A program made the translations under genes and the position numbers. This document shows positions 1 to 64,000 of a DNA stretch of 64,000 bases, in pieces. The notes below the pieces were generated by a model, which worked only from the letters and a program-made list of their open reading frames with translations, searched no databases and was not told the DNA's origin. Source of the stretch: Paraburkholderia aromaticivorans (lineage in GTDB: Bacteria > Pseudomonadota > Gammaproteobacteria > Burkholderiales > Burkholderiaceae); contig NZ_CP051514.1 in NCBI RefSeq assembly GCF_012689525.1, forward strand, positions 1,798,001 through 1,862,000, written 5' to 3'. The stretch's first letter is position 1, and each line of letters begins with the position of its first letter.

Positions 1-170
1 TCTGGTACCAGCAAGGGGTGGACGTCGACAACGCAATGATCATGCTTTCGACTTACGTAGGGCATGCCAAGGTGACCGACACCTACTGGTATCTAACGGG
101 CATCCCGGAACTGATGGCAATTGCGGCTCAGCGCTTCGAGCACTTTACAGAAGGAGTCTGTCATGTCTAA
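1..170 (+). CDS. RIT element tyrosine recombinase B, C-terminal fragment (cut by window edge)
   Basis: The frame is open from the window edge to a TAA at 168-170. It encodes the catalytic tail of a tyrosine recombinase: WYQQGVDVDN, then YVGHAKVTDTYWYL carrying the second catalytic His and the Tyr nucleophile. It aligns well with the end of the intact RitB-like protein at 1848-2792 (WYKSGDD, YLGHAHVADTQWYL, SPELM), so it is the second gene of another recombinase-in-trio. Its end overlaps the start of the next recombinase by 8 bases, as expected for the tightly coupled rit genes. The rest lies outside the window. Confidence 0.85.
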   Translation, partial: WYQQGVDVDNAMIMLSTYVGHAKVTDTYWYLTGIPELMAIAAQRFEHFTEGVCHV

Positions 171-1179
171 AAGGCAAAGCCATTGTTCGTCGTCGAACTT
201 CGCCGCGCTGCTACAGGAATTCTTCGTTGAGCGGCTAATGCAACAACGGGCAGTCAGCCCGCAGACGATAGCCAGTTATCGGGATACCTTTCGACTATTC
301 CTTCAGTTTGCTCAGGCGCGTCTGCATAAGTCGCCTGTCGAGCTGGCGTTAGCAGACATCAACGTGGATCTGGTGCTGGCCTTCCTTCGTCATCTGGAGG
401 ACAACCGGCATAATTGCGCGCGCACCCGGAATTCGCGGCTTGTTGCCATCCGTTCATTTCTGAAGTACGCAGCCCTCAAGGATATTTCTTCGCTGGCTGT
501 TATCCAAAGCACTCTAGCTATCCCAATGAAGCGCTTCGACAGGCCGCTCATCGGCCACCTGTCGCGTGACGAGATCGAGGCACTACTCGCCGCACCCGAC
601 CCCAACACCTGGTGCGGGCAGCGGGACCGGGTACTGTTTGCAACGCTATACAATACTGGCGCACGCGTTTCCGAACTGATCGGTCTGCGGGTGGGTGACG
701 TCGTTCTGGATAAGGCGCCCTGTGCACATATCCACGGCAAAGGCCGGAAACAGCGCACCGTACCGTTGTGGCGCTCAACCGCGAGCCAAATCAGAAGCTG
801 GTTGCCGCGGATCCGGTCATCGCCTGATCAGATTCTGTTTCCGAATCGCTCGGGGAACCCGATGACGCGATCCAACGTTACGGATCGGCTCAAACTCGCA
901 GCGCGGACAGCCACCAGGCAATGCCCTCAACTATCAAGCCATCCCATTTCACCGCATGTCATCCGGCACTCGACTGGGACTCATCTGCTGCAATCGGGCG
1001 TTGACCTGAGTGTCATTGCACTGTGGCTTGGACACGAAAGCCCAGCGACTACTCACATGTACGTCGAGGCCGACCTCGCGATGAAGGAGCGTGCGCTCAA
1101 TACTTTGCAACCACCTCACAGCAGAATCGCGCGATATCGACCGCCCGATCGCTTGATGCAGTTCCTGGAAAGCTTGTAA
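163..1179 (+). CDS. RIT element tyrosine recombinase C (site-specific integrase)
   Basis: A 338-residue tyrosine recombinase. The ATG at 163 is chosen because AAGGAG sits at 151-156 and because it overlaps the preceding recombinase stop; an upstream in-frame TTG has no ribosome site. The N-terminal SAM-like DNA-binding domain covers roughly residues 10-100. The catalytic domain follows with Arg in TGARVSEL, Lys in HGKGRK, HVIRH (HxxR), LGHESPATTHMY with His and the Tyr nucleophile, so all catalytic residues are present. It is the last gene of a recombinase-in-trio element whose first two genes lie upstream. Its stop is directly followed by a 12-bp inverted repeat that probably marks the element end. 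Likely functional. Confidence 0.9.
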   Translation: MSKRQSHCSSSNFAALLQEFFVERLMQQRAVSPQTIASYRDTFRLFLQFAQARLHKSPVELALADINVDLVLAFLRHLEDNRHNCARTRNSRLVAIRSFLKYAALKDISSLAVIQSTLAIPMKRFDRPLIGHLSRDEIEALLAAPDPNTWCGQRDRVLFATLYNTGARVSELIGLRVGDVVLDKAPCAHIHGKGRKQRTVPLWRSTASQIRSWLPRIRSSPDQILFPNRSGNPMTRSNVTDRLKLAARTATRQCPQLSSHPISPHVIRHSTGTHLLQSGVDLSVIALWLGHESPATTHMYVEADLAMKERALNTLQPPHSRIARYRPPDRLMQFLESL

Positions 1180-1851
1180 TTATGCGCAGTTCACACCACG
1201 GATCCGCCATCCACAGCCCATCGCAGAAGAACGAATTGGCGTCTGTGGCGCGGAACTGCGCATATTCCCGAGATCGTCATAGTTCCGACCCTTTCCGATT
1301 ACCCTCACGTGTGCGCCGGTGCCAAGCACCACATCCTCGCGATTGAGTCCCGTCATCTCGGACAGGCGCAGACCGGTCTGTACCGCGACCAATAGAAAGG
1401 CGTGGTCGCGCCGGCCAGACCACGTGCCTTGATCAGGCGCGGCAAGCAAGGCGTCGACTTCTGGATGCGTCAGAAAGTGAATCAGCGTACGGGTGAAGCG
1501 CTTGCTGGGGATGGCAAGCACCCGTTGGATCTGGGCGGCATGGTCTGGTGCTTCGTAAGCGGCGTAGCGAAAGAAAGAGTGAATCGCCGCGAGGCGCAGA
1601 TTTCTGGTGCGAACACTAACGCCCTGGTTCTTCTCAATTTCGTCCAGGAACGCGACGATCAGAGGAGTATCGATGTCTTCGAGGTTTAGCTGCGACGGTG
1701 ACTTATGCAGGCGCTGCTGCACGAACTTAAGGAATTGACGATAGGAATCGCGATAGGCACCGATGGTGTGAGGACTCGCCTGACGCTCTTGCATCAGGCG
1801 CTGCGTGAAGAACCGCTCCAGTAACGGAGCAAAGGTGGCAGCTTTATTCAT
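1180..1851 (-). pseudogene. RIT element tyrosine recombinase C, C-terminally truncated
   Basis: 223 residues against about 338 for the homologue at 163-1179. The N-terminal domain and the first half of the catalytic domain are intact (Arg in TGLRLSEM, Lys in IGKGR). After GKGR, near position 1290, the sequence stops resembling a recombinase and reads about 37 unrelated residues through the 84-bp end structure. The HxxR, second His and Tyr nucleophile are missing, so it cannot be catalytic. Its ATG overlaps the stop of recombinase B by four bases (ATGA). The truncation point coincides with the end of the opposing RIT element, which suggests that element inserted into this gene. Confidence 0.85.
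1181..1264. repeat. 84-bp segment bounded by a perfect 12-bp inverted repeat (probable RIT element end)
   Basis: TATGCGCAGTTC at 1181-1192 is repeated in perfect inverted orientation as GAACTGCGCATA at 1253-1264. The segment starts one base after the stop of the plus-strand recombinase C and ends where homology to the opposing recombinase C is lost. It is therefore a good candidate for the terminal structure of the first RIT element, at the junction where it abuts the second element. Confidence 0.6.
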
Positions 1852-2792
1852 GGCCGGTCCTCCCAGAGTTGTTCGAGCCGGCGCATCGCCTCGCGCATCA
1901 GTTCAGGCGAGCCGTTCAGATACCACTGGGTATCCGCGACGTGAGCATGGCCGAGGTAGGCTGACAGGATGGGCAGACGGCGCTCCGGGTCATCTCCAGA
2001 CTTGTACCAGCGCACAAGTGCGTTCGTCGCGAAAACGTGTCTCATGTCGTGCAGACGCGGCCCGCGACTGTCGGATGCCCCGCGCAAACCAATCTGTCGC
2101 GACAATGAATAAAAAGTGCGATGGATCTCACCGACATCCATCCTGTTACCCCAACTGGAAACAAAGAGATAGGGGGATACCGGTCGACCCGCCCAGTGAT
2201 GCTCACGCCGCGTGATGTAGTCCGCGAGCACCTTGCATGTCGAGGCATGCAAAGGAATGAGTCTGGTCTTTCCGAGCTTCGCGCCTCGGATCGTCAATAT
2301 CGCCTCCGTCAGATCCACATCCTGAAGTTCGAGATTGCGCACTTCACCCAGGCGCATGCCCGTCACGCTCAACAGCCCGAACAGGCAATGATAGGTCCAG
2401 GGCAGCAGTGCACCCCGTTCATAGTGGTATGGCATCTGCAGCGCCGCCTGTAGCAGGCTACGGATCTCGGCGGCCGAGTATAGGTACGGCCGAGCCCGCT
2501 TCGGTCGAAATGGCAATAAACCCGGTGCGGGTATTTCCGTGCGGGGATCGGTAGCACTACGATATCGCGCGAACCCACGCAACCAGCTCATTCGTTGCGC
2601 CCAGCGGTCGGGCTGGACATTTGCGGGTTGCCGAGCCCAGGCGAGGGCCAACGTCTGCGTAATGTAAGAAGCTCGATGCTGTTCCATGAACGCGACGAAA
2701 TCTGGTAGCGCCGTGCTCTCCTCCCTCAATTTGAATCCCAGGCTATGCCTCAGATCGAGGTAATCCTGAACAGCCTGCCGAAGCGCGTTCAT
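1848..2792 (-). CDS. RIT element tyrosine recombinase B
   Basis: A 314-residue tyrosine recombinase, full length for the family. Catalytic residues visible are Arg in VTGMRLGEV, Lys in RGAKLGKTR, HDMRH (HxxR), and YLGHAHVADTQWYL with His and Tyr. Start and stop overlap its neighbours by ATGA on both sides, so the three rit genes are translationally coupled. It is the only gene of this trio that is still intact, because the first is split by IS5 and the third is truncated. It acts on DNA ends together with its two partners during element movement (known of RIT elements); alone it is probably inactive. Confidence 0.9.
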   Translation of the reverse strand: MNALRQAVQDYLDLRHSLGFKLREESTALPDFVAFMEQHRASYITQTLALAWARQPANVQPDRWAQRMSWLRGFARYRSATDPRTEIPAPGLLPFRPKRARPYLYSAAEIRSLLQAALQMPYHYERGALLPWTYHCLFGLLSVTGMRLGEVRNLELQDVDLTEAILTIRGAKLGKTRLIPLHASTCKVLADYITRREHHWAGRPVSPYLFVSSWGNRMDVGEIHRTFYSLSRQIGLRGASDSRGPRLHDMRHVFATNALVRWYKSGDDPERRLPILSAYLGHAHVADTQWYLNGSPELMREAMRRLEQLWEDRP

Positions 2793-3867
2793 CGTACACC
2801 TCCGGGCCAGGGCAACGCGAGTTCACGCAATGCTTTGATGTCGACCCGAGTGTAGATCATCGTGCTCTGTGGGTGACGATGACCCAACACCTCGCCAATC
2901 TCGCTGAGCGAAGCTCCATGGTTCAGCATCTGGGTAGCCAGTCCGTGGCGAAACTGATGGGCACCCGTTGTGGGCGCGTCGATGCCAGCGCGCTTAAGTG
3001 CACGCCGAACGACGCAGCCGAGACCACTTGGCCCACGAAAGCCGGTGATGTGCGCGCGTGCACGTAAAAATACGCGGCGACTGGCGCTCTTCGGCCGCCC
3101 ATGTTGCAAGTAGGCGGCGATGGCTTTGCCGACGTCCGCAGGTAAGGGTAGCTCGATGCGTTGTCCACCCTTGGTGCGCACGCTCAGTTGACCTGCGTCC
3201 CAGTCAATATCATCGAGCTCGAGGAAGACCACCTCACTGGAGCGCAACCCCAATCGCGCGAGCACCAGCAGGATCGCGTAGTCGCGACGACCGACTGCAG
3301 TCCGTCGATCGATGCTATCCAGCAACTTCCGTGTCTGGTCTGCTGAGATTCCCCGGGGAATTGACGGCATCGACCAGTTGGCGACCACGGGCACGGCGGC
3401 AGCGAGGTCCAGCGTAATGTCGCCGCGATAGCGCAAATAGCGCAGAAAGGATCGCAGGGCAGTGGTCATAATCTTCGCCTGTTTTAAATGCAGTCGTGGC
3501 GCCTGAACTTGCACAAAGTGCACGACATCGGCCGCACGTAGTTTCGATAGCATGACCTTCCCGTCGCCGAAACGATGTTTGAGAAACTCTCGGACGAACG
3601 GCACGTAATGAATGATTGTGGCTCTGGCGAGAGCTTGAATATTGCGCAAGTACTCCTCGTACTCCTGTACACACCGCTCAGCTGGCGAAATCCGAATTGT
3701 TGCCATCTGCTCAGGCGGAACCACGCCTTCGCCACGAAGAAAATCAATAAGCTGTCTGAGCGCTGCCCGATCATCGTTGCGAGGCTGGAAATGCAGGGCA
3801 CGATAGCGTAAATATCGTGTTGCGTGATCGAGGCCGATATCCCGTACTTCGACACCTCTCTGTTTAA

Positions 3868-5032
3868 GGCTACGCTGAAGAAGCCAGCGTTTTCGCCAAC
3901 AGCTTGTCGCTGAATTTCGGAATGCGAGATCAGCGACCCGACTGGTTCGATTTTCTGGCCCTGAAGGGCCTTGCAAGCGGGTCTCTCGACCCACTTTGGC
4001 TACTCATGGACGCAGCTGTGCCATCAGCCGCGTGCGGCTCATGTAGATGTTGGCCAGCGCGAGTGTGGTAAAGGCGCGCGTGGCGTTCTTCGCGAGGCCG
4101 CGATAGCGCACCTTGCCGAACCCCCACAGCCGCTTGACCACCGCAAAGACGTGTTCGACCCGGGCACGAATCTTCGACTTGCTGCGGTTTTTCGAGCGCC
4201 TGGCTTCATCGACTTCACCACTGCGATTGCGCACACGCTGGTTGGTGAAGTCCTTGGCTTTCGGCGCCTTGCTGGCGATGAGTTCCTTCTGGCTCGCATA
4301 GGCGCTGTCACCGTACACACGCTGCTCGCCGCCATGCAGCAGCGCCGGCAGCGGATGCTTGTCGTGCACGTTCGCCGCTGTCACTACCGCGCTGTGTGCC
4401 AGACCCGTCTGGCTATCCACACCGATGTGCAACTTCATGCCGAAGTACCACTGCTGGCCCTTCCTCGTCTGATGCATTTCGGGATCTCGCGCCTTGTCCG
4501 CATTCTTTGTGGAACTCGGCGCACCGATGATGGTGGCATCCACGATGGTGCCGCTGCCTACCTTCAGTCCGCGCCCTTGCAGTACCTCGCCGACCTTGGC
4601 GAACAATTGCTCGCCGAGCTTGTTGCGCTCCAGCAGCCGCCGGAACTTCAAGAGCGTCGTACCATCAGGAACGCGCTCGCGCCCCAGGTCAATGCCGACG
4701 AATCGCCGCAATGCGGTGCTATCCAGCAGCGCTTCCTCGCAGGCTTCATCGGCCAGGTTGAACCAGTGCTGCAGAAAGTGCATGCGCAGCATGCGCTCCA
4801 GACCCACTGGCGGGCGACCGCCCTGACCCTTCGGATAGTACGGCTCGACAACCTCGCACAACTGCGCCCACGGCACGATCTGCTCCATCGTCTCAAGGAA
4901 CACATCGCGTTTGGTTGGCCGACGGTACTGTTCAAATCCGGCGCCTTGATCGGCCGCCATCGCAAGGGTCTGTTGTTTCATGCACATCTAACGATTGAGC
5001 GACCAATGCCGTTGACCTTTTTCAGCGTAGCC
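3868..5032 (-). mobile_element. IS5-family insertion sequence with TTAA target duplication
   Basis: Terminal inverted repeats are GGCTACGCTGAAGAAG at 3868-3883 and its near-perfect inverse CTTTTTCAGCGTAGCC at 5017-5032 (one mismatch). Both ends are flanked by TTAA (3864-3867 and 5033-5036), giving a four-base target duplication. The element is 1165 bp long and carries one transposase. It interrupts recombinase A of the RIT element, whose frame is restored exactly when the IS is removed, so this is a recent and simple insertion. Confidence 0.92.
4004..4981 (-). CDS. IS5-family transposase
   Basis: About 325 residues, full length for IS5-group transposases. The N-terminal helix-turn-helix region carries PKGQGGRPPVGLERMLRMH. 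The DDE acid residues are visible as IVDATIIGAP (Asp), VYGDSAYAS (Asp) and ARVEHVFAVVKRLWGF (Glu, with the Y/R-type context of IS5). The chosen ATG begins MKQQTLAMAADQG; an in-frame ATG two codons upstream is possible. The gene nearly fills the element and ends about 135 bases from its left inverted repeat. It catalyses cut-and-paste movement of the IS. Nothing looks damaged. Confidence 0.92.
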   Translation of the reverse strand: MKQQTLAMAADQGAGFEQYRRPTKRDVFLETMEQIVPWAQLCEVVEPYYPKGQGGRPPVGLERMLRMHFLQHWFNLADEACEEALLDSTALRRFVGIDLGRERVPDGTTLLKFRRLLERNKLGEQLFAKVGEVLQGRGLKVGSGTIVDATIIGAPSSTKNADKARDPEMHQTRKGQQWYFGMKLHIGVDSQTGLAHSAVVTAANVHDKHPLPALLHGGEQRVYGDSAYASQKELIASKAPKAKDFTNQRVRNRSGEVDEARRSKNRSKSKIRARVEHVFAVVKRLWGFGKVRYRGLAKNATRAFTTLALANIYMSRTRLMAQLRP

Positions 5033-5496
5033 TTAAGCCATCGACTGAAACATGCGGCGATCCGGACCTTCCGTTTCAGGGACCACACGTTGTAACCCTG
5101 CGCGCTGATGGAGTTGGCAAAGGATGATAAATGGGCTGCGAGTGGACCTTCAGGTTCTCGCGAGAGAACGACCTGATCATGAATGATGTACTTCACGACG
5201 AACTCCTTCCCCGACCTGGGGAGCGGGTGGAAGGAGCCCAGATTATCTCTATCCCGCGTTGCGCATTTGCCCGGGAATACGCGCTATCACGCGGCTACAA
5301 GACATAACCCGGAAGGGTACATAGTGCCGCTTGTACTAAACCGCTGACGCGGTAGTGGGAGGAGTGCGAGAGCTGATGGCTGACGTTCATTGTCGCGGTG
5401 AGCTGACGCAGGATCCCAACGAGGGGACGCAGATACCTCCAGGAGCAGTATGTGGATGCCCAACCGGGCTCCACCACTGCTTCCAGGAGGTTAGTC

Positions 5497-6375
5497 ATGA
5501 CGCCGCTGCGCCAACGCATGTTGCACGACATGGAGATCCGTAATCTCGCCGAGAACACACAGAAGTCCTATCTGATTCAGGTATCCAGTTACGCCCGTCA
5601 CTTTCACCGTTCGCCCGAACTGCTGGGCCCCGACGAGATCCGGGCCTGGCTCATCTATCTCCGGGAAGAGCGCAAGCTGGCACCCGGCAGCCTCGGCCCA
5701 ACGATCGGCGCACTCCGGTTTCTCTACCGTGTGACGCTTAAGCGCGACTGGAGCGACGAGGATTTTCCCTTGCCGAGGAAGCCGTTCCGACTGCCGGTCG
5801 TCCTCAGCCTGGAGGAGATCACCACCTTCTTCGAGTCGGTCGCCAGTCTCAAGCACCGCACCATCCTGATGACCGCGTACGCCGCCGGACTGCGGGTGTC
5901 GGAAGTCGTGCATCTGAAGGTCACCGATATCGACAGCAAGCGCATGGTTATCCGTGTGAACCAGGGGAAGAACCGTAAGGATCGCTATGTAATGCTCTCC
6001 CCGAGGCTACTCGACATCCTGAGGCTGTACTGGCAGGACGCCCATCCGAAGGAATGGCTCTTTCCAGGCAGCATTCCGGGGCGGCCCATCACCCGCCATG
6101 CCGTGGGCGACGCATGCGAGCTTGCGCGCAAGCGCAGCGGCATCGCCAAACCCGTGACACCCCATTCTTTGCGGCACGCGTTCGCCACGCATCTGCTGGA
6201 AGCCGGTACTGACGTGCGCCGGATCCAGCTGCTGATGGGCCATAGGTCCCTATCGACAACGTGCCGTTACCTGAAGGTGGCCACCAGCACCGTGTGCGCC
6301 ACCACCAGTCCCTTCGATCTGCTACCGCACCCTGCACCCATTCCATCCCCGCCACCTGCGCCCGAGTACTTCTGA
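5497..6375 (+). CDS. Tyrosine recombinase of an IS91-like element
   Basis: 292 residues. The ATG at 5497 is preceded by AGGAGG at 5486-5491, which decides against the longer frame starting at 5452. The N-terminal core-binding domain (residues about 5-95) is followed by a catalytic domain with Arg in AAGLRVSEV, Lys in VNQGKNRKDR, HSLRHAFATHLL (HxxR) and MGHRSLSTTCRYLKV (His and Tyr), all intact. It belongs to the XerC/D-like recombinases that accompany IS91-family transposases. Its stop lies eight bases before the transposase start, so the two are almost certainly co-transcribed. Its exact part in transposition is not established. Confidence 0.88.
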   Translation: MTPLRQRMLHDMEIRNLAENTQKSYLIQVSSYARHFHRSPELLGPDEIRAWLIYLREERKLAPGSLGPTIGALRFLYRVTLKRDWSDEDFPLPRKPFRLPVVLSLEEITTFFESVASLKHRTILMTAYAAGLRVSEVVHLKVTDIDSKRMVIRVNQGKNRKDRYVMLSPRLLDILRLYWQDAHPKEWLFPGSIPGRPITRHAVGDACELARKRSGIAKPVTPHSLRHAFATHLLEAGTDVRRIQLLMGHRSLSTTCRYLKVATSTVCATTSPFDLLPHPAPIPSPPPAPEYF

Positions 6376-6383
6376 GCGCAGTC

Positions 6384-7589
6384 ATGCGGCCGGCGCTCGA
6401 AGTGGCGGACATTTTCCGCCAGTGTGGGCCCAGTTTCCGGCTATCCCATGCCGAGGGGCTCAGTCGTGTGCAGCGACGCGTGATGAGTGCCATCGAGCTG
6501 TGTCGTACCGCAGCGCTTGGTGCCCATCTCGAGCAGTGCGATGCATGCGGCCATCAGCGCATCAGTTACGACTCGTGTCGTAACCGGCACTGTCCGAAAT
6601 GCCAGTCACTCGCCCGCGCGCAATGGCTCGAACGCCGGCATGCGGAACTCCTCCCCTCGACCGAGTATTTCCATGTCGTCTTCACGCTTCCCGAAACCAT
6701 CGCCGCTCTCGCGTTCCAGAACAGGAGGACGCTCTACGATCTGCTGTTCCGCGCCAGCGCCGAAACGTTGCGCACGATCGCCGCCGATCCGAAGCACCTG
6801 GGCGCCGAGATCGGCTTCCTCACGATCCTGCATACGTGGGGACAGAATCTGCAGCATCACCCTCATGTGCATTGCGTTGTGCCGGGCGGCGGCATCTCCC
6901 CGGACGGCGAGCGCTGGATCGCCTGCCGTCCCGGCTTCTTCCTTTCCGTGCGGGTCCTGTCACGGCTCTTTCGCCGCCTGTTTCTCCAACAGCTGCGCCG
7001 CGCTTACGACGCCGGCGGGCTGCGCCTGCACGGTCAGTTCGAATCCCTGAGCGATCCCGTCGAATTCGCAGCCTGGCTTGCACCCGCGGCACGGGCGGAG
7101 TGGGTGGTCTACGCCAAACCACCCTTTGGCGGTGCCGAACACGTGCTCGATTACCTGGGCCGCTACACCCACCGCGTCGCCATCTCCAACAACCGGCTGC
7201 TCGCCTTCGACGGGCACACCGTGCAGTTCTGCTGGAAGGACTACCGGCACGAGTCCAGACAAAGGACCATGACGCTCACGGCCGACGAGTTCATCCGTCG
7301 CTTCCTGCTGCATGTGCTGCCTGACGGCTTCAAGCGCATTCGCAGCTACGGGTGGCTCGCCAACTGCCACCGTGCCGACAAGCTCGCCACCTGCAGGCAG
7401 CTGCTCGGTGTCGAGGCTCCCGCTGCTGCCGCAGCCGAGCCCGGGGAAGACTACCGTGACCGCTACCAGCGACTCACCGGCAAGTCACTGCGCGACTGCC
7501 CCGTATGTGGCAAGGGACACATGCTCCGCATCGAAGACATGCCCGGCAGCCTTCCACGAGCCCCGCCAGGTCCCACCCATGCGCGCTAG
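6384..7589 (+). CDS. IS91-family transposase (HUH, two-tyrosine)
   Basis: About 401 residues from the ATG at 6384. The N-terminal zinc finger has the pattern CDACGHQRISYDSCRNRHCPKC. The HUH metal-binding motif is HHPHVHCVVPGGG near residue 155. The YLGRYTHRVAISN segment supplies two tyrosines spaced by three residues, the Y2 nucleophile pair of rolling-circle transposases. A CPVCGKGHM knuckle is near the C-terminus. It nicks and rejoins single-stranded DNA to move the element by a rolling-circle-like mechanism (family knowledge). It is the downstream partner of the recombinase at 5497-6375. No damage seen. Confidence 0.92.
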   Translation: MRPALEVADIFRQCGPSFRLSHAEGLSRVQRRVMSAIELCRTAALGAHLEQCDACGHQRISYDSCRNRHCPKCQSLARAQWLERRHAELLPSTEYFHVVFTLPETIAALAFQNRRTLYDLLFRASAETLRTIAADPKHLGAEIGFLTILHTWGQNLQHHPHVHCVVPGGGISPDGERWIACRPGFFLSVRVLSRLFRRLFLQQLRRAYDAGGLRLHGQFESLSDPVEFAAWLAPAARAEWVVYAKPPFGGAEHVLDYLGRYTHRVAISNNRLLAFDGHTVQFCWKDYRHESRQRTMTLTADEFIRRFLLHVLPDGFKRIRSYGWLANCHRADKLATCRQLLGVEAPAAAAAEPGEDYRDRYQRLTGKSLRDCPVCGKGHMLRIEDMPGSLPRAPPGPTHAR

Positions 7590-7860
7590 TTGCCACCGCA
7601 CCTGTTTCCGTACACGTTCGCCTTTCCTGACGAGGCCAACGCGGCTGCACTCGTGCCTTCGATCTGCTGGCGCACCAGCGTACTCCAGAATGGCGGGTGA
7701 TTTGCCGCTTCACGCGCACATTCCCGCTTCCTTTACACGTGATGCTTCCCACTCTCGCCGGAAGTCCGTGTCTGATCACCCCTGCAAGACATCACAAATT
7801 ACCGCGGCGGTCATTCAATGCCCATAGCGGCCACCGCCTGCGGAGCGGTTTAGCACAAAC

Positions 7861-7939
7861 GTTTTTTTGATTACCGGTCGCGGATCAGGTCCGACGACAT
7901 GGCGATGCGCTGGTTGCCGCGACCGCCAACCAAAAAAAC
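7861..7939. repeat. Imperfect 23-bp inverted repeat enclosing a 33-bp loop
   Basis: The sequence at 7861-7883 begins with G followed by seven T and ends CGGTCGCGG; its inverse lies at 7917-7939, beginning CCGCGACCG and ending with seven A and C. Twenty of 23 positions pair. It lies exactly between the end of the first IS91-like element and the recombinase remnant of the second. It may be a transposon end, or the product of deletion between two elements. No function is assigned. Confidence 0.5.
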
Positions 7940-7961
7940 CTCTGCCTTATCTACCCAGCGA

Positions 7962-8132
7962 TATAAGCGTCATAGTTTCGCGACACACCTGCTCGAACAG
8001 AAGGAGGATATCCGTGTGATCCAGGTGCTGCTGGGGCACAAGAAGCTCGAGACCACCTCACTCTATACCCAGGTGGCCACCGACCTGCTGCGCAAGGTGA
8101 TCAGCCCGCTGGACCGCCTGCCTTCCGAGTAG
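7962..8132 (+). pseudogene. Tyrosine recombinase C-terminal remnant of a second IS91-like element
   Basis: Only the last 55 or so residues of a tyrosine recombinase remain: [26 protein letters not shown] with the His and Tyr, and ISPLDRLP. This matches the end of the intact recombinase at 5497-6375 (RHAFATHLL, TSPFDLLP). The upstream two thirds, including the catalytic Arg, Lys and the His of HxxR, are missing, and the open frame before 7962 is unrelated sequence. It sits 23 bases before a transposase, as in the intact unit, so it is the partner gene of that transposase after a 5' deletion. Confidence 0.85.
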
Positions 8133-8155
8133 GCCAGCACCGCGCGGAGCGCCCC

Positions 8156-9331
8156 GTGCTGGAGGTCGCGGACATCTTCCGCGTCCACGGGCCAGCGTGG
8201 CGACAGACTGTACAGCTGAGCCTGGGACAGCTGAAGGTCATGTCGGCCATCGAACAGTGCCGCACCGCGGCGCTGGGGGGACATGTGTTGCGCTGTTCCG
8301 GCTGCGCAAAGCTGGAGATCTCCTATGACTCGTGTCGCAATCGCCATTGTCCGAAGTGCCAGGCGAGCGCCGCACACCGGTGGCTCGAGGCACGTCAGGC
8401 CGACCTGCTGCCCGTGGAGTATTACCACGTGGTCTTCACGCTGCCCGCCACGATCAGCGCGATCGCCTGGTACAACAAGGCGGTGATCTACGGCCTGCTG
8501 TTCGATGTTGCCGCCGAGACCCTGCGTACCATCGCAGCCGATCCGAAGCATCTGGGCGCGCAGACTGGCGCGACGCTGGTGCTCCATACGTGGGGCTCGG
8601 CACTCACACACCATCCCCACGTCCACGGCATCGTCCCCGGTGGTGGCCTGTCACCCGACGGTGAGCGGTGGGTCGCCTGCCGGCCCGGCTTCTTCCTGCC
8701 CGTGCGCGTGCTCTCACGGCTGTTCCGGCGACGTTTCCTGGAAGAACTCGCTGCAGTGCATCGTCGTGGCCAGTTGCGGTTCTTCGGCGAGTACGCCGCG
8801 CTCGCCGATCCTGCCGTCTTCGCCCAGTGGCTCGCGCCGCTACGCGCATGTGAATGGGTCGTGTATGCGAAGCGCCCGTTCGCGGGACCCGAGGCCGTGC
8901 TCGCCTACCTGTCACGCTACACGCATCGCGTGGCCATCTCCAACCAGCGGCTCGTTGCGCTCGATGAACGCGGCGTGACCTTCCGCTGGAAGGACTATCG
9001 TGCGAAGGGGCGCACCCGCTACAAGACCATGACCCTGGGCGCGCACGAGTTCATGCGCCGCTTCCTGCTGCACGTGCTGCCCGGCGGCTTCCACCGCATC
9101 CGCCACTATGGCCTGCTCGCCAATCCCGTGCGGCGGCAGAATCTCGCGAAGATACGCGAGCTGCTGCATGTCGCGGCCGCCGGCGCGCAGGCCGCCGCTA
9201 CCGATGACCCACCCGGCAATCTCCCGCCGCGCTTCATCTGCCGGCACTGTGGCGCGCCGATGATCGTCATCGAGGTCCTCCAGCGCAGCGCACCGATCCG
9301 CGCACCACCCGCACAGCGAGCCGCAGCATGA
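8156..9331 (+). CDS. IS91-family transposase, second copy
   Basis: 391 residues from a GTG at 8156. It is clearly related to the transposase at 6384-7589 but not identical: zinc finger CSGCAKLEISYDSCRNRHCPKC, HUH motif HHPHVHGIVPGGG, paired tyrosines in YLSRYTHRVAISN, and a C-terminal CRHCGAPM knuckle. It is full length with no frameshift. Its companion recombinase upstream is only a remnant, so it may still be active alone or only in trans. The sequence CCCATAGCG occurs about 220 bases downstream (9548) and a similar distance after the first transposase (7821), a possible shared terminus motif. Confidence 0.9.
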   Translation: MLEVADIFRVHGPAWRQTVQLSLGQLKVMSAIEQCRTAALGGHVLRCSGCAKLEISYDSCRNRHCPKCQASAAHRWLEARQADLLPVEYYHVVFTLPATISAIAWYNKAVIYGLLFDVAAETLRTIAADPKHLGAQTGATLVLHTWGSALTHHPHVHGIVPGGGLSPDGERWVACRPGFFLPVRVLSRLFRRRFLEELAAVHRRGQLRFFGEYAALADPAVFAQWLAPLRACEWVVYAKRPFAGPEAVLAYLSRYTHRVAISNQRLVALDERGVTFRWKDYRAKGRTRYKTMTLGAHEFMRRFLLHVLPGGFHRIRHYGLLANPVRRQNLAKIRELLHVAAAGAQAAATDDPPGNLPPRFICRHCGAPMIVIEVLQRSAPIRAPPAQRAAA

Positions 9332-10119
9332 GCGCACGTGTTTCGAGACGTCCAGACCGACCGTCGGCTCTCCGGCAACGGGACCCGATAGCGGACGGTT
9401 GCGTCCTTCACATGCATCAGGCGGTTTCGCGCCCTGTGCACCGCCAGGAACGCCGGCCGGACCGCTTCGTCAACGTGCATCCCGTCGACATCCACCCGCT
9501 TCGCCTGACCTCACCATCAGCCCGACGTCGTATGCGACCGCTCCAATCCCCATAGCGATACAGGTTCCGGCCGCATCGGGACACTCCGCGGTTTCCTCCA
9601 TCGGGGTTTGTACGACGCCTGCCCGCATGCTCCTGTGGCGTCCGCCCATGCGCACGGTCAAGGGCAGGCATCCTACAAACCTAAACAGTTCAGGAAGGAG
9701 CGCCGTCGGGAGGCGAGTATCCGACATGTCACCGGAATCGGACGATGACAGTGCATACATCTTTCGCCGACGATTGCTGTCCACCACCTACACATGTGCG
9801 TTGCGACGGCGTTTCGCCTGACCAAGAATGAATATGACAGCAACGCTGAGGGGGCATTCGTCGAGTGTACCCGGAGCGGTTGGTCGTCGTGACGAGCTAA
9901 ACCGGCATTGGCCCGTGCGAAGACTGCTGTAGGTCGGCATGAAGTAAACAGGCTGATTGCTTTAACTCCAAACGAGCTCTCTCAGGAAACCTTACCAATC
10001 GATCACCATCTGTCTTGCGGCTCGTGCGCGACACGCTCGATGCGCTTGGATTTCGCGCTCAGGGTACGCGAATAACGAATCGCATGAATGGAAAACTCAA
10101 CGTAGATAAAGGAACCAAC
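9332..10119. other. Intergenic region, 3' end of IS91-like unit and unassigned DNA
   Basis: The first 230 bases are probably the non-coding 3' end of the second IS91-like unit, up to about CCCATAGCG at 9548-9556. Several open frames overlap on both strands, but none resembles a known family or has a convincing ribosome site. The last 150 bases presumably hold the promoter of the small secreted protein that follows. Confidence 0.5.
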
Positions 10120-10368
10120 ATGAAATCACCACTGATAGTCGCATCAGCTGTCGTGCTGTTTGTCATGGCCGGTGTTGCGCATTCGCAAGGCACACCGCAA
10201 GCCTCTCAACCCGCGCCGCAAGAAAACGCCGCAACACAAGCCTCTGACCCGAGTGCGGGGATGGAAGCATACGGCGGCACGCCCGACACCCGGGTACAAA
10301 GCGGTGCAAAACCTGCCAGACCGTGCCGGATAGATCCACAATGCAACGTTTTTTTCGGAGGGAGCTAA
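10120..10368 (+). CDS. Small secreted protein with C-terminal Cys-x5-Cys ... GGS motif
   Basis: 82 residues. The ATG at 10120 follows AAAGGA at a good distance and opens with a clear signal peptide (MKSPLIVASAVVLFVMAGVAHSQ, cleavage likely after AHS). The mature part is rich in Ala, Gln, Pro and Ser and ends RPCRIDPQCNVFFGGS. The two cysteines could form a disulfide in the periplasm. The next gene (10786-11055) has the same plan and a similar tail, so the two are paralogues. No function is recognised. There is no terminator-like T-run directly behind it. Confidence 0.6.
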   Translation: MKSPLIVASAVVLFVMAGVAHSQGTPQASQPAPQENAATQASDPSAGMEAYGGTPDTRVQSGAKPARPCRIDPQCNVFFGGS

Positions 10369-10785
10369 CAAAGATATAACGTCGTACGAGCCATGACTGG
10401 AAAGTACCCGATGCCCGTATCGCGAAGGGGACGAAATCCTTGGTCCGGCTTACCGAGTTCGCTGTCACTCTTTCAGATGGCGCCTCCTGATAGGGGAGGT
10501 GCCTCGACACACGAGAGGCGCGACGGCTTCAACAGCAAGCGGAATGGGCGTCATAACGAACATTTGGGCGGTCGCTAAGCTTGAGTTCGAAATAGCTGCG
10601 TCAGTTGCAACTGGCAGGACGTCAACGTTGGTGCGTGCCAAGGCCAACCCTTCTTCGCGTCAATTGAGCCTTCGCGGGACCGCTCACTTAAAACGACGTC
10701 TCGGCCGCGCGTTTCTGGGAATTCTTTCCCAGTCCGCAAGTTCGGCGTCGCTAACGCAACCCGTTGATGACGAAAAGGTGAAGAA
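10369..10785. other. Intergenic region between two small secreted protein genes
   Basis: About 417 bases without a supportable gene. A hairpin-forming sequence, GGCGCCTCC around a short loop to GGAGGTGCC, lies near 10480-10504 but has no T-run. The rest probably includes the promoter of the downstream paralogue. Confidence 0.4.
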
Positions 10786-11055
10786 ATGAAACTGCAACCC
10801 TCGACTGGAACCATCGTGCTATTCCTGCTCGCCGCGGCCGGCGCTGCCGACTCTCAGGAAATGCAACCGTCAGACATCGCCAGCCACTCATCCAGTCAGC
10901 AGTCAATAAATTCATCGCAGCGGGCGATACCGATGGACGGCGACAGTATGTGGGACTATGGGGCCCAACCGGGCGGACGAAATGGTTACGGCAAAACCCG
11001 AGACGGTCAACCGTGCGTGGTGGGCCTGTCGTGCGATATCTATCAGGGTAGTTAA
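10786..11055 (+). CDS. Small secreted protein, paralogue of the preceding one
   Basis: 89 residues. The ATG at 10786 follows an AAGGTGAAG ribosome site. A signal peptide covers about residues 1-23 (hydrophobic core TIVLFLLAAAGAA, cleavage near ADS). The mature protein is Ser/Gln-rich and ends QPCVVGLSCDIYQGS, matching the PC-x5-C-x(3-4)-GS tail of the protein at 10120-10368. Probably periplasmic or surface-exposed; function unknown. Confidence 0.6.
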   Translation: MKLQPSTGTIVLFLLAAAGAADSQEMQPSDIASHSSSQQSINSSQRAIPMDGDSMWDYGAQPGGRNGYGKTRDGQPCVVGLSCDIYQGS

Positions 11056-11514
11056 CCTGGGTGGCTGTGTCGCGATAGGCCAACTCGCTATCTGAAACGC
11101 CCGATACGATCGATAAAACAGATGCTCAATGGGGTCGAGAGTGTGAAGGCACTGATCGAGGAAGCTGCCGTCCGACTGTTCGACACCGCCATTAGCAGCA
11201 ATTCGCCGCCACATAGCTGACGTAGAACCGAGCCCCCTCCAACGTCAGCTATGGCCGATAACTTGCCCTTGATCGCCGGTATGCAATGACCGCTGCACTC
11301 CGATACCCTCCTTTGCGCGCGAATCGATTTGATCGCTTTCGTTGGCTTCATTTGCCCCATGCTCTCCTCTCGTTCTTGGCATAGAGGTCTCAGGAGCAAG
11401 ACACTCAGTGTGCAGGGCACCAGCAGTTCCCTGGACGCCAGCGAGTGCGATGTCAGTCTCCCCTCCCTTATAATTCCCGAATCGATAGTGATTTACGGCG
11501 GAGAGCCCCACTTT
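11056..11514. other. Intergenic region
   Basis: About 459 bases with no supportable gene. The first part shows a 32-codon frame (11122-11220) of reasonable composition but no ribosome site. The last 100 bases should contain the promoter of the large protein starting at 11515. Confidence 0.4.
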
Positions 11515-12873
11515 ATGAGTCAACCACATGGGCAACATTCGGGATCTCGAGACAAGGGTCCGCGTCAATCGCGCCAACCTTCGAAAACGACATCCCACCG
11601 GCAAAACAAGCCTTATGTAAAAACGCCGCCCGCGCGAGACCAGGCCCAGACGGCGTCCATTTTCAAAACGCGTTCGTTCAAGTGGCTGGTCGACACGGTG
11701 GGCGCAGAGAATATCGCGCTGGGACTCGATTCCAACCTGACACGCGTAGCCGAGTTGATCAACGGCGAGAGATTCACACCCGAGACGGCCTTCCACATTG
11801 AAACGACGCTCGGGCTACCCGATGGGTTTTTCGATCAACCCAACCCTGCTCTCACGTCCGAGACAATCAGTCGATTGAGGGCGCCGCTCGACTTTATCGC
11901 CGCGCATACAGAACCGGAATCATCGGACGCGCAAGCATTGGAACCGGCTCCTGTAATAGCCGCGATTCGCCACCCTACCCCCACTGACCGTTTGCCCAGG
12001 GAATCAGAAATGTCAAAGAGAACCGCTGGCGGCTCGCCACAGGCCGCCGCGAAGAGCAAACCTGCTGCGGCAAAGACTGCCACGGTTCCCTCGTCGAAAC
12101 CGGCATCAGCGAAGCCCAGATCGTCGATGAAGTCGGGGGCTCAGCAATCCCTGCCACTAAACGACATGGCGGCTCGGCAAAACATCCGTCGCGCGAACCT
12201 GCACGTGCTCACCTCCCGTAAGGGCTCGAAGGTGCGACTCAGCGAGGTGATGAGTATCAGCGCCTCTAATCTGGACAATCGTCTGTATGGCCAGAAGCGC
12301 ATGGACGAAGCCGAAGCCAACCGTTTCACTGAACGCCTTGGGCTGCCAACTGCCTGGCTGGACGTTCCGCGTTCAGTCACGGACATTCCTGAGCCGGTGA
12401 CGGTCCTGCTCGATCCGCAGTCGGGTCGATCTGCACCTGATCAGCGGGATTTGCCCGCCGCGGTAGAGCCGGAAGCAGCGGTGGCAAGAAAGTCCGCGGG
12501 TAGAAAAGCAAAACCCGCGAGCGATCGACACGCTCAACCGTCTGAGCCGGATCACACCGGCGCCGCCGCCGTGACGAAGGCAGTCTTGGAGGAACAGGAT
12601 GCGGAAGTCCCGCCTGCCTCAGATCTGGTAACCCGGCAACCTGTTGACAACGATGCCTCACCGTCCGCCTCTCACCTGCAGCCAGCGCCGGCTTCCATCA
12701 CAGAGGTCATCGAGGAACCGCGCCGTTCTGCGTCCGTCACCAGCCTGGACGATCTGATAGGGATCGAACCGATCGCAGAGGCGCTGATCAAGACGCTCGC
12801 AGGTAAAGCACGAACCGGTCGTCTGGACGAAATGAAAGCGCTGGAACTGTTGCGACAGATCGTGTCGCTCTGA
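11515..12873 (+). CDS. Large DNA-binding-like protein with two similar helical domains
   Basis: 452 residues from the ATG at 11515 (GGAGAG upstream). The frame is open further upstream, but that part lacks plausible protein sequence. Two segments look alike: residues about 50-110 (FKWLVDTVGAENIALGLDSN through LGLPDGFFDQPNP) and about 220-290 (NIRRANLHVLTSRKGSKVRL through LGLPTAWLDVPRSV). Each resembles a lambda-repressor-type helix-turn-helix that ends in LGLP and a W/F-hydrophobic turn. Long Ala/Pro/Lys-rich linkers separate them, and a helical C-terminal segment (DEMKALELLRQIVSL) closes the protein. It may be a nucleoid-associated or regulatory protein; the family name is not known to me. 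Confidence 0.7.
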   Translation: MSQPHGQHSGSRDKGPRQSRQPSKTTSHRQNKPYVKTPPARDQAQTASIFKTRSFKWLVDTVGAENIALGLDSNLTRVAELINGERFTPETAFHIETTLGLPDGFFDQPNPALTSETISRLRAPLDFIAAHTEPESSDAQALEPAPVIAAIRHPTPTDRLPRESEMSKRTAGGSPQAAAKSKPAAAKTATVPSSKPASAKPRSSMKSGAQQSLPLNDMAARQNIRRANLHVLTSRKGSKVRLSEVMSISASNLDNRLYGQKRMDEAEANRFTERLGLPTAWLDVPRSVTDIPEPVTVLLDPQSGRSAPDQRDLPAAVEPEAAVARKSAGRKAKPASDRHAQPSEPDHTGAAAVTKAVLEEQDAEVPPASDLVTRQPVDNDASPSASHLQPAPASITEVIEEPRRSASVTSLDDLIGIEPIAEALIKTLAGKARTGRLDEMKALELLRQIVSL

Positions 12874-12901
12874 CCTGGACGAAAATTGCACGGAATTTTG
12901 C

Positions 12902-12936
12902 GGCGGCCGTGCCGCCAGGGAATCGGCCGCCTTTTT
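12902..12936 (+). terminator. Rho-independent terminator
   Basis: A perfect 7-bp stem, GGCGGCC (12902-12908) with GGCCGCC (12925-12931), is followed at once by five T (12932-12936). It lies 28 bases after the stop of the 452-residue protein gene and fits transcription in the plus direction. Confidence 0.7.
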
Positions 12937-13082
12937 CAACACACGTCACGTTTCAGGTTGCTGAGAAGATGACTGTCTTTGAGCACTGGATGTGCGTCAG
13001 GCATCGCGCCTTCACCGCCCAACCCGCACAGCCGCTATAGCCGTTCATGGCGCCCTTCGGAGTAGATGAGGCCGTCTCGCAC

Positions 13083-13359
13083 TCACGGCCACTGCTGGCG
13101 CGCGTGCTTCACGCGCAGGATCGTCACGACTTCATCGCTTGCGCGATAAAACACCGACATAGTTGCGGTGAACGATCATCTCGCGCGTACCGCGCAACCG
13201 GCCGGCACGGTACAGCGTTGGGCGCCCGCGCAGGCCTTCAACCTTGGTGCGGATCTTCTGCACCAGCTCAACGGCCGCATCGGCATTGTCGTGGCCGATG
13301 TAGTCGAGTATGTCAAACAGGTCGTTTCCCGCCTGGACCTTCCATTCAAGCCTTCGCAC
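13083..13359 (-). pseudogene. RelE/ParE-type toxin, frameshifted by one extra base
   Basis: A GTG at 13359 gives MRRLEWKVQAGNDLFDILDYI, then RPTLYRAGRLRGTREMIVHRNYV, the typical ParE core. The frame then ends early at 13132. In the next frame the expected tail follows (FYRASDEVVTILRVKHARQQWP, stop 13083-13085). The span from 13359 to 13083 is 277 bases, one more than 92 codons; dropping one G near 13153 restores a normal 91-residue toxin. Either the toxin is inactivated or this is a sequencing error. It overlaps the end of the antitoxin gene by 14 bases, as in an ordinary toxin-antitoxin operon. Confidence 0.8.
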
Positions 13360-13804
13360 GCTTGCCCTTCCGCGTCGCCTCGATGCGCGCACTGGCCTTT
13401 TCCATCACGTCGTCGTGCGCGACCGTTGGGCGCGGATCGTCGATCGCCTCCTGCACCTGCTGACGGACCCATTCGTCATAGGCGGCGGCGCTCGCATGCG
13501 TGGCCTTCATCGCCTCGGCGCGGTCCGGCCCGCTCTGCCGCCTGGATCCGACCTCGTCCGGCCGCCACGCCTCGAGCGAAAACCGCCCCGTCTGCAGGCC
13601 GAGTTCGCGGATCACCTCGAGCGCCTTGACCGGGTTGCGGAACGCCCGCGGGCGGCGGTTGTTTGACGTGACCAGCAGGGCGGTACCGGCGGTACGGGTC
13701 TCCAGCTCGACATAGAACGCACCACCTTCGGCCTTCAGGATGGCGGAGAGAACGCCGCCGGCCTGGGCAGCGGCGGTCGCTTGCGACACGTCGAGTGTTT
13801 TCAT
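13346..13804 (-). CDS. Antitoxin of a ParE-type toxin-antitoxin pair
   Basis: 152 residues from the ATG at 13804 (MKTLDVSQATAAAQ). The N-terminal part (about residues 1-60: FYVELETRTAGTALLVTSNNRRPRAF) looks like a small DNA-binding or PHD-like fold. The C-terminal segment YDEWVRQQVQEAIDDPRPTVAHDDVM followed by a basic tail is the toxin-binding tail common in antitoxins that precede ParE. It lies just upstream of, and overlaps, the damaged toxin. It probably represses its own promoter together with the toxin (family knowledge). Intact, whereas its toxin is not. Confidence 0.75.
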   Translation of the reverse strand: MKTLDVSQATAAAQAGGVLSAILKAEGGAFYVELETRTAGTALLVTSNNRRPRAFRNPVKALEVIRELGLQTGRFSLEAWRPDEVGSRRQSGPDRAEAMKATHASAAAYDEWVRQQVQEAIDDPRPTVAHDDVMEKASARIEATRKGKRAKA

Positions 13805-14160
13805 GGGACGACCTATAAATGATGCTGACACGGTTATCAATACACCGTGGCAGAATCATCTGTCGATCCTGCGACCGGCTTGACGCAACACCTCCTTTGC
13901 ACACAGACACACGCGATTGATAGTTTTACTCTGTATCGGAGACGCGATTGTCGGCAGCATTCGCATCCGTTGTCGACACCTCGTCGGTCAGCAGATCGCC
14001 ATGATGACGCGCCAGATAGTCGCATTGAGGCGAGCCTGAGACTGATCACAAGTGTTCAGCAATATGATTTACCGAACTGTTTCACCTCCCAATAGCGCAG
14101 CCTTGATCTTTCCTGTATCGAGTGATCAGCCCGGGTCAGTTAAGACGCGTGAAGAAAGCG
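13805..14160. other. Intergenic region upstream of the antitoxin
   Basis: About 356 bases with no supportable gene. It should hold the antitoxin promoter on the minus strand. No clear repeats or family fragments were recognised. Confidence 0.4.
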
Positions 14161-15070
14161 TCACGAATCGGCTGGCAAGTCGGGGTGCAGTTCCGCCTCG
14201 ATTTCGCGAATGGACGGCAGTGTTGTTTCCAGAGAAGGCGGCACCTCGCGCAGTAACTGGTACTCCGCGACGCCCATGGGTTTTGCGACACCCCTCAGGG
14301 CGTACTCGGCGACCAGCCGGTTTTTTTCCTTGCACAGCAGCAGGCCAATGGTCGGCTGATCCTCGGGCGCCTTCACCTGCGCGTCGATAGCAGACAGGTA
14401 GAAGTTGAGCTGGCCGGCATATTCTGGCCGGAACGGTGTCGTCTTGAGTTCCACGACGATGTAGCACCGCAACTTCAAATGATAGAAGAGCAGGTCAACA
14501 AAGAAATCATCTCCGCCGACTTCGAGCCGGTACTGGCGCCCGACAAACGCAAAGCCACCGCCAAGTTCCAGCAGGAACCGCGTGATATGTCTCGTCAGTG
14601 CCTGCTCGATGTCGCGCTCCTGCGCGTCCTCCGTCAGGTTGAGGAAGTCGAAGATGTACGGATCCTTCAGCGCCTCGCGGGCGAGATCGGATTGAGGTGG
14701 AGGCAGCCTTTCCTCAAAATTCGTGATGGCGCTTCCGGTGCGGGCGTGCGCGCCAGTCTCGATCTGCATTGCGAGTGTGCTTCGTGACCAGCCGTGCTCA
14801 AGCGACTTGTTTGCATACCAGTCGCGCGCGGCCGGATCCTTGACCTTGTCCAGCAGCGTGCACAGGTGAAACCACGGCAATTGTGCAGCAGGTTGCTGCA
14901 CAAATTCCGCTTCCGGCCACGCCTGGGCGAGCGCGCGCATGTACTTCAGGTTGCGCGGAGAAAAGCCCTTCATGTCGGGAAATGCCGCCTTCAGGTCGCG
15001 CGCAAGCTGATCAACCACCCGGGCGCCCCACCTTTGCTGCTGCTGCCGCGCCAGGATGTCCCGGCCAATC
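14161..15070 (-). pseudogene. YhcG/DUF1016-type PD-(D/E)XK nuclease, N-terminus removed by a transposase gene
   Basis: The open frame from a GTG at 15018 encodes 285 residues, and homologous sequence continues upstream to about 15070 (IGRDILARQQQRWGARVVDQ). The DUF1016 N-terminal region (DMKGFSPRNLKYMRALAQAWP) is followed by the nuclease domain with DDFFVDLLFYHLKLRCYIVVELK, containing the Asp and the ELK of the PD-(D/E)XK site. The first 40-60 residues are missing where the IS6-type transposase begins. YhcG-like proteins are linked to DNA repair and phage defence. Without its N-terminus this copy is probably non-functional. Confidence 0.8.
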
Positions 15071-15772
15071 TTGCTGTGCGGCGGACGCGCCGGTCCCTTT
15101 GGCGCATTTCATTTGCCCCTTGCGGATCATATGCATCACCTCAATGCCGCCCAGAATGATGCGTGCACAACGAAAATCCTTGAAGCCGAGCATCGGTCGG
15201 GTTCGGCGTTTGATGGCCCGGTGGTCCTGCTCGATGCGGTTGTTCAGATACTTGACCTGACGGACGCGGATAGGTGTTTCGCGTGCGGCGTTGATCGCCT
15301 GGATGGCGGCCAGATTTGCACCGCTCTTATCCATGTTGACCGTCTGCGGGGCGCCGTTCTGGCCAATCGCTTTCTCGAAGAAGCGGCGCGCTGCAGGCTT
15401 GTCGCGATGGGCGCGCAGCAGGAAGTCGATGGTGTTGCCGGCCTTGTCCACGGCGCGGTAGAGATACTTCCACTGACCCCTGATCTTGAGGTAGGTCTCG
15501 TCCATCCGCCAGCTCTTGCCAACCGGCCTTTTGTGTTTGCGAAACATTTTCTCGAGCAATGGCACCAGCTTGATCACCCAGCAGTGCACGGTCGAATGAT
15601 CGACTGAAATACCGCGTTCACCCATCATTTCCTCGAGATCACGCAGACTCAGCGAGTAGGCCACGTACCATCTCACGCAGACCAATATCACTTCGAGCGG
15701 ATAGTGAAGTCGCTTCAGAACTTTGGCTATGCCCGAGGCCAGTGCCTTTCGCGGAGTCTGCGTCTTCTTCAT
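15011..15772 (-). CDS. IS6-family transposase
   Basis: The ATG at 15772 (MKKTQTPRKALASGI) is chosen although the frame is open another 110 codons upstream, because family homology starts here. Zinc-binding is not obvious. The catalytic triad is WRMDETYLKI (Asp), VNMDKSGANL (Asp) and NRIEQDHRAIKR (Glu). Family homology ends near SAAQQ at about 15076, and the last 20 or so residues read into the adjacent nuclease gene, so the natural C-terminus may be slightly altered. I could not identify convincing terminal inverted repeats. It disrupts the YhcG-type gene on one side and a TniQ-like gene on the other. Confidence 0.85.
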   Translation of the reverse strand: MKKTQTPRKALASGIAKVLKRLHYPLEVILVCVRWYVAYSLSLRDLEEMMGERGISVDHSTVHCWVIKLVPLLEKMFRKHKRPVGKSWRMDETYLKIRGQWKYLYRAVDKAGNTIDFLLRAHRDKPAARRFFEKAIGQNGAPQTVNMDKSGANLAAIQAINAARETPIRVRQVKYLNNRIEQDHRAIKRRTRPMLGFKDFRCARIILGGIEVMHMIRKGQMKCAKGTGASAAQQDWPGHPGAAAAAKVGRPGG

Positions 15773-15817
15773 CGTGCCATTCGGGGAATTTCGTCTGCTC
15801 CGGATTTTACCCCTTCG

Positions 15818-16018
15818 GTTTATCGCGACCGAGCCCGCCGTTATAACCCAGGGTTTCGACACTGCCGCCGCTGTATGGCGATCGGGTACCACAGCATGCT
15901 TCGTCAGATGGAGAGCGTCAGTGTCTGTCCCGCCCACCGTCGGCCGTTGGAGACAGCATGTCGGCGCTGCGGCTACGAAGCGCCGTATCGGGTGAGCGTG
16001 CAACTCCTGGAAGCAGCG
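15818..16018 (+). pseudogene. Fragment of a TniQ-like zinc-finger protein
   Basis: About 67 residues in one frame. The pattern FRHCRRCMAIGYHSMLRQ, then SVCPAHRRPLETACRRCGYEAPYRV, matches the C-x2-C ... GYHS ... CP-x-H ... C-x2-C zinc-finger region of TniQ/TnsD-like proteins, which guide Tn7-like transposons to a target site or act as target-site proteins. Both ends are lost: the 5' side stops at the IS6 transposase region, and the 3' side stops near 16018, where an unrelated opposing gene begins. It is a relic only. Confidence 0.6.
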
Positions 16019-16209
16019 CACCATGAACCGTCGTCGTGCCGAAAGAAGAAGATCGCAAGGACGCCACCGGGCTGTGAGGATTCCACGCGCACATAGCGCC
16101 ACGGATCGCCGCGCGCGTGGATAAATTGCGTCACCCTGGCCGGCATCGTCGCACTAGGAGCAAGCCACTTTTCGACCAGAAAACGTAAAGACTTCTCTCC
16201 GGTTTTCAT
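15973..16209 (-). pseudogene. Small protein of unknown function, 3'-truncated
   Basis: From the ATG at 16209 the frame reads MKTGEKSLRFLVEKWLAP, later RYVRVESSQPGGVLAIFFFRHDDGSW, a composition typical of a short conserved burkholderial protein found beside mobile elements (recalled from general familiarity, not checked). After HDDGSW, near 16024, the sequence turns into the antisense of the TniQ-like fragment, so the natural end is missing. The cut point matches the end of the TniQ-like fragment and marks a recombination junction. Function unknown. Confidence 0.45.
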
Positions 16210-16531
16210 CTCTGCCTCTATCCGTTTCGCATTTGCCGGACCGTATGCCTCCTGTTGCGAGAAGCAAGTTGATCGGTCCTTGCATTGAATGTTAGAAGCT
16301 GCGCGGACGGCCTTCAATTAGTGAGTCGAGAAGGGGCAATTCGTCTTTGACGAACGCCTGGGTATCCCGCCGCTGCGTATCGATCTCAACGCAGCAGGTG
16401 AGCATCATCGGTGCATTCCACGCAGTGATGGCCGAGTCGACGCCTAGCGGCGCCCACAAGCTTGTCAAAGAACAGGTCGTTGGTCTCGCAGTTGACCATG
16501 TTTGGAATCGGCCGCCGCATGCCCGCTACGA
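16210..16531. other. Intergenic region at the edge of the catabolic block
   Basis: About 322 bases with no supportable gene. It separates the last mobile-element debris from the first catabolic gene and is the apparent boundary between the two regions. Confidence 0.4.
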
Positions 16532-17314
16532 TTACCAGCCGCCGAACGACAGTCCGCCGTTCACACTGATGGTTTGTCCCGTGACCTGTGCCGTTTCCTC
16601 GGACGCGAGGAACACGGCAACCCGCGCCACCTCTTCGGCGGTTGGCGCGCGGCCGGACGGAAAGCGCTCTACCAGCTTGCTGAAAAGTCGATGCTGAAAA
16701 TTCTCCTGACCGAAAATGCGCTCCCAGGAAGGGGTATCGGAAGTGAGGGTCAAGGAGACGCTGTTCACGCGTATGCGCCAACGCGAGAACTCTTTTGCCA
16801 GCGCCTTTGTCATCAGGATCACACTGGCACCCACAGCACCAACGATCGATTCGCCGGGCGTCGGGTGCCGACCTGCGTCGGTACCGACCATCACGATCGA
16901 ACCGCCGCGCACCTTCAGATACGGCACAGCGGCATGAACCGGAAAAACCCGCGCAAAGAAGCGGGATTCGAACGCTTCGACAAGTTGTGAGCCTGTCATC
17001 TCGGCAAACGGCATCGGGCTGACCGACCCTTGCGCTCCCGAGCTCACAACGATATCGATGCCGCCATTGATAGCGGCTGCAGCTTCGGCGATATGCGTAG
17101 CGGCTGCATAGTCACCGCAATCGCCGAGCACGTAGCTTACCTTGTCGGAAATCGTGCGCAGACCGGCCACAGCCTGCTCGGCCTTTTCTTTCGAACGACT
17201 GTTGATCACCACAGTCGCGCCATTAGCCGCGAGCTTCTCAGCGATGCGCAAGCCAAGTCCCCCCGACGAGCCGGTGACGAGGGCTACCTTGTTTTCAAAG
17301 TTTGCATACTGCAC
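16532..17314 (-). CDS. Atypical short-chain dehydrogenase/reductase lacking the Tyr-Lys active site
   Basis: 260 residues from a GTG at 17314 behind TTGGAGA. The Rossmann cofactor motif TGSSGGLGLRIA (residues about 14-25) and the C-terminal VTGQTISVNGGLSFGGW are SDR-like. Where SDRs have Ser-x12-Tyr-x3-Lys, this protein reads GTDAGRHPTPGESIVGAVGAS: Tyr is Val and Lys is Gly, and the catalytic Ser position is Gly/Thr. NNAG is also altered (SSGAQG). It lies next to badI, the place of BadH in the cyclohexanecarboxylate pathway. A 260-residue paralogue at 55972-56754 shares every one of these changes. It has its own upstream 28-bp element. Function probably binding or non-classical chemistry. Confidence 0.8.
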   Translation of the reverse strand: MQYANFENKVALVTGSSGGLGLRIAEKLAANGATVVINSRSKEKAEQAVAGLRTISDKVSYVLGDCGDYAAATHIAEAAAAINGGIDIVVSSGAQGSVSPMPFAEMTGSQLVEAFESRFFARVFPVHAAVPYLKVRGGSIVMVGTDAGRHPTPGESIVGAVGASVILMTKALAKEFSRWRIRVNSVSLTLTSDTPSWERIFGQENFQHRLFSKLVERFPSGRAPTAEEVARVAVFLASEETAQVTGQTISVNGGLSFGGW

Positions 17315-17392
17315 GTTCTATCTCCAAAGATCGTTTTGACCGCCCCGTGATGGGACCCGTGAGAAAATCCTACGGTCGATAGAGACGTACTT

Positions 17393-17420
17393 CAATTTGT
17401 CACTCGAGAAACGCCGATTC
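17393..17420 (+). promoter_or_regulatory. Conserved 28-bp upstream element, copy A
   Basis: Reads CAATTTGT, CA, CTCGAGAA, then ACGCCGATTC. It lies 79 bases upstream of the SDR start. Four further copies stand in front of other catabolic genes (27273, 31685, 56884, 61671/61713) in the same orientation relative to the gene. It matches copy B in 21 of 28 positions. Confidence 0.65.
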
Positions 17421-17517
17421 ACCGTTGGAGAAGTGTCAGAGAAGGAGCGTACGGCAGCCCCGCGGCATGCCATCGCACGCTCGCCATAGTCCAGCCTACT
17501 CCGGGCATCAATAAGGC

Positions 17518-18303
17518 TCAGCGCGTGAACTTCCTGAACTCCGGTTTGCGTTTCTCGAGGAAGGCCTTCACTCCTTCACGAGACTCTTCCGAGTCGTACA
17601 TGTAGGACAGAGTCTGCATGCCCATCCAACTGATGGCTCGGATGCTCTCCGTATCGGCATTGAACGACCGCTTGGCCAGGGCGATCGCCGCCGGGCTGTG
17701 CTCGAGGATCTGCGCACACCAGCGCGCCACCTCGGCGTCGAGTTCCTCGTCAGGTACAACGGCATTGACGAGTCCCATGGCCTCTGCCTCGCGCGCGCTG
17801 TAACGCTTGCACAGGTACCACATTTCGCGGGCCTTCTTCTCGCCGACGATACGGGAGAGATAGGCAGTGCCAAAGCCAGGATCGACCGATCCGACTCTCG
17901 GCCCTACCTGCCCGAACTTGCTGCTCTCGCTGGCAATCGTTAGATCGCAGAGCGTCGCCAGCACATTGCCGCCGCCGATCGCATAACCGTGCACCCGGGC
18001 GATGACCGGCTTGGGCACGTCGCGGATGATCGATTGCAGTTCCTCAACCGGAATGCCGATCGCGCCGCGTCCGTCATACTGGCCGTTGTGCGCGCTTTGA
18101 TCGCCGCCGGTACAGAACGCGCGGCCGGCGCCGGTCAGGACGATCACGCCAATTGATTTGTCCCAACCGGCCGTCGAGAAGGCGTGAATCAACTCCTCGG
18201 CAGTTTCCGCTCGCATCGCGTTGAGCACGTTCGGCCGGTTGATCGTGATCGTGGCAACGCCTGCGTTGACCTTGAAAACGATGTCGTGGTATTCGCGGCT
18301 CAT
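17518..18303 (-). CDS. badI: BadI-like 2-ketocyclohexanecarboxyl-CoA hydrolase (crotonase fold)
   Basis: 261 residues, ATG at 18303. Crotonase-fold features are FCTGGDQSAHNG, GYAIGGGNVLATLCDL (oxyanion hole) and FGQVGPRVGSVDPGFGTAYLSRIVGEKKAREMWYLCKRYSA. The last two segments and the tail EKRKPEFRKF are diagnostic of the MenB/BadI branch and match what I recall of Rhodopseudomonas BadI. BadI opens the ring of 2-ketocyclohexanecarboxyl-CoA to pimeloyl-CoA (known). Neighbours are an acyl-CoA ligase upstream and an SDR downstream, as in bad/ali clusters. A generic enoyl-CoA hydratase is less likely; a MenB role is unlikely with no menaquinone genes near. Confidence 0.75.
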   Translation of the reverse strand: MSREYHDIVFKVNAGVATITINRPNVLNAMRAETAEELIHAFSTAGWDKSIGVIVLTGAGRAFCTGGDQSAHNGQYDGRGAIGIPVEELQSIIRDVPKPVIARVHGYAIGGGNVLATLCDLTIASESSKFGQVGPRVGSVDPGFGTAYLSRIVGEKKAREMWYLCKRYSAREAEAMGLVNAVVPDEELDAEVARWCAQILEHSPAAIALAKRSFNADTESIRAISWMGMQTLSYMYDSEESREGVKAFLEKRKPEFRKFTR

Positions 18304-18381
18304 GAAAATTTTCCCTGGTTACTGGCGCACTGCGGTTCATGCCCGCCGTGTGCCTATGTCGGATTGCGAGGATCTTCGCGC

Positions 18382-20370
18382 TCAATGTTCCCGCGTCGCG
18401 CGCACGGCGGCGGCGAGCGTTTCGATCGCTTCAGGATTGGCCAGCGATGAAATATCCCCCGGTGGCTGACCGACGAAGACGGCCCGCACGACGCGGCGCA
18501 TGATCTTCATGTTGCGGGTCTTCGGCAGGTCCGGCACGAAAACCACTGCCGATGGCCGGAATGCCACGCCGAGACCGACGACAACCGCTTCGGACAGTTT
18601 CTTGCCGGTCTCCGGCGTCGCGGCGACACCCTGCATCAGCGTTGCCACGAGCACCAAAGATTCGCCCTTCACGGCGTCGGGTACCCCGATCGCGGCGACC
18701 TCGGCCGCGAGGCACGTTGCGCTGACCAGCGCCTCGACCTCGGACGGACCGGTCCGCTTTCCTGCGATCTTGAGCGTGTCGTCGGAGCGGCCAAGGATGG
18801 TCCAGTAACCGTCGCTGTCGATATGCGCACGGTCACCGTGCCACCACACGCCAGGCACTTTGCTCCAGTAACTCTCAATGTAGCGCTCCGAGTCGTGCCA
18901 CAGTCCGCGCGTCAGACCGATCGACGAACGACGCAGCACGAGTTCACCTGTGCCTCGGGCGCCGACCGAGCGCCCGGTTTCATCGACGATATCCGCGCCC
19001 ATACCCGGCACCGGACCCGCGAACGAACATGGTTTCATCGGATGCAGCACCGTGCCGGTCACGATGCCGCCGCCTACTTCGGTGCCGCCGCAATAGTTGA
19101 TGATCGGCGCGCGTTTTCCGCAGACCTTTTCAAACATCCAGTGCCACGCGTCTGCGTTCCAGGCCTCGCCGGTCGACAACGCGATGCGCAGCGACGACAG
19201 GTCATATTTTTCGATGCCCGCGCCGCCCGCCTGGATAAAGCTGCGGACGATGGTCGGCGCAATGCCAAGCACGCTGACCCGGTTCTCTTCGATCAGGCGC
19301 CAGAACCGGCCGGTATCGGGAAAATCGTGCGCGCCTTCGGCCATCACCATCGTCGCGCCCAGCAGAGTCGTCGAATAGATCAGGATCGGGCCGACCAGCC
19401 ACCCCATATCGCTCATCCACATCATCCGGTCGCTCGCCTTGTAGTCGGCGCACAGCCCCATGTCGAGCGCGAGCTTCGTGATGAAGCCGCAATGGCTGTG
19501 CACCGTGCCCTTCGGCTTGCCGGTGGTGCCGGACGTGTACATCACCATCATCGGCGCGTCGGCATCGACCATGGTGGTTGGCGCGTCGTCCGCGCGACCC
19601 GCACAGATCTCCTGCCACCAGCGATCGCGATCCGCGTCCCAGGGCAACGCGCTATCGATGTTCTTCAGCACAACCACGTGACGCAGCGCCGGCACGTCCT
19701 GCACGGCGAGATCGACCGTCGGTTTCATGTCGATGCGTTTGCCGCGGCGCCACGTACCGTCGGCCGTCAACAGACAGACTGCGCGCCCGTCGTTCAGACG
19801 CGAAGCGATAGCGGCAGGACCGAAGCCCGAAAAGAGCGGCAAGACGATACCGCCGATCTTCGAGATTGCGAGCAAGGCGGCGGCCGCTTCCGGCACCATC
19901 GGCATGTACACGCCGATCACGTCGCCCGGCCCGAAACCCAGTGCGCGCAGGCCCTCGGCGAGGCGGCTCGTCTGCGCACCCAGTTCCGCGTAGCTCCAGC
20001 GGCGCTTCTTGCCGTCCTCGCCCTCCCACACGACCGCGTCCTTCGATGCGTGCGCTTCACCCTCGTGGCGGTCGAGACAATTGAGCACCGCGTTGCCCGT
20101 CGCATCCACGCACCACTTCGTCCATTCGACGCCTTGGCTGTCGTCGAATACGCGTGAATACGGGCGATCGAAACGAATGCCCATGTGCGCGATCACCTCG
20201 TTCCAGAAATGCTCCGGCTGGGTGTCGGCAAGCTCGAGCAGTTTCCGGTACCCATCCGGATTTGCCTCGTCGATGCCGAGCCGGCGCATGAACGCGGCAA
20301 GATTGCTCGATTGCGCGAGTTCCGGGTCGGGACGCCAGACGATTTCCGCGTTGTCGTTAACCTGTTCCAT
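18382..20370 (-). CDS. Acyl-CoA synthetase (acetyl/acetoacetyl-CoA synthetase type, ANL superfamily)
   Basis: 662 residues, the length of Acs/acetoacetyl-CoA synthetase-type ligases. The ATP-binding motif YTSGTTGKPKGTVHSH is near residue 280, NYCGGTEVGGG is the adenylate-binding loop, GDRAHIDSDGYWTILGRSDDTLKIAGKR the hinge region, and PKTRNMKIMRRVVRA carries the C-terminal catalytic Lys. It activates a carboxylic acid to its CoA thioester at the cost of ATP to AMP. The position just upstream of badI suggests that the free acid entering the pathway is its substrate; chain type cannot be read from sequence. It probably has its own promoter, since 375 bases separate it from etfA. Confidence 0.85.
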   Translation of the reverse strand: MEQVNDNAEIVWRPDPELAQSSNLAAFMRRLGIDEANPDGYRKLLELADTQPEHFWNEVIAHMGIRFDRPYSRVFDDSQGVEWTKWCVDATGNAVLNCLDRHEGEAHASKDAVVWEGEDGKKRRWSYAELGAQTSRLAEGLRALGFGPGDVIGVYMPMVPEAAAALLAISKIGGIVLPLFSGFGPAAIASRLNDGRAVCLLTADGTWRRGKRIDMKPTVDLAVQDVPALRHVVVLKNIDSALPWDADRDRWWQEICAGRADDAPTTMVDADAPMMVMYTSGTTGKPKGTVHSHCGFITKLALDMGLCADYKASDRMMWMSDMGWLVGPILIYSTTLLGATMVMAEGAHDFPDTGRFWRLIEENRVSVLGIAPTIVRSFIQAGGAGIEKYDLSSLRIALSTGEAWNADAWHWMFEKVCGKRAPIINYCGGTEVGGGIVTGTVLHPMKPCSFAGPVPGMGADIVDETGRSVGARGTGELVLRRSSIGLTRGLWHDSERYIESYWSKVPGVWWHGDRAHIDSDGYWTILGRSDDTLKIAGKRTGPSEVEALVSATCLAAEVAAIGVPDAVKGESLVLVATLMQGVAATPETGKKLSEAVVVGLGVAFRPSAVVFVPDLPKTRNMKIMRRVVRAVFVGQPPGDISSLANPEAIETLAAAVRATREH

Positions 20371-20745
20371 CCTGTCTCTCTCTCCGTGCGCGGTGGCCGC
20401 TCCCTTCAGGGGGCCCTTTGCGGGTGATGTGTTGCTTCTGATTGTTCATGCAAAAACGTCTCGCGAGGCAGCGATGCAAAGCGCCCGTTGGTCACGACGG
20501 GCGCATGCGGGCACCATGCCGCGAAGCTTGTCCCAATGCTACGAACTGTGGCATCGATCTGCAATTGACGAATCACGAAGGGCGGGTTCTGCACTGGCGA
20601 AGCAGTTGCTTCAGATGCGATGAGGCGACGTTTGCATACGGGGCAAACGTTCAGGTATGGAAACGATGGGTTGGCGCAGCATGTCGCGGGGCTTCGAGCG
20701 TTTCCGCGAGCGAGCATGGCATCACGATACGTACTGCGGTGGAAC
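20371..20745. other. Intergenic region with a weak copy of the 28-bp element
   Basis: No supportable gene in 375 bases. At 20561-20588 a sequence CAATTGACGAATCACGAA followed by GGGCGGGTTC resembles the 28-bp element (16 of 28 against copy B), again oriented as in front of the other minus-strand genes. Probably the promoter region of the acyl-CoA ligase. Confidence 0.35.
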
Positions 20746-21678
20746 TTAGAGCGCTGTTTCGAGTTGCGGCACGAGCGTAAAGAGATCGCCGACCAGACCG
20801 TAATCGGCAACGCTGAAAATCGGCGCCTCTGGGTCCTTGTTGATTGCCACGATCACCTTCGAGTCTTTCATCCCGGCCAGATGCTGAATCGCACCCGAGA
20901 TACCGACGGCCACGTACAGCTGCGGCGCGACGATCTTGCCGGTCTGACCAACCTGATAGTCGTTCGGTACGAAGCCCGCATCGACTGCCGCGCGCGAGGC
21001 ACCGAGTGCGGCCTGGAGTTTGTCCGCTAGCGGTTCGAGTACCTTCGTGTAGTTCTCGCCGTTGCCCAGACCGCGGCCGCCCGAAACGATGATCTTCGCC
21101 GAGGTCAGTTCCGGACGGTCCAGCTTCGTTACTTCACGGCTCACGAACTGAGACAGACCGGTATCCGCTGCCGCTTCAATCTTCTCGACCGCGGCGCTGC
21201 CGCCTTCTGCCGCAATCGGGTCGAAACCGGTCGTGCGGACCGTGATGACCTTGATCGGATCTTGAGATTGAACCGTCGCGATGGCGTTACCGGCATAGAT
21301 CGGACGCTCGTACGTGTCCGCACTGTCTACAGCCGTGATGTCGCTAATCTGCGCGACATCGAGCTTTGCGGCAATACGCGGCGTGATGTTCTTGCCAAAA
21401 GCCGTCGCCGGCGCAAGGATGTGTGAGTAGTCTTTCGCGATGTTCAGCACCGTCGCTTCGACGTTTTCCGCGAGGCCCGCTTCGAGTTGGGGCGCGTCGG
21501 CCAGCAGCACCTTCGACACACCTGCAATTTTCGCTGCTGCGTCAGCAGCCGCCTGCGCGTTGTGCCCTGCCACCAGCACGTGAATGTCGCCACCAATCTT
21601 CTGCGCCGCTGCGATCGTATTCAGTGTCGCAGCCTTGATCGACGCGTTGTCGTGTTCCGCCAATACAAGATTCGTCAT
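20746..21678 (-). CDS. etfA: Electron transfer flavoprotein, alpha subunit
   Basis: 310 residues. The C-terminal FAD-binding domain is clear: SGGRGLGNGENY, AVDAGFVPNDYQVGQTGKIVAPQLYVAVGISGAIQHLAGMKDSKVIVAINKDPEAPIFSVADYGLVGDLF. It forms a heterodimer with EtfB and takes electrons from acyl-CoA dehydrogenases to pass them to ETF-quinone oxidoreductase. It lies 22 bases behind etfB. A dedicated ETF fits the three acyl-CoA dehydrogenases in this window. Confidence 0.96.
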   Translation of the reverse strand: MTNLVLAEHDNASIKAATLNTIAAAQKIGGDIHVLVAGHNAQAAADAAAKIAGVSKVLLADAPQLEAGLAENVEATVLNIAKDYSHILAPATAFGKNITPRIAAKLDVAQISDITAVDSADTYERPIYAGNAIATVQSQDPIKVITVRTTGFDPIAAEGGSAAVEKIEAAADTGLSQFVSREVTKLDRPELTSAKIIVSGGRGLGNGENYTKVLEPLADKLQAALGASRAAVDAGFVPNDYQVGQTGKIVAPQLYVAVGISGAIQHLAGMKDSKVIVAINKDPEAPIFSVADYGLVGDLFTLVPQLETAL

Positions 21679-21700
21679 TTCGTCTGTCTCCGTGTTCTAC

Positions 21701-22456
21701 TTAAAGCACCTTGGCTTCGTTCTTCAGCTTCTCGACCAGCGCCTGCACATCGGCCACCTTCACGCCGGCGGAGCGCTTAGGCGGCTCGGCGACTTTCAGC
21801 GTCTTCAGGCGGGGCGTCACATCGACGCCGAGATCCTCCGGCCTGATCGTGTCCATCGGCTTCTTTTTCGCCTTCATGATGTTCGGCAACGTCACGTAGC
21901 GCGGCTCGTTCAGGCGCAGGTCGGTCGTGATCACAGCGGGCAACGTCAGCGACAGCGTTTCAGCACCGCCGTCCACTTCGCGCGACACCGTAGCCTTACC
22001 GTCTGCGACGACAACCTTCGAGGCAAACGTCGCTTGCGGCAAGCCTGCCAGCGCAGCCAGCATCTGGCCAGTCTGGTTCGAATCGTTGTCGATCGCCTGC
22101 TTGCCGAGAATGATCAGCTGCGGCTGTTCCTTGTCGACGAGCGCCTTCAGGATCTTCGCGACCGCGAGCGGCTCGACGCTGTCTTTCGACTCGACGAGGA
22201 TCGCCCGATCCGCGCCGATCGCCAGCGCTGTGCGCAGCGTTTCCTGCGCCTGCGCGACGCCCACCGACACGGCGATCACTTCGGTCGCTACGCCCACTTC
22301 TTTCAGACGCACGGCCTCTTCTACTGCGATTTCGTCGAACGGGTTCATCGACATCTTCACGTTGGTGAGATCGACGCCCGATTGATCGGATTTCACGCTG
22401 ACCTTCACGTTTGCATCGACCACTCTTTTGACTGGCACCAGGATTTTCACGCTCAT
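21701..22456 (-). CDS. etfB: Electron transfer flavoprotein, beta subunit
   Basis: 251 residues. Typical EtfB sequence: [14 protein letters not shown] at the N-terminus, [46 protein letters not shown] (the signature and AMP site), and [20 protein letters not shown] (recognition loop with the Leu that docks in the dehydrogenase). Partner of EtfA, directly upstream. AAAGGAG precedes the ATG. Normal in every visible respect. Confidence 0.96.
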
Positions 22457-22489
22457 CTCCTTTCTTCAATGTTGCTATGCAAATGCAAA

Positions 22490-23278
22490 CTAAGCTTCGC
22501 CGCGCAGATAGGCCGAAGCCTCGTCCTCGACGCGCTGCCATATCTCGTAGGCCATCGGCCGTTCCGCCTCCTCGGCCAGGTGCCCCACGAGCCCAATCGC
22601 TCGGGCCATCACCCCAAAGCCGCGCACGATCCGCCATGGAAAGCCGAACTCGCAGCAGATCGCGCCGATCGCGCCGGTTGCATTGACCGGCAGCGACTTG
22701 CCCGAGACGCGCTCCGCTTCGGCGCCGATCAGCTGCATCAGCTTCACGTAATCGCCAGACAGGCCGTTTTGCGCGGCCATTTCGAAGAGCCGCGGCGTAC
22801 GCGGATCGACCGGCTTGTGAAGGGGATGCCCGATGCCGGGAATCGTCGCGCCGCGCCCGCGCCACGCGGCAACCGTGTCGTGTGCGAGTTGCTCAAGGTC
22901 CTCATGTTTCGTGCTATACGGCAGTGCCTCGGACAGCATCCGGCACGCCCCTTCCATGCTGCCGACGAACACCGAGCCGAGCCCGCAAAGACCGGCCGCG
23001 ACCGCGGCCTGCAGCGATTCGGGGGCGCCTGCATAGGTCATGCGCGCGACGATCGCGCTCGGTGTCATGCCGTGTTCGACGAGCGTGATGAGGATCGCGT
23101 TGAACACCGCCGATTGCTCCGGTGTCGCGGCCTTGCCGGTCAGTTGCAGGAACGCGAAATCACCGAGGTTCATATGCCCCAGTATTTCGTTGGGCAAATC
23201 CTTGCCGCGCACGACGATGCGATCGGGCAGGCTGTAGGCGATATCGGATCGCACCAGCGGTTTCGGTTGACGGACCAT
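22490..23278 (-). CDS. Citrate-synthase-like protein (citryl-CoA lyase type)
   Basis: 262 residues, shorter than citrate synthase (about 430) and comprising essentially the catalytic core. GIGHPLHKPVDPRTPRL holds the conserved His; NATGAIGAICCEFGFPWRIVRGFGVMARAIGLVGHLAEE holds the second half of the site. Proteins of this type are annotated as citryl-CoA lyase or non-citrate synthases. In a beta-oxidation operon it could make or cleave a C-C bond of a hydroxy-dicarboxylyl-CoA. True substrate unknown. Confidence 0.75.
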   Translation of the reverse strand: MVRQPKPLVRSDIAYSLPDRIVVRGKDLPNEILGHMNLGDFAFLQLTGKAATPEQSAVFNAILITLVEHGMTPSAIVARMTYAGAPESLQAAVAAGLCGLGSVFVGSMEGACRMLSEALPYSTKHEDLEQLAHDTVAAWRGRGATIPGIGHPLHKPVDPRTPRLFEMAAQNGLSGDYVKLMQLIGAEAERVSGKSLPVNATGAIGAICCEFGFPWRIVRGFGVMARAIGLVGHLAEEAERPMAYEIWQRVEDEASAYLRGEA

Positions 23279-23322
23279 GAGTTGCTTCCGTAAAGATCGA
23301 GCCGATTGAACCAGGTAGCGCT

Positions 23323-24192
23323 TTAGCGCAGTTCCGCGTAGCCGTTGTTGAGCACGACCACGTTGCGTTCGATCACGCTGGAACGGAACTGCACGACGTC
23401 ACCCTCGCGCCACACTTCAGTGCGGATCGTTTCGCCAGGATAAACCGGCGCCGTGAAGCGTGCACGGAACAGCGAAAGGCGCGCCGGATCGCTGTTGCAC
23501 GTCGTCTTCAATACCGCGTGCGCCGCGACGCCCCAGGTGGCAAGACCGTGCAGGATTGGCCGCTCGAAGCCAGCGTTGCGGGCCACATCGGAATCGACGT
23601 GCAGCGGATTGTCGTCGCCCGACAGGCGGTAGATGTGCGCAATCTCCGGGCGTGTCGGCAGATCGCACACTGCATCCGGCGTGCGCTCCGGCACCGGCGG
23701 CGGCGAGGTCGGCGCTTCGTCGCTCGGGTCGCCGCCGGCACTATAGCCACCGTCACCGCGGCAGAAGTTCAGTTGTTCGATGGTCGCCAGCAGTTCGCCT
23801 GTGGCCTTGTCGGTCACTTTGCGTTCGATCAGCACGAGCGCGCCTTTGCCCGGTCCCTTGTCGACGATGCGCGCGATACGCGAACGGCCGATCACGGTGG
23901 CAGCAGAGGGTAGCGCCTTGTGAATGTGCAAGGTCTGCTCGCCGTGCAGCATGCGGACCCAGTCGATCCCGCTCCTGGGATCCTTGACCCAGAAGCCTGG
24001 AAAACCGAGCACGACCGCAAATGTCGGCGGCACGCGCAGTTCTTTCTCGTACACGAACGCACTTTCGTCGGGGTCGAGGGGATTCATGCCATAGCCCGCG
24101 CCGAGGCTATAGAGGATTGCGTCGCGGGCCGAGTAATGCTGCTCGATGTCCTCGAACGGCCAGTTTTTCAGGTTGTGGTAGCTGATGGTCAT
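23323..24192 (-). CDS. MaoC-family acyl-CoA hydratase (double hot-dog)
   Basis: 289 residues with two hot-dog halves. The N-terminal half is inactive-like (residues about 1-150), joined by a Pro-rich linker (PTSPPPVPERTPDA) to the C-terminal catalytic half with YRLSGDDNPLHVDSDVARNAGFERPILHGLATWG, the hydratase-2 motif with the Asp and His dyad. It hydrates a trans-2-enoyl-CoA to a (3R)-hydroxyacyl-CoA. It stands between the citrate-synthase-like gene and an enoyl-CoA hydratase, so the operon has two hydratases of opposite stereochemistry; the MFE-2-like dehydrogenase fits the R form. Confidence 0.88.
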   Translation of the reverse strand: MTISYHNLKNWPFEDIEQHYSARDAILYSLGAGYGMNPLDPDESAFVYEKELRVPPTFAVVLGFPGFWVKDPRSGIDWVRMLHGEQTLHIHKALPSAATVIGRSRIARIVDKGPGKGALVLIERKVTDKATGELLATIEQLNFCRGDGGYSAGGDPSDEAPTSPPPVPERTPDAVCDLPTRPEIAHIYRLSGDDNPLHVDSDVARNAGFERPILHGLATWGVAAHAVLKTTCNSDPARLSLFRARFTAPVYPGETIRTEVWREGDVVQFRSSVIERNVVVLNNGYAELR

Positions 24193-24201
24193 GATGGTCG
24201 G

Positions 24202-24999
24202 TCAGGCATCGATCTTGAAGGGCCATTGGAACAGCGGTGTATCTTTTTCCTTGAAGCGTCGTACCGCTTCCTTGTGGTAGTCGGTGGTGAACGCGATACC
24301 TTGCCCGAGCGCTTCGACCTCGAGCATCGCGCGCAAGTCACTGCCGTATGACTGGTTGATCGCACGCTTCGCAAGGCCGAACGCGACCGGGGATGCCCCT
24401 GCGAGGCTTGTCGCCAGTTGCCGGGCGCGTTCGTGCAGTGTGTCTTCCGGCACGATCTCGAATACCGCACCCATGCTGCGCGCCTCGTCCGCGCCGATTT
24501 CCCGCGCACTGAAGACCAGATCCTTCGCGCGCGACATGCCGACCACGCGCGGCAGCGTATAAAACGCACCGCAGTCCGGCAGCAGCCCCACCTTCATGAA
24601 CGGCATGCAGAAACGCGTGCGCGGCGTCGCGATCACGAGGTCGGCGAGGAGCGCGAGGCTGAAGCCCGCGCCATAGGTCACACCGTCGACTGCCGCGATG
24701 ACGGGTCGGTCCAGGTCGAGCAGCAGGCTGATCCAGCCGTGCAGATCGTCGATGCGCTCACGTCCTGCCTGGGCATCCGCGACGTTCATCGAGCGAATGT
24801 CGCCACCGGAACAGAAGTCCGTTCCCGCGCCGCGCAAGATGACCGCACGCACCGAGCGGTCCGCGCGAATCGCATAGACCGCAGCCCGCAACGCATGGCG
24901 CAGCGGATCGTTCAGCGCGTTTTTTTGCTGCGGGCGGTTGAGCGTCAGCGTCGCGATGCCGTCCGTCATGTCGACCAGCAAGGGGTTTTCTTCATTCAT
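24202..24999 (-). CDS. Enoyl-CoA hydratase/isomerase
   Basis: 265 residues from the ATG at 24999 with GGAGC upstream; the frame is open 25 codons further but without crotonase sequence. Oxyanion-hole segments are DFCSGGDIRSMN and VDGVTYGAGFSLALLADL. The position of the first catalytic Glu carries FMKVGLLPDCGAFYTLPRVVG, where Asp replaces one Glu and the family is therefore a variant crotonase, not a classic hydratase with two Glu. Acts on an unsaturated CoA thioester of the pathway, perhaps as hydratase or isomerase. Confidence 0.85.
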   Translation of the reverse strand: MNEENPLLVDMTDGIATLTLNRPQQKNALNDPLRHALRAAVYAIRADRSVRAVILRGAGTDFCSGGDIRSMNVADAQAGRERIDDLHGWISLLLDLDRPVIAAVDGVTYGAGFSLALLADLVIATPRTRFCMPFMKVGLLPDCGAFYTLPRVVGMSRAKDLVFSAREIGADEARSMGAVFEIVPEDTLHERARQLATSLAGASPVAFGLAKRAINQSYGSDLRAMLEVEALGQGIAFTTDYHKEAVRRFKEKDTPLFQWPFKIDA

Positions 25000-25030
25000 T
25001 GTGGTGCTCCAATCAGTCGACGGGGTGGGA

Positions 25031-26227
25031 TCACGCGCGCTCGAAAATCGCGGCGATCCCCTGACCGCCTCCAATGCACATCGTTTCGAGACCGTAGCGG
25101 CCCTTGCGGCGCTGCAGTTCGTGGAGCAGCGTCGCCAGCATCCGCACGCCGGTGGCGCCGATCGGATGGCCGAGCGAGATGCCCGAGCCGTTTACATTGA
25201 GCCGCGACTGATCGTTCCAGCCCCAGCCTTTCAGAACGGCCAGCACCTGGCAGGCAAAGGCCTCGTTCAATTCGACGAGGTCGATCTGATCGAGCGTGAG
25301 CCCGGTTTTACCCAACAGCTTCTGGACGGCGGGCACCGGGCCGATGCCCATCGCCGAAGGCTCGCACCCGGCGGCCGCCCAGCCCGTCAGGTATGCGATT
25401 GGAGTGAGGTTCAGTTCCGCGAGCTTGTCCTCGGCGACGATCAGGCAGGCCGCGGCCGCGTCGTTCTGCTGGCTGGCGTTGCCGGCCGTCACCGTGCCGT
25501 CCTTCATCAGCGGGCGAAGCTTGCCGAGCGACTCGACGGTGGCCTCCACGCGTACACCTTCGTCACGTGTGAACAGTACCGGCTCGCCCTTGCGTTGCGG
25601 CACGCTCACCGGCACGATTTCGTCGTTGAAGCGGCCGGAGGTCCATGCGTCTGCAGCGCGCTGATGACTGCGCACTGCGTACTCATCCGCCTCCTGACGG
25701 GAAATGCCGTAGTCGCGCGCGAGATTCTCGGCGGTCTCGATCATCCCGGAGAGGTAGCCGAAACGCGCCTCCGGCTGCGAACGCTCACGACCTCGCTCCA
25801 GGCGGTCGTGCAGCTTGACCGAGCCGGCGCGCGAGCCCCAGCGCATGTCGGTCGTGTAGTACTCGATGTTGCTCATGCTCTCGACGCCGCCCGCCATGAC
25901 GACATCGGCCGCGCCGCTTTGCACCATCATCGCGGCGGTCACCACCGCCTGAAGGCCACCACCGCAACGGCGGTCGAGTTGCATGCCCGGCACCTGCACC
26001 GGCAGGCCGGCTTCCAGCGCGGCCCAACGGCCGATACAAGGGGTCTCGCTGTTCGCGTATGACTGCGCGAACACGACGTCTTCGATGCGGGCGGGGTCGA
26101 TGCCGCTCCGTTCGAGCGTCGCACGGATGACGGTCGCCGCCAGCGCCTCGACCGGCACGCCGCGCAGGCTGCCGCCGAACGTGCCGACCGGAGTCCGCAA
26201 GGGTGCCACGATCGCTGCTCGTCTCAT
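25031..26227 (-). CDS. Acetyl-CoA acyltransferase (thiolase)
   Basis: 398 residues, full thiolase length. The acyl-accepting Cys is in QLDRRCGGGLQAV, the NEAFACQ motif and the His in GHPIGATGVRML are present, and the second Cys is in CIGGGQGIA. It cleaves a 3-ketoacyl-CoA with CoA to give acetyl-CoA and a shortened acyl-CoA. Second gene of the minus-strand operon starting at 27204. The chain-length loop MRWGSRAGSVKLHDRLE is not diagnostic. PimB-like role in pimeloyl-CoA oxidation is a reasonable guess. Confidence 0.94.
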   Translation of the reverse strand: MRRAAIVAPLRTPVGTFGGSLRGVPVEALAATVIRATLERSGIDPARIEDVVFAQSYANSETPCIGRWAALEAGLPVQVPGMQLDRRCGGGLQAVVTAAMMVQSGAADVVMAGGVESMSNIEYYTTDMRWGSRAGSVKLHDRLERGRERSQPEARFGYLSGMIETAENLARDYGISRQEADEYAVRSHQRAADAWTSGRFNDEIVPVSVPQRKGEPVLFTRDEGVRVEATVESLGKLRPLMKDGTVTAGNASQQNDAAAACLIVAEDKLAELNLTPIAYLTGWAAAGCEPSAMGIGPVPAVQKLLGKTGLTLDQIDLVELNEAFACQVLAVLKGWGWNDQSRLNVNGSGISLGHPIGATGVRMLATLLHELQRRKGRYGLETMCIGGGQGIAAIFERA

Positions 26228-26283
26228 GTTGAATTCCTCTCGTTAAAGATGCACGTGTCAGAAGTGGGTGCAGCGATGCCGCG

Positions 26284-27204
26284 TCACACCGGATCCCAGC
26301 TGAACACGTCAGCCGACACGTCGAGGGAATGGAAGCTCGAGCGAAGCGCCGGCATCGCGTGCTCGGCGATCAGCTCCGGCGTCCAGCCTTCGCTGCGATG
26401 CACCGAACGCACCGGACGCGGCTGGCTCATCACGAAGATTTCGTTGTTGCGCACCGCGAAGATCTGGCCGTTGACCGACTGCGCCGCCTCGCTGCCGAGA
26501 TACACGGCCAGCGGCGCGATCTTGGCTGGCGTCATCTGCTTGATTTTCTCGACGCGCGCCTCCTGCTCCGGTGTGTCGACCTTGATCGAATTGATCATGC
26601 GACTCCATGCGAACGGCGCGATGCAGTTCGAGCGCACCCCGAATTTCTGCAGATCGAGCGCGATCGACTTCGACAGGCCGGCGATCCCCAGTTTCGCCGC
26701 ACTGTAGTTCGCCTGCGCGAGATTGCCGATCAGGCCCGAGGTCGACGTCATGTGGACGAAGGCGCCACTGCCCTGTTCCTTGAAGCGATCGGCCGCCGCG
26801 CGCGACACATAGAAGCTGCCGTAAAGATGGACCTTCAGGACTGCGTCCCATTCGGCTTCGGACATCTTGTGGAAGAAGCGGTCGCGCAGAATGCCGGCGT
26901 TGTTGACGACGCAATCGACGCGGCCGAACGTGTCCACGGCCTGCTCGACGATGCGTGCGGCACCGGCCGGGTCCGCGACACTGTCCGTGTTCGCCGTCGC
27001 TTCAGCGCCAAAAGCCTTGATCTCTTCAACGACCTGTTGCGCGGGACCGGCACTGTGCCCCTCGCCCGTGAGTGATGCGCCGACGTCGTTGATCACGACC
27101 TTGGCGCCCTGACGCGCCATCAGCAACGCGATGTCGCGGCCGATGCCGCCGCCCGCGCCCGTCACGATTACGACCTTGCCATCCATCATGCGTTGCTCCG
27201 CCAT
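26284..27204 (-). CDS. SDR-family 3-hydroxyacyl-CoA dehydrogenase (MFE-2-type)
   Basis: 306 residues from the ATG at 27204, which has AAGGAG eight bases upstream. TGAGGGIGRDIA binds NAD(P); NNAG, Ser in HMTSTSG, and YSAAK (Tyr and Lys) form a complete SDR active site. The pattern NDVGASLTGEGHSAGPAQQVVEEI and the extended C-terminus resemble the dehydrogenase unit of peroxisomal multifunctional enzyme 2. It oxidises a (3R)-hydroxyacyl-CoA to 3-ketoacyl-CoA before the thiolase. It is the first gene of the operon, behind the 28-bp element and a 20-bp palindrome. Confidence 0.88.
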   Translation of the reverse strand: MAEQRMMDGKVVIVTGAGGGIGRDIALLMARQGAKVVINDVGASLTGEGHSAGPAQQVVEEIKAFGAEATANTDSVADPAGAARIVEQAVDTFGRVDCVVNNAGILRDRFFHKMSEAEWDAVLKVHLYGSFYVSRAAADRFKEQGSGAFVHMTSTSGLIGNLAQANYSAAKLGIAGLSKSIALDLQKFGVRSNCIAPFAWSRMINSIKVDTPEQEARVEKIKQMTPAKIAPLAVYLGSEAAQSVNGQIFAVRNNEIFVMSQPRPVRSVHRSEGWTPELIAEHAMPALRSSFHSLDVSADVFSWDPV

Positions 27205-27272
27205 CACTTCATCTCCTTGATCCGTCGATTGCCTTCAGATGTCTGCAGATTGACGCATGCGTGCAGGCTCGA

Positions 27273-27300
27273 CAATTTGTATCTCGCGAATCCGGGATTC
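27273..27300 (+). promoter_or_regulatory. Conserved 28-bp upstream element, copy B
   Basis: Reads CAATTTGTATCTCGCGAA followed by TCCGGGATTC, 69 bases upstream of the MFE-2-like dehydrogenase start. Its right half (CGCGAATCC/GGGATTCGTCGCG) is itself an imperfect palindrome, as expected for a dimeric regulator. Confidence 0.65.
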
Positions 27301-27437
27301 GTCGCGCGTTAACCGGATGCGCCGCGACACGCTCGCCTTTCATTCCGCGAGACGAATCGTCCGGAATCAGACCGATCGATCGAAATTGTGCTTGCACATG
27401 GTTCGCAAGCGTTGCCATCAGGACGTCTCCGTACTTT

Positions 27438-27457
27438 ACCTAATTTACGTTAGGTAG
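27438..27457. promoter_or_regulatory. 20-bp operator-like palindrome, copy 1
   Basis: TACCTAATTTACGTTAGGTA has perfect 7-bp arms (TACCTAA/TTAGGTA) around a 6-bp centre. It lies between the divergent MFE-2 operon and the LysR gene. Similar sites occur at 41568-41587 and 44487-44506. The size and symmetry suit a TetR-type dimer; the TetR gene at 42787-43437 is a candidate. Confidence 0.6.
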
Positions 27458-27497
27458 ATTCATGGCGACAATCAAAATGACATTCAGGAATCCCTTC

Positions 27498-28394
27498 ATG
27501 CGTTTCGATCTGATCGATCTCAATCTCTTCACTCACATCGCAGAGGCCAACAGCCTCACGCGCGGTGCAGAGCGTTCGCACTTGTCCCTGCCGGCGGCTA
27601 GTACGCGCGTCAAGAATCTGGAGGAACAGGTCGGCGTCAAGCTGCTGAGCCGCACGAGCCAGGGGGTCAAAGTCACGGCGCCAGGAGAGACGCTGCTTGC
27701 GCACGCGCGCCGCGTGCTGCGGCAACTCGAACAGTTGACCGGAGACCTTCAGGAATACGCGTCCGGCGTCAAGGGGCACGTCCGCGTCTTTGCAAATACA
27801 ACCGCAATGAGCGAGTTCTTGCCCGGCGTGCTGCGCAGCTACCTGGTCAATCATCCGGACGTGACCGTGGACATGCAGGAGCGGCTGAGTCCGGACATCG
27901 TCCGGGCGGTGCAGGAAGGCGTCGTGGACATTGGCATCGTTGCCGGCAATGTGCGCACCGAAGGGCTCGAAGCGATGCCCTATCAGCGCGATCGTCTGGT
28001 CCTCGCCTGTGCGCTGAGCCATCCACTCGCCGCCCATACGCACACGGCCTTTGTCGATACGCTCGAGTACGATTTTGTCGGCCTTCCGGAAGCGAGCGCG
28101 ATCCACAGCTTTCTCAAGCGTGCGGCGGCGGACTTGCAGCGCACGCTGCGCTGGCGTATCCAGGTCAGCAACTTCGAGACCGCCTGCCGGATGATCGAGG
28201 CGAACGTCGGCGTCGGCGTGCTGCCCGAACGCACGGCACGCCGCCACGCAAAGACCATGGCGCTGCGCATCGTCCAGCTCGACGACGATTGGGCCGAACG
28301 CCAACTGCAGATCTGCGTCGCGGATCTCGGCGCGCTGCCGTTGTTCGCACGCAATCTCGTCGATTTGCTCGTCGAGGATGGATTGGGGCGTTAG
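27498..28394 (+). CDS. LysR-family transcriptional regulator
   Basis: 298 residues from the ATG at 27498 (MRFDLIDLNLF, the usual LysR start, AGGA upstream); in-frame ATGs at 27462 and 27477 are possible. The winged helix is at residues about 4-62 (FTHIAEANSLTRGAERSHLSLPAASTRVKNLEEQVGVKLLSR), followed by the effector-binding domain. It is divergent from the catabolic operon that begins at 27204 and shares its intergenic region, so it is a likely regulator of that operon. It ends 24 bases from the end of the convergent AraC-type gene. Confidence 0.92.
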   Translation: MRFDLIDLNLFTHIAEANSLTRGAERSHLSLPAASTRVKNLEEQVGVKLLSRTSQGVKVTAPGETLLAHARRVLRQLEQLTGDLQEYASGVKGHVRVFANTTAMSEFLPGVLRSYLVNHPDVTVDMQERLSPDIVRAVQEGVVDIGIVAGNVRTEGLEAMPYQRDRLVLACALSHPLAAHTHTAFVDTLEYDFVGLPEASAIHSFLKRAAADLQRTLRWRIQVSNFETACRMIEANVGVGVLPERTARRHAKTMALRIVQLDDDWAERQLQICVADLGALPLFARNLVDLLVEDGLGR

Positions 28395-28418
28395 GATTGA
28401 CCGCGGCTCCGTCGCGGA

Positions 28419-29147
28419 TCATGTTGCTGCCGCTTCGGCCGTCGCCGCGCGCCCCTGTTCCGCCGCCGAGGCGGCGAACGACCAGGTGAGCGCGGGATAC
28501 CACGCAAGCGTCGCGATCTGCGACGCGGTGCTGCCGAAACGTTCGTCGAACGCATCATCAAGACGCGCCGCCGAACCGAAGCCGAACTGACCGGCCAGTG
28601 CAGGTAGATTCTGGCGGGCATGAGGCTGCGCGAGCAGAGCCAGCAAAGCGCGCATCAGGCGCTGCTCGCGCAGGATCGCCGTCAAGGCGTTATTTTCGCG
28701 GAACAACTGCGCTTTCAGATGCTGCGTGCTCATCTGCATCCGCTCAGCCGCGAGCGCGACCGACCAGTCGCACGCGGGTTCGCAAAAGACCGCATACGCG
28801 AGAACCGCTCCGAGGGCGGGCGCCGTGCAGGCTTCTCCCACGTCGATGATAGGCGGGACGTCATGCAGTATCAGATGAAGCTCGTACCCGACGCGCGCAT
28901 CGATCAGCGTCGCGCCTTCGTAGTGCACCGTGCGGTACCGCTCGACGACCACCGACTCGCCCTGCGCAAGCACGCCTCGGCGCCGCTCGCCGGCGAGCAG
29001 ATGTTGCCCACGGCGCGCCACGAACTCGACCTGGAACGGTAACCGGATATTGCAGACACGCAGCAGACGCACCCGGCCGGGATGCGATCCGCGGCCAGGC
29101 ACGCGCGCCACGTGTGCGCTTGCCGTCGAGTTGAGCGCGTGCATCAT
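28419..29147 (-). CDS. Short AraC-family transcriptional regulator
   Basis: 242 residues from the ATG at 29147. The C-terminal third carries an AraC-type double helix-turn-helix, recognisable as LAAERMQMSTQHLKAQLFRENNALTAILREQRLMRALLALL and the weaker second half LPALAGQFGFGSAARLDDAFDERFGSTASQIATLA. The N-terminal part is a short cupin-like effector domain. The protein is shorter than the usual 280-320 residues. It lies between the LysR gene and the acyl-CoA dehydrogenase pair and could be one of the factors that recognise the repeated elements. Confidence 0.8.
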   Translation of the reverse strand: MMHALNSTASAHVARVPGRGSHPGRVRLLRVCNIRLPFQVEFVARRGQHLLAGERRRGVLAQGESVVVERYRTVHYEGATLIDARVGYELHLILHDVPPIIDVGEACTAPALGAVLAYAVFCEPACDWSVALAAERMQMSTQHLKAQLFRENNALTAILREQRLMRALLALLAQPHARQNLPALAGQFGFGSAARLDDAFDERFGSTASQIATLAWYPALTWSFAASAAEQGRAATAEAAAT

Positions 29148-29222
29148 GATCGACCTTCCCCGCGTTGCCACTGCCACCCGGGAACCGGACAGCGTTCCAG
29201 AAACCGGGGCAACGCGGCCGGT

Positions 29223-30350
29223 TTACGATGCCATCGCGTCGCTGTAGCGGGCGACTTGATAGTCGCTGTCGCCGAACAACGGATCGAACATCGTCAGACG
29301 TTTAAAGTAGTCGCCGACTTCCAGCTCGTCGGTCATCCCCATCCCGCCGTGCAGTTGCACCGCCTGCTGACCGACGTAACGCCCGGCCTTTGCGACCATG
29401 ACCTTGGCCGCCGAAAGCATGCGCGCGCGTTGCGCCGCGTCCGGTTCGTCGAGCGCCTGCGCCGCGACGTAGGCCATCGACAGCGCGAGCTCCTTCTGAA
29501 CCAGCATGTCCGCCATGCGGTGTTGCAGCGTCTGGAACTTGCCGAGCGGCTGGCCGAATTGCTTGCGCGTACGCAAAAACTCGGCCGTGATGTCGATCAG
29601 CCGTTCCATCGCGCCGGCCGCCTCCGCACAGAGCGCGGCAATGCCGTGGTCGATCCCGTGCTGGAGCGCATCGAGGCCGTCCGCTGGGCCGCAGATCAGC
29701 GCGTCGGCGCCGACCGTCACGTTGTCGAGCGTCAGGTCGGCGGCACGAAGGCCGTCGATTGTCGGATAGCCGGTCAGCGCAACGCCCTTCGCGTCGCGCG
29801 GCACGATGAAGAGGCCGATGTCGCCGGACCGGCCGACGAGCGCGGTAACGAGCAGCGCATTGGCTACTTCGCCGTGCCAGGCGAGTGACTTCTGGCCGTT
29901 CAGCACGTAGCCGTCATCACTGCGTTCCGCGATCGTTTTCACCGCATCGGGCCGAAAGCGCGAATCGGGTTCAAGGTACGCGACCGAAACAATCTTCTTG
30001 CCGCTCGCGATGGCCGGAAGCCACGTTGCCTTCTGTGAGTCACTGCCGAATTCGCCGATCACCGCAGCCGCGACCACGGCGCACGGCACGACCGGCTCGA
30101 GCACGAGACCGCGGCCCAGCTCGCGCTGCACCACGAGGCGACTCGCCGCCCCTTCGCCAAAACCGCCGTAGTCGGCGTCAATCGTGAGGCCCAGCACGCC
30201 CAGTTCTCCGAACGCCGACCAGATCGCGCGCTCGAACGCGCCACCTTGGCGCGAGCGCTTGCGGCGTCGCTCGAAGGTGTATTCGGTGTCGACGAAACGG
30301 CGCAGACTGTCGGCCATCATCTGCTGCTCTTCGCTGTAGGTAAAGTCCAT
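29223..30350 (-). CDS. Acyl-CoA dehydrogenase, small subunit (PimD-like)
   Basis: 375 residues. N-terminal MDFTYSEEQQMMADSLRRFV, then GELGVLGLTIDADYGGFGEG; C-terminal LHGGMGMTDELEVGDYFKRLTMFDPLFGD. It resembles the small subunit of pimeloyl-CoA dehydrogenase and related heteromeric acyl-CoA dehydrogenases, judged from recalled family sequence. It follows the other subunit by eight bases. The pair would introduce a 2,3 double bond in a dicarboxylyl-CoA and pass electrons to EtfBA. Whether both subunits carry a full active site cannot be settled from motifs alone. Confidence 0.85.
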   Translation of the reverse strand: MDFTYSEEQQMMADSLRRFVDTEYTFERRRKRSRQGGAFERAIWSAFGELGVLGLTIDADYGGFGEGAASRLVVQRELGRGLVLEPVVPCAVVAAAVIGEFGSDSQKATWLPAIASGKKIVSVAYLEPDSRFRPDAVKTIAERSDDGYVLNGQKSLAWHGEVANALLVTALVGRSGDIGLFIVPRDAKGVALTGYPTIDGLRAADLTLDNVTVGADALICGPADGLDALQHGIDHGIAALCAEAAGAMERLIDITAEFLRTRKQFGQPLGKFQTLQHRMADMLVQKELALSMAYVAAQALDEPDAAQRARMLSAAKVMVAKAGRYVGQQAVQLHGGMGMTDELEVGDYFKRLTMFDPLFGDSDYQVARYSDAMAS

Positions 30351-30358
30351 GCCCGCTC

Positions 30359-31555
30359 CTAGAAACCGAGGATCATCTTGGCGATGATGTTTTTCTGCAC
30401 TTCGGTCGCGCCGCCATAGATCGATACCTTACGCATGTCGAAGTAAGTCGATGCAGCGGGCGAGGCCCAGTCCGGCCCGCTCACCGGCTGCGTTGCGCCC
30501 TCCTCCAGCCACTGCGGCGAATACGGCCAGCCGTGCGGGCCGGCAACTTCCTGCTGGAGCATCGCGATATCCTGTTGAATCTCCGAGCCCCGGATCTTCA
30601 CGACCGACGCTTCCGGGCCCGGTTCTTTGCCGGCGCCCTGTGTAGCGACCCGCAGCAAGAGCATTTCGAGCGCCATGACGTCCATCTCGATGCGCGCAAT
30701 CTTGTCGCGCATGCGCACGTCGTCGATCACACGGCCGCCTTTGCCGTCCGGCGTAATCGTTGCGTAGTGCTTCAGCTGCCGCAACTCGCGATGACAGTGG
30801 CCGATGCCCGCAATGCCGGTCCGCTCATGACCCAGCAGGTACTTCGCGTACGTCCAGCCGCGGTTTTCCTCGCCCACCAGGTTTTCCACCGGCACCTCGA
30901 CGTCCTCGAGCCATGTCTCGTTGACATCATGACCGCCGTCGAGCGTCACGATCGGGCGCACCGTCACGCCGGGCGACTTCATGTCGATCAGCAAGAGGGA
31001 GATGCCTTCCTGCGGCTTCGCTTCCGTATCCGTGCGCACGAGGCAGAACATCCAGTCGGCGAAGTGCGCCATCGTCGTCCAGGTCTTCTGACCCGTCACG
31101 ATGTACTTGTCGCCGCGACGAACCGCGCGCGTTTTCAGCGACGCGAGGTCGCTGCCGGCGCCAGGCTCCGAATAGCCCTGACACCAGAAATCTTCCATGG
31201 TCGGAATGCGGGGCAGAAAGCGCGCCTGCATTTCCGGCGACGCGTACTTCATCAGCACGGGGCCGATCATTGTCAGCCCGAAAGGTAGCAGGCGCGGCGC
31301 GCCAGACCTGAACGCCTCAATTTCGAAAATCAACCGTTGCAGCGCGTTCCAGCCCGTGCCGCCGAATTCGTTCGGCCACGTCGGCGCGCCCCACCCCTGC
31401 GCGTGCAGGATCCGGTGCCAGCGCACGTAATCATCCTTTTCGACGCGACGGTGGCCCAGCACCTTGTCCCGAATGTCGTTCGGTAACTTCGCCTCGACGA
31501 ATACGCGTACTTCGTCACGGAATCCCTGCTCCGCCGCGGTATAACGCAAATCCAT
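30359..31555 (-). CDS. Acyl-CoA dehydrogenase, large subunit (PimC-like)
   Basis: 398 residues from the ATG at 31555, with GGAGG upstream; the longer open frame adds 14 unlikely residues. FAD and substrate segments are visible: WCQGYSEPGAGSDLASLKTRAVRRGDKYIVTGQKTWTTMAHFADWMFCLVRTD, and the C-terminal RKVSIYGGATEVQKNIIAKMILGF typical of acyl-CoA dehydrogenases that act with a small partner. The order large then small subunit is that of pimCD. The upstream region contains 28-bp element copy C. Confidence 0.88.
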   Translation of the reverse strand: MDLRYTAAEQGFRDEVRVFVEAKLPNDIRDKVLGHRRVEKDDYVRWHRILHAQGWGAPTWPNEFGGTGWNALQRLIFEIEAFRSGAPRLLPFGLTMIGPVLMKYASPEMQARFLPRIPTMEDFWCQGYSEPGAGSDLASLKTRAVRRGDKYIVTGQKTWTTMAHFADWMFCLVRTDTEAKPQEGISLLLIDMKSPGVTVRPIVTLDGGHDVNETWLEDVEVPVENLVGEENRGWTYAKYLLGHERTGIAGIGHCHRELRQLKHYATITPDGKGGRVIDDVRMRDKIARIEMDVMALEMLLLRVATQGAGKEPGPEASVVKIRGSEIQQDIAMLQQEVAGPHGWPYSPQWLEEGATQPVSGPDWASPAASTYFDMRKVSIYGGATEVQKNIIAKMILGF

Positions 31556-31684
31556 CCCAGTGTCCTCCCAAGTGTGCGCGTCACTGACTACGCGCAATCT
31601 GTTCCTTCGTTATTTCGTTCGTTGCGACGCACGACCGCACGACCGCACGATGAATGTGAGTGTGTTGCACCCCGATGAACTGCG

Positions 31685-31712
31685 CAATTTGTATTCGGCG
31701 AAGGCGCGATTT
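31685..31712 (+). promoter_or_regulatory. Conserved 28-bp upstream element, copy C
   Basis: Reads CAATTTGTATTCGGCGAA followed by GGCGCGATTT, 130 bases upstream of the acyl-CoA dehydrogenase pair. It matches copy B in 21 of 28 positions. Confidence 0.6.
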
Positions 31713-31762
31713 TCCATTTTCGAAGTCGATTTCACCCATGGGTACCGCTTCGAAAAACATCG

Positions 31763-32731
31763 TCAAGGAGCCGACCGGTTTTCTGCCGGCCGCGTATCGC
31801 TCATTGAGCGCAGTATCGCCATATCGGCGCTAAGCGCCTGCGGAATCCATTCGCGCAACGATTCGACAAACGTCCTGATCTTGGCATCGACGTATTGGCG
31901 CGATGCGTAGAGCGCGTAGGCGGTCAACGCCTGGAGCCTATGGTCGGGCAAGACACGCAGGAGCGCACCGCTACGCAACGCCGGCAGCGCGGTCGATACT
32001 GGCAATGCACCGATGCCGACCCCTTCACGCAGCGCGACAGCCAGCGCCTCGGCAATGTTGACCTGAAAAACCGCAGCAGGTAGTCGAAACATCTCGTCTC
32101 GTTTCGGGCCAAAGAGATGCCACTGATCGCTGGGAAATACGGACGTCAGCATCTGCAAGCACGTGTGCCCGGCCAGTTCCGGCACGTTGCGCGGCACGCC
32201 TCTTTCCTGCAGATAGGCCGGCGCCGCGCACAGCACGCTATGCAGGACGCCAAGCTGCTGGCACACCAATCCCGAATCCGGGAGATCCCTCGCGCTCAAC
32301 TGCAGCGACACGTCATAGCCTTCATCGAGAAGATCCGGCACATGCTGGGATAACGTCAACTCGACGGACACCGACGGGTAACACTGCTGATAGCGCAGCA
32401 CCGCCGGCACCACATAGGCCTGGCCGAAGCCGGTCGTCGCATGCACGCGTAAGCGGCCGGACGGGCGGGCGTGTGCATCCGCCGCCTCGGCTTCCGCCTG
32501 ATCGACACAGGCAAGAATCTGTTCGCACCGCCGCAAATAACGTTCGCCCGCCTCGGTCAAGGCGACGCGGCGAGTCGTGCGATGGAACAGACGCGTGCGC
32601 AAGCGGTTCTCGAGGGTGACCACGGCTCGCGAGACATGCGCCGTATTGACCTGCAGTCGTTGCGCCGCGCCGGTGAAACTGCCCTCCTCGGCGACGCGCA
32701 TGAATACCCTCATCGTTTGTAGCGTGTCCAA
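31763..32731 (-). CDS. LysR-family transcriptional regulator
   Basis: 322 residues. The N-terminal winged helix reads MDTLQTMRVFMRVAEEGSFTGAAQRLQVNTAHVSRAVVTLENRLRTRLFHRTTRRVALTEAG, a typical CrgA/DsdC-like LysR start, followed by the periplasmic-binding-protein-like effector domain. It is on the same strand as, and upstream of, the acyl-CoA dehydrogenase pair, and divergent from the CoA-transferase at 33178. Autoregulation and control of the divergent gene are usual for the family. Confidence 0.92.
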   Translation of the reverse strand: MDTLQTMRVFMRVAEEGSFTGAAQRLQVNTAHVSRAVVTLENRLRTRLFHRTTRRVALTEAGERYLRRCEQILACVDQAEAEAADAHARPSGRLRVHATTGFGQAYVVPAVLRYQQCYPSVSVELTLSQHVPDLLDEGYDVSLQLSARDLPDSGLVCQQLGVLHSVLCAAPAYLQERGVPRNVPELAGHTCLQMLTSVFPSDQWHLFGPKRDEMFRLPAAVFQVNIAEALAVALREGVGIGALPVSTALPALRSGALLRVLPDHRLQALTAYALYASRQYVDAKIRTFVESLREWIPQALSADMAILRSMSDTRPAENRSAP

Positions 32732-33177
32732 CGGATCTTTCCTGACTATTTTCGAAATCGCTTTGCATCGTGGGCAAGACGATCGTTGTAGAGACTCGAT
32801 TCATTTGATTTGCCGCATGGGGCGATGTCGGCTATTGAGAACCGTCGCGCGACAAAGATCAATGCGGGAGAGGTGACCGTTCCGTACTTTAGAAATGCCG
32901 GTTACTCAAAATCAGCGGATCGCCTCTTGCAAACGCGAAGGGCAGTACGTCGATAAGGGTTCTGCACGGCCTTTCCGCTTCCGACGTACGGAACGACTTG
33001 TGTGATCGCGTTGACTGTATAGATCGCTCGCGTCCATGATTGACTCATAGCCACACCGGAATGCGACCGCAGGCATTTTGCGGTTCGCATGCGTAATGCA
33101 GTAAGCGATAGGAGAGTCCGAATCTCCCTTGCTACGCAAACCGCGACGACCTGACATTCACAGTGGAAGAACGACTG
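32732..33177. other. Divergent intergenic region
   Basis: 446 bases between a LysR gene and a CoA-transferase gene transcribed away from each other. No supportable gene. It should hold both promoters. Neither the 28-bp element nor the 20-bp palindrome is found here. Confidence 0.5.
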
Positions 33178-34362
33178 ATGCAAAAAGTACTTCACGGAAT
33201 TCGCGTTCTCGATTTCGGCCGCTATATTGCGGGGCCGTTTTGCGCAGCGCTGCTTGCCGACTATGGCGCTGATGTCATCCGGATCGATCGGACCGGCGGA
33301 AGCGAAGACCGGTTCGTGATGCCGGTGACGGACACCGGCGAAGGCGCTTTTTTTCTGCAGTCCAACCGTAACAAGCGCTCGTTGACGCTTGATATCGACC
33401 GGCCCGAGGGACGTGAGGTGGCGCATCGACTCATCCGCAATGCGGACGTGGTGGTCGCCAATATGCCGCCTAAAACGCTGAGCAATCTCGGCCTCGACTA
33501 CGAGACCTTGTGCACCATCAAGCCGGACATCATCCTGACCGCATCGTCTGCGTTCGGCTCGCATGCCGACGCGGCGCACCGCGTCGGCTTCGACGGCGTC
33601 GGCCAGGCCATGAGCGGTGCGGTCCACATGTCAGGCATGCCCAATAGTCCGACCAAGGCGATGGTGCCGGCCGTCGACTTCGCGACCGCGTTGTCCTGCG
33701 CGATGGGGACCATGATGGCGCTGTACGAGCGCCGCACGAGCGGACGCGGTCAAATGGTCGAGGTGTCGCTGCTGCAGACAGCGTTAACCATTGCAAGCGG
33801 CGCACTGATAGAGGAATCGGTGCTCGGTCTGAACCGGCAGGCCACGGGAAACCGCAGCCCGAACTACGGTCCGTCCGACATCTTTCGCACGACCGACGGC
33901 TGGATCATCGCTCAAGTCATCGGTCAACCGCTGTTCAAGCGTTGGGCGACCCTGATCGGCGCGCCCGAGCTGATCGACGACCCGCGCTTCAGCGACGACC
34001 TGAGCCGCGGCGAGCACGGTGAAGTGCTGAGCGCGCGGATGGGAAAATGGTGTGCGACTCGTACACGTACCGAAGCCCTTGCCGCGTTGGAGAAAGCCAA
34101 GATTCCGGCCGGACCGGTCTATTCGCCACGCGAAACACTCGAAGATCCGCTGGTCCAGGCATCGGGCGCCTTCAAGTGGCTCGACTATCCGGGCCTGTCA
34201 CGCCCCGCACCGATTGTTGAATCGCCGGCCACGCTTTCGCGTACACCGCCGTCGATCGAATCGCGCCCGCCGACGATTGGCGAGCACACCGACGAGATCC
34301 TCACCGAGACCGGCTACAGCAAGGTGCAGATTGATTCGCTTCGTGAACTGGGTGTCATCTGA
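33178..34362 (+). CDS. CaiB/BaiF-family (class III) CoA-transferase
   Basis: 394 residues from the ATG at 33178 with GGAAGA upstream; a GTG five codons earlier is less likely. Family signatures are VLDFGRYIAGPFCAALLADYGADVIRIDR, SNRNKRSLTLDIDRPEGREV and GFDGVGQAMSGAV, where Asp is the family's catalytic residue. It moves CoA from a donor thioester to a carboxylate, with an aspartyl-CoA intermediate. Single gene between a LysR and convergent IclR regulator, so it is probably controlled by one of them. Confidence 0.9.
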   Translation: MQKVLHGIRVLDFGRYIAGPFCAALLADYGADVIRIDRTGGSEDRFVMPVTDTGEGAFFLQSNRNKRSLTLDIDRPEGREVAHRLIRNADVVVANMPPKTLSNLGLDYETLCTIKPDIILTASSAFGSHADAAHRVGFDGVGQAMSGAVHMSGMPNSPTKAMVPAVDFATALSCAMGTMMALYERRTSGRGQMVEVSLLQTALTIASGALIEESVLGLNRQATGNRSPNYGPSDIFRTTDGWIIAQVIGQPLFKRWATLIGAPELIDDPRFSDDLSRGEHGEVLSARMGKWCATRTRTEALAALEKAKIPAGPVYSPRETLEDPLVQASGAFKWLDYPGLSRPAPIVESPATLSRTPPSIESRPPTIGEHTDEILTETGYSKVQIDSLRELGVI

Positions 34363-34431
34363 AGCAATGCAGCCGGGCACGCCCCGAACGTGAATAACAA
34401 ACGGCGCGGCGCCCGGCACTCCCCGGATCGA

Positions 34432-35220
34432 TCAAGGCGTGCAGTCGACGTCTTCAAGCAGTTCGGTCAGCGTGTGGGCGGCGGCCTTGAGCGCCGGCAT
34501 GAACCGGCGGCGAATCTTCGCAACGTCAGGCTGCAACTCCACTGCACCGCAATTCAGCGCCATCAAAGTACCGGAGCGCCCGAGCCGCACCGGTAGCGCG
34601 ATCCCGAAGGCATTGCGCTGGTATTCGCCGACGCATACGCATACGCCGGACTCCGCGAGATCGTCGAAGGCCGCTTCAATGCTGTGCTGAACCAGCTTTG
34701 CACTCTCACCTGCGTCTTCGAGTACCGTGGCCATTCGCGCGCGGCGCTCCGCCGGCGGCAATCCGTATAGGTACGCACGGCCAGCCGCAGTCGATTCCAT
34801 CGGTATCGACGAGCCAACACCGGTGCGCAGCGTCGCGATCTTCGCGCTGATTCCACACGCGATGTAAAGCATGTCGAGGTGATGCGCCACGGCGAGCGCC
34901 ACACACACGTCGAGCTTGTCGGCCAGCTCCTGCAGAAACGGATTGACGATGCGTGTCACCGGATTCACTTCGAGATAGGCGTGCCCGATGCCGAGCGCAC
35001 CAGCGCCCAGTTCGAACTGCCGGCCACCGCCCGCTCTGCGCAGGAAACCGATGCGTATCAGGGTCGTTGTCAGCCGGGAAACGGTTGCTTTCGGCAGGCC
35101 CGTCCGGCGCACCAGTTCAGCGTTGGACAGCGGAGCCCTGTCCGCGTGAAACGCGCGCAGCACTTCGAGTCCGCGTTCGACCGTCAACGTGATCTCGGGA
35201 GACTCACCAGCATTTTTCAT
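34432..35220 (-). CDS. IclR-family transcriptional regulator 1
   Basis: 262 residues from the ATG at 35220. The frame is open about 105 codons further but only MKNAGESPEITLTVERGLEVLRAFHADRAPLSNAELVRRTGLPKATVSRL has the IclR winged-helix pattern. The effector-binding domain follows (LDMLYIACGISAKIATLRTGVGSSIPMESTAAGRAYL). It ends convergent with the CoA-transferase at 33178 and starts seven bases after the second IclR gene's stop, so both are in one transcript. Confidence 0.9.
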   Translation of the reverse strand: MKNAGESPEITLTVERGLEVLRAFHADRAPLSNAELVRRTGLPKATVSRLTTTLIRIGFLRRAGGGRQFELGAGALGIGHAYLEVNPVTRIVNPFLQELADKLDVCVALAVAHHLDMLYIACGISAKIATLRTGVGSSIPMESTAAGRAYLYGLPPAERRARMATVLEDAGESAKLVQHSIEAAFDDLAESGVCVCVGEYQRNAFGIALPVRLGRSGTLMALNCGAVELQPDVAKIRRRFMPALKAAAHTLTELLEDVDCTP

Positions 35221-35227
35221 GATCGCC

Positions 35228-36109
35228 TCAGTTTGCAAAAAGCGCCTGTTCCTGCAAAGACCGAGCCGTTGCAACGAGCCGGGGACCCAGTTCGCGCTCG
35301 ACTCTCGCACGCCCCATGCGCGCGCCTCGCCCGATGCACGCCAGCACGAGCGGCGCGTGATCCGGAACCACAAGCGGCGCGGCAACAATGGCGAGTTCGG
35401 GTTCCCATTCGCCAAGCGACGTGCAATAGCCGCCGTTATGCACCTGCGAAATACCTTCGCTAATATTACGGCGCAGATACGGCCAATCGCGGCCCATTTT
35501 CCGTTCGATGTTGCCCAGCAGATAGAACCGTTCAAGCTCCGGCAACGCAGCTAGCAAGGCCCAGCCCATCGGAGAGGACGCGATGCGCAGCCGCGTGCCC
35601 GCATACAGCTTGAGATCCAGTGCGGCCGGCTTGCTCGCGCACGTCTCAAGCACGACCACGTCCAGGCGATCCCGTGTGGCCAGCACGATAAACGCCTCGT
35701 TCGCATTGGCAAACGACTGCATTTCGAGGCGAGCCGCGCGCTGGACGGTGGAGTGCGCAATCGCAGCGTAGCCGAGCGAGAGCACTGCGGCAGTCAGGCG
35801 GTATTTGCGTCGTTCCGACGAGTAATGCAGATAGCCCACCGCCACTAGCGAGCGCAGCATTCTCGACACAGTGGCTGCAGGAATTCCCGTCTCGAAGACG
35901 ATCTCCTGATTGCCGAGCCAAGGGGATGCCGGTGTAAACGCGGACAGAATCGAGAGGCTTCGGGCAAGCGGCATGACCATCGCATGGCCGCCGCCTTCAC
36001 GCCTGACGGTTTTCCCGCTATCGTCTTCGACCACGGCCGGGTCCGGGTCCGGGTCCGAACCTTTGGATGACGGAACAAACCGAACAATGTTGCGCGTCTG
36101 CAAGGACAT
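35228..36109 (-). CDS. IclR-family transcriptional regulator 2
   Basis: 293 residues. A polar N-terminal extension (GSDPDPDPAVVEDDSGK) precedes the winged helix: PLARSLSILSAFTPASPWLGNQEIVFETGIPAATVSRMLRSLVAVGYL. The C-terminal domain has DRLDVVVLETCASKP and LRIASSPMGWALLAALPE. Directly upstream of the other IclR gene in the same direction, an unusual tandem. The two proteins are only distantly related, so this is not a recent duplication. Confidence 0.9.
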   Translation of the reverse strand: MSLQTRNIVRFVPSSKGSDPDPDPAVVEDDSGKTVRREGGGHAMVMPLARSLSILSAFTPASPWLGNQEIVFETGIPAATVSRMLRSLVAVGYLHYSSERRKYRLTAAVLSLGYAAIAHSTVQRAARLEMQSFANANEAFIVLATRDRLDVVVLETCASKPAALDLKLYAGTRLRIASSPMGWALLAALPELERFYLLGNIERKMGRDWPYLRRNISEGISQVHNGGYCTSLGEWEPELAIVAAPLVVPDHAPLVLACIGRGARMGRARVERELGPRLVATARSLQEQALFAN

Positions 36110-36282
36110 CGCTGACTCCGTCTTGCCTCAAGAGGACCACGACACAGGTGGCCAAACTATATGAACTATGTGAACGATGATCGGGTGCCTATGCTCGTCC
36201 AAACCCTTCCGATTCACTGCCACTAGAGAAGTTGCACCGGGCGGTGTCGATCATGTGGGGTATGGATCGCCGTTTTTCACGG

Positions 36283-37455
36283 TTAGCTAAACGTTCCCGC
36301 GTCAGCTAGTTCAGCAATTTCGCTATCCGACAGCCAGTCGCCAAGTGCCGCGGACCCATTCTCTCGATTCAGTTCGGCAGGCGGCACTGGAGTAGGCAGC
36401 GTCGTGCGGGAAAATCGGGGTGCGGGCGCCGGCTGCATGACACCCGCGACGTTGATATAGGTCCCACGTGCTTTGATATGCGGATGCTCGTACGCCTCCT
36501 TCAGATCCAGCACCGGCGCGACACAGGCATCCGAACTCTCGAACAGCGCCAGCCACTCGGCCCGGGTTCTTTCCTTGAACTTCGACGTAAAGATCGCCTT
36601 GTTCTCCCGCCAGTTCCGCTGGTCCATCTGATCGCCCAGGTCCGTTGGATTCAAGCCGAGACACTCGAGCAACTGTACATAGAACTTCTGCTCGATGGGC
36701 CCGATCGACAGGTACTTGCCGTCGGCGCAGGCGTAGACCTGGTAAAAGGGCGCACCGGAGTCAACCAGGTTGGCGCCACGCTCGCCACTGAACATGCCGG
36801 CTTCGCGCAAGCCGACAAGAACCGTCATCAGCGACGCCACACCGTCGACGATCGCGGCGTCCACCACCTGCCCCTTGCCCGACGTGCGAGTCTCAAGCAC
36901 GCCCGCGAGGATCCCGAGTGCGAGATAGAGCGACCCGCCCGCATAGTCGCCGATCACATTGAGTGGGATCGCCGGCGCCTGGCCGCGTTCGCCGATGGCA
37001 TTCAGCACGCCGGTGATCGAAATGTAGTTGATATCATGCCCGGCAGACTGCGCGAGCGGCCCGTCCTGCCCCCACCCCGTCACGCGCCCATACACCAGCT
37101 TCGGATTGCGCTCCAGGCAAATGCCCGGCCCTAGTCCAAGACGTTCGGTCACGCCGGGGCGAAAGCCTTCGATCAAGGCATCCGCCTTGCCGACGAGATC
37201 CAGCACGAGCGCGATCCCCGCCGGATCCTTGAGGTCGACCCGGATCGACTTGCGGTTGCGTAGCGCCACGTCGAACTGAACCGGGCGCGGCAAACCTAGC
37301 CCGGAAGGCTCCTTGCGATCCACACGGATCACGGTCGCCCCGAGATCGGCGAGCAGCATGGCTGCGACCGGTCCCGGCCCGATCCCCGCCAATTCAACAA
37401 TACGTACCCCTGCTAACGGTCCCAATTTACGTCCCCTCGTTTTCAAGCCTGACAT
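36283..37455 (-). CDS. Alpha-methylacyl-CoA racemase (CaiB/BaiF superfamily), copy 1
   Basis: 390 residues. The N-terminal GPLAGVRIVELAGIGPGPVAAMLLADLGATVIRVDR and the segment GHDINYISITGVLNAIG with the racemase His, and IGDYAGGSLYLALGI with the Asp, identify it as AMACR-type, not a CoA-transferase. It epimerises the 2-methyl centre of acyl-CoAs so that the stereospecific dehydrogenase can act. It is last in the citE-like operon (41534 to 36283). A paralogue is at 54745-55902. Confidence 0.88.
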   Translation of the reverse strand: MSGLKTRGRKLGPLAGVRIVELAGIGPGPVAAMLLADLGATVIRVDRKEPSGLGLPRPVQFDVALRNRKSIRVDLKDPAGIALVLDLVGKADALIEGFRPGVTERLGLGPGICLERNPKLVYGRVTGWGQDGPLAQSAGHDINYISITGVLNAIGERGQAPAIPLNVIGDYAGGSLYLALGILAGVLETRTSGKGQVVDAAIVDGVASLMTVLVGLREAGMFSGERGANLVDSGAPFYQVYACADGKYLSIGPIEQKFYVQLLECLGLNPTDLGDQMDQRNWRENKAIFTSKFKERTRAEWLALFESSDACVAPVLDLKEAYEHPHIKARGTYINVAGVMQPAPAPRFSRTTLPTPVPPAELNRENGSAALGDWLSDSEIAELADAGTFS

Positions 37456-37494
37456 GAGATGCGAAGTGCCAACGGCGGTTTCGGCGTGCTTCGC

Positions 37495-38739
37495 CTAGAT
37501 AATCCCCACAGCACGCAATTCGTCGATGTCGCGCTTCGAGAAAGCCAGCAAGTCGCCGTAGATCTGCTCGTTCGCGGAACCGAGTTCGGTCGCCGGCTGG
37601 TCGAACTGGGCTGTACTTTTCGAGAACTGAATCGGCAAGCCCATGCCGATCGCGCCAATTGGCCCAAGCGTTGGATGCTCCAGGTTCATGACCGCACCGC
37701 TTTCATGCAGGAACGGATCGTTCAGCACCTCGTCGGGCCGACGCACGCGTGCGGACGGCACGGAACGCTTCTCCAGCAGTTCGTGCACGACATCGTCCGA
37801 GGTCCGCTGCCGTGTCCATGCTTCGATGATCGCGTTCAATTCCGCGGCATGCTTGAGTCTCGGTCCACGGCTGCTGAAACGCGGGTCGTCCATCAGGTGC
37901 GGTTGATCCAGCGCGTCGAGCAGCCCTCGCAGCCAGTCTGGATGAAGTGCCGCGATGGACACGTAGCCGTCCTTCGTTTGATAGACGCCAAACGGGACCA
38001 GACGGTCCTGGAAATTGCCCGTTCGCGTACGGTAACCCGCCTTGGCAAACACATCGAAATGCTCCTCCGCGACCCACGACGCGAGGCAATCGAGCATGGA
38101 AACCTTCACGAGCTGACCCTCGCCCGTCCGGCCACGTTGAATCAATGCCGCGAGGATTCCATTGAGCGCATAGAGCGGCGCCACCAGATCCGCGATAGGC
38201 AGGCCGCACCGCGTGGGCGGGCCGTCCGCGAAGCCGGTGACTTCCATGACGCCACTCAGGGCCTGCACGATGATGTCCATGCCCTTCAGACCGGGATAGG
38301 CGCTCGGCTCGCCCAGCGCCTTGATGGACGCGTAGACGATTTTGGGGTTGCGGCGCTGAACCTGCGCGTAGTCGATGCCGAGGCGCGCCGTCGCCCCCTC
38401 GCTCACGTTTTCGATCAGCACGTCGCATTGTTCCGCGAGCTTCATGAAGATCTCACGGCCTCGTTCGCTTTTCAGGTCGAGGGTAATACTCTTCTTGTTG
38501 CGCGCGCGGTTCAGGATGGTGAGCGAAACTTCATCGTCGGCCTTCGCGCCGAAATTGATACCGTCCTTGCCGACGAACGGTGGATTGGTGCGCGCGATAT
38601 CGCCGCCTCCCGGCGCCTCCACGCGAATGACCTCAGCCCCCATGCCACCCAGCACCATCGACGCGTACGGCCCCGCAAGGGCGACCGTCAGGTCGAGGAC
38701 CCGGATGCCGTCGAGCGGACGTGAATTCTGATTTGACAT
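37495..38739 (-). CDS. CaiB/BaiF-family CoA-transferase
   Basis: 414 residues. Signatures are LDLTVALAGPYASMVLGGMGAEVIRVEAPGGGD, RNKKSITLDLKSERGRE and KGMDIIVQALSGVMEVTG with the catalytic Asp, and GGRTGEGQLVKVSMLDCLASW-like. It is fourth in the five-gene operon, between an acyl-CoA dehydrogenase and a racemase, 39 bases from the latter. It probably activates the dicarboxylate that the operon degrades by transferring CoA from succinyl-CoA or another thioester. Confidence 0.9.
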   Translation of the reverse strand: MSNQNSRPLDGIRVLDLTVALAGPYASMVLGGMGAEVIRVEAPGGGDIARTNPPFVGKDGINFGAKADDEVSLTILNRARNKKSITLDLKSERGREIFMKLAEQCDVLIENVSEGATARLGIDYAQVQRRNPKIVYASIKALGEPSAYPGLKGMDIIVQALSGVMEVTGFADGPPTRCGLPIADLVAPLYALNGILAALIQRGRTGEGQLVKVSMLDCLASWVAEEHFDVFAKAGYRTRTGNFQDRLVPFGVYQTKDGYVSIAALHPDWLRGLLDALDQPHLMDDPRFSSRGPRLKHAAELNAIIEAWTRQRTSDDVVHELLEKRSVPSARVRRPDEVLNDPFLHESGAVMNLEHPTLGPIGAIGMGLPIQFSKSTAQFDQPATELGSANEQIYGDLLAFSKRDIDELRAVGII

Positions 38740-38798
38740 CTTTGTCTCCAGCCTCCACTTTGGAATGAACGGTCGCCCCCGCAGGGGCCCATCACCGA

Positions 38799-39989
38799 TC
38801 AGTAGGACTTGGGCAGGCCGAGGACCTTGTTGGAAACAAAGTTGAGCACCATCTCCTGCGAAATCGGCGCGAGGCGCAGCAGACGAACTTCACGCCAGAG
38901 CCGTTCGACGTGGTATTCCTTGGCGTAAGCGAAGCCGCCGTGGGTCTGCATGGCCTGGTCGGCAGCCTGGAATCCGGCGTCGGCGCCCAGGAACTTCGCG
39001 GCATTCGCCTCGGCGCCGCACGACTGGTGGCTGTCGTAGAGTGCCGCTGCCCGAAGCGCCATCAGTTCAGCCGCTTCCAGCCGGATCCAGTTCTCCGCCA
39101 GCGGATGCGCGACGGCCTGATTCTTGCCGATTGGACGGTCGAAAATCACTCGCGAGTTCGCGTATTCAACCGCCAGATTCAAGGCCGCGCGCCCAATACC
39201 GATCCCTTCCATTCCCACGACGATCCGCTCCGGATTCAAGCCGTCCAGCAGATAATGGAACCCACGTCCGACCTCGCCGACCACATTCTCGTCAGCGACT
39301 TCCAGACCGTCGATAAACACCTCGTTGGAGTCCACCGCCGCACGGCCCAGTTTGTCGATTACGCGCACGTCGCAGTGCTTGCGATCGAGATCGGCAAAGA
39401 ACAGCGTCATGCCGTCGAGCGGCCGCTTTTCGTCGCGGGGCGAGGTGCGCGCCAGCAACAGAATTTTCGTCGCGTTCTGCGCGTTTGTCGTCCACACTTT
39501 CTGGCCGTTGATGACCCAGCGGTCGCCCTTGCGCTCCGCTTTCGTGCGGATGCGGGACGTGTCGACACCCGAAGTCGGCTCCGTCACGCCGAAGGCCATC
39601 AGCATTTCGCCCTTCGCCATGGCCGGCAGACATCTGCGCTTGAGTTCCTCCGAACCGTGCCGCATGATCGGCTGCGGCGGGAACACGTAAAAGTGAACGG
39701 CCGACGCGCCACTCATGCCCGCACCCGAGGCACCGATCTCGTTCAGCATGATTGCGGCTTCACTTAGCCCCAGACCCATGCCGCCGTACTCCTCCGGCGT
39801 CATGACGCCCATCCAGCCAGCCTGCGCAAACGCGTTCACGAACTCCCAGGGATACTTTTCTTCCTTGTCGCAAGTACGCCAATACGCCAGATCGAAACGG
39901 CGTGCAAGGGTGCGTGCGGCCTCCCGTACATCCTTCAAATGCGACTCGCGCTCTTCTTGCGCCTCACTCACTACACTTGATTCACTCAT
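38799..39989 (-). CDS. Acyl-CoA dehydrogenase
   Basis: 396 residues. Key segments are MAFGVTEPTSGVDTSRIRTKAERKGDRWVINGQKVWTTNAQNATKILLLARTS (FAD/substrate), GMEGIGIGRAALNLAVEYANSRVIFDRPIGKNQAVAHPLAENWI and QTHGGFAYAKEYHVERLWREVRLLRLAPISQEMVLNFV, with the FAD-binding Arg. It oxidises an acyl-CoA at C2-C3, electrons going to ETF. Between MaoC hydratase and CoA-transferase in the operon. Methylsuccinyl-CoA-like substrate is a guess from the neighbours. Confidence 0.9.
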   Translation of the reverse strand: MSESSVVSEAQEERESHLKDVREAARTLARRFDLAYWRTCDKEEKYPWEFVNAFAQAGWMGVMTPEEYGGMGLGLSEAAIMLNEIGASGAGMSGASAVHFYVFPPQPIMRHGSEELKRRCLPAMAKGEMLMAFGVTEPTSGVDTSRIRTKAERKGDRWVINGQKVWTTNAQNATKILLLARTSPRDEKRPLDGMTLFFADLDRKHCDVRVIDKLGRAAVDSNEVFIDGLEVADENVVGEVGRGFHYLLDGLNPERIVVGMEGIGIGRAALNLAVEYANSRVIFDRPIGKNQAVAHPLAENWIRLEAAELMALRAAALYDSHQSCGAEANAAKFLGADAGFQAADQAMQTHGGFAYAKEYHVERLWREVRLLRLAPISQEMVLNFVSNKVLGLPKSY

Positions 39990-40116
39990 GATTTCTCCAG
40001 CAGAATATAGATATGGATGACTAATTTTTATCCATTTTTATGCGACGATGTTTTGTAGAAAAGTTGCTGTCCTGGCCTTCTTGCCGCTCGTATTAGCTCG
40101 TATTCGCTCGTATCGC

Positions 40117-40572
40117 TTATTGCTCCGGGCGTACCAACATCAGGCCGACGCGCACCGCTTCGCAGACGATTTCGTCACGCTGATTCAGGGCGACGTGCTT
40201 GAACGTCACGATGCCCGAGTCATTGCGGCTCTTCGAGAGCCGTGCGTTAAGAATCTCCGTGCGCACGCGGATCGTGTCGCCATGGAAGGTCGGCTTCGGG
40301 AACGTGATCTCCTTGAACCCCAGGTTGCCGAGCGTCGTGCCGAGCGTCGTCTCAGCTACCGTCACGCCCGCCACCAGCGCGAGCAGGAACATGCTGTTGA
40401 CGAGGCGCTGGCCGTAGATGGAGTTCTTGCTGTATTCGGCGTCGATGTGCAGCGGTGCGCAGTTGTAGGTCATCGCCGAGAACAGAACGTTGTCGGTCTC
40501 GGTCACGGTTCGGCGAATTGCGTGATCGATCACAAGGCCTTCCTTGCAATCTTCGAAGTAAAGTCCAGCCAT
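40117..40572 (-). CDS. MaoC-family hydratase (single hot-dog)
   Basis: 151 residues from the ATG at 40572 with AGGAGA upstream; the longer open frame is not supported. The catalytic part is SAMTYNCAPLHIDAEYSKNSIYGQRLVNSMFLLALVAGV, a MaoC/hydratase-2 motif in which Asp and His are in the expected place (NCAPLHIDAEY). The C-terminal half is the second strand region of a single hot-dog. Second gene of the operon beginning with the citE-like gene; it would hydrate an unsaturated dicarboxylyl-CoA before CitE-type cleavage. Confidence 0.88.
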   Translation of the reverse strand: MAGLYFEDCKEGLVIDHAIRRTVTETDNVLFSAMTYNCAPLHIDAEYSKNSIYGQRLVNSMFLLALVAGVTVAETTLGTTLGNLGFKEITFPKPTFHGDTIRVRTEILNARLSKSRNDSGIVTFKHVALNQRDEIVCEAVRVGLMLVRPEQ

Positions 40573-40643
40573 GATGCGTCTCCTGAATAGTGGCGTGGCG
40601 GCCCCGAACGAGGGACCGTCGCTGAAAAAGTTCGTGCTACCGG

Positions 40644-41534
40644 TCAACTGTTGAAGGTCCGCGCCAGTGCGATGATTTCCCGGGCGGTTTTCACATGGGC
40701 GATGTCGATGTGCTCGCCGTCATAGATCGTCGAAGCGCGTCCTTCCGCCTCGGCCTTCTCGAGCGCGGCAATCATGCCCTCGTAGAAGGCCACCTCTTCG
40801 GCTGAAGGGCTGTAGATTTCGTTGACGGCCGCCACGTTCGACGGATGCAGCAGCAGTTCGCCCGTCATGCCCAGCGCACGGTCGCGTTGCGCCGATTTCT
40901 TGAGACCCTCGACGTCATGCACCTGCTGCCACACACCGCCAATGGGCAACTTGCCGGCGGCGCGCGCGGCCATGACGGCACGCGACTTGAAATACAAGCT
41001 TTCTCGTCCGCCCGGCGACCAAACATAGCCGAGCGCGCGGGCCACGTCGGCGTTCTTTGCTGTCGCACCGCACAGTGCCGCAACCCGGTCTCGCTGTGCG
41101 ATCTCGTAAGCGAACTGCAGTGCGCGGGCTGTCTCCAGCAGCGGAATCACGCGCGTCGTGCCGACCGGCAGCCCGTTGCGATATTCGGCCTCAGACAGCA
41201 TCATCGACACGCAGTCCACATCCTCCGGTCCGCAAGGTTTCGAGATCACGATCCCTTCCACGTGCGGCCCGACGACGGCGAGGATGTCGTCGAAGTCATA
41301 CAGGTGCGGGCTGCGGTTGATCCGCACGAACACACGCTGCTTTTGCTCTGCAAGCCATGCAAGTTTCGACTGAACAATGTCGCGCGCTTCCACCTTCAAC
41401 TCCGCCGGCACACTGTCTTCCAGATCGAGAATCAGTGCGTCGGCCTTGGCGACGATCACCTTCTCCATCCAGCTCGGTTTATTCCCAGGTACGAACAGGA
41501 AGGATCTAATGGGTTTCATCGGACTAGCACTCAT
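40644..41534 (-). CDS. CitE-like CoA ester lyase (HpcH/HpaI aldolase family)
   Basis: 296 residues. RSFLFVPGNKPSWMEKVIVAKADALILDLEDSVP is the CitE N-terminus, with the LEDSV metal/CoA site; RVFVRINRSPHLYDFDDILAVVGPHVEGIVISK and VIPLLETARAL give the conserved Arg and the metal-binding Glu. It probably cleaves a 3-hydroxyacyl-CoA such as a malyl- or citramalyl-CoA into two smaller products. First gene of the five-gene minus-strand operon; a 20-bp palindrome lies 34 bases upstream. Confidence 0.88.
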   Translation of the reverse strand: MSASPMKPIRSFLFVPGNKPSWMEKVIVAKADALILDLEDSVPAELKVEARDIVQSKLAWLAEQKQRVFVRINRSPHLYDFDDILAVVGPHVEGIVISKPCGPEDVDCVSMMLSEAEYRNGLPVGTTRVIPLLETARALQFAYEIAQRDRVAALCGATAKNADVARALGYVWSPGGRESLYFKSRAVMAARAAGKLPIGGVWQQVHDVEGLKKSAQRDRALGMTGELLLHPSNVAAVNEIYSPSAEEVAFYEGMIAALEKAEAEGRASTIYDGEHIDIAHVKTAREIIALARTFNS

Positions 41535-41567
41535 ACAAGGTCACCCTTTCATCATCGTTGTCTGATT

Positions 41568-41587
41568 TACCTTACTAACGTTAGGTA
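41568..41587. promoter_or_regulatory. 20-bp operator-like palindrome, copy 2
   Basis: TACCTTACTAACGTTAGGTA; arms TACCTTA/TTAGGTA with one mismatch, and an inner CTAACGTTAG perfect palindrome. It is 34 bases upstream of the citE-like gene, a position suited to blocking its promoter. It matches copy 1 in 17 of 20 positions. Confidence 0.6.
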
Positions 41588-41866
41588 GTTTGGTCGCTGA
41601 CAGTACGGCCTACAAGCAGTGTTAACCCCGATCCGGCGATTGGCGCGATGATCGCCCGGCCGCTTCCGCCTCGCCGGATGGGCGAAGTGTTCGGCCAAAC
41701 GTGATGGTCGGCACCGGCTCCCGAATCTTTACGCGACCTGAGTTACGCTCGAAGTACGGAACAACAATGCGCGAGACGTTGACGCACTAGCGGCCAGGAG
41801 GGATGCTCGCCGAGGACATGCTGTGCGTGCCGGACATGGCGCGCAATATCGATTGATGAGGACAAG

Positions 41867-42766
41867 ATGGAAGCAGGAGAACGCCTTCCGGGAACACCGA
41901 CCCCGATGCATACATGGATCGGCACGGATGGAGTCAAACTCGCCGGAGACTCCTGGGGCAATCCCGATGGGCCGCTTGTCGTCCTGTTGCACGGCGGCGG
42001 CCAAACCCGCCACGCATGGGGCGGGACCGGCAAGCGTCTTGGTGCGGCCGGCTATTCCGCTGTTGCCTTCGACGCGAGAGGTCACGGCGATTCCGAATGG
42101 TGCCCCGACGGGAACTACAGTCAGGACGCGATGGTGAGCGATCTGAATTGCGTCCTGACAGCGCTCGGCGGACAGCAGGCCGTGCTCGTCGGCGCGTCCA
42201 TGGGCGGATGCACCAGCCTCGTCGCAGTGGGCGAGGACAGTGTTGACGCTCGCGCGCTGATCCTCGTCGACATCGTGCCGCACACCGAGCCCGCGGGCGT
42301 TGCCCGCATCCAGGCCTTCATGCAGCAGAGGCCAGAAGGTTTCGGATCACTCGATGAAGTAGCCGATGCGATCACACAGTACCGGCCGCAGCAGACGCGC
42401 CCGCAGAGTCTGGATGGCCTCGCCAAGAATGTGCGCCTCGGGAAGGACGGCAAATTCCGCTGGCATTGGGATCCTCGCTTCATCGGAAACCAGCACGACC
42501 GGAACCGTCGCCATGCGCGCCTGTCGGCGTGCGCGCGCCGCTTGACGCTACCTACGCTGCTGGTGCGCGGCGGCAATTCCGATGTAGTCAGCGAAGCGGG
42601 CGTCGAAGAATTTCTCGGTTTTTGTCCACGGGCCGAATACGTGAACGTGAGTGAGGCTGGCCATATGGTGGCCGGTGACCGCAACGATGCTTTCGGCCTC
42701 GCAGCGATCGATTTTCTGCTGCGTCATGTGCGAACCGGCGAAATGTCGGCCGGCTCGCCTGCCTGA
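41867..42766 (+). CDS. Alpha/beta hydrolase
   Basis: 299 residues. The oxyanion loop LLHGGGQTRHAWGG, the nucleophile elbow LVGASMGGCTS with Ser, and the late SEAGHMVAGDRND with His make a complete catalytic triad together with an Asp near GGNSDVVSEA. The fold is that of epoxide hydrolase/haloperoxidase-like esterases. It could open a lactone or thioester or hydrolyse an ester feeding the pathway; this cannot be read from sequence. Transcribed divergently from the citE operon and convergently with the TetR gene, 20 bases apart. Confidence 0.85.
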   Translation: MEAGERLPGTPTPMHTWIGTDGVKLAGDSWGNPDGPLVVLLHGGGQTRHAWGGTGKRLGAAGYSAVAFDARGHGDSEWCPDGNYSQDAMVSDLNCVLTALGGQQAVLVGASMGGCTSLVAVGEDSVDARALILVDIVPHTEPAGVARIQAFMQQRPEGFGSLDEVADAITQYRPQQTRPQSLDGLAKNVRLGKDGKFRWHWDPRFIGNQHDRNRRHARLSACARRLTLPTLLVRGGNSDVVSEAGVEEFLGFCPRAEYVNVSEAGHMVAGDRNDAFGLAAIDFLLRHVRTGEMSAGSPA

Positions 42767-42786
42767 TCGGAACAGTAACGCGCGCC

Positions 42787-43437
42787 TCAGGACGACGCAG
42801 CCGCCTCAGGACGACGAGATGCTTTGCGTGCCTTCGCGGCCGGCTTGACCCCTTCGAAAAACATGCCGCAGATCTGCTCCGCGACTTGATCCAGAGCGCC
42901 CTTTCGAGGATTGAACCAGCCTTGCACAGAATTGATGCACCCGAGCAGGAACACACGGCACAAGGCGATATCGACGTCGGGACGCAGCATGCCTTCCGTC
43001 CTCAGACCCTCGAGCAGTTGAGTCCAGAGCCTCTGATTCTGCTCATGACGCTTCACCTGGCCTTCGCGCGCCTTGTCGGGCAATTGGGCGAGCAGTCTTC
43101 CATGCGCCAGCGCATAGTCGCCGAACTTGATCAGCGCGCTCATCTGCCCAAGCACCGCCGCCTTGAACCGCGTCTCCGCCGAGGCGTTCGGCGGCAGTGC
43201 GTCCAGGTGTTCCCGGATATGCTGCACGATGCTATCCCCGCCGTGTGCAACGACAACCTCCACCAGTTCTTCTTTCGAAGAAAAATGGTAGTAGATGCTT
43301 GCAGCCTCAATGCCGGCCTGGTCCGCGAGGGAACGCATTGTCGTCGCGGTGTATCCTTGCGTGACGAACGAGCGGGCGGCCAGTTGCAAAAGGGTCTCCC
43401 GCATATCCACGTTCGAGTTGACGTTTCGCTTGCCCAC
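42787..43437 (-). CDS. TetR-family transcriptional repressor
   Basis: 216 residues. The DNA-binding domain is typical: LLQLAARSFVTQGYTATTMRSLADQAGIEAASIYYHFSSKEELVEVVVAHG. The C-terminal half is the variable ligand-binding domain, likely for an acyl-CoA or related thioester in this context (inference). The three 20-bp palindromes in the window (27438, 41568, 44487) have the size of TetR operators, and this is the only TetR gene seen. Confidence 0.9.
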   Translation of the reverse strand: MGKRNVNSNVDMRETLLQLAARSFVTQGYTATTMRSLADQAGIEAASIYYHFSSKEELVEVVVAHGGDSIVQHIREHLDALPPNASAETRFKAAVLGQMSALIKFGDYALAHGRLLAQLPDKAREGQVKRHEQNQRLWTQLLEGLRTEGMLRPDVDIALCRVFLLGCINSVQGWFNPRKGALDQVAEQICGMFFEGVKPAAKARKASRRPEAAASS

Positions 43438-44570
43438 GTGTGTCTTCGCCCTCTGAAATAAAAACGGTCACCATCACGCCGCACTGGGCGCGCGACTCTG
43501 GCCTTTAGTTGCCTGGAGTCGACTCAAAAGAGTCGTGATTGATGGAGTCCCGACCCGAGTCGCGCTTAGGGACGGCCGGCGCATTTGCCCCACCATCTGC
43601 AACACGGCTCGAGCGTCTGATTGTGGTTTCTTTAGTCAAGTTACGCGCGCTGCCGCAGCGCTTTGTGCTTGAAAGATTATCCTATTTTGGCCCCGCAAGC
43701 TAGCCGATGGGGCCGCCGCCGCGGGCGGCCCGGCATCAACTGCCGGATCCTTTCGGCATGGTGTGTTGTGACAGCGCCGGAAAACCGGTCAAGATCGCTT
43801 GCGCGAATGTTCATCGGCGTCACCGCCGCAGCGCAGCCACGTTGTGAACGCCCTCACGGTTGACCTGCTCCCCTCCGTCGCACAGCGACCCAAACGCCCG
43901 GCGCGTGAGTGTGACCGCTTCTCGTCCATCACTGTACGGAACACATTGCCGTACGAGATTGACGGGCGCCCGTCCAACCGCGACCTTAGGAAAGACGCGC
44001 GCCAGATTCTGCCGATGTCACGCGCACTCGCAGCCCTCGCGTGCGCAATAGGCAAGTACCGAAAGAGTTGGGAAGCCGAAGCTCGTGTTCGTCGACGACT
44101 GCAGCACGGTGAAGGGCAGCCGCGACCACGTGCCGATGCAGCAGTGGACGTGGCAGCCGCATCGGGTCGCGGTTGAGAGGTTGCCTGGTCGGCCGCCGTT
44201 GCGCCCATGGACGCCTTGGTTTCACCCGAAACCAAACCCACTGCCTCAGCGATAGCTATCAGTTGCCGCCGCTGCCGCGCGAACTTGACACAAGCACGCA
44301 TGCTTCACGAACCAAGTCGTGAGACAGATGGCTCCGCGGTCTCGCGCCTCAATTATGTCGTCATCCTACGTATATTTTCGGACGTCGTTTTTTTCGAAAT
44401 CCACTTATTTTTTGAGCACATTCATTGAAGTGTGACGACGCTCCAGGGCTAACACCCATGGATTGAGTTTTTGTCTCATCTCACACTACCTAACATTAGT
44501 GTGGTTAAAAAATTGAACACCGAACAGCGCTGAAATCAGTTCAATCCGAATGTTGCGAAAGCCTGGAGAA
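43438..44570. other. Long gene-free region
   Basis: About 1.1 kb with no frame I can support; the longest frames on both strands have arginine-rich, shadow-like composition. The right end is AT-rich (44340-44520) and contains palindrome copy 3, so the last 100-150 bases are the MFS promoter. The rest may be decayed sequence or hold a small RNA; none can be shown. Confidence 0.45.
44487..44506. promoter_or_regulatory. 20-bp operator-like palindrome, copy 3
   Basis: TACCTAACATTAGTGTGGTT agrees with the inverse of copy 2 in 16 of 20 positions. It also forms part of a longer symmetrical stretch (CACACTA at 44482-44488 and TAGTGTG at 44497-44503). It lies 65 bases upstream of the MFS transporter gene. 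Confidence 0.5.
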
Positions 44571-45971
44571 ATGATGAGAAATCCGACGCACGCTGCAGTG
44601 CCCGAACATGGCCGCCATGAAGGACCGCTAACGTATCGATCCGCCGCGGCGATCCATCCGGATAGCGCAGGATCGTGGTACACCCTCGCCCTTCTGGCCC
44701 TGTCATATTCGCTGGCTTACATCGATCGTCAGTTGCTGAATCTGCTCGTCGACCCGATCCGCCATTCGCTGGCAATCTCCGACACGCAATTGAGCCTTGT
44801 TCAAGGCATCGCCTTCGTCTCAGCCTACCTGCTGGCGGCACCAATATTCGGACGTCTCGTCGACGTCACCAACCGGCGCAACATTCTGGTGGTCGGCATC
44901 TGTCTGTGGAGCATCTGTACAGCGCTCTGCGGACGTGCGGATACCTATCTCGGACTGTTCGTCGCCCGCTTCGGCGTCGGCGCAAGCGAAGCTTGCGTCT
45001 TCCCGGTGGCCTGTTCGATGATTGCCGACCTGTTCAGCGCGCGACGCGCCCCTCGGGCACTGAGCATTTTCCTGCTCGGGCCTCTGCTGGGCGGCGGCTT
45101 CTCGCTCCTTGCGGGCGGTCTTGTCATTGCCTTTGCGAGCAATATGCGTGCGCAGCTCCCCATTCTGGCAGCGCTCGCCACATGGCAATTGGCCTTCGTG
45201 ATGATCGGCCTGCCGGGGCTTCTGGTGGCGGCCATACTGTTCGTGACGGTACGCGAGCCGGCTCGCAGCCACACACTGAAAGCAGCGGTAGATGACCGGC
45301 ATTACACGGTCCGTGAGGCTGCCTCGTTTATCTGGCAACGCCGAGGATTTTACGGTCGCATCTATCTCGGTCTCGGCACGCTCGGCATCGTACTGCTCGG
45401 CATGCCCGCCTGGCTCCCTGCCTACCTGATTCGCGTACACGGCGTCGCACCCGCAATGGTGGGTTTCCGCTTTGGGTTGCTGGTGGTCACGTTTGGTGCG
45501 GCCGGCGTACTCATTGGGCCCTGGATAGCACGGGCCTTTGAAAAGCGCGGGTACGAAGACGCAGCGTTGCGCGTAGCAGGTTATTCCATGATCGGCATAT
45601 TCATTTTTTGTGTCGCCATTCCGTTCGCGCCGGGTTCGGTCGGAGCGCTCGTGGCCAGCGCAGGCGCGGTCTTCTTTTTCAGCCTGCCCACCGGCATCAT
45701 GGCCGCGGCGATGCAACTTGCCTCGCCTAGCCGCATGCGCGGTGCAGTCGGCGCACTCTACACTTTCTTTGGGCAACTCATTGGCTTCGGCCTTGGACCG
45801 ACCTCCATCGCGCTCGTCACCGATAAGGTGTTCCACGATCCCAAGGCGCTGGGCTATTCGATCGCCATCGTTTGCTCCATCGCTTCTTTGACGGCTGCGT
45901 GGCTGATGTTCACGGCGCTGCCGCACTACCGCAGAAGGCTCGATGAGGAGCGGTCGGCAAGCGCGTCCTGA
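44571..45971 (+). CDS. MFS transporter (Spinster-like)
   Basis: 466 residues from the ATG at 44571 with TGGAGAA upstream. Twelve hydrophobic segments can be counted. LALSYSLAYIDRQLLNLLVDPIRHSLAISDTQLSLVQGIAF is the first helix with the loop DR, and GRLVDVTNRRN is the MFS loop 2-3 motif. The sequence belongs to the Spinster-type branch often found in aromatic and organic-acid clusters. It probably takes up an organic acid substrate through the inner membrane. Palindrome copy 3 in its promoter links it to the catabolic genes. Confidence 0.88.
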   Translation: MMRNPTHAAVPEHGRHEGPLTYRSAAAIHPDSAGSWYTLALLALSYSLAYIDRQLLNLLVDPIRHSLAISDTQLSLVQGIAFVSAYLLAAPIFGRLVDVTNRRNILVVGICLWSICTALCGRADTYLGLFVARFGVGASEACVFPVACSMIADLFSARRAPRALSIFLLGPLLGGGFSLLAGGLVIAFASNMRAQLPILAALATWQLAFVMIGLPGLLVAAILFVTVREPARSHTLKAAVDDRHYTVREAASFIWQRRGFYGRIYLGLGTLGIVLLGMPAWLPAYLIRVHGVAPAMVGFRFGLLVVTFGAAGVLIGPWIARAFEKRGYEDAALRVAGYSMIGIFIFCVAIPFAPGSVGALVASAGAVFFFSLPTGIMAAAMQLASPSRMRGAVGALYTFFGQLIGFGLGPTSIALVTDKVFHDPKALGYSIAIVCSIASLTAAWLMFTALPHYRRRLDEERSASAS

Positions 45972-46076
45972 TGAAGCCGGCGCTGGCATCGGACCAACCC
46001 GTCGGCAGAGCCATTCCTGATTGTCTGTACCTTTTCAAACCAGCTTAAGCAACCATTGTTCAAGGGGATCGTTTTG

Positions 46077-47231
46077 ATGAAAAAGACAACTTATTCATTA
46101 GTATTACTTGGTACATTTTCAATAGCCAATGCTTATGCGGAAGGCAGCGTGAGCTTGTACGGCGTCCTCGATGCCGGCGTGAACTACATCAGCAACGACG
46201 GCGGCAAGGCCAACTGGACCATGACCACGGGCGTGCTTCAGGGGAATCGCTGGGGCCTGAAAGGCATCGAAGACCTCGGCGGCGGTATGCGTGCGATTTT
46301 CCAGATCGAAAACGGCTTCTCTCTCGGCAGTGGCGCATTGGGACAAGGCGGCCGCGAATTCGGACGTCAGGCATGGGTCGGCGTGAGCAGCGACAGGTAC
46401 GGCACGGTGACGCTGGGCCGCCAATATGATTCCGTGGTCGACTACGTTCAGGTACTGAGCAGCATCGTCTACACGGGTCTTGCACACCCCTTCGACAACG
46501 ATAACCTGGACAACGACTTCCGCATCAACAACGCAATCAAATACACGAGCTCTAACTACGGCGGGTTCAAGTTCGGCGGCCTGTACGCGTTCAGCAACGC
46601 GCCAAACGGCACAGAAGGCTCCGGCTTCGCCAGCAACCGGACGTGGAGCCTCGGCGCCAGCTATTCGGGGGGAGCGCTCAGCCTTGGCGCGGGCTACATC
46701 CATCTGAACGCGCCGAACTCGAACACAACCGGGGCGGTTTCCGGGGACTACATCAACGTCACGAACACCTCGGCGCTACATGCAGCAGGACTGGCGTCGG
46801 CCGTGTTGCGCGAGGATGTCTGGGCCGCCGCCGCCAATTACCAGTTCAGCGCGTTGAAATTCGGCCTCGTGTACAGCCATTCGAAGTTCAATTCCGCACA
46901 GGACTCGCTGAAGTTCGATAACTACGAGGCCAACGTCAGCTATCAGATCACACCGTTCGCCCTACTTTCGGGCAGCTATTGCTTCACCGACGGAAAACTG
47001 GACTCGTCCGGCGTCGAGCCGAAATACCACCAGGTGACATTGACCGGCGACTACTTCCTGTCCAAGCGCACCGACGTCTATCTGATCGGCGCGTATCAGC
47101 GGGCAGCCGGCGGCGCGACTGTCGCGTCGATTGCGCCTGACACCTTCGGTGCCGGCGGCTCCTACGCGCCCGACGCGTCGACGAGCAAGAATCAATTGTT
47201 GATCCGGCTCGGTATCCGTCACAAGTTCTGA
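46077..47231 (+). CDS. Outer-membrane porin (general burkholderial type)
   Basis: 384 residues from the ATG at 46077 with AAGGGG upstream. A signal peptide (MKKTTYSLVLLGTFSIANAYA) precedes EGSVSLYGVLDAGVNYISN, the start of a 16-stranded porin barrel; the sequence has the regular GGLxxxY pattern and PEFGRQAWVGVSSDRYGTVTLGRQYDS-like first loop. It ends in RLGIRHKF with the C-terminal Phe needed for outer-membrane assembly. It forms a trimeric diffusion channel, probably for the substrate acid. Directly after the MFS gene. Confidence 0.92.
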   Translation: MKKTTYSLVLLGTFSIANAYAEGSVSLYGVLDAGVNYISNDGGKANWTMTTGVLQGNRWGLKGIEDLGGGMRAIFQIENGFSLGSGALGQGGREFGRQAWVGVSSDRYGTVTLGRQYDSVVDYVQVLSSIVYTGLAHPFDNDNLDNDFRINNAIKYTSSNYGGFKFGGLYAFSNAPNGTEGSGFASNRTWSLGASYSGGALSLGAGYIHLNAPNSNTTGAVSGDYINVTNTSALHAAGLASAVLREDVWAAAANYQFSALKFGLVYSHSKFNSAQDSLKFDNYEANVSYQITPFALLSGSYCFTDGKLDSSGVEPKYHQVTLTGDYFLSKRTDVYLIGAYQRAAGGATVASIAPDTFGAGGSYAPDASTSKNQLLIRLGIRHKF

Positions 47232-47248
47232 TCGGCTAATCCTGGACT

Positions 47249-47269
47249 CGCGCCGGTATCGCCGGCGCG
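47249..47269 (+). terminator. Possible terminator hairpin after the porin gene
   Basis: A perfect 8-bp stem (CGCGCCGG with CCGGCGCG) encloses a five-base loop, 18 bases after the porin stop. There is no T-run, so it is at most a weak or Rho-assisted terminator. Confidence 0.4.
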
Positions 47270-47415
47270 GGTACAGCTTGCAGTTCGAACGATTCGAGCG
47301 CTCCGCGCGTTCATTATTGAGCATCTTCCATTGAAGCCAGTCTGTGATCCGGACAGGAAAGTCGCTTTAAATTGGCTAGCGACGCGCGGTGGAATGCGCA
47401 GCGTTGACGCGGCGG

Positions 47416-48411
47416 CTAAACCGACCGTGACAAATTATCCTGCTGCGTGCGTGCGTCAGTTGTGAGGTGTGATTCGTCGCTCCCAAGCGGTTGCGGCCGC
47501 TCAGTGAGTTGTTTGATCAATGCTGTGGTCGCGCTCGACAAGGCCTTCCCGCGTTGCGTGCCGATATGAATGCTCCGATGGGCCCACGGCTCTGCCAATG
47601 CCACAGTCGATAGCCGCTCGTAATCCTCGAGCGACAGCATGCACTCAGGCTGAATCGTCACGCCGAGTCCCTCCTGAACCAGACTGCGTGCCGCCTCGAC
47701 GCTATTCACGTTGTATTTCGGGTGGAGTTCCCGTCCTGCGAGCGCCGCCGCTTTGTGCAACTCGGTCATTAATGTGGTATTGGGTGCGATGCCGATAATG
47801 TCCTCCTGCATCAGGTCGACCAGTGTGACGCTCGCGCGCTCGCTCAACGGATGACCGAGCGGCACTACCGCCACAAGATCGTCGGTGCGGTACTCGACGC
47901 TGTCGATCGCCTCGTTCGCGAGATTTGCAGTGGCGACGAACACCCCTACGTCGATGTCGCCCGAGGCGACCGCACGCATCACCTTCGCGTTGACGTCTTC
48001 GTGCAATTCGACCTGCACCATGGGGAAATCCCGCGTGAATTCGGCAATTTCGCGCGCGAGATACTGGATAATGATCGAGCCGGTTGCACCAATGCCCACG
48101 TGCCCGGAGACACCGTCTATCAGTTCGCCGATGTCGCGCCGTATCTCGTCGAGACTAGCGAACATGACCCGAACGTGCCGCGCGAGTACCTCGCCTGCCT
48201 GGCTCGTCACGACGCCTTTCGGGTTCCGGTCGAAAAGCCGGATGCCCGCTACATCCTCCAGATCCTGGATTCGCTTTGTTGCTGCTGAGGCGGCGATATT
48301 CTCCCGAATAGCCGCGCGTCCGATCTGCCGTTCCTCTACAACCGAAAGAAACAGTTTAAGAGTGAAAAGGTCCACCCTTCGGATCAAGCCCTGAATGCTG
48401 AGTCCGCTCAT
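47416..48411 (-). CDS. LysR-family transcriptional regulator
   Basis: 331 residues from the ATG at 48411 behind AAGGAGG. The winged helix is RRVDLFTLKLFLSVVEERQIGRAAIRENIAASAATKRIQDLEDVAGIRLFDRNPKGVVTSQAG; the effector domain follows (LVAVVPLGHPLSERASVTL). Convergent with the porin gene and upstream of the ABC transporter genes in the direction of transcription, from which it is separated by 260 bases. It may regulate either. It resembles CynR/GltC-like regulators in general build only. Confidence 0.92.
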   Translation of the reverse strand: MSGLSIQGLIRRVDLFTLKLFLSVVEERQIGRAAIRENIAASAATKRIQDLEDVAGIRLFDRNPKGVVTSQAGEVLARHVRVMFASLDEIRRDIGELIDGVSGHVGIGATGSIIIQYLAREIAEFTRDFPMVQVELHEDVNAKVMRAVASGDIDVGVFVATANLANEAIDSVEYRTDDLVAVVPLGHPLSERASVTLVDLMQEDIIGIAPNTTLMTELHKAAALAGRELHPKYNVNSVEAARSLVQEGLGVTIQPECMLSLEDYERLSTVALAEPWAHRSIHIGTQRGKALSSATTALIKQLTERPQPLGSDESHLTTDARTQQDNLSRSV

Positions 48412-48672
48412 CACTCCTCCTTTCCACGTCTGATTTTTTATGCCGCGATACTTGGCTCAGACTAGCGGGCAGGCCGGTGGACGTCAATCGACAGGGACAG
48501 GTAACGGCTCTATTTTTGTATGGGAAATACCCTTGCGCGACGGATGTGCGGCCGGTTGACGTCTGGCGGTCTTTCCCCGATTCCATGCCCGCATCGGATT
48601 TACCGCCAGAGTGAGTGTGGCATCCTCGGCAAATGTCGGCCGCGTGGCCTTTCATCCGCGCCTTGGGCTCGC

Positions 48673-49926
48673 TTACGGAGCAATCTGGGCGGGCTGCAGC
48701 TTGCGCGTCGCGACTTCCGGCGGAAAGACGACGACCGGTCGCCCACCCTGACGCTGGAAAACCATCATGTCCGTGAAGGCCTGATGCTTCGTTCCGTCGC
48801 TGTCTACAAAGTGACCGCGTCCCAATGGCGTCATGACGTCGAGCTTCGCCAACTCGATCGCCACCTTCTCCCGGTTATCTGTTCCGGCATGCTGAAGGGC
48901 AATGAGCAACATTGCAGCTGAGACATAGGAACCAACGTCGAGCAAGTCGGGCTCCCTACCGTAGCGTTTGACAAACCGGTCGTTCCATTCACGCGACGAC
49001 GGAAATAGCTTCGGATATTGAGGGTCCGCCGGCCGATCGATGCCCGGCACATAGGTGGACGGACCGATCCATCCTTCCTGTGCGTCGTTGCCCACCGCCT
49101 TCACAAACGTGTCGAACTGCACGGCTCCTGTCGACACACGGTATGGCGCGGCAAACCTGCGCGCATAGATCTGTTTGGTCAAAGTGGAGAGGTCGCCGCC
49201 CTGCACCATCGCGACAAGAATGTCCGGATTGGCGCGGCCAAGCTTGGTCAGCACGGGATTGAAATCAGTCGTGCCGACACGAGCCACCTCCGTGCCGATG
49301 ATCTTGATTCCGGCATCCTGATAGTACTTTTCAATCGCCTCGATATGACCACGACCGAGCTCGTCGTCGGAATAGATGACAACGGCTCTCTTCCCGGGTC
49401 CAAGATACTGCCGCAGAGCACCGGCCTCGGCCTTGTGATAGTGATACGAGTACGGAAAGGTATGGAAGAAGTTGGCTTCCGCTCCCACCGCTTCCTGCAA
49501 CCGAGGTGAGGTACCGCAGAACTCCATCCAGACTGGTTTCGTCTGGCGCCATGCCGGTACCGCCGCGGACACGAGCGGACTCGCGCACGGGCCGATAATG
49601 TAATTGACGTGCTCCGAGTTGGTCAGATCGTTGATCGCGGAGATGACGAGTTGCGGCTCCGACTGAACGTCGCGATAGACAAACTTGACGTTACGTCCAC
49701 CGATCTTAGTGTCGCCGAAGGCGTCCGCGGCCATGTCGATGCCGCGCTTACCCGCTTCACCATAGTTTGCAAGGCGCCCCGTCAATTCCAGCACAACGCC
49801 GATCTCGATCGGCGGCTTCGTTTCCTGTGCGGCCGCCAGCGTCGCGCACAGCATGGCAACCGCGCCGAGAAATGCCTGTGTCAGCGGCTTGTGTTTGCCG
49901 CCGTGTGTCTGGGTTTCTTTACTCAT
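48673..49926 (-). CDS. ABC transporter substrate-binding protein (branched-chain amino acid type)
   Basis: 417 residues from the ATG at 49926 with AGGAGG immediately upstream; the longer frame is not supported. A signal peptide ends near ATLAAAQE. The mature part begins IEIGVVLELTGRLANYGEAGKRGIDMAADAFG and contains IIGPCASPLVSAAVPAWRQTKPVWME, the two-lobe periplasmic-binding fold of the LivJ/BraC family. In this context the ligand is more likely an organic or aromatic acid than an amino acid, as is common for this family in catabolic clusters. Confidence 0.9.
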   Translation of the reverse strand: MSKETQTHGGKHKPLTQAFLGAVAMLCATLAAAQETKPPIEIGVVLELTGRLANYGEAGKRGIDMAADAFGDTKIGGRNVKFVYRDVQSEPQLVISAINDLTNSEHVNYIIGPCASPLVSAAVPAWRQTKPVWMEFCGTSPRLQEAVGAEANFFHTFPYSYHYHKAEAGALRQYLGPGKRAVVIYSDDELGRGHIEAIEKYYQDAGIKIIGTEVARVGTTDFNPVLTKLGRANPDILVAMVQGGDLSTLTKQIYARRFAAPYRVSTGAVQFDTFVKAVGNDAQEGWIGPSTYVPGIDRPADPQYPKLFPSSREWNDRFVKRYGREPDLLDVGSYVSAAMLLIALQHAGTDNREKVAIELAKLDVMTPLGRGHFVDSDGTKHQAFTDMMVFQRQGGRPVVVFPPEVATRKLQPAQIAP

Positions 49927-50011
49927 GTCTCCTCCTGTAGTGGCCCGCCGCGCGCGGCTATGCCAATACCGCTTGGCGCGTGGCCAGGTGTTCGCCCCAA
50001 GTAACACGGGG

Positions 50012-50746
50012 CTAGGTTTCGCATTGCTCCAGAGGCTGCCCGAGATACGACCGGACGACTTCCGGATGCTCCATGGCGCTGTGCGTGTCGCCCTCGAATA
50101 TCAACTTGCCGAAATTCAGCACGACGACCCGCTGACACAAACTCATGATCACGTGGACAAGATGCTCGATCATGATGATGGTGACGCCTACCGCGTTGAC
50201 GTCACGCAGCACCCCCACCATTTCGTCGACCTCCGCCCGTGTCAGCCCAGCGAGGACCTCATCGAGCAACAGCAATCGCGGACTTGTAGCAAGGGCTTTA
50301 GCGAGTTCGAGCTTCTTCTTTTCGCCGATCGTCAGCGTGCCGGCCTGTTGGTCTCGCTTCTGCCACAGGCCTGTCAGCTTCAGGGGTTGCTCTGCTGCGA
50401 GACGCCCTTGGGCGATACCGGTGCCAAGGCCTGAGGAGAACAAAGCTCCGACCGTTACGTTGTCGAGCACGGACATCTCCGCGAACGGGCGCACTACCTG
50501 AAACGTCCGACCGATGCGCAAATGACAGATTTCGTACGGCCGCAAACGGTGGACTGGTGTCCCTTCGAACGTGATTTCGCCCGAGCCGGGCCGCAGATAC
50601 CCGGTGATCAGATTGAGCAACGTCGTCTTGCCAGCGCCGTTAGGGCCGATGACGCCGACAAACTCACCTTGTGCAACCTCAAAACTAACGTCACTGACCG
50701 CCGCTAACCCACCGAAGCTCTTTGCCAGTTGGTTGACCTTAAGCAT
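50012..50746 (-). CDS. livG: ABC transporter ATP-binding protein (LivG type)
   Basis: 244 residues from the ATG at 50746, overlapping the stop of the next ATPase by eight bases. Walker A is GPNGAGKTT, Walker B is RLLLLDEVLAGL, the switch His is in IIMIEHLVHVIM. The signature motif reads LTIGEKKKLELAKAL instead of LSGGQ-like, a variant known in some LivG-type proteins. It powers the transporter together with LivF. Position: between the binding protein and LivF. Confidence 0.9.
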   Translation of the reverse strand: MLKVNQLAKSFGGLAAVSDVSFEVAQGEFVGVIGPNGAGKTTLLNLITGYLRPGSGEITFEGTPVHRLRPYEICHLRIGRTFQVVRPFAEMSVLDNVTVGALFSSGLGTGIAQGRLAAEQPLKLTGLWQKRDQQAGTLTIGEKKKLELAKALATSPRLLLLDEVLAGLTRAEVDEMVGVLRDVNAVGVTIIMIEHLVHVIMSLCQRVVVLNFGKLIFEGDTHSAMEHPEVVRSYLGQPLEQCET

Positions 50747-51509
50747 CGCCCTCTCCATTTGAAGCGCGCGAAACCACGCCGGCTGACCGGCCGCCAAGAA
50801 ACGCCTCGCGTACGATATCGAGCTTGCGCAACTGATCGATTGTGTTCGTATGAACGATCCGCCCCGCCGAGAGAACATAGCCTCGGTCGGCAACGCTGAA
50901 CGCAGCATGGGCGTTCTGTTCAACGAGCAGGATGCTGACGTTCGATTGAGCAATCTTCCGGATTGCCTCGAACATCAGCAACACGATCTTTGGTGCCAGG
51001 CCAAGCGACGGCTCATCGAGCAGCAGCAGTTTCGGACAGGCCATCAGCGCGCGGCCAATGGCGAGCATCTGTTGCTCTCCGCCTGACATGAGACCGGCCG
51101 CCTGAGTGCGACGTTCGAAGAGCTTGGGAAACAGCGAGTAGACCTCTTCGAGCTTGCGATTGCGGTTTGGTCGCGCAGTGCGGTTGAAGCCTCCGAGCAG
51201 GAGGTTTTCATGAACACTGAGATTCGGAAACACCTTACGGCCTTCGGGCGAGAGGGCAACGCCCTGACTCACCCGTGCGGCAGCGCTGTGTCGCAGCAGG
51301 TTGGCACCTTCGAACACGACACTTCCCTTGCAATCGATCAACCCCGTGATTGCCGCCATGGTGGTGGTCTTGCCGGCGCCGTTTGCACCCAGAAGGCAAA
51401 CGACTTCGCCGGGGTGGACATCGAGCGAGATTCCTTCTATCGCGACCGATCCGTTGTATCCCGCGCTGACGTCGCGGAGCGATAACAGAGCGCAGTCATG
51501 CGGCTTCAT
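50739..51509 (-). CDS. livF: ABC transporter ATP-binding protein (LivF type)
   Basis: 256 residues from the ATG at 51509, which overlaps the LivM stop by four bases (ATGA). Walker A is GANGAGKTT, signature LMSGGEQQMLAIGRAL, Walker B KLLLLDEPSLGL, switch His replaced by the usual Gln-rich VEQNAHAAFSVADR. It pairs with LivG. The open frame upstream of 51509 lies inside livM and is not real. Confidence 0.9.
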   Translation of the reverse strand: MKPHDCALLSLRDVSAGYNGSVAIEGISLDVHPGEVVCLLGANGAGKTTTMAAITGLIDCKGSVVFEGANLLRHSAAARVSQGVALSPEGRKVFPNLSVHENLLLGGFNRTARPNRNRKLEEVYSLFPKLFERRTQAAGLMSGGEQQMLAIGRALMACPKLLLLDEPSLGLAPKIVLLMFEAIRKIAQSNVSILLVEQNAHAAFSVADRGYVLSAGRIVHTNTIDQLRKLDIVREAFLGGRSAGVVSRASNGEGDA

Positions 51510-52516
51510 GATTCTTCTCCCGTGGCATGACCCTGAACGACGCTGGATCGAGAGCGAGCGCCAAGCTTGAGACCGGGCCGCGATAACCGATAACGCCTTC
51601 GCACGCCGCTCCATGCACCACATATCCCCTGCGGCATCAGCAGAATGCCGACGACGAGAATGGCGCCGTAGAGCAACTGGCCGAACGCCTCGTTAGAGTT
51701 AAAGACAACGCGCGTGGCTTCAGAGATGCCAGTCAGCACCAGCGCCCCCACCACCGGGCCCGCAACGGTATAGAGACCGCCAAGAATGGGGCCAATCTGT
51801 GCAACGATGGTCAGGTTCAGGCCAAACGCGATTCGCGGGTCGAGAAAACCGGCGTACCAGGCGCTCAATCCACCGACGCACGACGCGAGCCCACCTGCGA
51901 TCGCAAGCACTTGCAGGCGATAGCGGCGTGGATTCAGCCCCAGCATCTGCGCTGCACCTTCGCCGCTGCGCATGGCACGGCATGCGTAGTGAAACTTCGA
52001 GCGCGAAAGGAACAGAGAGATTGCCGCCGATACTGCTGCCAGCAATGCCGCGTTAACTGACATGACATGAACGCTGTATCGCAACGGCTGTGGCATGTCG
52101 AGCCCTTGTGCACCGCCCGTCAATGCCGGCACCATGAGTGCAATCACTCGCAGGCCCTCCGACACGGCCAGGGTCGCGATGGCGAAGAAGAGACCACTCA
52201 ACCGGCCCGTTGCGATAGCTAGGAACACGCCGAGCAGCGCGCCGCCAACAATCGATAGCGGCAACGCGGCGAGCAGCGAAAACCCGAACGATCGGGCAAC
52301 GATCACAGCCACATAACCCCCAATCCCGAAGAAGCTGGCATGCGCAAGCGAGATGAGTCCCGCGTTCGCCATCAGATTCCAGCTGATCCCCATCACGATC
52401 AATGTGGAGGCGCGGAACAGAAGATCCGCCTGGCTTGGAGTGGCAACATAGGCAGACGCGATCCACAGGACGGAAAGCGCAGCGAGGGATGCTGTTGTGA
52501 TTGATAGTCGCGTCAT
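51506..52516 (-). CDS. livM: ABC transporter permease (LivM type)
   Basis: 336 residues with eight to ten hydrophobic segments. ASTLIVMGISWNLMANAGLISLAHASFFGIGGYVAVI is the hallmark N-terminal segment of LivM permeases, followed by LSGLFFAIATLAVSEGLRV; the cytoplasmic coupling segment is ACRAMRSGEGAAQMLGLNPRRYRLQVLAIAGGLASCVGGL. It forms the translocation path with LivH. Its end is basic (SRPGLKLGARSRSS). It starts three bases after the LivH stop. Confidence 0.92.
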   Translation of the reverse strand: MTRLSITTASLAALSVLWIASAYVATPSQADLLFRASTLIVMGISWNLMANAGLISLAHASFFGIGGYVAVIVARSFGFSLLAALPLSIVGGALLGVFLAIATGRLSGLFFAIATLAVSEGLRVIALMVPALTGGAQGLDMPQPLRYSVHVMSVNAALLAAVSAAISLFLSRSKFHYACRAMRSGEGAAQMLGLNPRRYRLQVLAIAGGLASCVGGLSAWYAGFLDPRIAFGLNLTIVAQIGPILGGLYTVAGPVVGALVLTGISEATRVVFNSNEAFGQLLYGAILVVGILLMPQGICGAWSGVRRRYRLSRPGLKLGARSRSSVVQGHATGEES

Positions 52517-52519
52517 GAC

Positions 52520-53401
52520 TCAGGCCTCCACCGCTTGCCCAAGCAATCCGCGAGGACGAAACAACAGGACCAGGAAGAGCAGCGCGAAAGCGACGCCCTC
52601 CCCCCAACCCGTTCCATCCGGCACGTAATACGCGAAGAACGTTTCGCCATACGCGAGGATGAAAGCACCCGCAACCGCACCCAGGATGCTTCCCATGCCA
52701 CCGAGCACGATCACGGCGAAGCCTTTGATGAGCAGGTCGAATCCCATGAAAGGCGCAATCGGAAAGACCGAGCTGATCAACACGCCCGTTGCGACGCCAA
52801 GCGCTACGCTCACGCCGAACGTCAATGCGTACATGCGCTCGACCGGGATACCCATCAAGGTTGCCGCCATGCGGTTCTCGGACAATGCGCGGCTCGCACG
52901 GCCGAGTTCGCTGTATTTCAGCCAGACAAATAAAAGCGCGACAAGCACCAGAGCGGCCGCGCAGGCAACCAGTCGACCGACGGGAACGAACAGCATGCCG
53001 TGCCAGAGTTGCAACGAGGTCAGCGCATAGGGCGGGTTGGTCGAGCGCTGGTCTCCGCTCCATGCAATCAAGGCGACGTTTTGCAGAATCAGCCCGAATC
53101 CAAATGTGACCAGAATCTGATTGATATGCGGCGCGTTCACCAGAGACCGGGACAGCACACGAAACAGGCCGAAACCAACAGCGCCGCCGAACAGCATGAG
53201 CGGAATTAGCGATACCAGCGGATCGAATCCCCAGAAGTGACTCGCCCAGAAAGCACCGTAGGCGCCCAGCATGAACATCTCCCCCTGGGCGAAGTTGACG
53301 AACCGGACCACGCCAAAACCCAGCGCGAGACCGACCGATGCCAGCATGTAAAGACCGCCAAGTAGAAAGCCATCAACGAGGAATTGCGGAATGTCTTGCA
53401 T
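52520..53401 (-). CDS. livH: ABC transporter permease (LivH type)
   Basis: 293 residues, strongly hydrophobic. The LivH hallmark is VDGFLLGGLYMLASVGLALGFGVVRFVNFAQGEMFMLGAYGAF; the coupling segment RASRALSENRMAATLMGIPVERMYALTFGVSVALGVATGVL is intact. First gene of the transporter operon livH-livM-livF-livG-binding protein. It starts 43 bases after the CoA-transferase stop at 53444, in the same direction, so it may be co-transcribed with the CoA-transferase and racemase. Confidence 0.92.
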   Translation of the reverse strand: MQDIPQFLVDGFLLGGLYMLASVGLALGFGVVRFVNFAQGEMFMLGAYGAFWASHFWGFDPLVSLIPLMLFGGAVGFGLFRVLSRSLVNAPHINQILVTFGFGLILQNVALIAWSGDQRSTNPPYALTSLQLWHGMLFVPVGRLVACAAALVLVALLFVWLKYSELGRASRALSENRMAATLMGIPVERMYALTFGVSVALGVATGVLISSVFPIAPFMGFDLLIKGFAVIVLGGMGSILGAVAGAFILAYGETFFAYYVPDGTGWGEGVAFALLFLVLLFRPRGLLGQAVEA

Positions 53402-53443
53402 GATTGCTGCGTCCTTGATTCGTATCGAGCCTCACAGGCGGCC

Positions 53444-54700
53444 CTAGATGACGTTCTGCTCCCGCAGACGGGCGATATCGCTATCGTTTCTGCCTAGCCA
53501 CTGGCTCAGCACGCTGTCGGTGTGCTGGCCGAGTTCGGGTGGCATGTGACAGTCAGCTTCGGGGACGTCGGACATCTTGATCGGATTGCCCGCCACCTTG
53601 ACGTGCCCCCACACGGGATCGTCGAGTGTCATCAGCATGTTGCGCGCGGCAACGTGCGGGCAATCGAATACGTCGGGAATGTCCTGCACCAACGACGCCG
53701 GGACGCTCCCCGCGCGCAGGATGTCGATTGCCTGGGCGCGCGTTAGCGTAGACAGCCACGCATCGATGTAACCATTCAGCGCGATCACGTTGGCCCGCCT
53801 CGCCACGCCGTCGACAAAACGGGCGTCGTGCGTCAGTTCCGGCCGGCCAATGGTGTCGCAGAAGCGTTCCCAGATATGCTCCCCGAGCACCGCGATCACG
53901 ATGAAGCCGTCTTTGGCGCGGTAAGTGCCGAACGGGGCGGTAACCGCGTGCACGCCCGGCTTTGCCTGCTGCTTGAGCGCGGAGTACATGGTGATCGAAA
54001 TCTCATTGAGTATCAGCGACGCGTCGTACAGCGAGATATCGATCTTCTTGCCTTTGCCCGTTTGCTCGCGTTGATACAGGGCCAGCATCACGCCATACGC
54101 GGCAAGAATTCCGCCTTCGATATCGGCGAGCGAGAAACCTAGGTACGTGGGCCGGTCGTCACTACGTTCCGGCCGGTACATGAGGCCGCTTAACGCCTGG
54201 CCGATGATGTCGAATGCCGGATAATCGGCATAGGGACTCGGCAGGACGTCGCCGTGTCCGAAGCCTGATATCGCTGCATAGATCAGGCGCGGATTTACCT
54301 TCTGTAGAGTGCTATAGCCGAGACCCAGCCGGTCCATGACGTTCGGACGCAGGTTTTCGATTACGACATCGGCATGCAGAACGAGCTCCTTGAAGATCTT
54401 CTTGCCTTCTTCGTTCTTCAGGTCCAGCGTGACGCTTTTCTTGTTGCGATTCGAGCGAAGAAACGAAATGCCTCGGTCGTTTCCCTGTTCATCCGATCTG
54501 ACCGGACTTGTGCTGCGCGAAAAGTCGCCCCCCTCGCGCGATTCTATTTTTACGACTTCAGCGCCGGCGTCCGCAAGCCACATCGAAGCGAACGGCCCGG
54601 CAAGAAAATTCTCAACAGCTAGGACTCGCACACCGGCGAGCGGTCTCGACTGGGAACGCTCCACGTCCAACACAGCAGCGTTCGGGACTTGTTGGTTCAT
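53444..54700 (-). CDS. CaiB/BaiF-family CoA-transferase
   Basis: 418 residues from the ATG at 54700 (TGGAG at six bases). A GTG at 54748 that overlaps the racemase stop is an alternative start. Signatures are VLAVENFLAGPFASMWLADAGAEVVKIES, SNRNKKSVTLDLKNEEGKK and AFDIIGQALSGLMYRPE with the catalytic Asp, ISLYDASLIL. It transfers CoA between thioester and acid. Downstream of a racemase and upstream of the transporter genes; this fits uptake followed by CoA activation in one transcript. Confidence 0.9.
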   Translation of the reverse strand: MNQQVPNAAVLDVERSQSRPLAGVRVLAVENFLAGPFASMWLADAGAEVVKIESREGGDFSRSTSPVRSDEQGNDRGISFLRSNRNKKSVTLDLKNEEGKKIFKELVLHADVVIENLRPNVMDRLGLGYSTLQKVNPRLIYAAISGFGHGDVLPSPYADYPAFDIIGQALSGLMYRPERSDDRPTYLGFSLADIEGGILAAYGVMLALYQREQTGKGKKIDISLYDASLILNEISITMYSALKQQAKPGVHAVTAPFGTYRAKDGFIVIAVLGEHIWERFCDTIGRPELTHDARFVDGVARRANVIALNGYIDAWLSTLTRAQAIDILRAGSVPASLVQDIPDVFDCPHVAARNMLMTLDDPVWGHVKVAGNPIKMSDVPEADCHMPPELGQHTDSVLSQWLGRNDSDIARLREQNVI

Positions 54701-54744
54701 TACGGCTCCAGTATCACTTCTCGTGAGGTTGGTCTGCTGTGTCG

Positions 54745-55902
54745 TCACATGATTGCTTCGGCGGTTCGCAACGCGGCCAGCTCACTGGCCGACAGTCCCC
54801 AGTCGGTGAGCGCTTCGTCGGTGTGCTCTCCGACTGCGGCGGGACCTCGCTGAATCGTAGCTTTGGTGCGACTGAAGCGTGGCGCCGGCGCTGGCTGGAC
54901 AACGCCGTCGACTTCGACGAACGTCCCGCGCGCGCGGTTATGCGGATGAAGCGGCGCCTCAGCGAGTGACAACACCGGAGAAAGACAGGTTTCAGCACCC
55001 TCGGCAAGCGCACACCATTCGTCCCGCGTGCGCTGCCTGAATACCTCCGCGAAGCGGTTATGCAGTGTCGGCCAGCCATCTCGATCGTGCTGGCCGGGCA
55101 GCGTTTCACCGTCCAGACCCAGCAGTTCCAGCGTCACTTTGTAGAAGCGAGGTTCGTTGGAAGCGAGTGCGATGTACCGACCGTCCTTTGTCTCGTAGAC
55201 GTTGTACCAGGGCGCGCCGGAATCCAGACGGTTCGTACCGCGCTCATCGGTCCACGCGCCAGCCGCGCGCATGCCGTAGATCAGTGTCATCAACGAGGAG
55301 GCGCCGTCGACCATGGCAGCATCGACCACCTGACCCTTGCCCGACTGTCTCGCTTCGAGGATCGCGCAGACAATGCCGAAGGCGAGATAGAGTCCGCCGC
55401 CGCCGAAATCGCCAACGAGGTTCAGCGGCGGAACCGGCGGCCCATTCCTGGTTCCGATCGAGTGCAGCGCGCCGGTTAGCGCGATGTAGTTGAGGTCGTG
55501 ACCGGGTGCTTGCGAAAGTGGGCCCTCCTGCCCCCAGCCAGTCATCCGGCCATACACCAGTGCGGGATTCGCGGCGAGACAATCGTCGGGACCGAGGCCG
55601 AGCCGTTCGGCAACGCCGGGGCGAAATCCTTCGATGACGGCATCAGCCTGGCCGAGCAGTCGTTTAACGAGCGTGACCGATTCCGGCTTCTTCAGATCCA
55701 TCGCGACCGAGCGGCGGCCGCGGTTCAGCAGATTGAAGCGATCGTCCATCGGTACACCGCTGTCGGACGCAACGATCCGGTCGATGCGCAAGACTTCAGC
55801 GCCCATATCGGACAGAATCATCGAGCCAAAGGGTCCTGGTCCGATACCGCCGAGTTCTACCACCTTGACCCCTGCGAGCGGGCCCGTTTTGTCTTTTTCC
55901 AC
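54745..55902 (-). CDS. Alpha-methylacyl-CoA racemase, copy 2
   Basis: 385 residues from a GTG at 55902. GPLAGVKVVELGGIGPGPFGSMILSDMGAEVLRIDR, GHDLNYIALTGALHSIG (His) and VGDFGGGGLYLAFGIVC (Asp) mark it as AMACR-type. It closely parallels the racemase at 36283-37455 through its entire length, including the tail motif VQPAPAPRFSRT. It is between the SDR at 55972 and the CoA-transferase at 53444. Two racemases in one locus imply that methyl-branched intermediates occur twice, or that two parallel routes exist. Confidence 0.88.
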   Translation of the reverse strand: MEKDKTGPLAGVKVVELGGIGPGPFGSMILSDMGAEVLRIDRIVASDSGVPMDDRFNLLNRGRRSVAMDLKKPESVTLVKRLLGQADAVIEGFRPGVAERLGLGPDDCLAANPALVYGRMTGWGQEGPLSQAPGHDLNYIALTGALHSIGTRNGPPVPPLNLVGDFGGGGLYLAFGIVCAILEARQSGKGQVVDAAMVDGASSLMTLIYGMRAAGAWTDERGTNRLDSGAPWYNVYETKDGRYIALASNEPRFYKVTLELLGLDGETLPGQHDRDGWPTLHNRFAEVFRQRTRDEWCALAEGAETCLSPVLSLAEAPLHPHNRARGTFVEVDGVVQPAPAPRFSRTKATIQRGPAAVGEHTDEALTDWGLSASELAALRTAEAIM

Positions 55903-55971
55903 ATCTGTCTCCCATACAACCGATCCGGACGTCTGGATGCGCCCGTGAGAAATAATTCGCTTCGGGCAGCT

Positions 55972-56754
55972 TCACCAGCCGCCGAAGGACAAGCCACCGT
56001 TGACGCTGACAGTCTGCCCGGTGACCTGCGAGCTCTGGTCCGATGCGAGGAAAACGGCGACGCGCGCAACCTCTTCGGCGGTCGGCGCCCGTCCAGATGG
56101 GAAGCGCTCCAGTGCCTTTGAGAAAAGTCCCGTCTGGAAAGTCTTCTCTCCAAAGATCCGATCCCACGACGGCGTGTCGGACGTCAGCGTCAACGACACG
56201 CTGTTGACGCGGATCTGCCAGCGAGAGAATTCCTTCGCCAAGGTCTTGGTCATCAGAATGACCCCCGCACCGAACGCACCGACCACCGATTCGCCTGGCG
56301 TTGCGTGACGACCGGCATCGGTGCCGACCATGACGACCGAGCCACCGCGCACCCGCAAATAAGGCAATGCGGCGTGAACAGGGAAGATCCGGGCAAAGAA
56401 GCGCGAATTGAACGCGGACACCAGTTCCGACCCGCTCATGTCAGCGAAAGGCATCGGCCGCACCGCGCCCTGCGCGCCGGAACTCACGACCACGTCGATA
56501 CCGCCATTGATTGCCGCGGCGGCGCTTGCCACTTTCAAGGTGGCTTCATAGTCGGTGGTGTCGCCGATCACAAAGCTCACCCGGTCAGAGACTTTCTTGA
56601 GTTCGGCAACGGCCTTCTCGCCTTTTTCCTCGGAGCGGCTATTAATCACCACGATGGCGCCGTTGGCCGCGAGCTTTTCAGCCACGCGCAACCCGAGCCC
56701 GCCAGATGCACCGGTAATGAGGGCGACCTTGTTTTCAAAATCCGCGTATTGCAC
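55972..56754 (-). CDS. Atypical short-chain dehydrogenase/reductase, paralogue of 16532-17314
   Basis: 260 residues from a GTG at 56754 with AAGGAGACG upstream; the longer frame is not supported. The cofactor motif TGASGGLGLRVA is intact. As in the other copy, the expected Tyr-x3-Lys is absent (GESVVGAFGAGVILMTK: Tyr is Val, Lys is Gly), and the Ser position reads GT. Everything from QYADFENKV to the final GGLSFGGW is strongly conserved between the two, so selection has retained the altered site. Probably a non-classical enzyme or a CoA-thioester binding protein. Carries its own 28-bp element upstream. Confidence 0.82.
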   Translation of the reverse strand: MQYADFENKVALITGASGGLGLRVAEKLAANGAIVVINSRSEEKGEKAVAELKKVSDRVSFVIGDTTDYEATLKVASAAAAINGGIDVVVSSGAQGAVRPMPFADMSGSELVSAFNSRFFARIFPVHAALPYLRVRGGSVVMVGTDAGRHATPGESVVGAFGAGVILMTKTLAKEFSRWQIRVNSVSLTLTSDTPSWDRIFGEKTFQTGLFSKALERFPSGRAPTAEEVARVAVFLASDQSSQVTGQTVSVNGGLSFGGW

Positions 56755-56883
56755 TTCCGTCTCCTTGAATGTGTTCTGAACGGTGCGTCGATCTTCGGCA
56801 CCTCTTGATCCGCCGTGGCTGCGCTGCCTTCCAACTCTTGTCGCCGCGTTTGTAGAGATCGTATGAGGCGCGAGTTCGAACTT

Positions 56884-56912
56884 CAATTTGTAAGTGCCGA
56901 ACGCCATGATTC
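56884..56912 (+). promoter_or_regulatory. Conserved 28-bp upstream element, copy D
   Basis: Reads CAATTTGTAAGTGCCGAA followed by CGCCATGATTC, one base longer than copies A-C. It lies 130 bases upstream of the SDR start and 206 bases upstream of the divergent flavoprotein gene, so it could serve both. Confidence 0.55.
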
Positions 56913-57117
56913 GTTTTTCACGAATTCGGACGATCGGGACGAGATCGCCCGCGGAGCCCATAAAACTAGATCCGTCTCATTCGTCGAACGCGAAACCCGA
57001 GGTTCGCCAGTTGCAAGTTGAATCCGCCTGCCCTCGTCCATAGCATTCATCCATGCACTCTCGCGATCGCCCTTCATCGCGGGAGCAGCGACGCCTATTT
57101 CCCAAGGAGACACGCAA

Positions 57118-58206
57118 ATGAATACATTGAAGACACCGATCTGCGACTTGCTCAACATCGAATACCCCATTCTTCAGGCCGGCATGGGTGGCGTCGCATT
57201 CGGCCCCCTGGCCGCGGCGGTTTCCAAGGCCGGTGGACTCGGAACCATCGCCGCGATTTCCCCGACTCCGGAACGGGTCGAGCAGGAGATCATCCTGGCC
57301 CGCAGCCTGACCGACAAACCGATCTGTGTAGATATCGGTTTCCCGTTGCGCGCACCAAAAGAGAAATCCGACATCGAGCTTCCGGAATTGCCCGGCCCGC
57401 TCAAGCAACTCCATCAGGAAATCGAGGCACTCGGCGTCGAGATCAAGTCGGCCGACGACCAGGCCATGAGCATCGAAGATGCCAGGACGAAGCTGGAGAT
57501 CTGTTTCAGGCACGGCGTGGAGGTGATTGCCTGCGCCCTCGGCACGCCAAAGTGGGTGGTTGAGGCATGCCACGCGCGTGGCGTGAAGGTCATCAGCATC
57601 GTCGGCCGTGCGTCACATGCCCAGACTGCGATCCGCAATGGCACCGACATCGTGGTCGTCCAAGGAACGGAAGGCGGCGGTCACACCGGCGATATCGGTC
57701 TCATCACCCTGCTTGCGGAAGTGCTGGAGTTCTCGACAGTGCCGGTGGTCGCCGCCGGCGGTATCGTCAACGGATCGCAGATCGCGGGTGTCCTGACCCA
57801 GGGCGCGCAAGGTGTCTGGGTCGGCACGCGCTTCATCGGCAGTCAGGAGTCGAGCGTCGGGCCCAATTACAAACAGTCGCTGGTCGAGGCTGAAAACGAC
57901 AGCACGATACGTTCGCTGCTGTTCGATGGCCTCTATGTGCGTCAACTGCAAAATCGCTTCACTGAAGTTTGGGAAGGTCATGAGGCTGAGCTCCAGCCGT
58001 ATCCCATTCAGCGCATCGTAATCGCACCGTCGCGCTTCGCGGCCGCCGCAGCCGACCTGAAAGATCACCAGGCCTTACCCGCTGGACAGGGCTCCGGCCT
58101 GATCCGCGACTTGCCGCCCGCTGGCGAGTTGTTGCACCGGCTGGTCGACGAAACCGTCGAGGCACTCCGCAAAGCCCAGCAACGCATCCAGCTCAAGGTC
58201 GCCTGA
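57118..58206 (+). CDS. Nitronate monooxygenase-like FMN enzyme
   Basis: 362 residues, ATG at 57118 with AAGGAGACAC upstream. The TIM-barrel features of the nitronate monooxygenase/2-nitropropane dioxygenase family are clear: YPILQAGMGGVAFGPLAAAVSKAGGLGTIA, VVVQGTEGGGHTGDIGLITLL with the conserved His, VVAAGGIVNG and GVWVGTRFIGSQES (FMN phosphate). The family also includes FabK-like enoyl reductases. In this CoA-rich setting, oxidation or reduction of an acyl-CoA is as likely as nitronate oxidation. Followed two bases later by an acetyl-CoA hydrolase/transferase gene. Confidence 0.85.
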   Translation: MNTLKTPICDLLNIEYPILQAGMGGVAFGPLAAAVSKAGGLGTIAAISPTPERVEQEIILARSLTDKPICVDIGFPLRAPKEKSDIELPELPGPLKQLHQEIEALGVEIKSADDQAMSIEDARTKLEICFRHGVEVIACALGTPKWVVEACHARGVKVISIVGRASHAQTAIRNGTDIVVVQGTEGGGHTGDIGLITLLAEVLEFSTVPVVAAGGIVNGSQIAGVLTQGAQGVWVGTRFIGSQESSVGPNYKQSLVEAENDSTIRSLLFDGLYVRQLQNRFTEVWEGHEAELQPYPIQRIVIAPSRFAAAAADLKDHQALPAGQGSGLIRDLPPAGELLHRLVDETVEALRKAQQRIQLKVA

Positions 58207-58208
58207 TC

Positions 58209-59492
58209 ATGCTCGTTCTCGATCATCCGGACGAGCTCGACCTGCCAGCACTGCTGCGGCCGCAGGACGCCATTGTGTGCAGCCAGGGACTGGCCGAACC
58301 GGTTTCCCTGACGACGCGGCTAGTTCAGCAAAGAGCCACGTTCGGGCCGGTCCAGCTGTTCCTCGGCCCGACATTCTCCGACACGTTCCGCCCCGAACAC
58401 GGCGATGCGATCGCCTTCCGGAGCTATTGCGGCACGGGCCGGAACGCGGCGCTCAAGTCGGCCGGCGTGCTGGACATCGTCCCATCGCACTACTCTGAAC
58501 TCCCAGGCCTTTTTGCCACGGGCGCGCTGCCGTGCGACGTGGCACTGTTGACGGCCTCGGAGCCCGATGCGCAGGGCCGCTTCAACCTCGGCCTGACCCG
58601 CGACTATGTGATCGAGGCAGCGCGCCGTGCGCGGCTCGTCATCGTCGAGGTCAGCAGTCGTGTTCCGTGGGTATTTGGGGCAGAACTGCCGTCCGACATC
58701 CAGCCGGACATTGTGGTGCGTACCGACCGTGAACCATTGTCGCTTGTGTCGAAGAGCAGCGGCGCGGCGAGCGAGGTCGAGCGCGCCATTGCAGCGCGAG
58801 TCAGCCAACTGATCCCCGACGGCGCGGCGCTGGAGCTTGGCATCGGCGTACTGCCCGATCTCGTTTTGCAGGCGCTGCGCGGCCACCGCGATCTCGGCAT
58901 TCATTCGGGGGTGATCGGCGACGGCGTCGTCGAACTGATGGAGGCGGGCGTGATCAACAACACGCGCAAGCTCGTCGACACAGGTACGACGGTCGCGGGG
59001 CTACTTATGGGCAGCCGGCGCCTGCTCGACTTCGCACATCGCAACCCCTGCATTCGACTTGCGCCGGCATCGCACACACACGACCCGGGTGTGTTGCGGG
59101 CAATCCCTAACTTCGTCGCGCTCAACGGCGCTATCGAAGTGGACCTGACAGGCCAGGTCAACGCGGAAAGCCTCAACGGCAGCTATATCGGCACGGTCGG
59201 CGGCCAGCTCGATTTCGTTCGGGGCGCTAACGGGTCACCTGGTGGGCGCTCAATCATGCTGCTGCCTTCGACCGCCCGCAATGGCACGCTCAGCCGTATT
59301 GTTCCCCGTATGCCCGACAACGTCGTGACCACGCCGCGCAGCGATGCGGACGTCATCGTGACCGAATGGGGTGCAGCAGAATTGCGCGGCAAGAGTCTGC
59401 GAGAGCGTGTGGCGGCCATGATTGCAATCGCGCACCCGCACTTCCGCGACGCGCTCAGGCACTCGGACGAAACGCTCGAGGCATTGAGCTAA
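58209..59492 (+). CDS. Acetyl-CoA hydrolase/transferase-family protein, copy 1
   Basis: 427 residues. Class I CoA-transferase/hydrolase family (Cat1, 4-hydroxybutyrate CoA-transferase type). SQGLAEPVSL, then ELGIGVLPDLVLQAL, ALNGAIEVDLTGQVNAESL with the catalytic Glu, GGQLDFVRGANGSPGGRSIMLLPSTARNG and VTEWGAAELRGKSLRER are the family blocks. Starts two bases after the flavoprotein gene. It probably exchanges CoA between acetyl- or succinyl-CoA and the pathway acid. A close paralogue is at 61804-63093. Confidence 0.88.
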   Translation: MLVLDHPDELDLPALLRPQDAIVCSQGLAEPVSLTTRLVQQRATFGPVQLFLGPTFSDTFRPEHGDAIAFRSYCGTGRNAALKSAGVLDIVPSHYSELPGLFATGALPCDVALLTASEPDAQGRFNLGLTRDYVIEAARRARLVIVEVSSRVPWVFGAELPSDIQPDIVVRTDREPLSLVSKSSGAASEVERAIAARVSQLIPDGAALELGIGVLPDLVLQALRGHRDLGIHSGVIGDGVVELMEAGVINNTRKLVDTGTTVAGLLMGSRRLLDFAHRNPCIRLAPASHTHDPGVLRAIPNFVALNGAIEVDLTGQVNAESLNGSYIGTVGGQLDFVRGANGSPGGRSIMLLPSTARNGTLSRIVPRMPDNVVTTPRSDADVIVTEWGAAELRGKSLRERVAAMIAIAHPHFRDALRHSDETLEALS

Positions 59493-59513
59493 CAGCGACG
59501 CGGTCATCATGCT

Positions 59514-60473
59514 TTAGCTTGTCACGTAGACAGACGTACTCTCCGAAGGCAAGAGCGCAGCATGGCTGTTCGCATGCTCGACTTCCTTGATCGGAGTGCG
59601 GCCGAATAGACGCTTGAAATCCCGGCTGAACTGCGACGGACTTTCATAGCCGACTTCAGCGGACGCTGCCGCGGCGCCGATGCCGTTGTGAAGCATCAGC
59701 AAGCGCGCTTTCTGAAGACGCGTAGTCTTCAGATACTGCAATGGCGACGTCGCCGTGACGGCCTTGAACTTTGCATGAAAGCCGGCAACGCTCATGTGCG
59801 CTTCGTCCGCCAGCATCCCCACGCTCAGATTGCTGGAAAAATTGACATGGATACGCCGCAGCGCGTGGGCGATCTGGCCGAAATCGCTGCGACGCACCAA
59901 CGCTGCGCGCAACACGTTACCCTGCTCCCCCGTCAGTACCCGGTAACAGATTTCACGGACGATCGAGGGGCCAAGGACCTCCGCGTCAACGGCACTGCAC
60001 AACGATTTGAGTAGACGCGTGACAGCATCGCTCATTTCATCAGACAAGGCGGTGGCGAAGATGCTGGTCGGCGCAGCACTAGGGCGTCCGTATCGTGTGT
60101 CGAGCAACTCCAGCAGATCCACGAGGACGTCGATATCGACGCGCACGCAAACGGCGAACATCGGGGCGTCCTCGCTTGCCTGGGTCTCACATTCGAGCGG
60201 CAGCGGCACGGACAATACCAGGTACTGGTTAGGGTCATAGGTGTAGACGCGTTCACCGACATAAGCACGTTTGCGGCCCTGGCAGATGAAAACGATACTG
60301 GGCTCGTACATGATCGGCGTTCGTGCGATCGACCGGTTCGCGCGCACGAATTTGACGGAATCCAGACGCGACTGCGTCGAACCCTCGTTGGGAGCAAGCG
60401 TGGCCAATAAATCGAGCATCCCCAATGGGGAGCAACCGTTCGCACTGGCGGCGTCATGCTGGCAATCGGTCAT
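59514..60473 (-). CDS. AraC-family transcriptional regulator
   Basis: 319 residues. An N-terminal AraC-type effector domain (MYEPSIVFICQGRKRAYVGERVYTYDPNQYLVLSVPLPLECE, as in YqhC-like regulators) is followed by the DNA-binding domain RRIHVNFSSNLSVGMLADEAHMSVAGFHAKFKAVTATSPLQYLKTTRLQKARLLM and VGYESPSQFSRDFKRLFGRTP. Convergent with the preceding gene (21 bases) and divergent from the hydrolase at 60647, which it may regulate. It is flanked by the two acetyl-CoA hydrolase-family paralogues. Confidence 0.93.
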   Translation of the reverse strand: MTDCQHDAASANGCSPLGMLDLLATLAPNEGSTQSRLDSVKFVRANRSIARTPIMYEPSIVFICQGRKRAYVGERVYTYDPNQYLVLSVPLPLECETQASEDAPMFAVCVRVDIDVLVDLLELLDTRYGRPSAAPTSIFATALSDEMSDAVTRLLKSLCSAVDAEVLGPSIVREICYRVLTGEQGNVLRAALVRRSDFGQIAHALRRIHVNFSSNLSVGMLADEAHMSVAGFHAKFKAVTATSPLQYLKTTRLQKARLLMLHNGIGAAAASAEVGYESPSQFSRDFKRLFGRTPIKEVEHANSHAALLPSESTSVYVTS

Positions 60474-60646
60474 TACGGCGTTTGCTCCAGATATTAAAGA
60501 GCCAGAATTCTTTCATATTGGTTCCGTCTCGTCTGCAGACTTGTAGAAACAGGCAAGATTCTTCGAGATTTCATCATTCGCTTTTGAGCCCTCGACTTCT
60601 AACATTGATTCACCGGCGCCTCGCCGATTTCACTAAAGGATGACCG

Positions 60647-61561
60647 ATGAAAACGATCGTCACGTTTACCAGTAACGGTCTGAAAATTGCAGGCCATCTC
60701 TATTTTCCAGACGATTACAAGGACGGCGAAAAACGGCCCGCAGTCGTGACGAGCCATCCGTTCGGCGGCGTGAAGGAGCAGACAGCCGGACTCTATGCGC
60801 AGAAGCTTGCCAACAAGGGCTTCGTGACGCTGGCGTTCGACGCCTCCTATCAGGGCGAAAGCGGAGGAGAGCCGCGCTACCTGGAAGATCCCTTCACGCG
60901 CGCCGAAGACATCAAGTCGGCGGTAACGTTTCTCACCACGCGCCCCGAAGTAGACGCCGAGCGTATTGGGGCACTGGGTATCTGCGCCTCAGGCGGCTAC
61001 GTGCCCTATACGGCGCAAACCGAACGGCGCATCAAGGCCGTTGCCGCGGTGAGCGGAGCCGACATGGGCGCGCTGTTCCGCGAAGGACTCGGCGGCGGAG
61101 GCAGCACAGCGGCGCTGCAGGCCATGCTGGAGCAGTCGGGTAAAGCGCGCACTGCAGAGGCAAAGGGCGAACCGGCCCACCTCGAACACGTCGTGCCCAA
61201 CACGCCTGCGGAAATCACCAAGGAGACGCCGACCCTGTATGCCGAAGGCACCGACTATTACCGCACGCCGCGAGCACAGCACCCCAATTCGCCGAACTGG
61301 TTTGTGTTCAGGAGTGTCGACCGGATCGCCGCCTATTCGTCCTACGACCGTGTCGATCTGATTTCGCCGCACCCGTTGCTGATGATTGCCGGCACGAACG
61401 CCGACACGCGCTATTTCAGTGAACTGGCAATCGAAAAGGCGCAGGAACCCAAAGAGCTGTTCCTGATCGAGGGTGCATCGCATATCGACCTGTACGACAA
61501 GGAAGAATATGTCGGGCCGGCGGTGGAAAAGCTCGATAGCTTCTTCAAACAGTATCTGTGA
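60647..61561 (+). CDS. Alpha/beta hydrolase (YcjY/dienelactone hydrolase type)
   Basis: 304 residues from the ATG at 60647. VVTSHPFGGVKEQTAGLYAQKLANKGFVTLAFDASYQGES is the strand and oxyanion region, GICASGGYVPYTA the nucleophile elbow, and EGASHIDLYDKEEYV carries the late His. This is the YcjY-like branch near dienelactone hydrolases. It lies divergent from the AraC regulator. Substrate unknown; regulation by the AraC protein is suggested by the divergent arrangement. Confidence 0.85.
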   Translation: MKTIVTFTSNGLKIAGHLYFPDDYKDGEKRPAVVTSHPFGGVKEQTAGLYAQKLANKGFVTLAFDASYQGESGGEPRYLEDPFTRAEDIKSAVTFLTTRPEVDAERIGALGICASGGYVPYTAQTERRIKAVAAVSGADMGALFREGLGGGGSTAALQAMLEQSGKARTAEAKGEPAHLEHVVPNTPAEITKETPTLYAEGTDYYRTPRAQHPNSPNWFVFRSVDRIAAYSSYDRVDLISPHPLLMIAGTNADTRYFSELAIEKAQEPKELFLIEGASHIDLYDKEEYVGPAVEKLDSFFKQYL

Positions 61562-61670
61562 GCGCAGAGCGGCGCAAGCGCGTCGCGATCGCGCAATGGC
61601 CTCGGGGCGCGTGTCAGGGTCGCCCCTTTCGCCTCCCCCTGACCGCGTTTCCATAGCCCACGGGCTGATT

Positions 61671-61713
61671 CAATTTTTAACTCGCGAAGCGACGCTTCTC
61701 GACACACAAATTG
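61671..61713. promoter_or_regulatory. Conserved upstream element, copy E, as a back-to-back inverted pair
   Basis: On the plus strand it begins CAATTTTTAACTCGCGAAGCG (61671-61691, shown in part); on the minus strand it begins CAATTTGT, GTG, TCGAGAAGCG at 61713. The two half-elements meet around ACGC and form an interrupted palindrome of 43 bp. The minus-strand half has the same orientation relative to the gene at 61804 as copies A-D have to theirs. The palindrome supports binding of a dimer. Confidence 0.65.
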
Positions 61714-61803
61714 AACGCATGTGGACCTCTCCCTAGTATCTGAAGTACACGATCCGCTTCCCGGTGCGGGAGCGATGCGCTTCGGCCACTGGAGGAGAAA
61801 ACA

Positions 61804-63093
61804 ATGATTGTTTGCAGCAGCGTCGACATGCTGGACCTATCGGCCTTGATTCGCGCAGGCGACGCCGTCGTCTGTAGCCAGGGACTGGCTGAACCCGTCA
61901 CACTGACGCGGGCACTGGTCGCGCAACGGAAATCGATTGGTCCGATCAGTCTTTTCATCGGGCCGACGTACAGCGACAGTTTCGATTCCGGGCATGGCGA
62001 TTCAATCGCGTTTACGAGCTATTGCGGCACCGCCTGTAACGCACCGCTTCAGGCCGCCGGGGCGCTCGACGTCGTGCCCGCGCACTACTCCGATCTGCCG
62101 CGTCTTTTCGCACAAGGCATCTTTCCGGCTGACGTCGTCCTCCTGACGCTGAGCGAACCCGACGAACACGGCCGCTTCAACCTGGGACTGGTCAACGATT
62201 ACGTCGTCGACGCGGCGCGGCGTGCGCGGGTCGTCATCGCCGAAATCAGTGATCGCCTGCCGTGGGTCCACGGCGCCGAATTGCCCGCCGACATCCAGCC
62301 ACACGTCGTCGTGCACACGTCTCGCGATCCCATCTACCTGCCGCGCAAACAACCCGGCGATGCCAGCAAGCAAGATCGCGCCATTGCACAATTAGTCGCA
62401 TCGCTGATCCCGGACGGAGCAACGCTCGAGCTTGGGATCGGGACTTTGCCCGATCTGGTACTGCATGCGTTGCATGGCCATCGCGATATCGGAATCCACT
62501 CCGGCGTGTTGGGCGACGGCGTCGCGGACGTGATGGAGCTCGGCGTGATCAACAACGCTCGCAAGACAAACTTTCGCGGCGTTAGCGTTGCGGGGTTACT
62601 CATGGGCAGCCGGCGGCTTCTCGACTTTGCGCACCGGAATAGCAGCGTCTTCCTCGCTGCTCCGAGCGAAACTCACGATATCGGTGTACTGCGCGCGATC
62701 CCGCATTTCATTGCTATCAACGGCGCAATCGAGATCGACCTGACCGGTCAGGTGAACGCCGAGAGCCTGGACGGCAAATACGTTGGCGCGGTGGGCGGCC
62801 AGGTCGACTTCGTGCGAGGCGCTAACAGCTCGCCCACTGGCCGCTCGATCATGCTGCTGCCGTCCACTGCTCGCAATGGTACGGTCAGCCGCATCGTTTT
62901 CCGCCTGCTGGACGCAGTCGTCACGACCCCGCGCAGCGACGTCGACATTGTCGTTACCGAATGGGGCATCGCCGAACTGCGCGGAAAGAGTTTGAGAGAA
63001 CGCGCCGCCGCTCTTACCGCGATTGCCCATCCTGACTTCCGTGAACAACTCGAGCGGCAAGTTCACGAAACGGACGCGTTGCACGCGACCTGA
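61804..63093 (+). CDS. Acetyl-CoA hydrolase/transferase-family protein, copy 2
   Basis: 429 residues with all blocks of the copy at 58209-59492: SQGLAEPVTL, ELGIGTLPDLVLHAL, AINGAIEIDLTGQVNAESL (catalytic Glu), GGQVDFVRGANSSPTGRSIMLLPSTARNG, VTEWGIAELRGKSLRER. The two proteins align without gaps over nearly their full length. The start ATG at 61804 is preceded by GGAGGAG. Its promoter holds the double element E. It leads into a CoA-transferase gene 43 bases downstream. Confidence 0.9.
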   Translation: MIVCSSVDMLDLSALIRAGDAVVCSQGLAEPVTLTRALVAQRKSIGPISLFIGPTYSDSFDSGHGDSIAFTSYCGTACNAPLQAAGALDVVPAHYSDLPRLFAQGIFPADVVLLTLSEPDEHGRFNLGLVNDYVVDAARRARVVIAEISDRLPWVHGAELPADIQPHVVVHTSRDPIYLPRKQPGDASKQDRAIAQLVASLIPDGATLELGIGTLPDLVLHALHGHRDIGIHSGVLGDGVADVMELGVINNARKTNFRGVSVAGLLMGSRRLLDFAHRNSSVFLAAPSETHDIGVLRAIPHFIAINGAIEIDLTGQVNAESLDGKYVGAVGGQVDFVRGANSSPTGRSIMLLPSTARNGTVSRIVFRLLDAVVTTPRSDVDIVVTEWGIAELRGKSLRERAAALTAIAHPDFREQLERQVHETDALHAT

Positions 63094-63136
63094 CTCAGAA
63101 CTCTCAATTCAAAGATAACTACGTGGAGACAATGCT

Positions 63137-64000
63137 ATGGCAAGCGTTCTGCAGGGCGTCAAAGTCGTCGATCAGGGCACGTTCATCACGGGTCCCGCCG
63201 CCGGCATGCTGCTCGGCGATCTTGGCGCTGACGTCATCAAGGTCGAGCAACCAGGCAGTGGTGATCCGTTTCGAGCCTTCAAGGGCGGGCTGTACAGCCC
63301 ACACTTTCAGGCGTGCAATCGAAACAAACGAAGCGTCACGCTCGATACGAAACTTCCGGCCGACCTGGAGAAGTTCGATGCGCTGATTCGCGATGCGGAC
63401 GTGTACATCCAGAACTTCCGGCCGGGCGTGGCCGAGCGGCTCAACGCGGGCGCCGAGCGCCTGCAGGCAATCAATCCACGCCTGATCTATTGCTCGATCA
63501 GCGGCTTCGGGCCAACCGGACCGTCAGCGCAGCGGCCCGCCTACGACGGTGTAGCGCAAGCCGCAAGCGGATTGCTCAGCCTGCTGATCACCCCTGAGAA
63601 TCCGCGCGTAGTCGGCCCCGCACTTGCCGATTCCCTGACCGCGTTCTACGCGACGTATGGAATACTCGGCGCGCTTTACGAGCGCGAACGAACCGCCCAC
63701 GGCCGCAAAGTCGAACTATCGATGCTTGAAGCCATGACTCACTTCAACCTTGATGCCTTCACCCACTTCTACCAGGCGGGCGAAATCGTTGGACCCTACA
63801 CCCGACCGAGCGTGTCGCAAACCTACGCACTCCAATGCGCCGACGGTAAATGGATCGCGTTGCATATGTCGTCGCCGGAAAAGTTTTGGGTCGGTCTTGC
63901 GAATGTGATCGAGCGTCCCACGCTGCTGCAGGACCCTCGTTTCGACAGCCGCGAAGGACGCATCGCCAATCAGGCTATTCTTGCCGACGTGCTGGCCGAT
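63137..64000 (+). CDS. CaiB/BaiF-family CoA-transferase, cut by the window end
   Basis: 288 codons are open from the ATG at 63137 (GGAG upstream) to the end of the window, with no stop. VLQGVKVVDQGTFITGPAAGMLLGDLGADVIKVEQPG, CNRNKRSVTLDT, INPRLIYCSISGFGPTGP and PAYDGVAQAASGLLSL with the catalytic Asp are family signatures, so this is a true CoA-transferase and not a racemase. It follows the acetyl-CoA hydrolase/transferase-family gene in the same direction. About 110 more residues are expected beyond the edge. Confidence 0.9.
   Translation, partial: MASVLQGVKVVDQGTFITGPAAGMLLGDLGADVIKVEQPGSGDPFRAFKGGLYSPHFQACNRNKRSVTLDTKLPADLEKFDALIRDADVYIQNFRPGVAERLNAGAERLQAINPRLIYCSISGFGPTGPSAQRPAYDGVAQAASGLLSLLITPENPRVVGPALADSLTAFYATYGILGALYERERTAHGRKVELSMLEAMTHFNLDAFTHFYQAGEIVGPYTRPSVSQTYALQCADGKWIALHMSSPEKFWVGLANVIERPTLLQDPRFDSREGRIANQAILADVLAD

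Follow-up and report, generated by a model that had tools for sequence, protein, structure and literature searches.

A recurrent two-box element, predicted to be a LysR-type promoter, precedes mostly non-homologous catabolic operons in Paraburkholderia aromaticivorans

Results

Eight sites at a catabolic locus

The window analysed here is a stretch of 64,000 nucleotides from Paraburkholderia aromaticivorans (contig NZ_CP051514.1, positions 1,798,001 to 1,862,000). Its gene cluster encodes an acyl-CoA synthetase, ETF, an MFE-2-type SDR, PimC/D-like dehydrogenases, several CoA-transferases and a branched-chain-type transporter, and no ring-cleavage or ring-hydroxylating family was found among the 50 window proteins scanned. 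Eight sites of a shared element lie in the window, designated N, A, F, B, C, D, H and E. In gene direction each is laid out as a TTC-N9-GAA box (the recognition box), a TTC-N9-RAA box 22-23 bp downstream of it (the activation box), which runs into the -35 TTG, and a -10 hexamer 17 bp beyond the -35. The initial annotation had described five strong copies and a weak one, all of which were found where it had placed them; N and H had been overlooked, and the supposedly weak copy at 20561 turned out to be a full, good element (site F) that is conserved in Paraburkholderia polaris.

Site N (16289-16354, minus strand) has its recognition box at 16340-16354 (TTCGTCAAAGACGAA), its activation box at 16318-16332, -35 TTGAAG and -10 TAACAT; the gene in front of it today encodes an IS transposase (15011-16102). 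Site A (17367-17432, minus; recognition box 17418-17432, activation box 17396-17410, -10 TAGGAT) is the predicted promoter of an SDR gene (16532-17314), and site F (20536-20601, minus; recognition box TTCGCCAGTGCAGAA, -10 TAGCAT) that of the acyl-CoA synthetase gene (18382-20370). Site B (27247-27312, minus; recognition box TTAACGCGCGACGAA, -10 CAATCT) would serve an SDR/thiolase/ECH/MaoC/citryl-CoA lyase operon and sits between this operon and the divergent gene of LysR27462. Predicted targets of site C (31659-31724, minus; -10 CACACT) are a PimC/PimD-like acyl-CoA dehydrogenase pair and AraC28419. Site D (56858-56924, minus; recognition box 56910-56924, TTCGTGAAAAACGAA; 23-bp spacing, -10 TACGAT) is the putative promoter of an SDR gene (55972-56754) and two family III CoA-transferase genes, site H (56980-57046, plus; 23-bp spacing, -10 TAGCAT) that of an NMO-like (57118-58206) and a Cat1-like gene (58209-59492), and the palindromic copy, site E (61674-61739, plus; -10 TAGTAT), that of a Cat1-like CoA-transferase gene (61804-63093). 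N, A, F, D, H and E form a TTC-box/TANNNT class, and B belongs to a TTA-box/CANNCT class.

The operons served are mostly non-homologous and catabolic, as had been described. With the gene starts used in this analysis, sites A-E stand 66-130 bases from the start codon, which retains the upper limit of the 69-130 bases given before and lowers the other to 66. Predicted 5′ leaders, with transcription starts set at 7 nt after the -10, measure 33-97 bp for A-E and 159 bp for F. The predicted starts themselves lie near 16282 (N), 17360 (A), 20529 (F), 27240 (B), 31652 (C), 56851 (D), 57053 (H) and 61746 (E). The description of all copies as intergenic applies to D only if its gene starts at 56754, since a longer open frame reaches 56961.

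The element recurs far above chance

The core, CAATTTGT-N3-TCG-N-GAA, has three exact matches in the whole 10.84-Mb genome, all inside the window, and five of its six matches at up to one mismatch lie there too. At up to two mismatches, the whole-genome scan gave 75 matches versus 26 for the reversed control, seven of the 75 falling in the window, which makes up 0.6% of the genome. Recomputed agreement over 28 positions was 21 for A/B and for B/C, the values reported before, and 17 for A/C. A composite pattern at up to three mismatches matched the window nine times (the eight sites and the other arm of E) versus 0.08 expected in shuffles. Since this pattern was derived from the window sites, independent support has to come from conservation and from the tests in other genomes. 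The element is real, and its occurrence is far above chance. Likeness among the window copies is confined to the boxes and promoter hexamers; the flanks diverge.

The other arm of E and a match at 64288 are left outside the eight-site counts. The core match at 64288 and a matrix match at 92401 were considered as sites and rejected, having no -35/-10 in register. One core match in another genome (G007) lies within an apparent coding region.

The unit is a predicted 66-bp promoter

Read in gene direction, the repeated unit is a predicted promoter of 66 bp and not the 28-bp element first described; the GATTC regarded as the motif's tail is the edge of the second box, 22 bp away. The box centres lie 65 and 43 nt upstream of the predicted start, which places recognition near -65 and activation against the -35. 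A hexamer with A2 and T6 exactly 17 bp past the -35 is present in 8/8 window sites, while 20,000 random sets of eight contained at most three such sites. The half-site matches outside the eight (the other arm of E, 64288 and 92401) have no such hexamer in register. Site E had been read as two back-to-back elements, yet a -10 stands in register on one arm only.

For dyad symmetry, z-scores were computed with the pairs fixed by the search pattern removed. In 16 sites selected from other genera box 1 reached 5.6, top among all centres; in the eight window sites it reached 2.4 when D and H were moved by one base and 0.9 when they were not. The symmetry of box 2 is weak (0.9 in the window sites, 2.8 in the 16 sites of other genera). 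The recognition box is thus a dyad with T-N11-A, the form looked for in sites of LysR-type regulators (LTTRs). The two boxes also make a 22-bp-spaced direct repeat, in which box 2 is scarcely symmetric past its ends. Scored as a direct repeat, the copies did better than when all were read as a single 43-bp inverted repeat.

Conservation at orthologous loci

The alignment of orthologous loci proposed in the initial annotation bore out its expectation. P. polaris keeps sites N (C124:6080), A (C124:4019), F (C124:515), E (C82:276134), B and C, its site B with an altered distal box. B and C are also kept in two Burkholderia genomes (G315 and G332); in G315 the ortholog of site B stands before a citryl-CoA lyase gene. 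Sequence comparison therefore supports a shared regulatory element that precedes mostly non-homologous catabolic operons and is conserved at orthologous places.

Candidate LysR-type regulators

Three LTTR genes are candidates. LysR47416 (47416-48414, minus; Pfam) is a candidate regulator of the TTC-box/TANNNT sites, as is its 57%-identical paralog LysR64501 (64501-65511), which lies 500 bp beyond the window end. LysR27462 (27462-28394, plus; Pfam) is the best candidate for site B. The initial annotation had named LysR27462, which fits site B and not the other sites, and the LysR at 31763, which belongs to a different clade and is absent beside site C in P. polaris; LysR47416 and LysR64501, the best candidates, were not among its proposals.

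In 11 chosen genomes, 14/14 members of the LysR47416 clade (E≤1e-70) have a site at up to two mismatches within 8.5 kb. P. polaris has one member, 91% identical to LysR64501, and N, A, F and E are still kept. G315 and G332 have no LysR47416-clade gene at E≤1e-70, and their one-mismatch sites, among the matches listed, are all B/C-like. LysR27462-type LTTRs accompany TTA-box/CANNCT sites in G315, G332 and G176, although P. polaris retains site B with a best LysR27462 match of only 43%. A 92% LysR27462 copy in G315 (C22) is without any half-site match over its 3.9 kb, and 31 kb of a Paracoccus plasmid that encodes a 48% relative of LysR47416 contain no site at up to two mismatches. As LTTRs and sites share gene clusters, their association could stem from linkage of the whole locus.

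Among solved structures, LysR47416 is matched best by BenM. None of the NCBIfam LTTR models reaches its cut-off (best scores 131 of 415 bits for LysR47416 and 136 of 250 for LysR27462). No literature on this LTTR clade or operator was found in PMC, where most subscription papers are absent and relevance was judged from titles and abstract openings.

The pattern alone finds related loci in other genera

With at most one mismatch allowed, the composite pattern matched 122/398 family genomes and its reversed control 8/398, both counted among the matches listed. Also among the matches listed, 27 of the 122 genomes belong to genus g35 and mostly carry a single sequence that looks different; another 15 are small genomes of g37, a genus in which the control matches five as well. 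From these matches we took 20 further loci in listing order, one per genome, skipping genomes already examined; by genus they come from g36 (9), g34 (9) and g27 (2), with which the listing, limited in length, opens. The second match was used in G245, and the stretches in G408 and G389 span both listed matches.

An LTTR of the clade (about 300 bits or more) was encoded at 14/20 further loci (12-20 kb each) versus 0/38 controls, which comprised 20 own-genome stretches and 18 other regions, some of them short (0.5, 3, 12, 14 and 18 kb). The LTTR genes are thus linked to the sites, as looked for in an LTTR operator-promoter. Site subtype, defined by distal box and -10, tracked the LTTR subclade at 14/14 of these loci: all 11 with a LysR47416-type LTTR had TTC-box/TANNNT sites and all three with a LysR27462-type LTTR had TTA-box/CANNCT sites. 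The remaining 6/20 had no clade LTTR in the stretch examined, which for L201 was only 12 kb; judged by sequence, some of the six look like chance matches and L200 like a real site. A clade LTTR was also present in 14 of 15 regions hand-picked as multi-match clusters or AraC neighbours, a selected sample and no blind count.

With no recourse to gene similarity, the pattern thus leads to related catabolic loci in other genera, and it can therefore be used for mapping the reach of the pathway and for studying the co-divergence of LTTR and operator.

Discussion

Our reading builds on the sequence architecture, its conservation and its association with an LTTR clade, all of which were observed. Each copy is probably an activator-dependent sigma-70-type promoter of the LysR type, with several paralogous LTTRs serving the locus. 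A tetrameric LTTR, anchored at the upstream TTC-N9-GAA box at about -65, would on inducer also contact the TTC-N9-RAA box that lies 22-23 bp further downstream (about -43, directly next to the -35) and recruit RNA polymerase to the weak -10. The inducer is presumably an acyl-CoA or acid of the pathway. Promoters of the TTC-box/TANNNT class (N, A, F, D, H and E) would be under LysR64501 and/or LysR47416, and the TTA-box/CANNCT promoter B under LysR27462, so that two or more subclades of a single LTTR clade would act on the locus. LTTR binding, activation, inducer and start sites are what we infer from the DNA.

The initial annotation had proposed one regulator for the whole locus. We replace it by several paralogous LTTRs because of the clade linkage (14/20 versus 0/38) and because each of the two site subclasses goes with its own LTTR subclade. 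That a single LTTR, LysR64501 or LysR47416, serves all eight sites is nevertheless conceivable, if unlikely: layout and second box are common to all eight, and P. polaris keeps the TTC-box/TANNNT sites as well as B and C with its one LysR47416-clade member, no LysR27462 ortholog having been found there. However, subtype follows subclade at 14/14 further loci, a rule to which P. polaris is an exception for B and C, and both of these sites occur in G315 and G332, where there is no LysR47416-clade gene at E≤1e-70.

We consider it improbable that the 22-bp-spaced repeats are the target of an AraC protein encoded at the locus (28419 or 59514, both proposed initially), acting as a class II activator and overlapping the -35. 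The direct repeat abutting the -35, with a second box hardly symmetric beyond its ends, matches such a geometry, but the dyad in box 1 speaks against it. AraC28419 (28419-29177, minus), a rare AraC-type protein encoded by the last gene of operon C, has a predicted fold like that of Rns/CsvR/ToxT and is kept adjoining site C in four genomes. Remote relatives (E about 1e-20 to 1e-23, 25-28% identity) flank a site in three of the 15 hand-picked regions (G308, G422 and G271), while the other 12 hold no AraC28419-like protein. None scored above 100 bits at the 20 further loci, a threshold under which remote relatives would fall. Since G413 and other loci lack AraC28419, we dropped it as the shared regulator; it is possibly a co-regulator of site C only. 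AraC59514 has one close ortholog in the 398 family genomes (84%, in G342; next best 59%), and a scan of the genome contigs gave no relative. In G342, only this protein and the neighbouring hydrolase match the window, there is no catabolic locus, and the nearest two-mismatch core is 25 kb off.

A very improbable shared regulator is IclR-type protein 34432, a relative of PcaR/PcaU/PobR: it is kept at 88% in P. polaris and at 55-68% at G309, G156:C61 and G404, and relatives above 290 bits occur at 4/20 further loci, but the remaining 16 have none above 100 bits, the G315 and G332 stretches have no match above 55% identity, and none is listed for G413 and G399. Recent duplication of intergenic DNA without regulatory function has a negligible chance, for although SDR 16532 is homologous to SDR 55972, so that A and D could share ancestry, the flanks differ around the shared boxes and hexamers and the layout recurs in other genera.

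On the preferred reading, LysR-type promoters served by paralogous LTTRs, the regulation is of a familiar kind, and the LTTRs involved seem to be a set not studied before. What was a scattered motif becomes a promoter model open to testing, with named candidate regulators, predicted starts and a regulon. More tentatively, and with somewhat less than even confidence, we suggest that a large, apparently unstudied Burkholderiaceae LTTR clade has been duplicated along with acyl-CoA catabolic operons. The two-box promoter and activation box would have been kept while recognition box and -10 class diverged, and paralogs may overlap on one locus as a graded, cross-talking switch. If this is true, the site is rigid enough for a DNA pattern alone to locate pathway loci.

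Comparison with known systems

Class II sites of AraC/XylS regulators consist of a repeat of about two helical turns abutting the -35. The sites described here share this repeat and differ in the dyad of box 1 and in AraC genes that do not track the sites. Among LTTRs, the CatR/ClcR/TfdR/CatM/BenM group of betaproteobacterial aromatic catabolism likewise includes paralogous regulators with similar operators, of the form AkACC-N5-GGTAT for the CatR/ClcR/TfdR type, and with suspected cross-regulation (PMC6449761). In contrast, our operator sequence is another one, and the window scan gave no ring-cleavage or ring-hydroxylating family. In layout the sites resemble the general LTTR model of recognition and activation sites (RBS/ABS), in whose textbook form a T-N11-A site lies near -65, a second site lies at -35, and the regulator is encoded within the target locus or next to it (PMC8407307). 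Compared with that model, the Paraburkholderia element has TTC-N9-RAA ends on both boxes and a fixed 22-23-bp spacing, and it recurs before several operons of one locus.

A probable promoter element concentrated in the window

The six element copies of the initial annotation are all present where it had placed them, and its identities of 21/28 for both A/B and B/C are correct. A whole-genome scan with its short core motif gave matches concentrated in the window: all three exact matches, five of the six at up to one mismatch and seven of 75 at up to two mismatches lie there (0.4 expected by length for the last class, for which a reversed-core control had 26 matches genome-wide). Scoring the window and its flanks, 106 kb in all, with a matrix revealed two extra copies, one at 16315 (N) and one on the minus strand at 57020 (H). 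Since the top score in a 400 kb control sequence (18.6) and that of position 92401, outside the window (18.7), come near the 19.0 of H, the argument for H comes from its promoter context, a feature absent at 92401. At the left edge of the cluster, 1848-9331 and 15011-16102 hold three phage-type integrases as well as DDE_Tnp_1/DUF772, IS91-like and IS240-like transposases. The IS240-like transposase occupies the place expected for the gene served by N, and a YhcG/DUF1016-type PDDEXK nuclease gene (14161-15018) adjoins the transposase.

Read in gene direction, all eight sites align as promoters, which bears out the single orientation noted initially; the orientation is uniform because the element is the promoter itself. 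The upstream box reads TTC-N9-GAA, with TTA or TTT in place of TTC in B and E. At a downstream spacing of 22 bp, or 23 bp for D and H, comes a second box, TTC-N9-RAA, which merges into the TTG that begins the -35 hexamer, with the -10 hexamer 17 bp on. The latter is TANNNT in N, A, F, D, H and E and CANNCT in B and C. Its A2 and T6 were found in 8/8 window sites, compared with a maximum of three when eight positions were drawn at random 20,000 times, a count that leaves out the other arm of E and position 64288, where this -10 is missing. The composite pattern of boxes, -35 and -10 has nine window matches at up to three mismatches (0.08 expected); as it was built from these same sites, our case was rested on conservation and other genomes.

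Dyad z-scores over all pairs, which are partly fixed by the search pattern, were 5.6 at box 1, 6.5 at the midpoint and 4.1 at box 2 for the window set, in which D and H had been shifted; the corresponding values for 16 sites of other genera were 9.8, 8.3 and 6.8. Dropping the pattern-fixed pairs left 2.4, 3.4 and 0.9 in the window (other centres up to 2.8) and 5.6, 3.8 and 2.8 in the other genera (other centres up to 3.2). Box 1 stands as a dyad, above all in sites outside the window; box 2 is at best a putative one. Judged by eye, symmetry is greatest in the palindromic copy E.

Conservation and occurrence in other genomes

Most of the sites are kept at orthologous loci. In Paraburkholderia polaris (L073; G440/G470), which falls in the window's genus, orthologous A, N, F, E, B and C sites are retained; B and C are also kept in Burkholderia sp. 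SRS-46 (G315) and in G332, with boxes that change less than the intergenic DNA around them. D and H, both with 23-bp spacing, have no counterpart in the P. polaris stretches examined. Site B of G315 precedes a citryl-CoA lyase gene, beside LysR27462. SRS-46, G332 and P. polaris each carry one more C-like site (L089:731, L092:19874, L119:10484) on the 3′ side of their AraC28419 ortholog, and the G332 copy stands before an AMP-binding acyl-CoA synthetase gene.

Of 398 family genomes, 122 contain the composite pattern at up to one mismatch; for the reversed control the number is 8 among the matches listed. Among these matches, 27 of the 122 genomes belong to genus g35, mostly with one other-looking common sequence, probably a conserved promoter unrelated to this element. 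Another 15 are small genomes of g37, where the control also matches 5; setting both groups aside leaves 80. The g35 sequence reads TTGCCGAAACGGCAA...TAGAAT (e.g. G139:C15:13004). Outside the window, the own genome has only G000:C3:2798557 and G000:C3:3887004 among the one-mismatch matches listed. The former is of the TTA-box type, with near-identical counterparts in G317, G389 and G408.

Fifteen regions of our choice were examined first. Eight (G413, G309, G156 twice, G404, G342 twice, G399) hold several window-gene relatives and a LysR47416-like gene, six a LysR27462-like gene (46-77%) and one, G388, neither. G413:C393, for instance, carries relatives of SDR16532 (93%), Cat1_61804 (79%), thiolase, ETF, acyl-CoA synthetase and a branched-chain-type transporter. 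In 20 further matches from three genera, taken in listing order, a LysR-type regulator (LTTR) of the LysR47416/LysR27462 clade was found in the extracted stretch at 14 loci versus 0/38 control regions. At these 14 loci, LysR47416-type genes pair with TTC-box/TANNNT sites (11/11) and LysR27462-type genes with TTA-box/CANNCT sites (3/3), an association whose proof value is limited by linkage of LTTR and site inside one cluster. Six loci had no clade LTTR in the extracted stretch (L187, L190, L191, L196, L200, L201); some look like chance matches, but L200 appears to be a real site, although no clade LTTR lies nearby.

Candidate regulators

Searching 11 chosen genomes with LysR47416 (E<=1e-70) yielded 14 members, and each has a site with no more than two mismatches within 8.5 kb, namely D in the case of LysR47416. 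G315, G332 and G390 have no member at this threshold; the one-mismatch sites of G315 (three) and G332 (two) are all B/C-like, and G390 has no one-mismatch site. A second LysR47416-type gene, LysR64501 (L011:501-1511; window coordinates 64501-65511), lies just past the window. The single member in P. polaris is 91% identical to it; on this basis LysR64501 is the most economical candidate regulator of N, A, F and E. LysR64501 and LysR47416 share 57% identity and have near-identical stretches that we take to be their recognition helices, so that their predicted binding is likely to overlap. A perfect palindrome, CACATTGTG-N9-CACAATGTG, lies at 64288 (L011:288-314), flanked by LysR64501 and a CoA-transferase-like reading frame. 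It overlaps a core match with two mismatches and may serve in autoregulation or as a different operator. In its draft assembly, P. polaris keeps site B without a LysR27462 ortholog (best match 43%), and the B distal box is altered from TTAACGCG to TTCACGCG, a change that would be consistent with the other LTTR having taken over the site. Outside the family, the Paracoccus versutus plasmid pBEN (L222), an alphaproteobacterial megaplasmid, encodes a relative of LysR47416 (48%) together with ETF, CitE-like and CoA-transferase genes; 31 kb of it hold no matching site at up to two mismatches.

AraC-type regulators, also proposed initially, were favoured at first because of the 22-bp direct repeat. 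AraC28419 stayed a candidate because it is rare (17 relatives among 7998 scored candidates), has a predicted fold resembling Rns, CsvR and ToxT, and adjoins site C in four genomes. As a shared regulator it fared poorly, with remote relatives at just 3/15 picked regions and none above 100 bits at the 20 further pattern-only loci. Site C, which combines a TTC-type distal box with a CANNCT -10 and tracks AraC28419, could be served by either LTTR or depend on AraC28419. IclR34432-like genes occur at 4/20 of the pattern-only loci. AraC59514 was dropped: its sole close ortholog in 398 family genomes (84%, in G342; next best 59%) is accompanied by no more than the adjacent hydrolase gene, and 25 kb separate it from the closest core match at two mismatches. 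G342 has composite sites, which lie at least 228 kb away on the same contig, beside LysR47416-type genes. AraC59514 and its divergent hydrolase (59511-61559) are kept in G342 at 83% DNA identity with the rest of the locus absent, and the pair therefore appears to be a separate module.

Comparison with known systems

None of the NCBIfam LTTR models listed scored above cut-off for LysR27462, LysR47416, LysR31763 or LysR64501, and full-text searches of PMC listed no publication that, judged by title and abstract start, deals with this clade or operator. LTTR binding at the boxes, as well as an inducer and the direction of control, is what we infer. If transcription is taken by convention to start 7 nt beyond the -10, box 1 has its centre at -65 and box 2 at -43. 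These positions fit the LTTR layout outlined in PMC8407307, in which recognition occurs at a T-N11-A site near -65 and the activation site falls at the -35. Paralogous LTTRs with similar operators have a precedent in the CatR/ClcR/TfdR/BenM group (PMC6449761).
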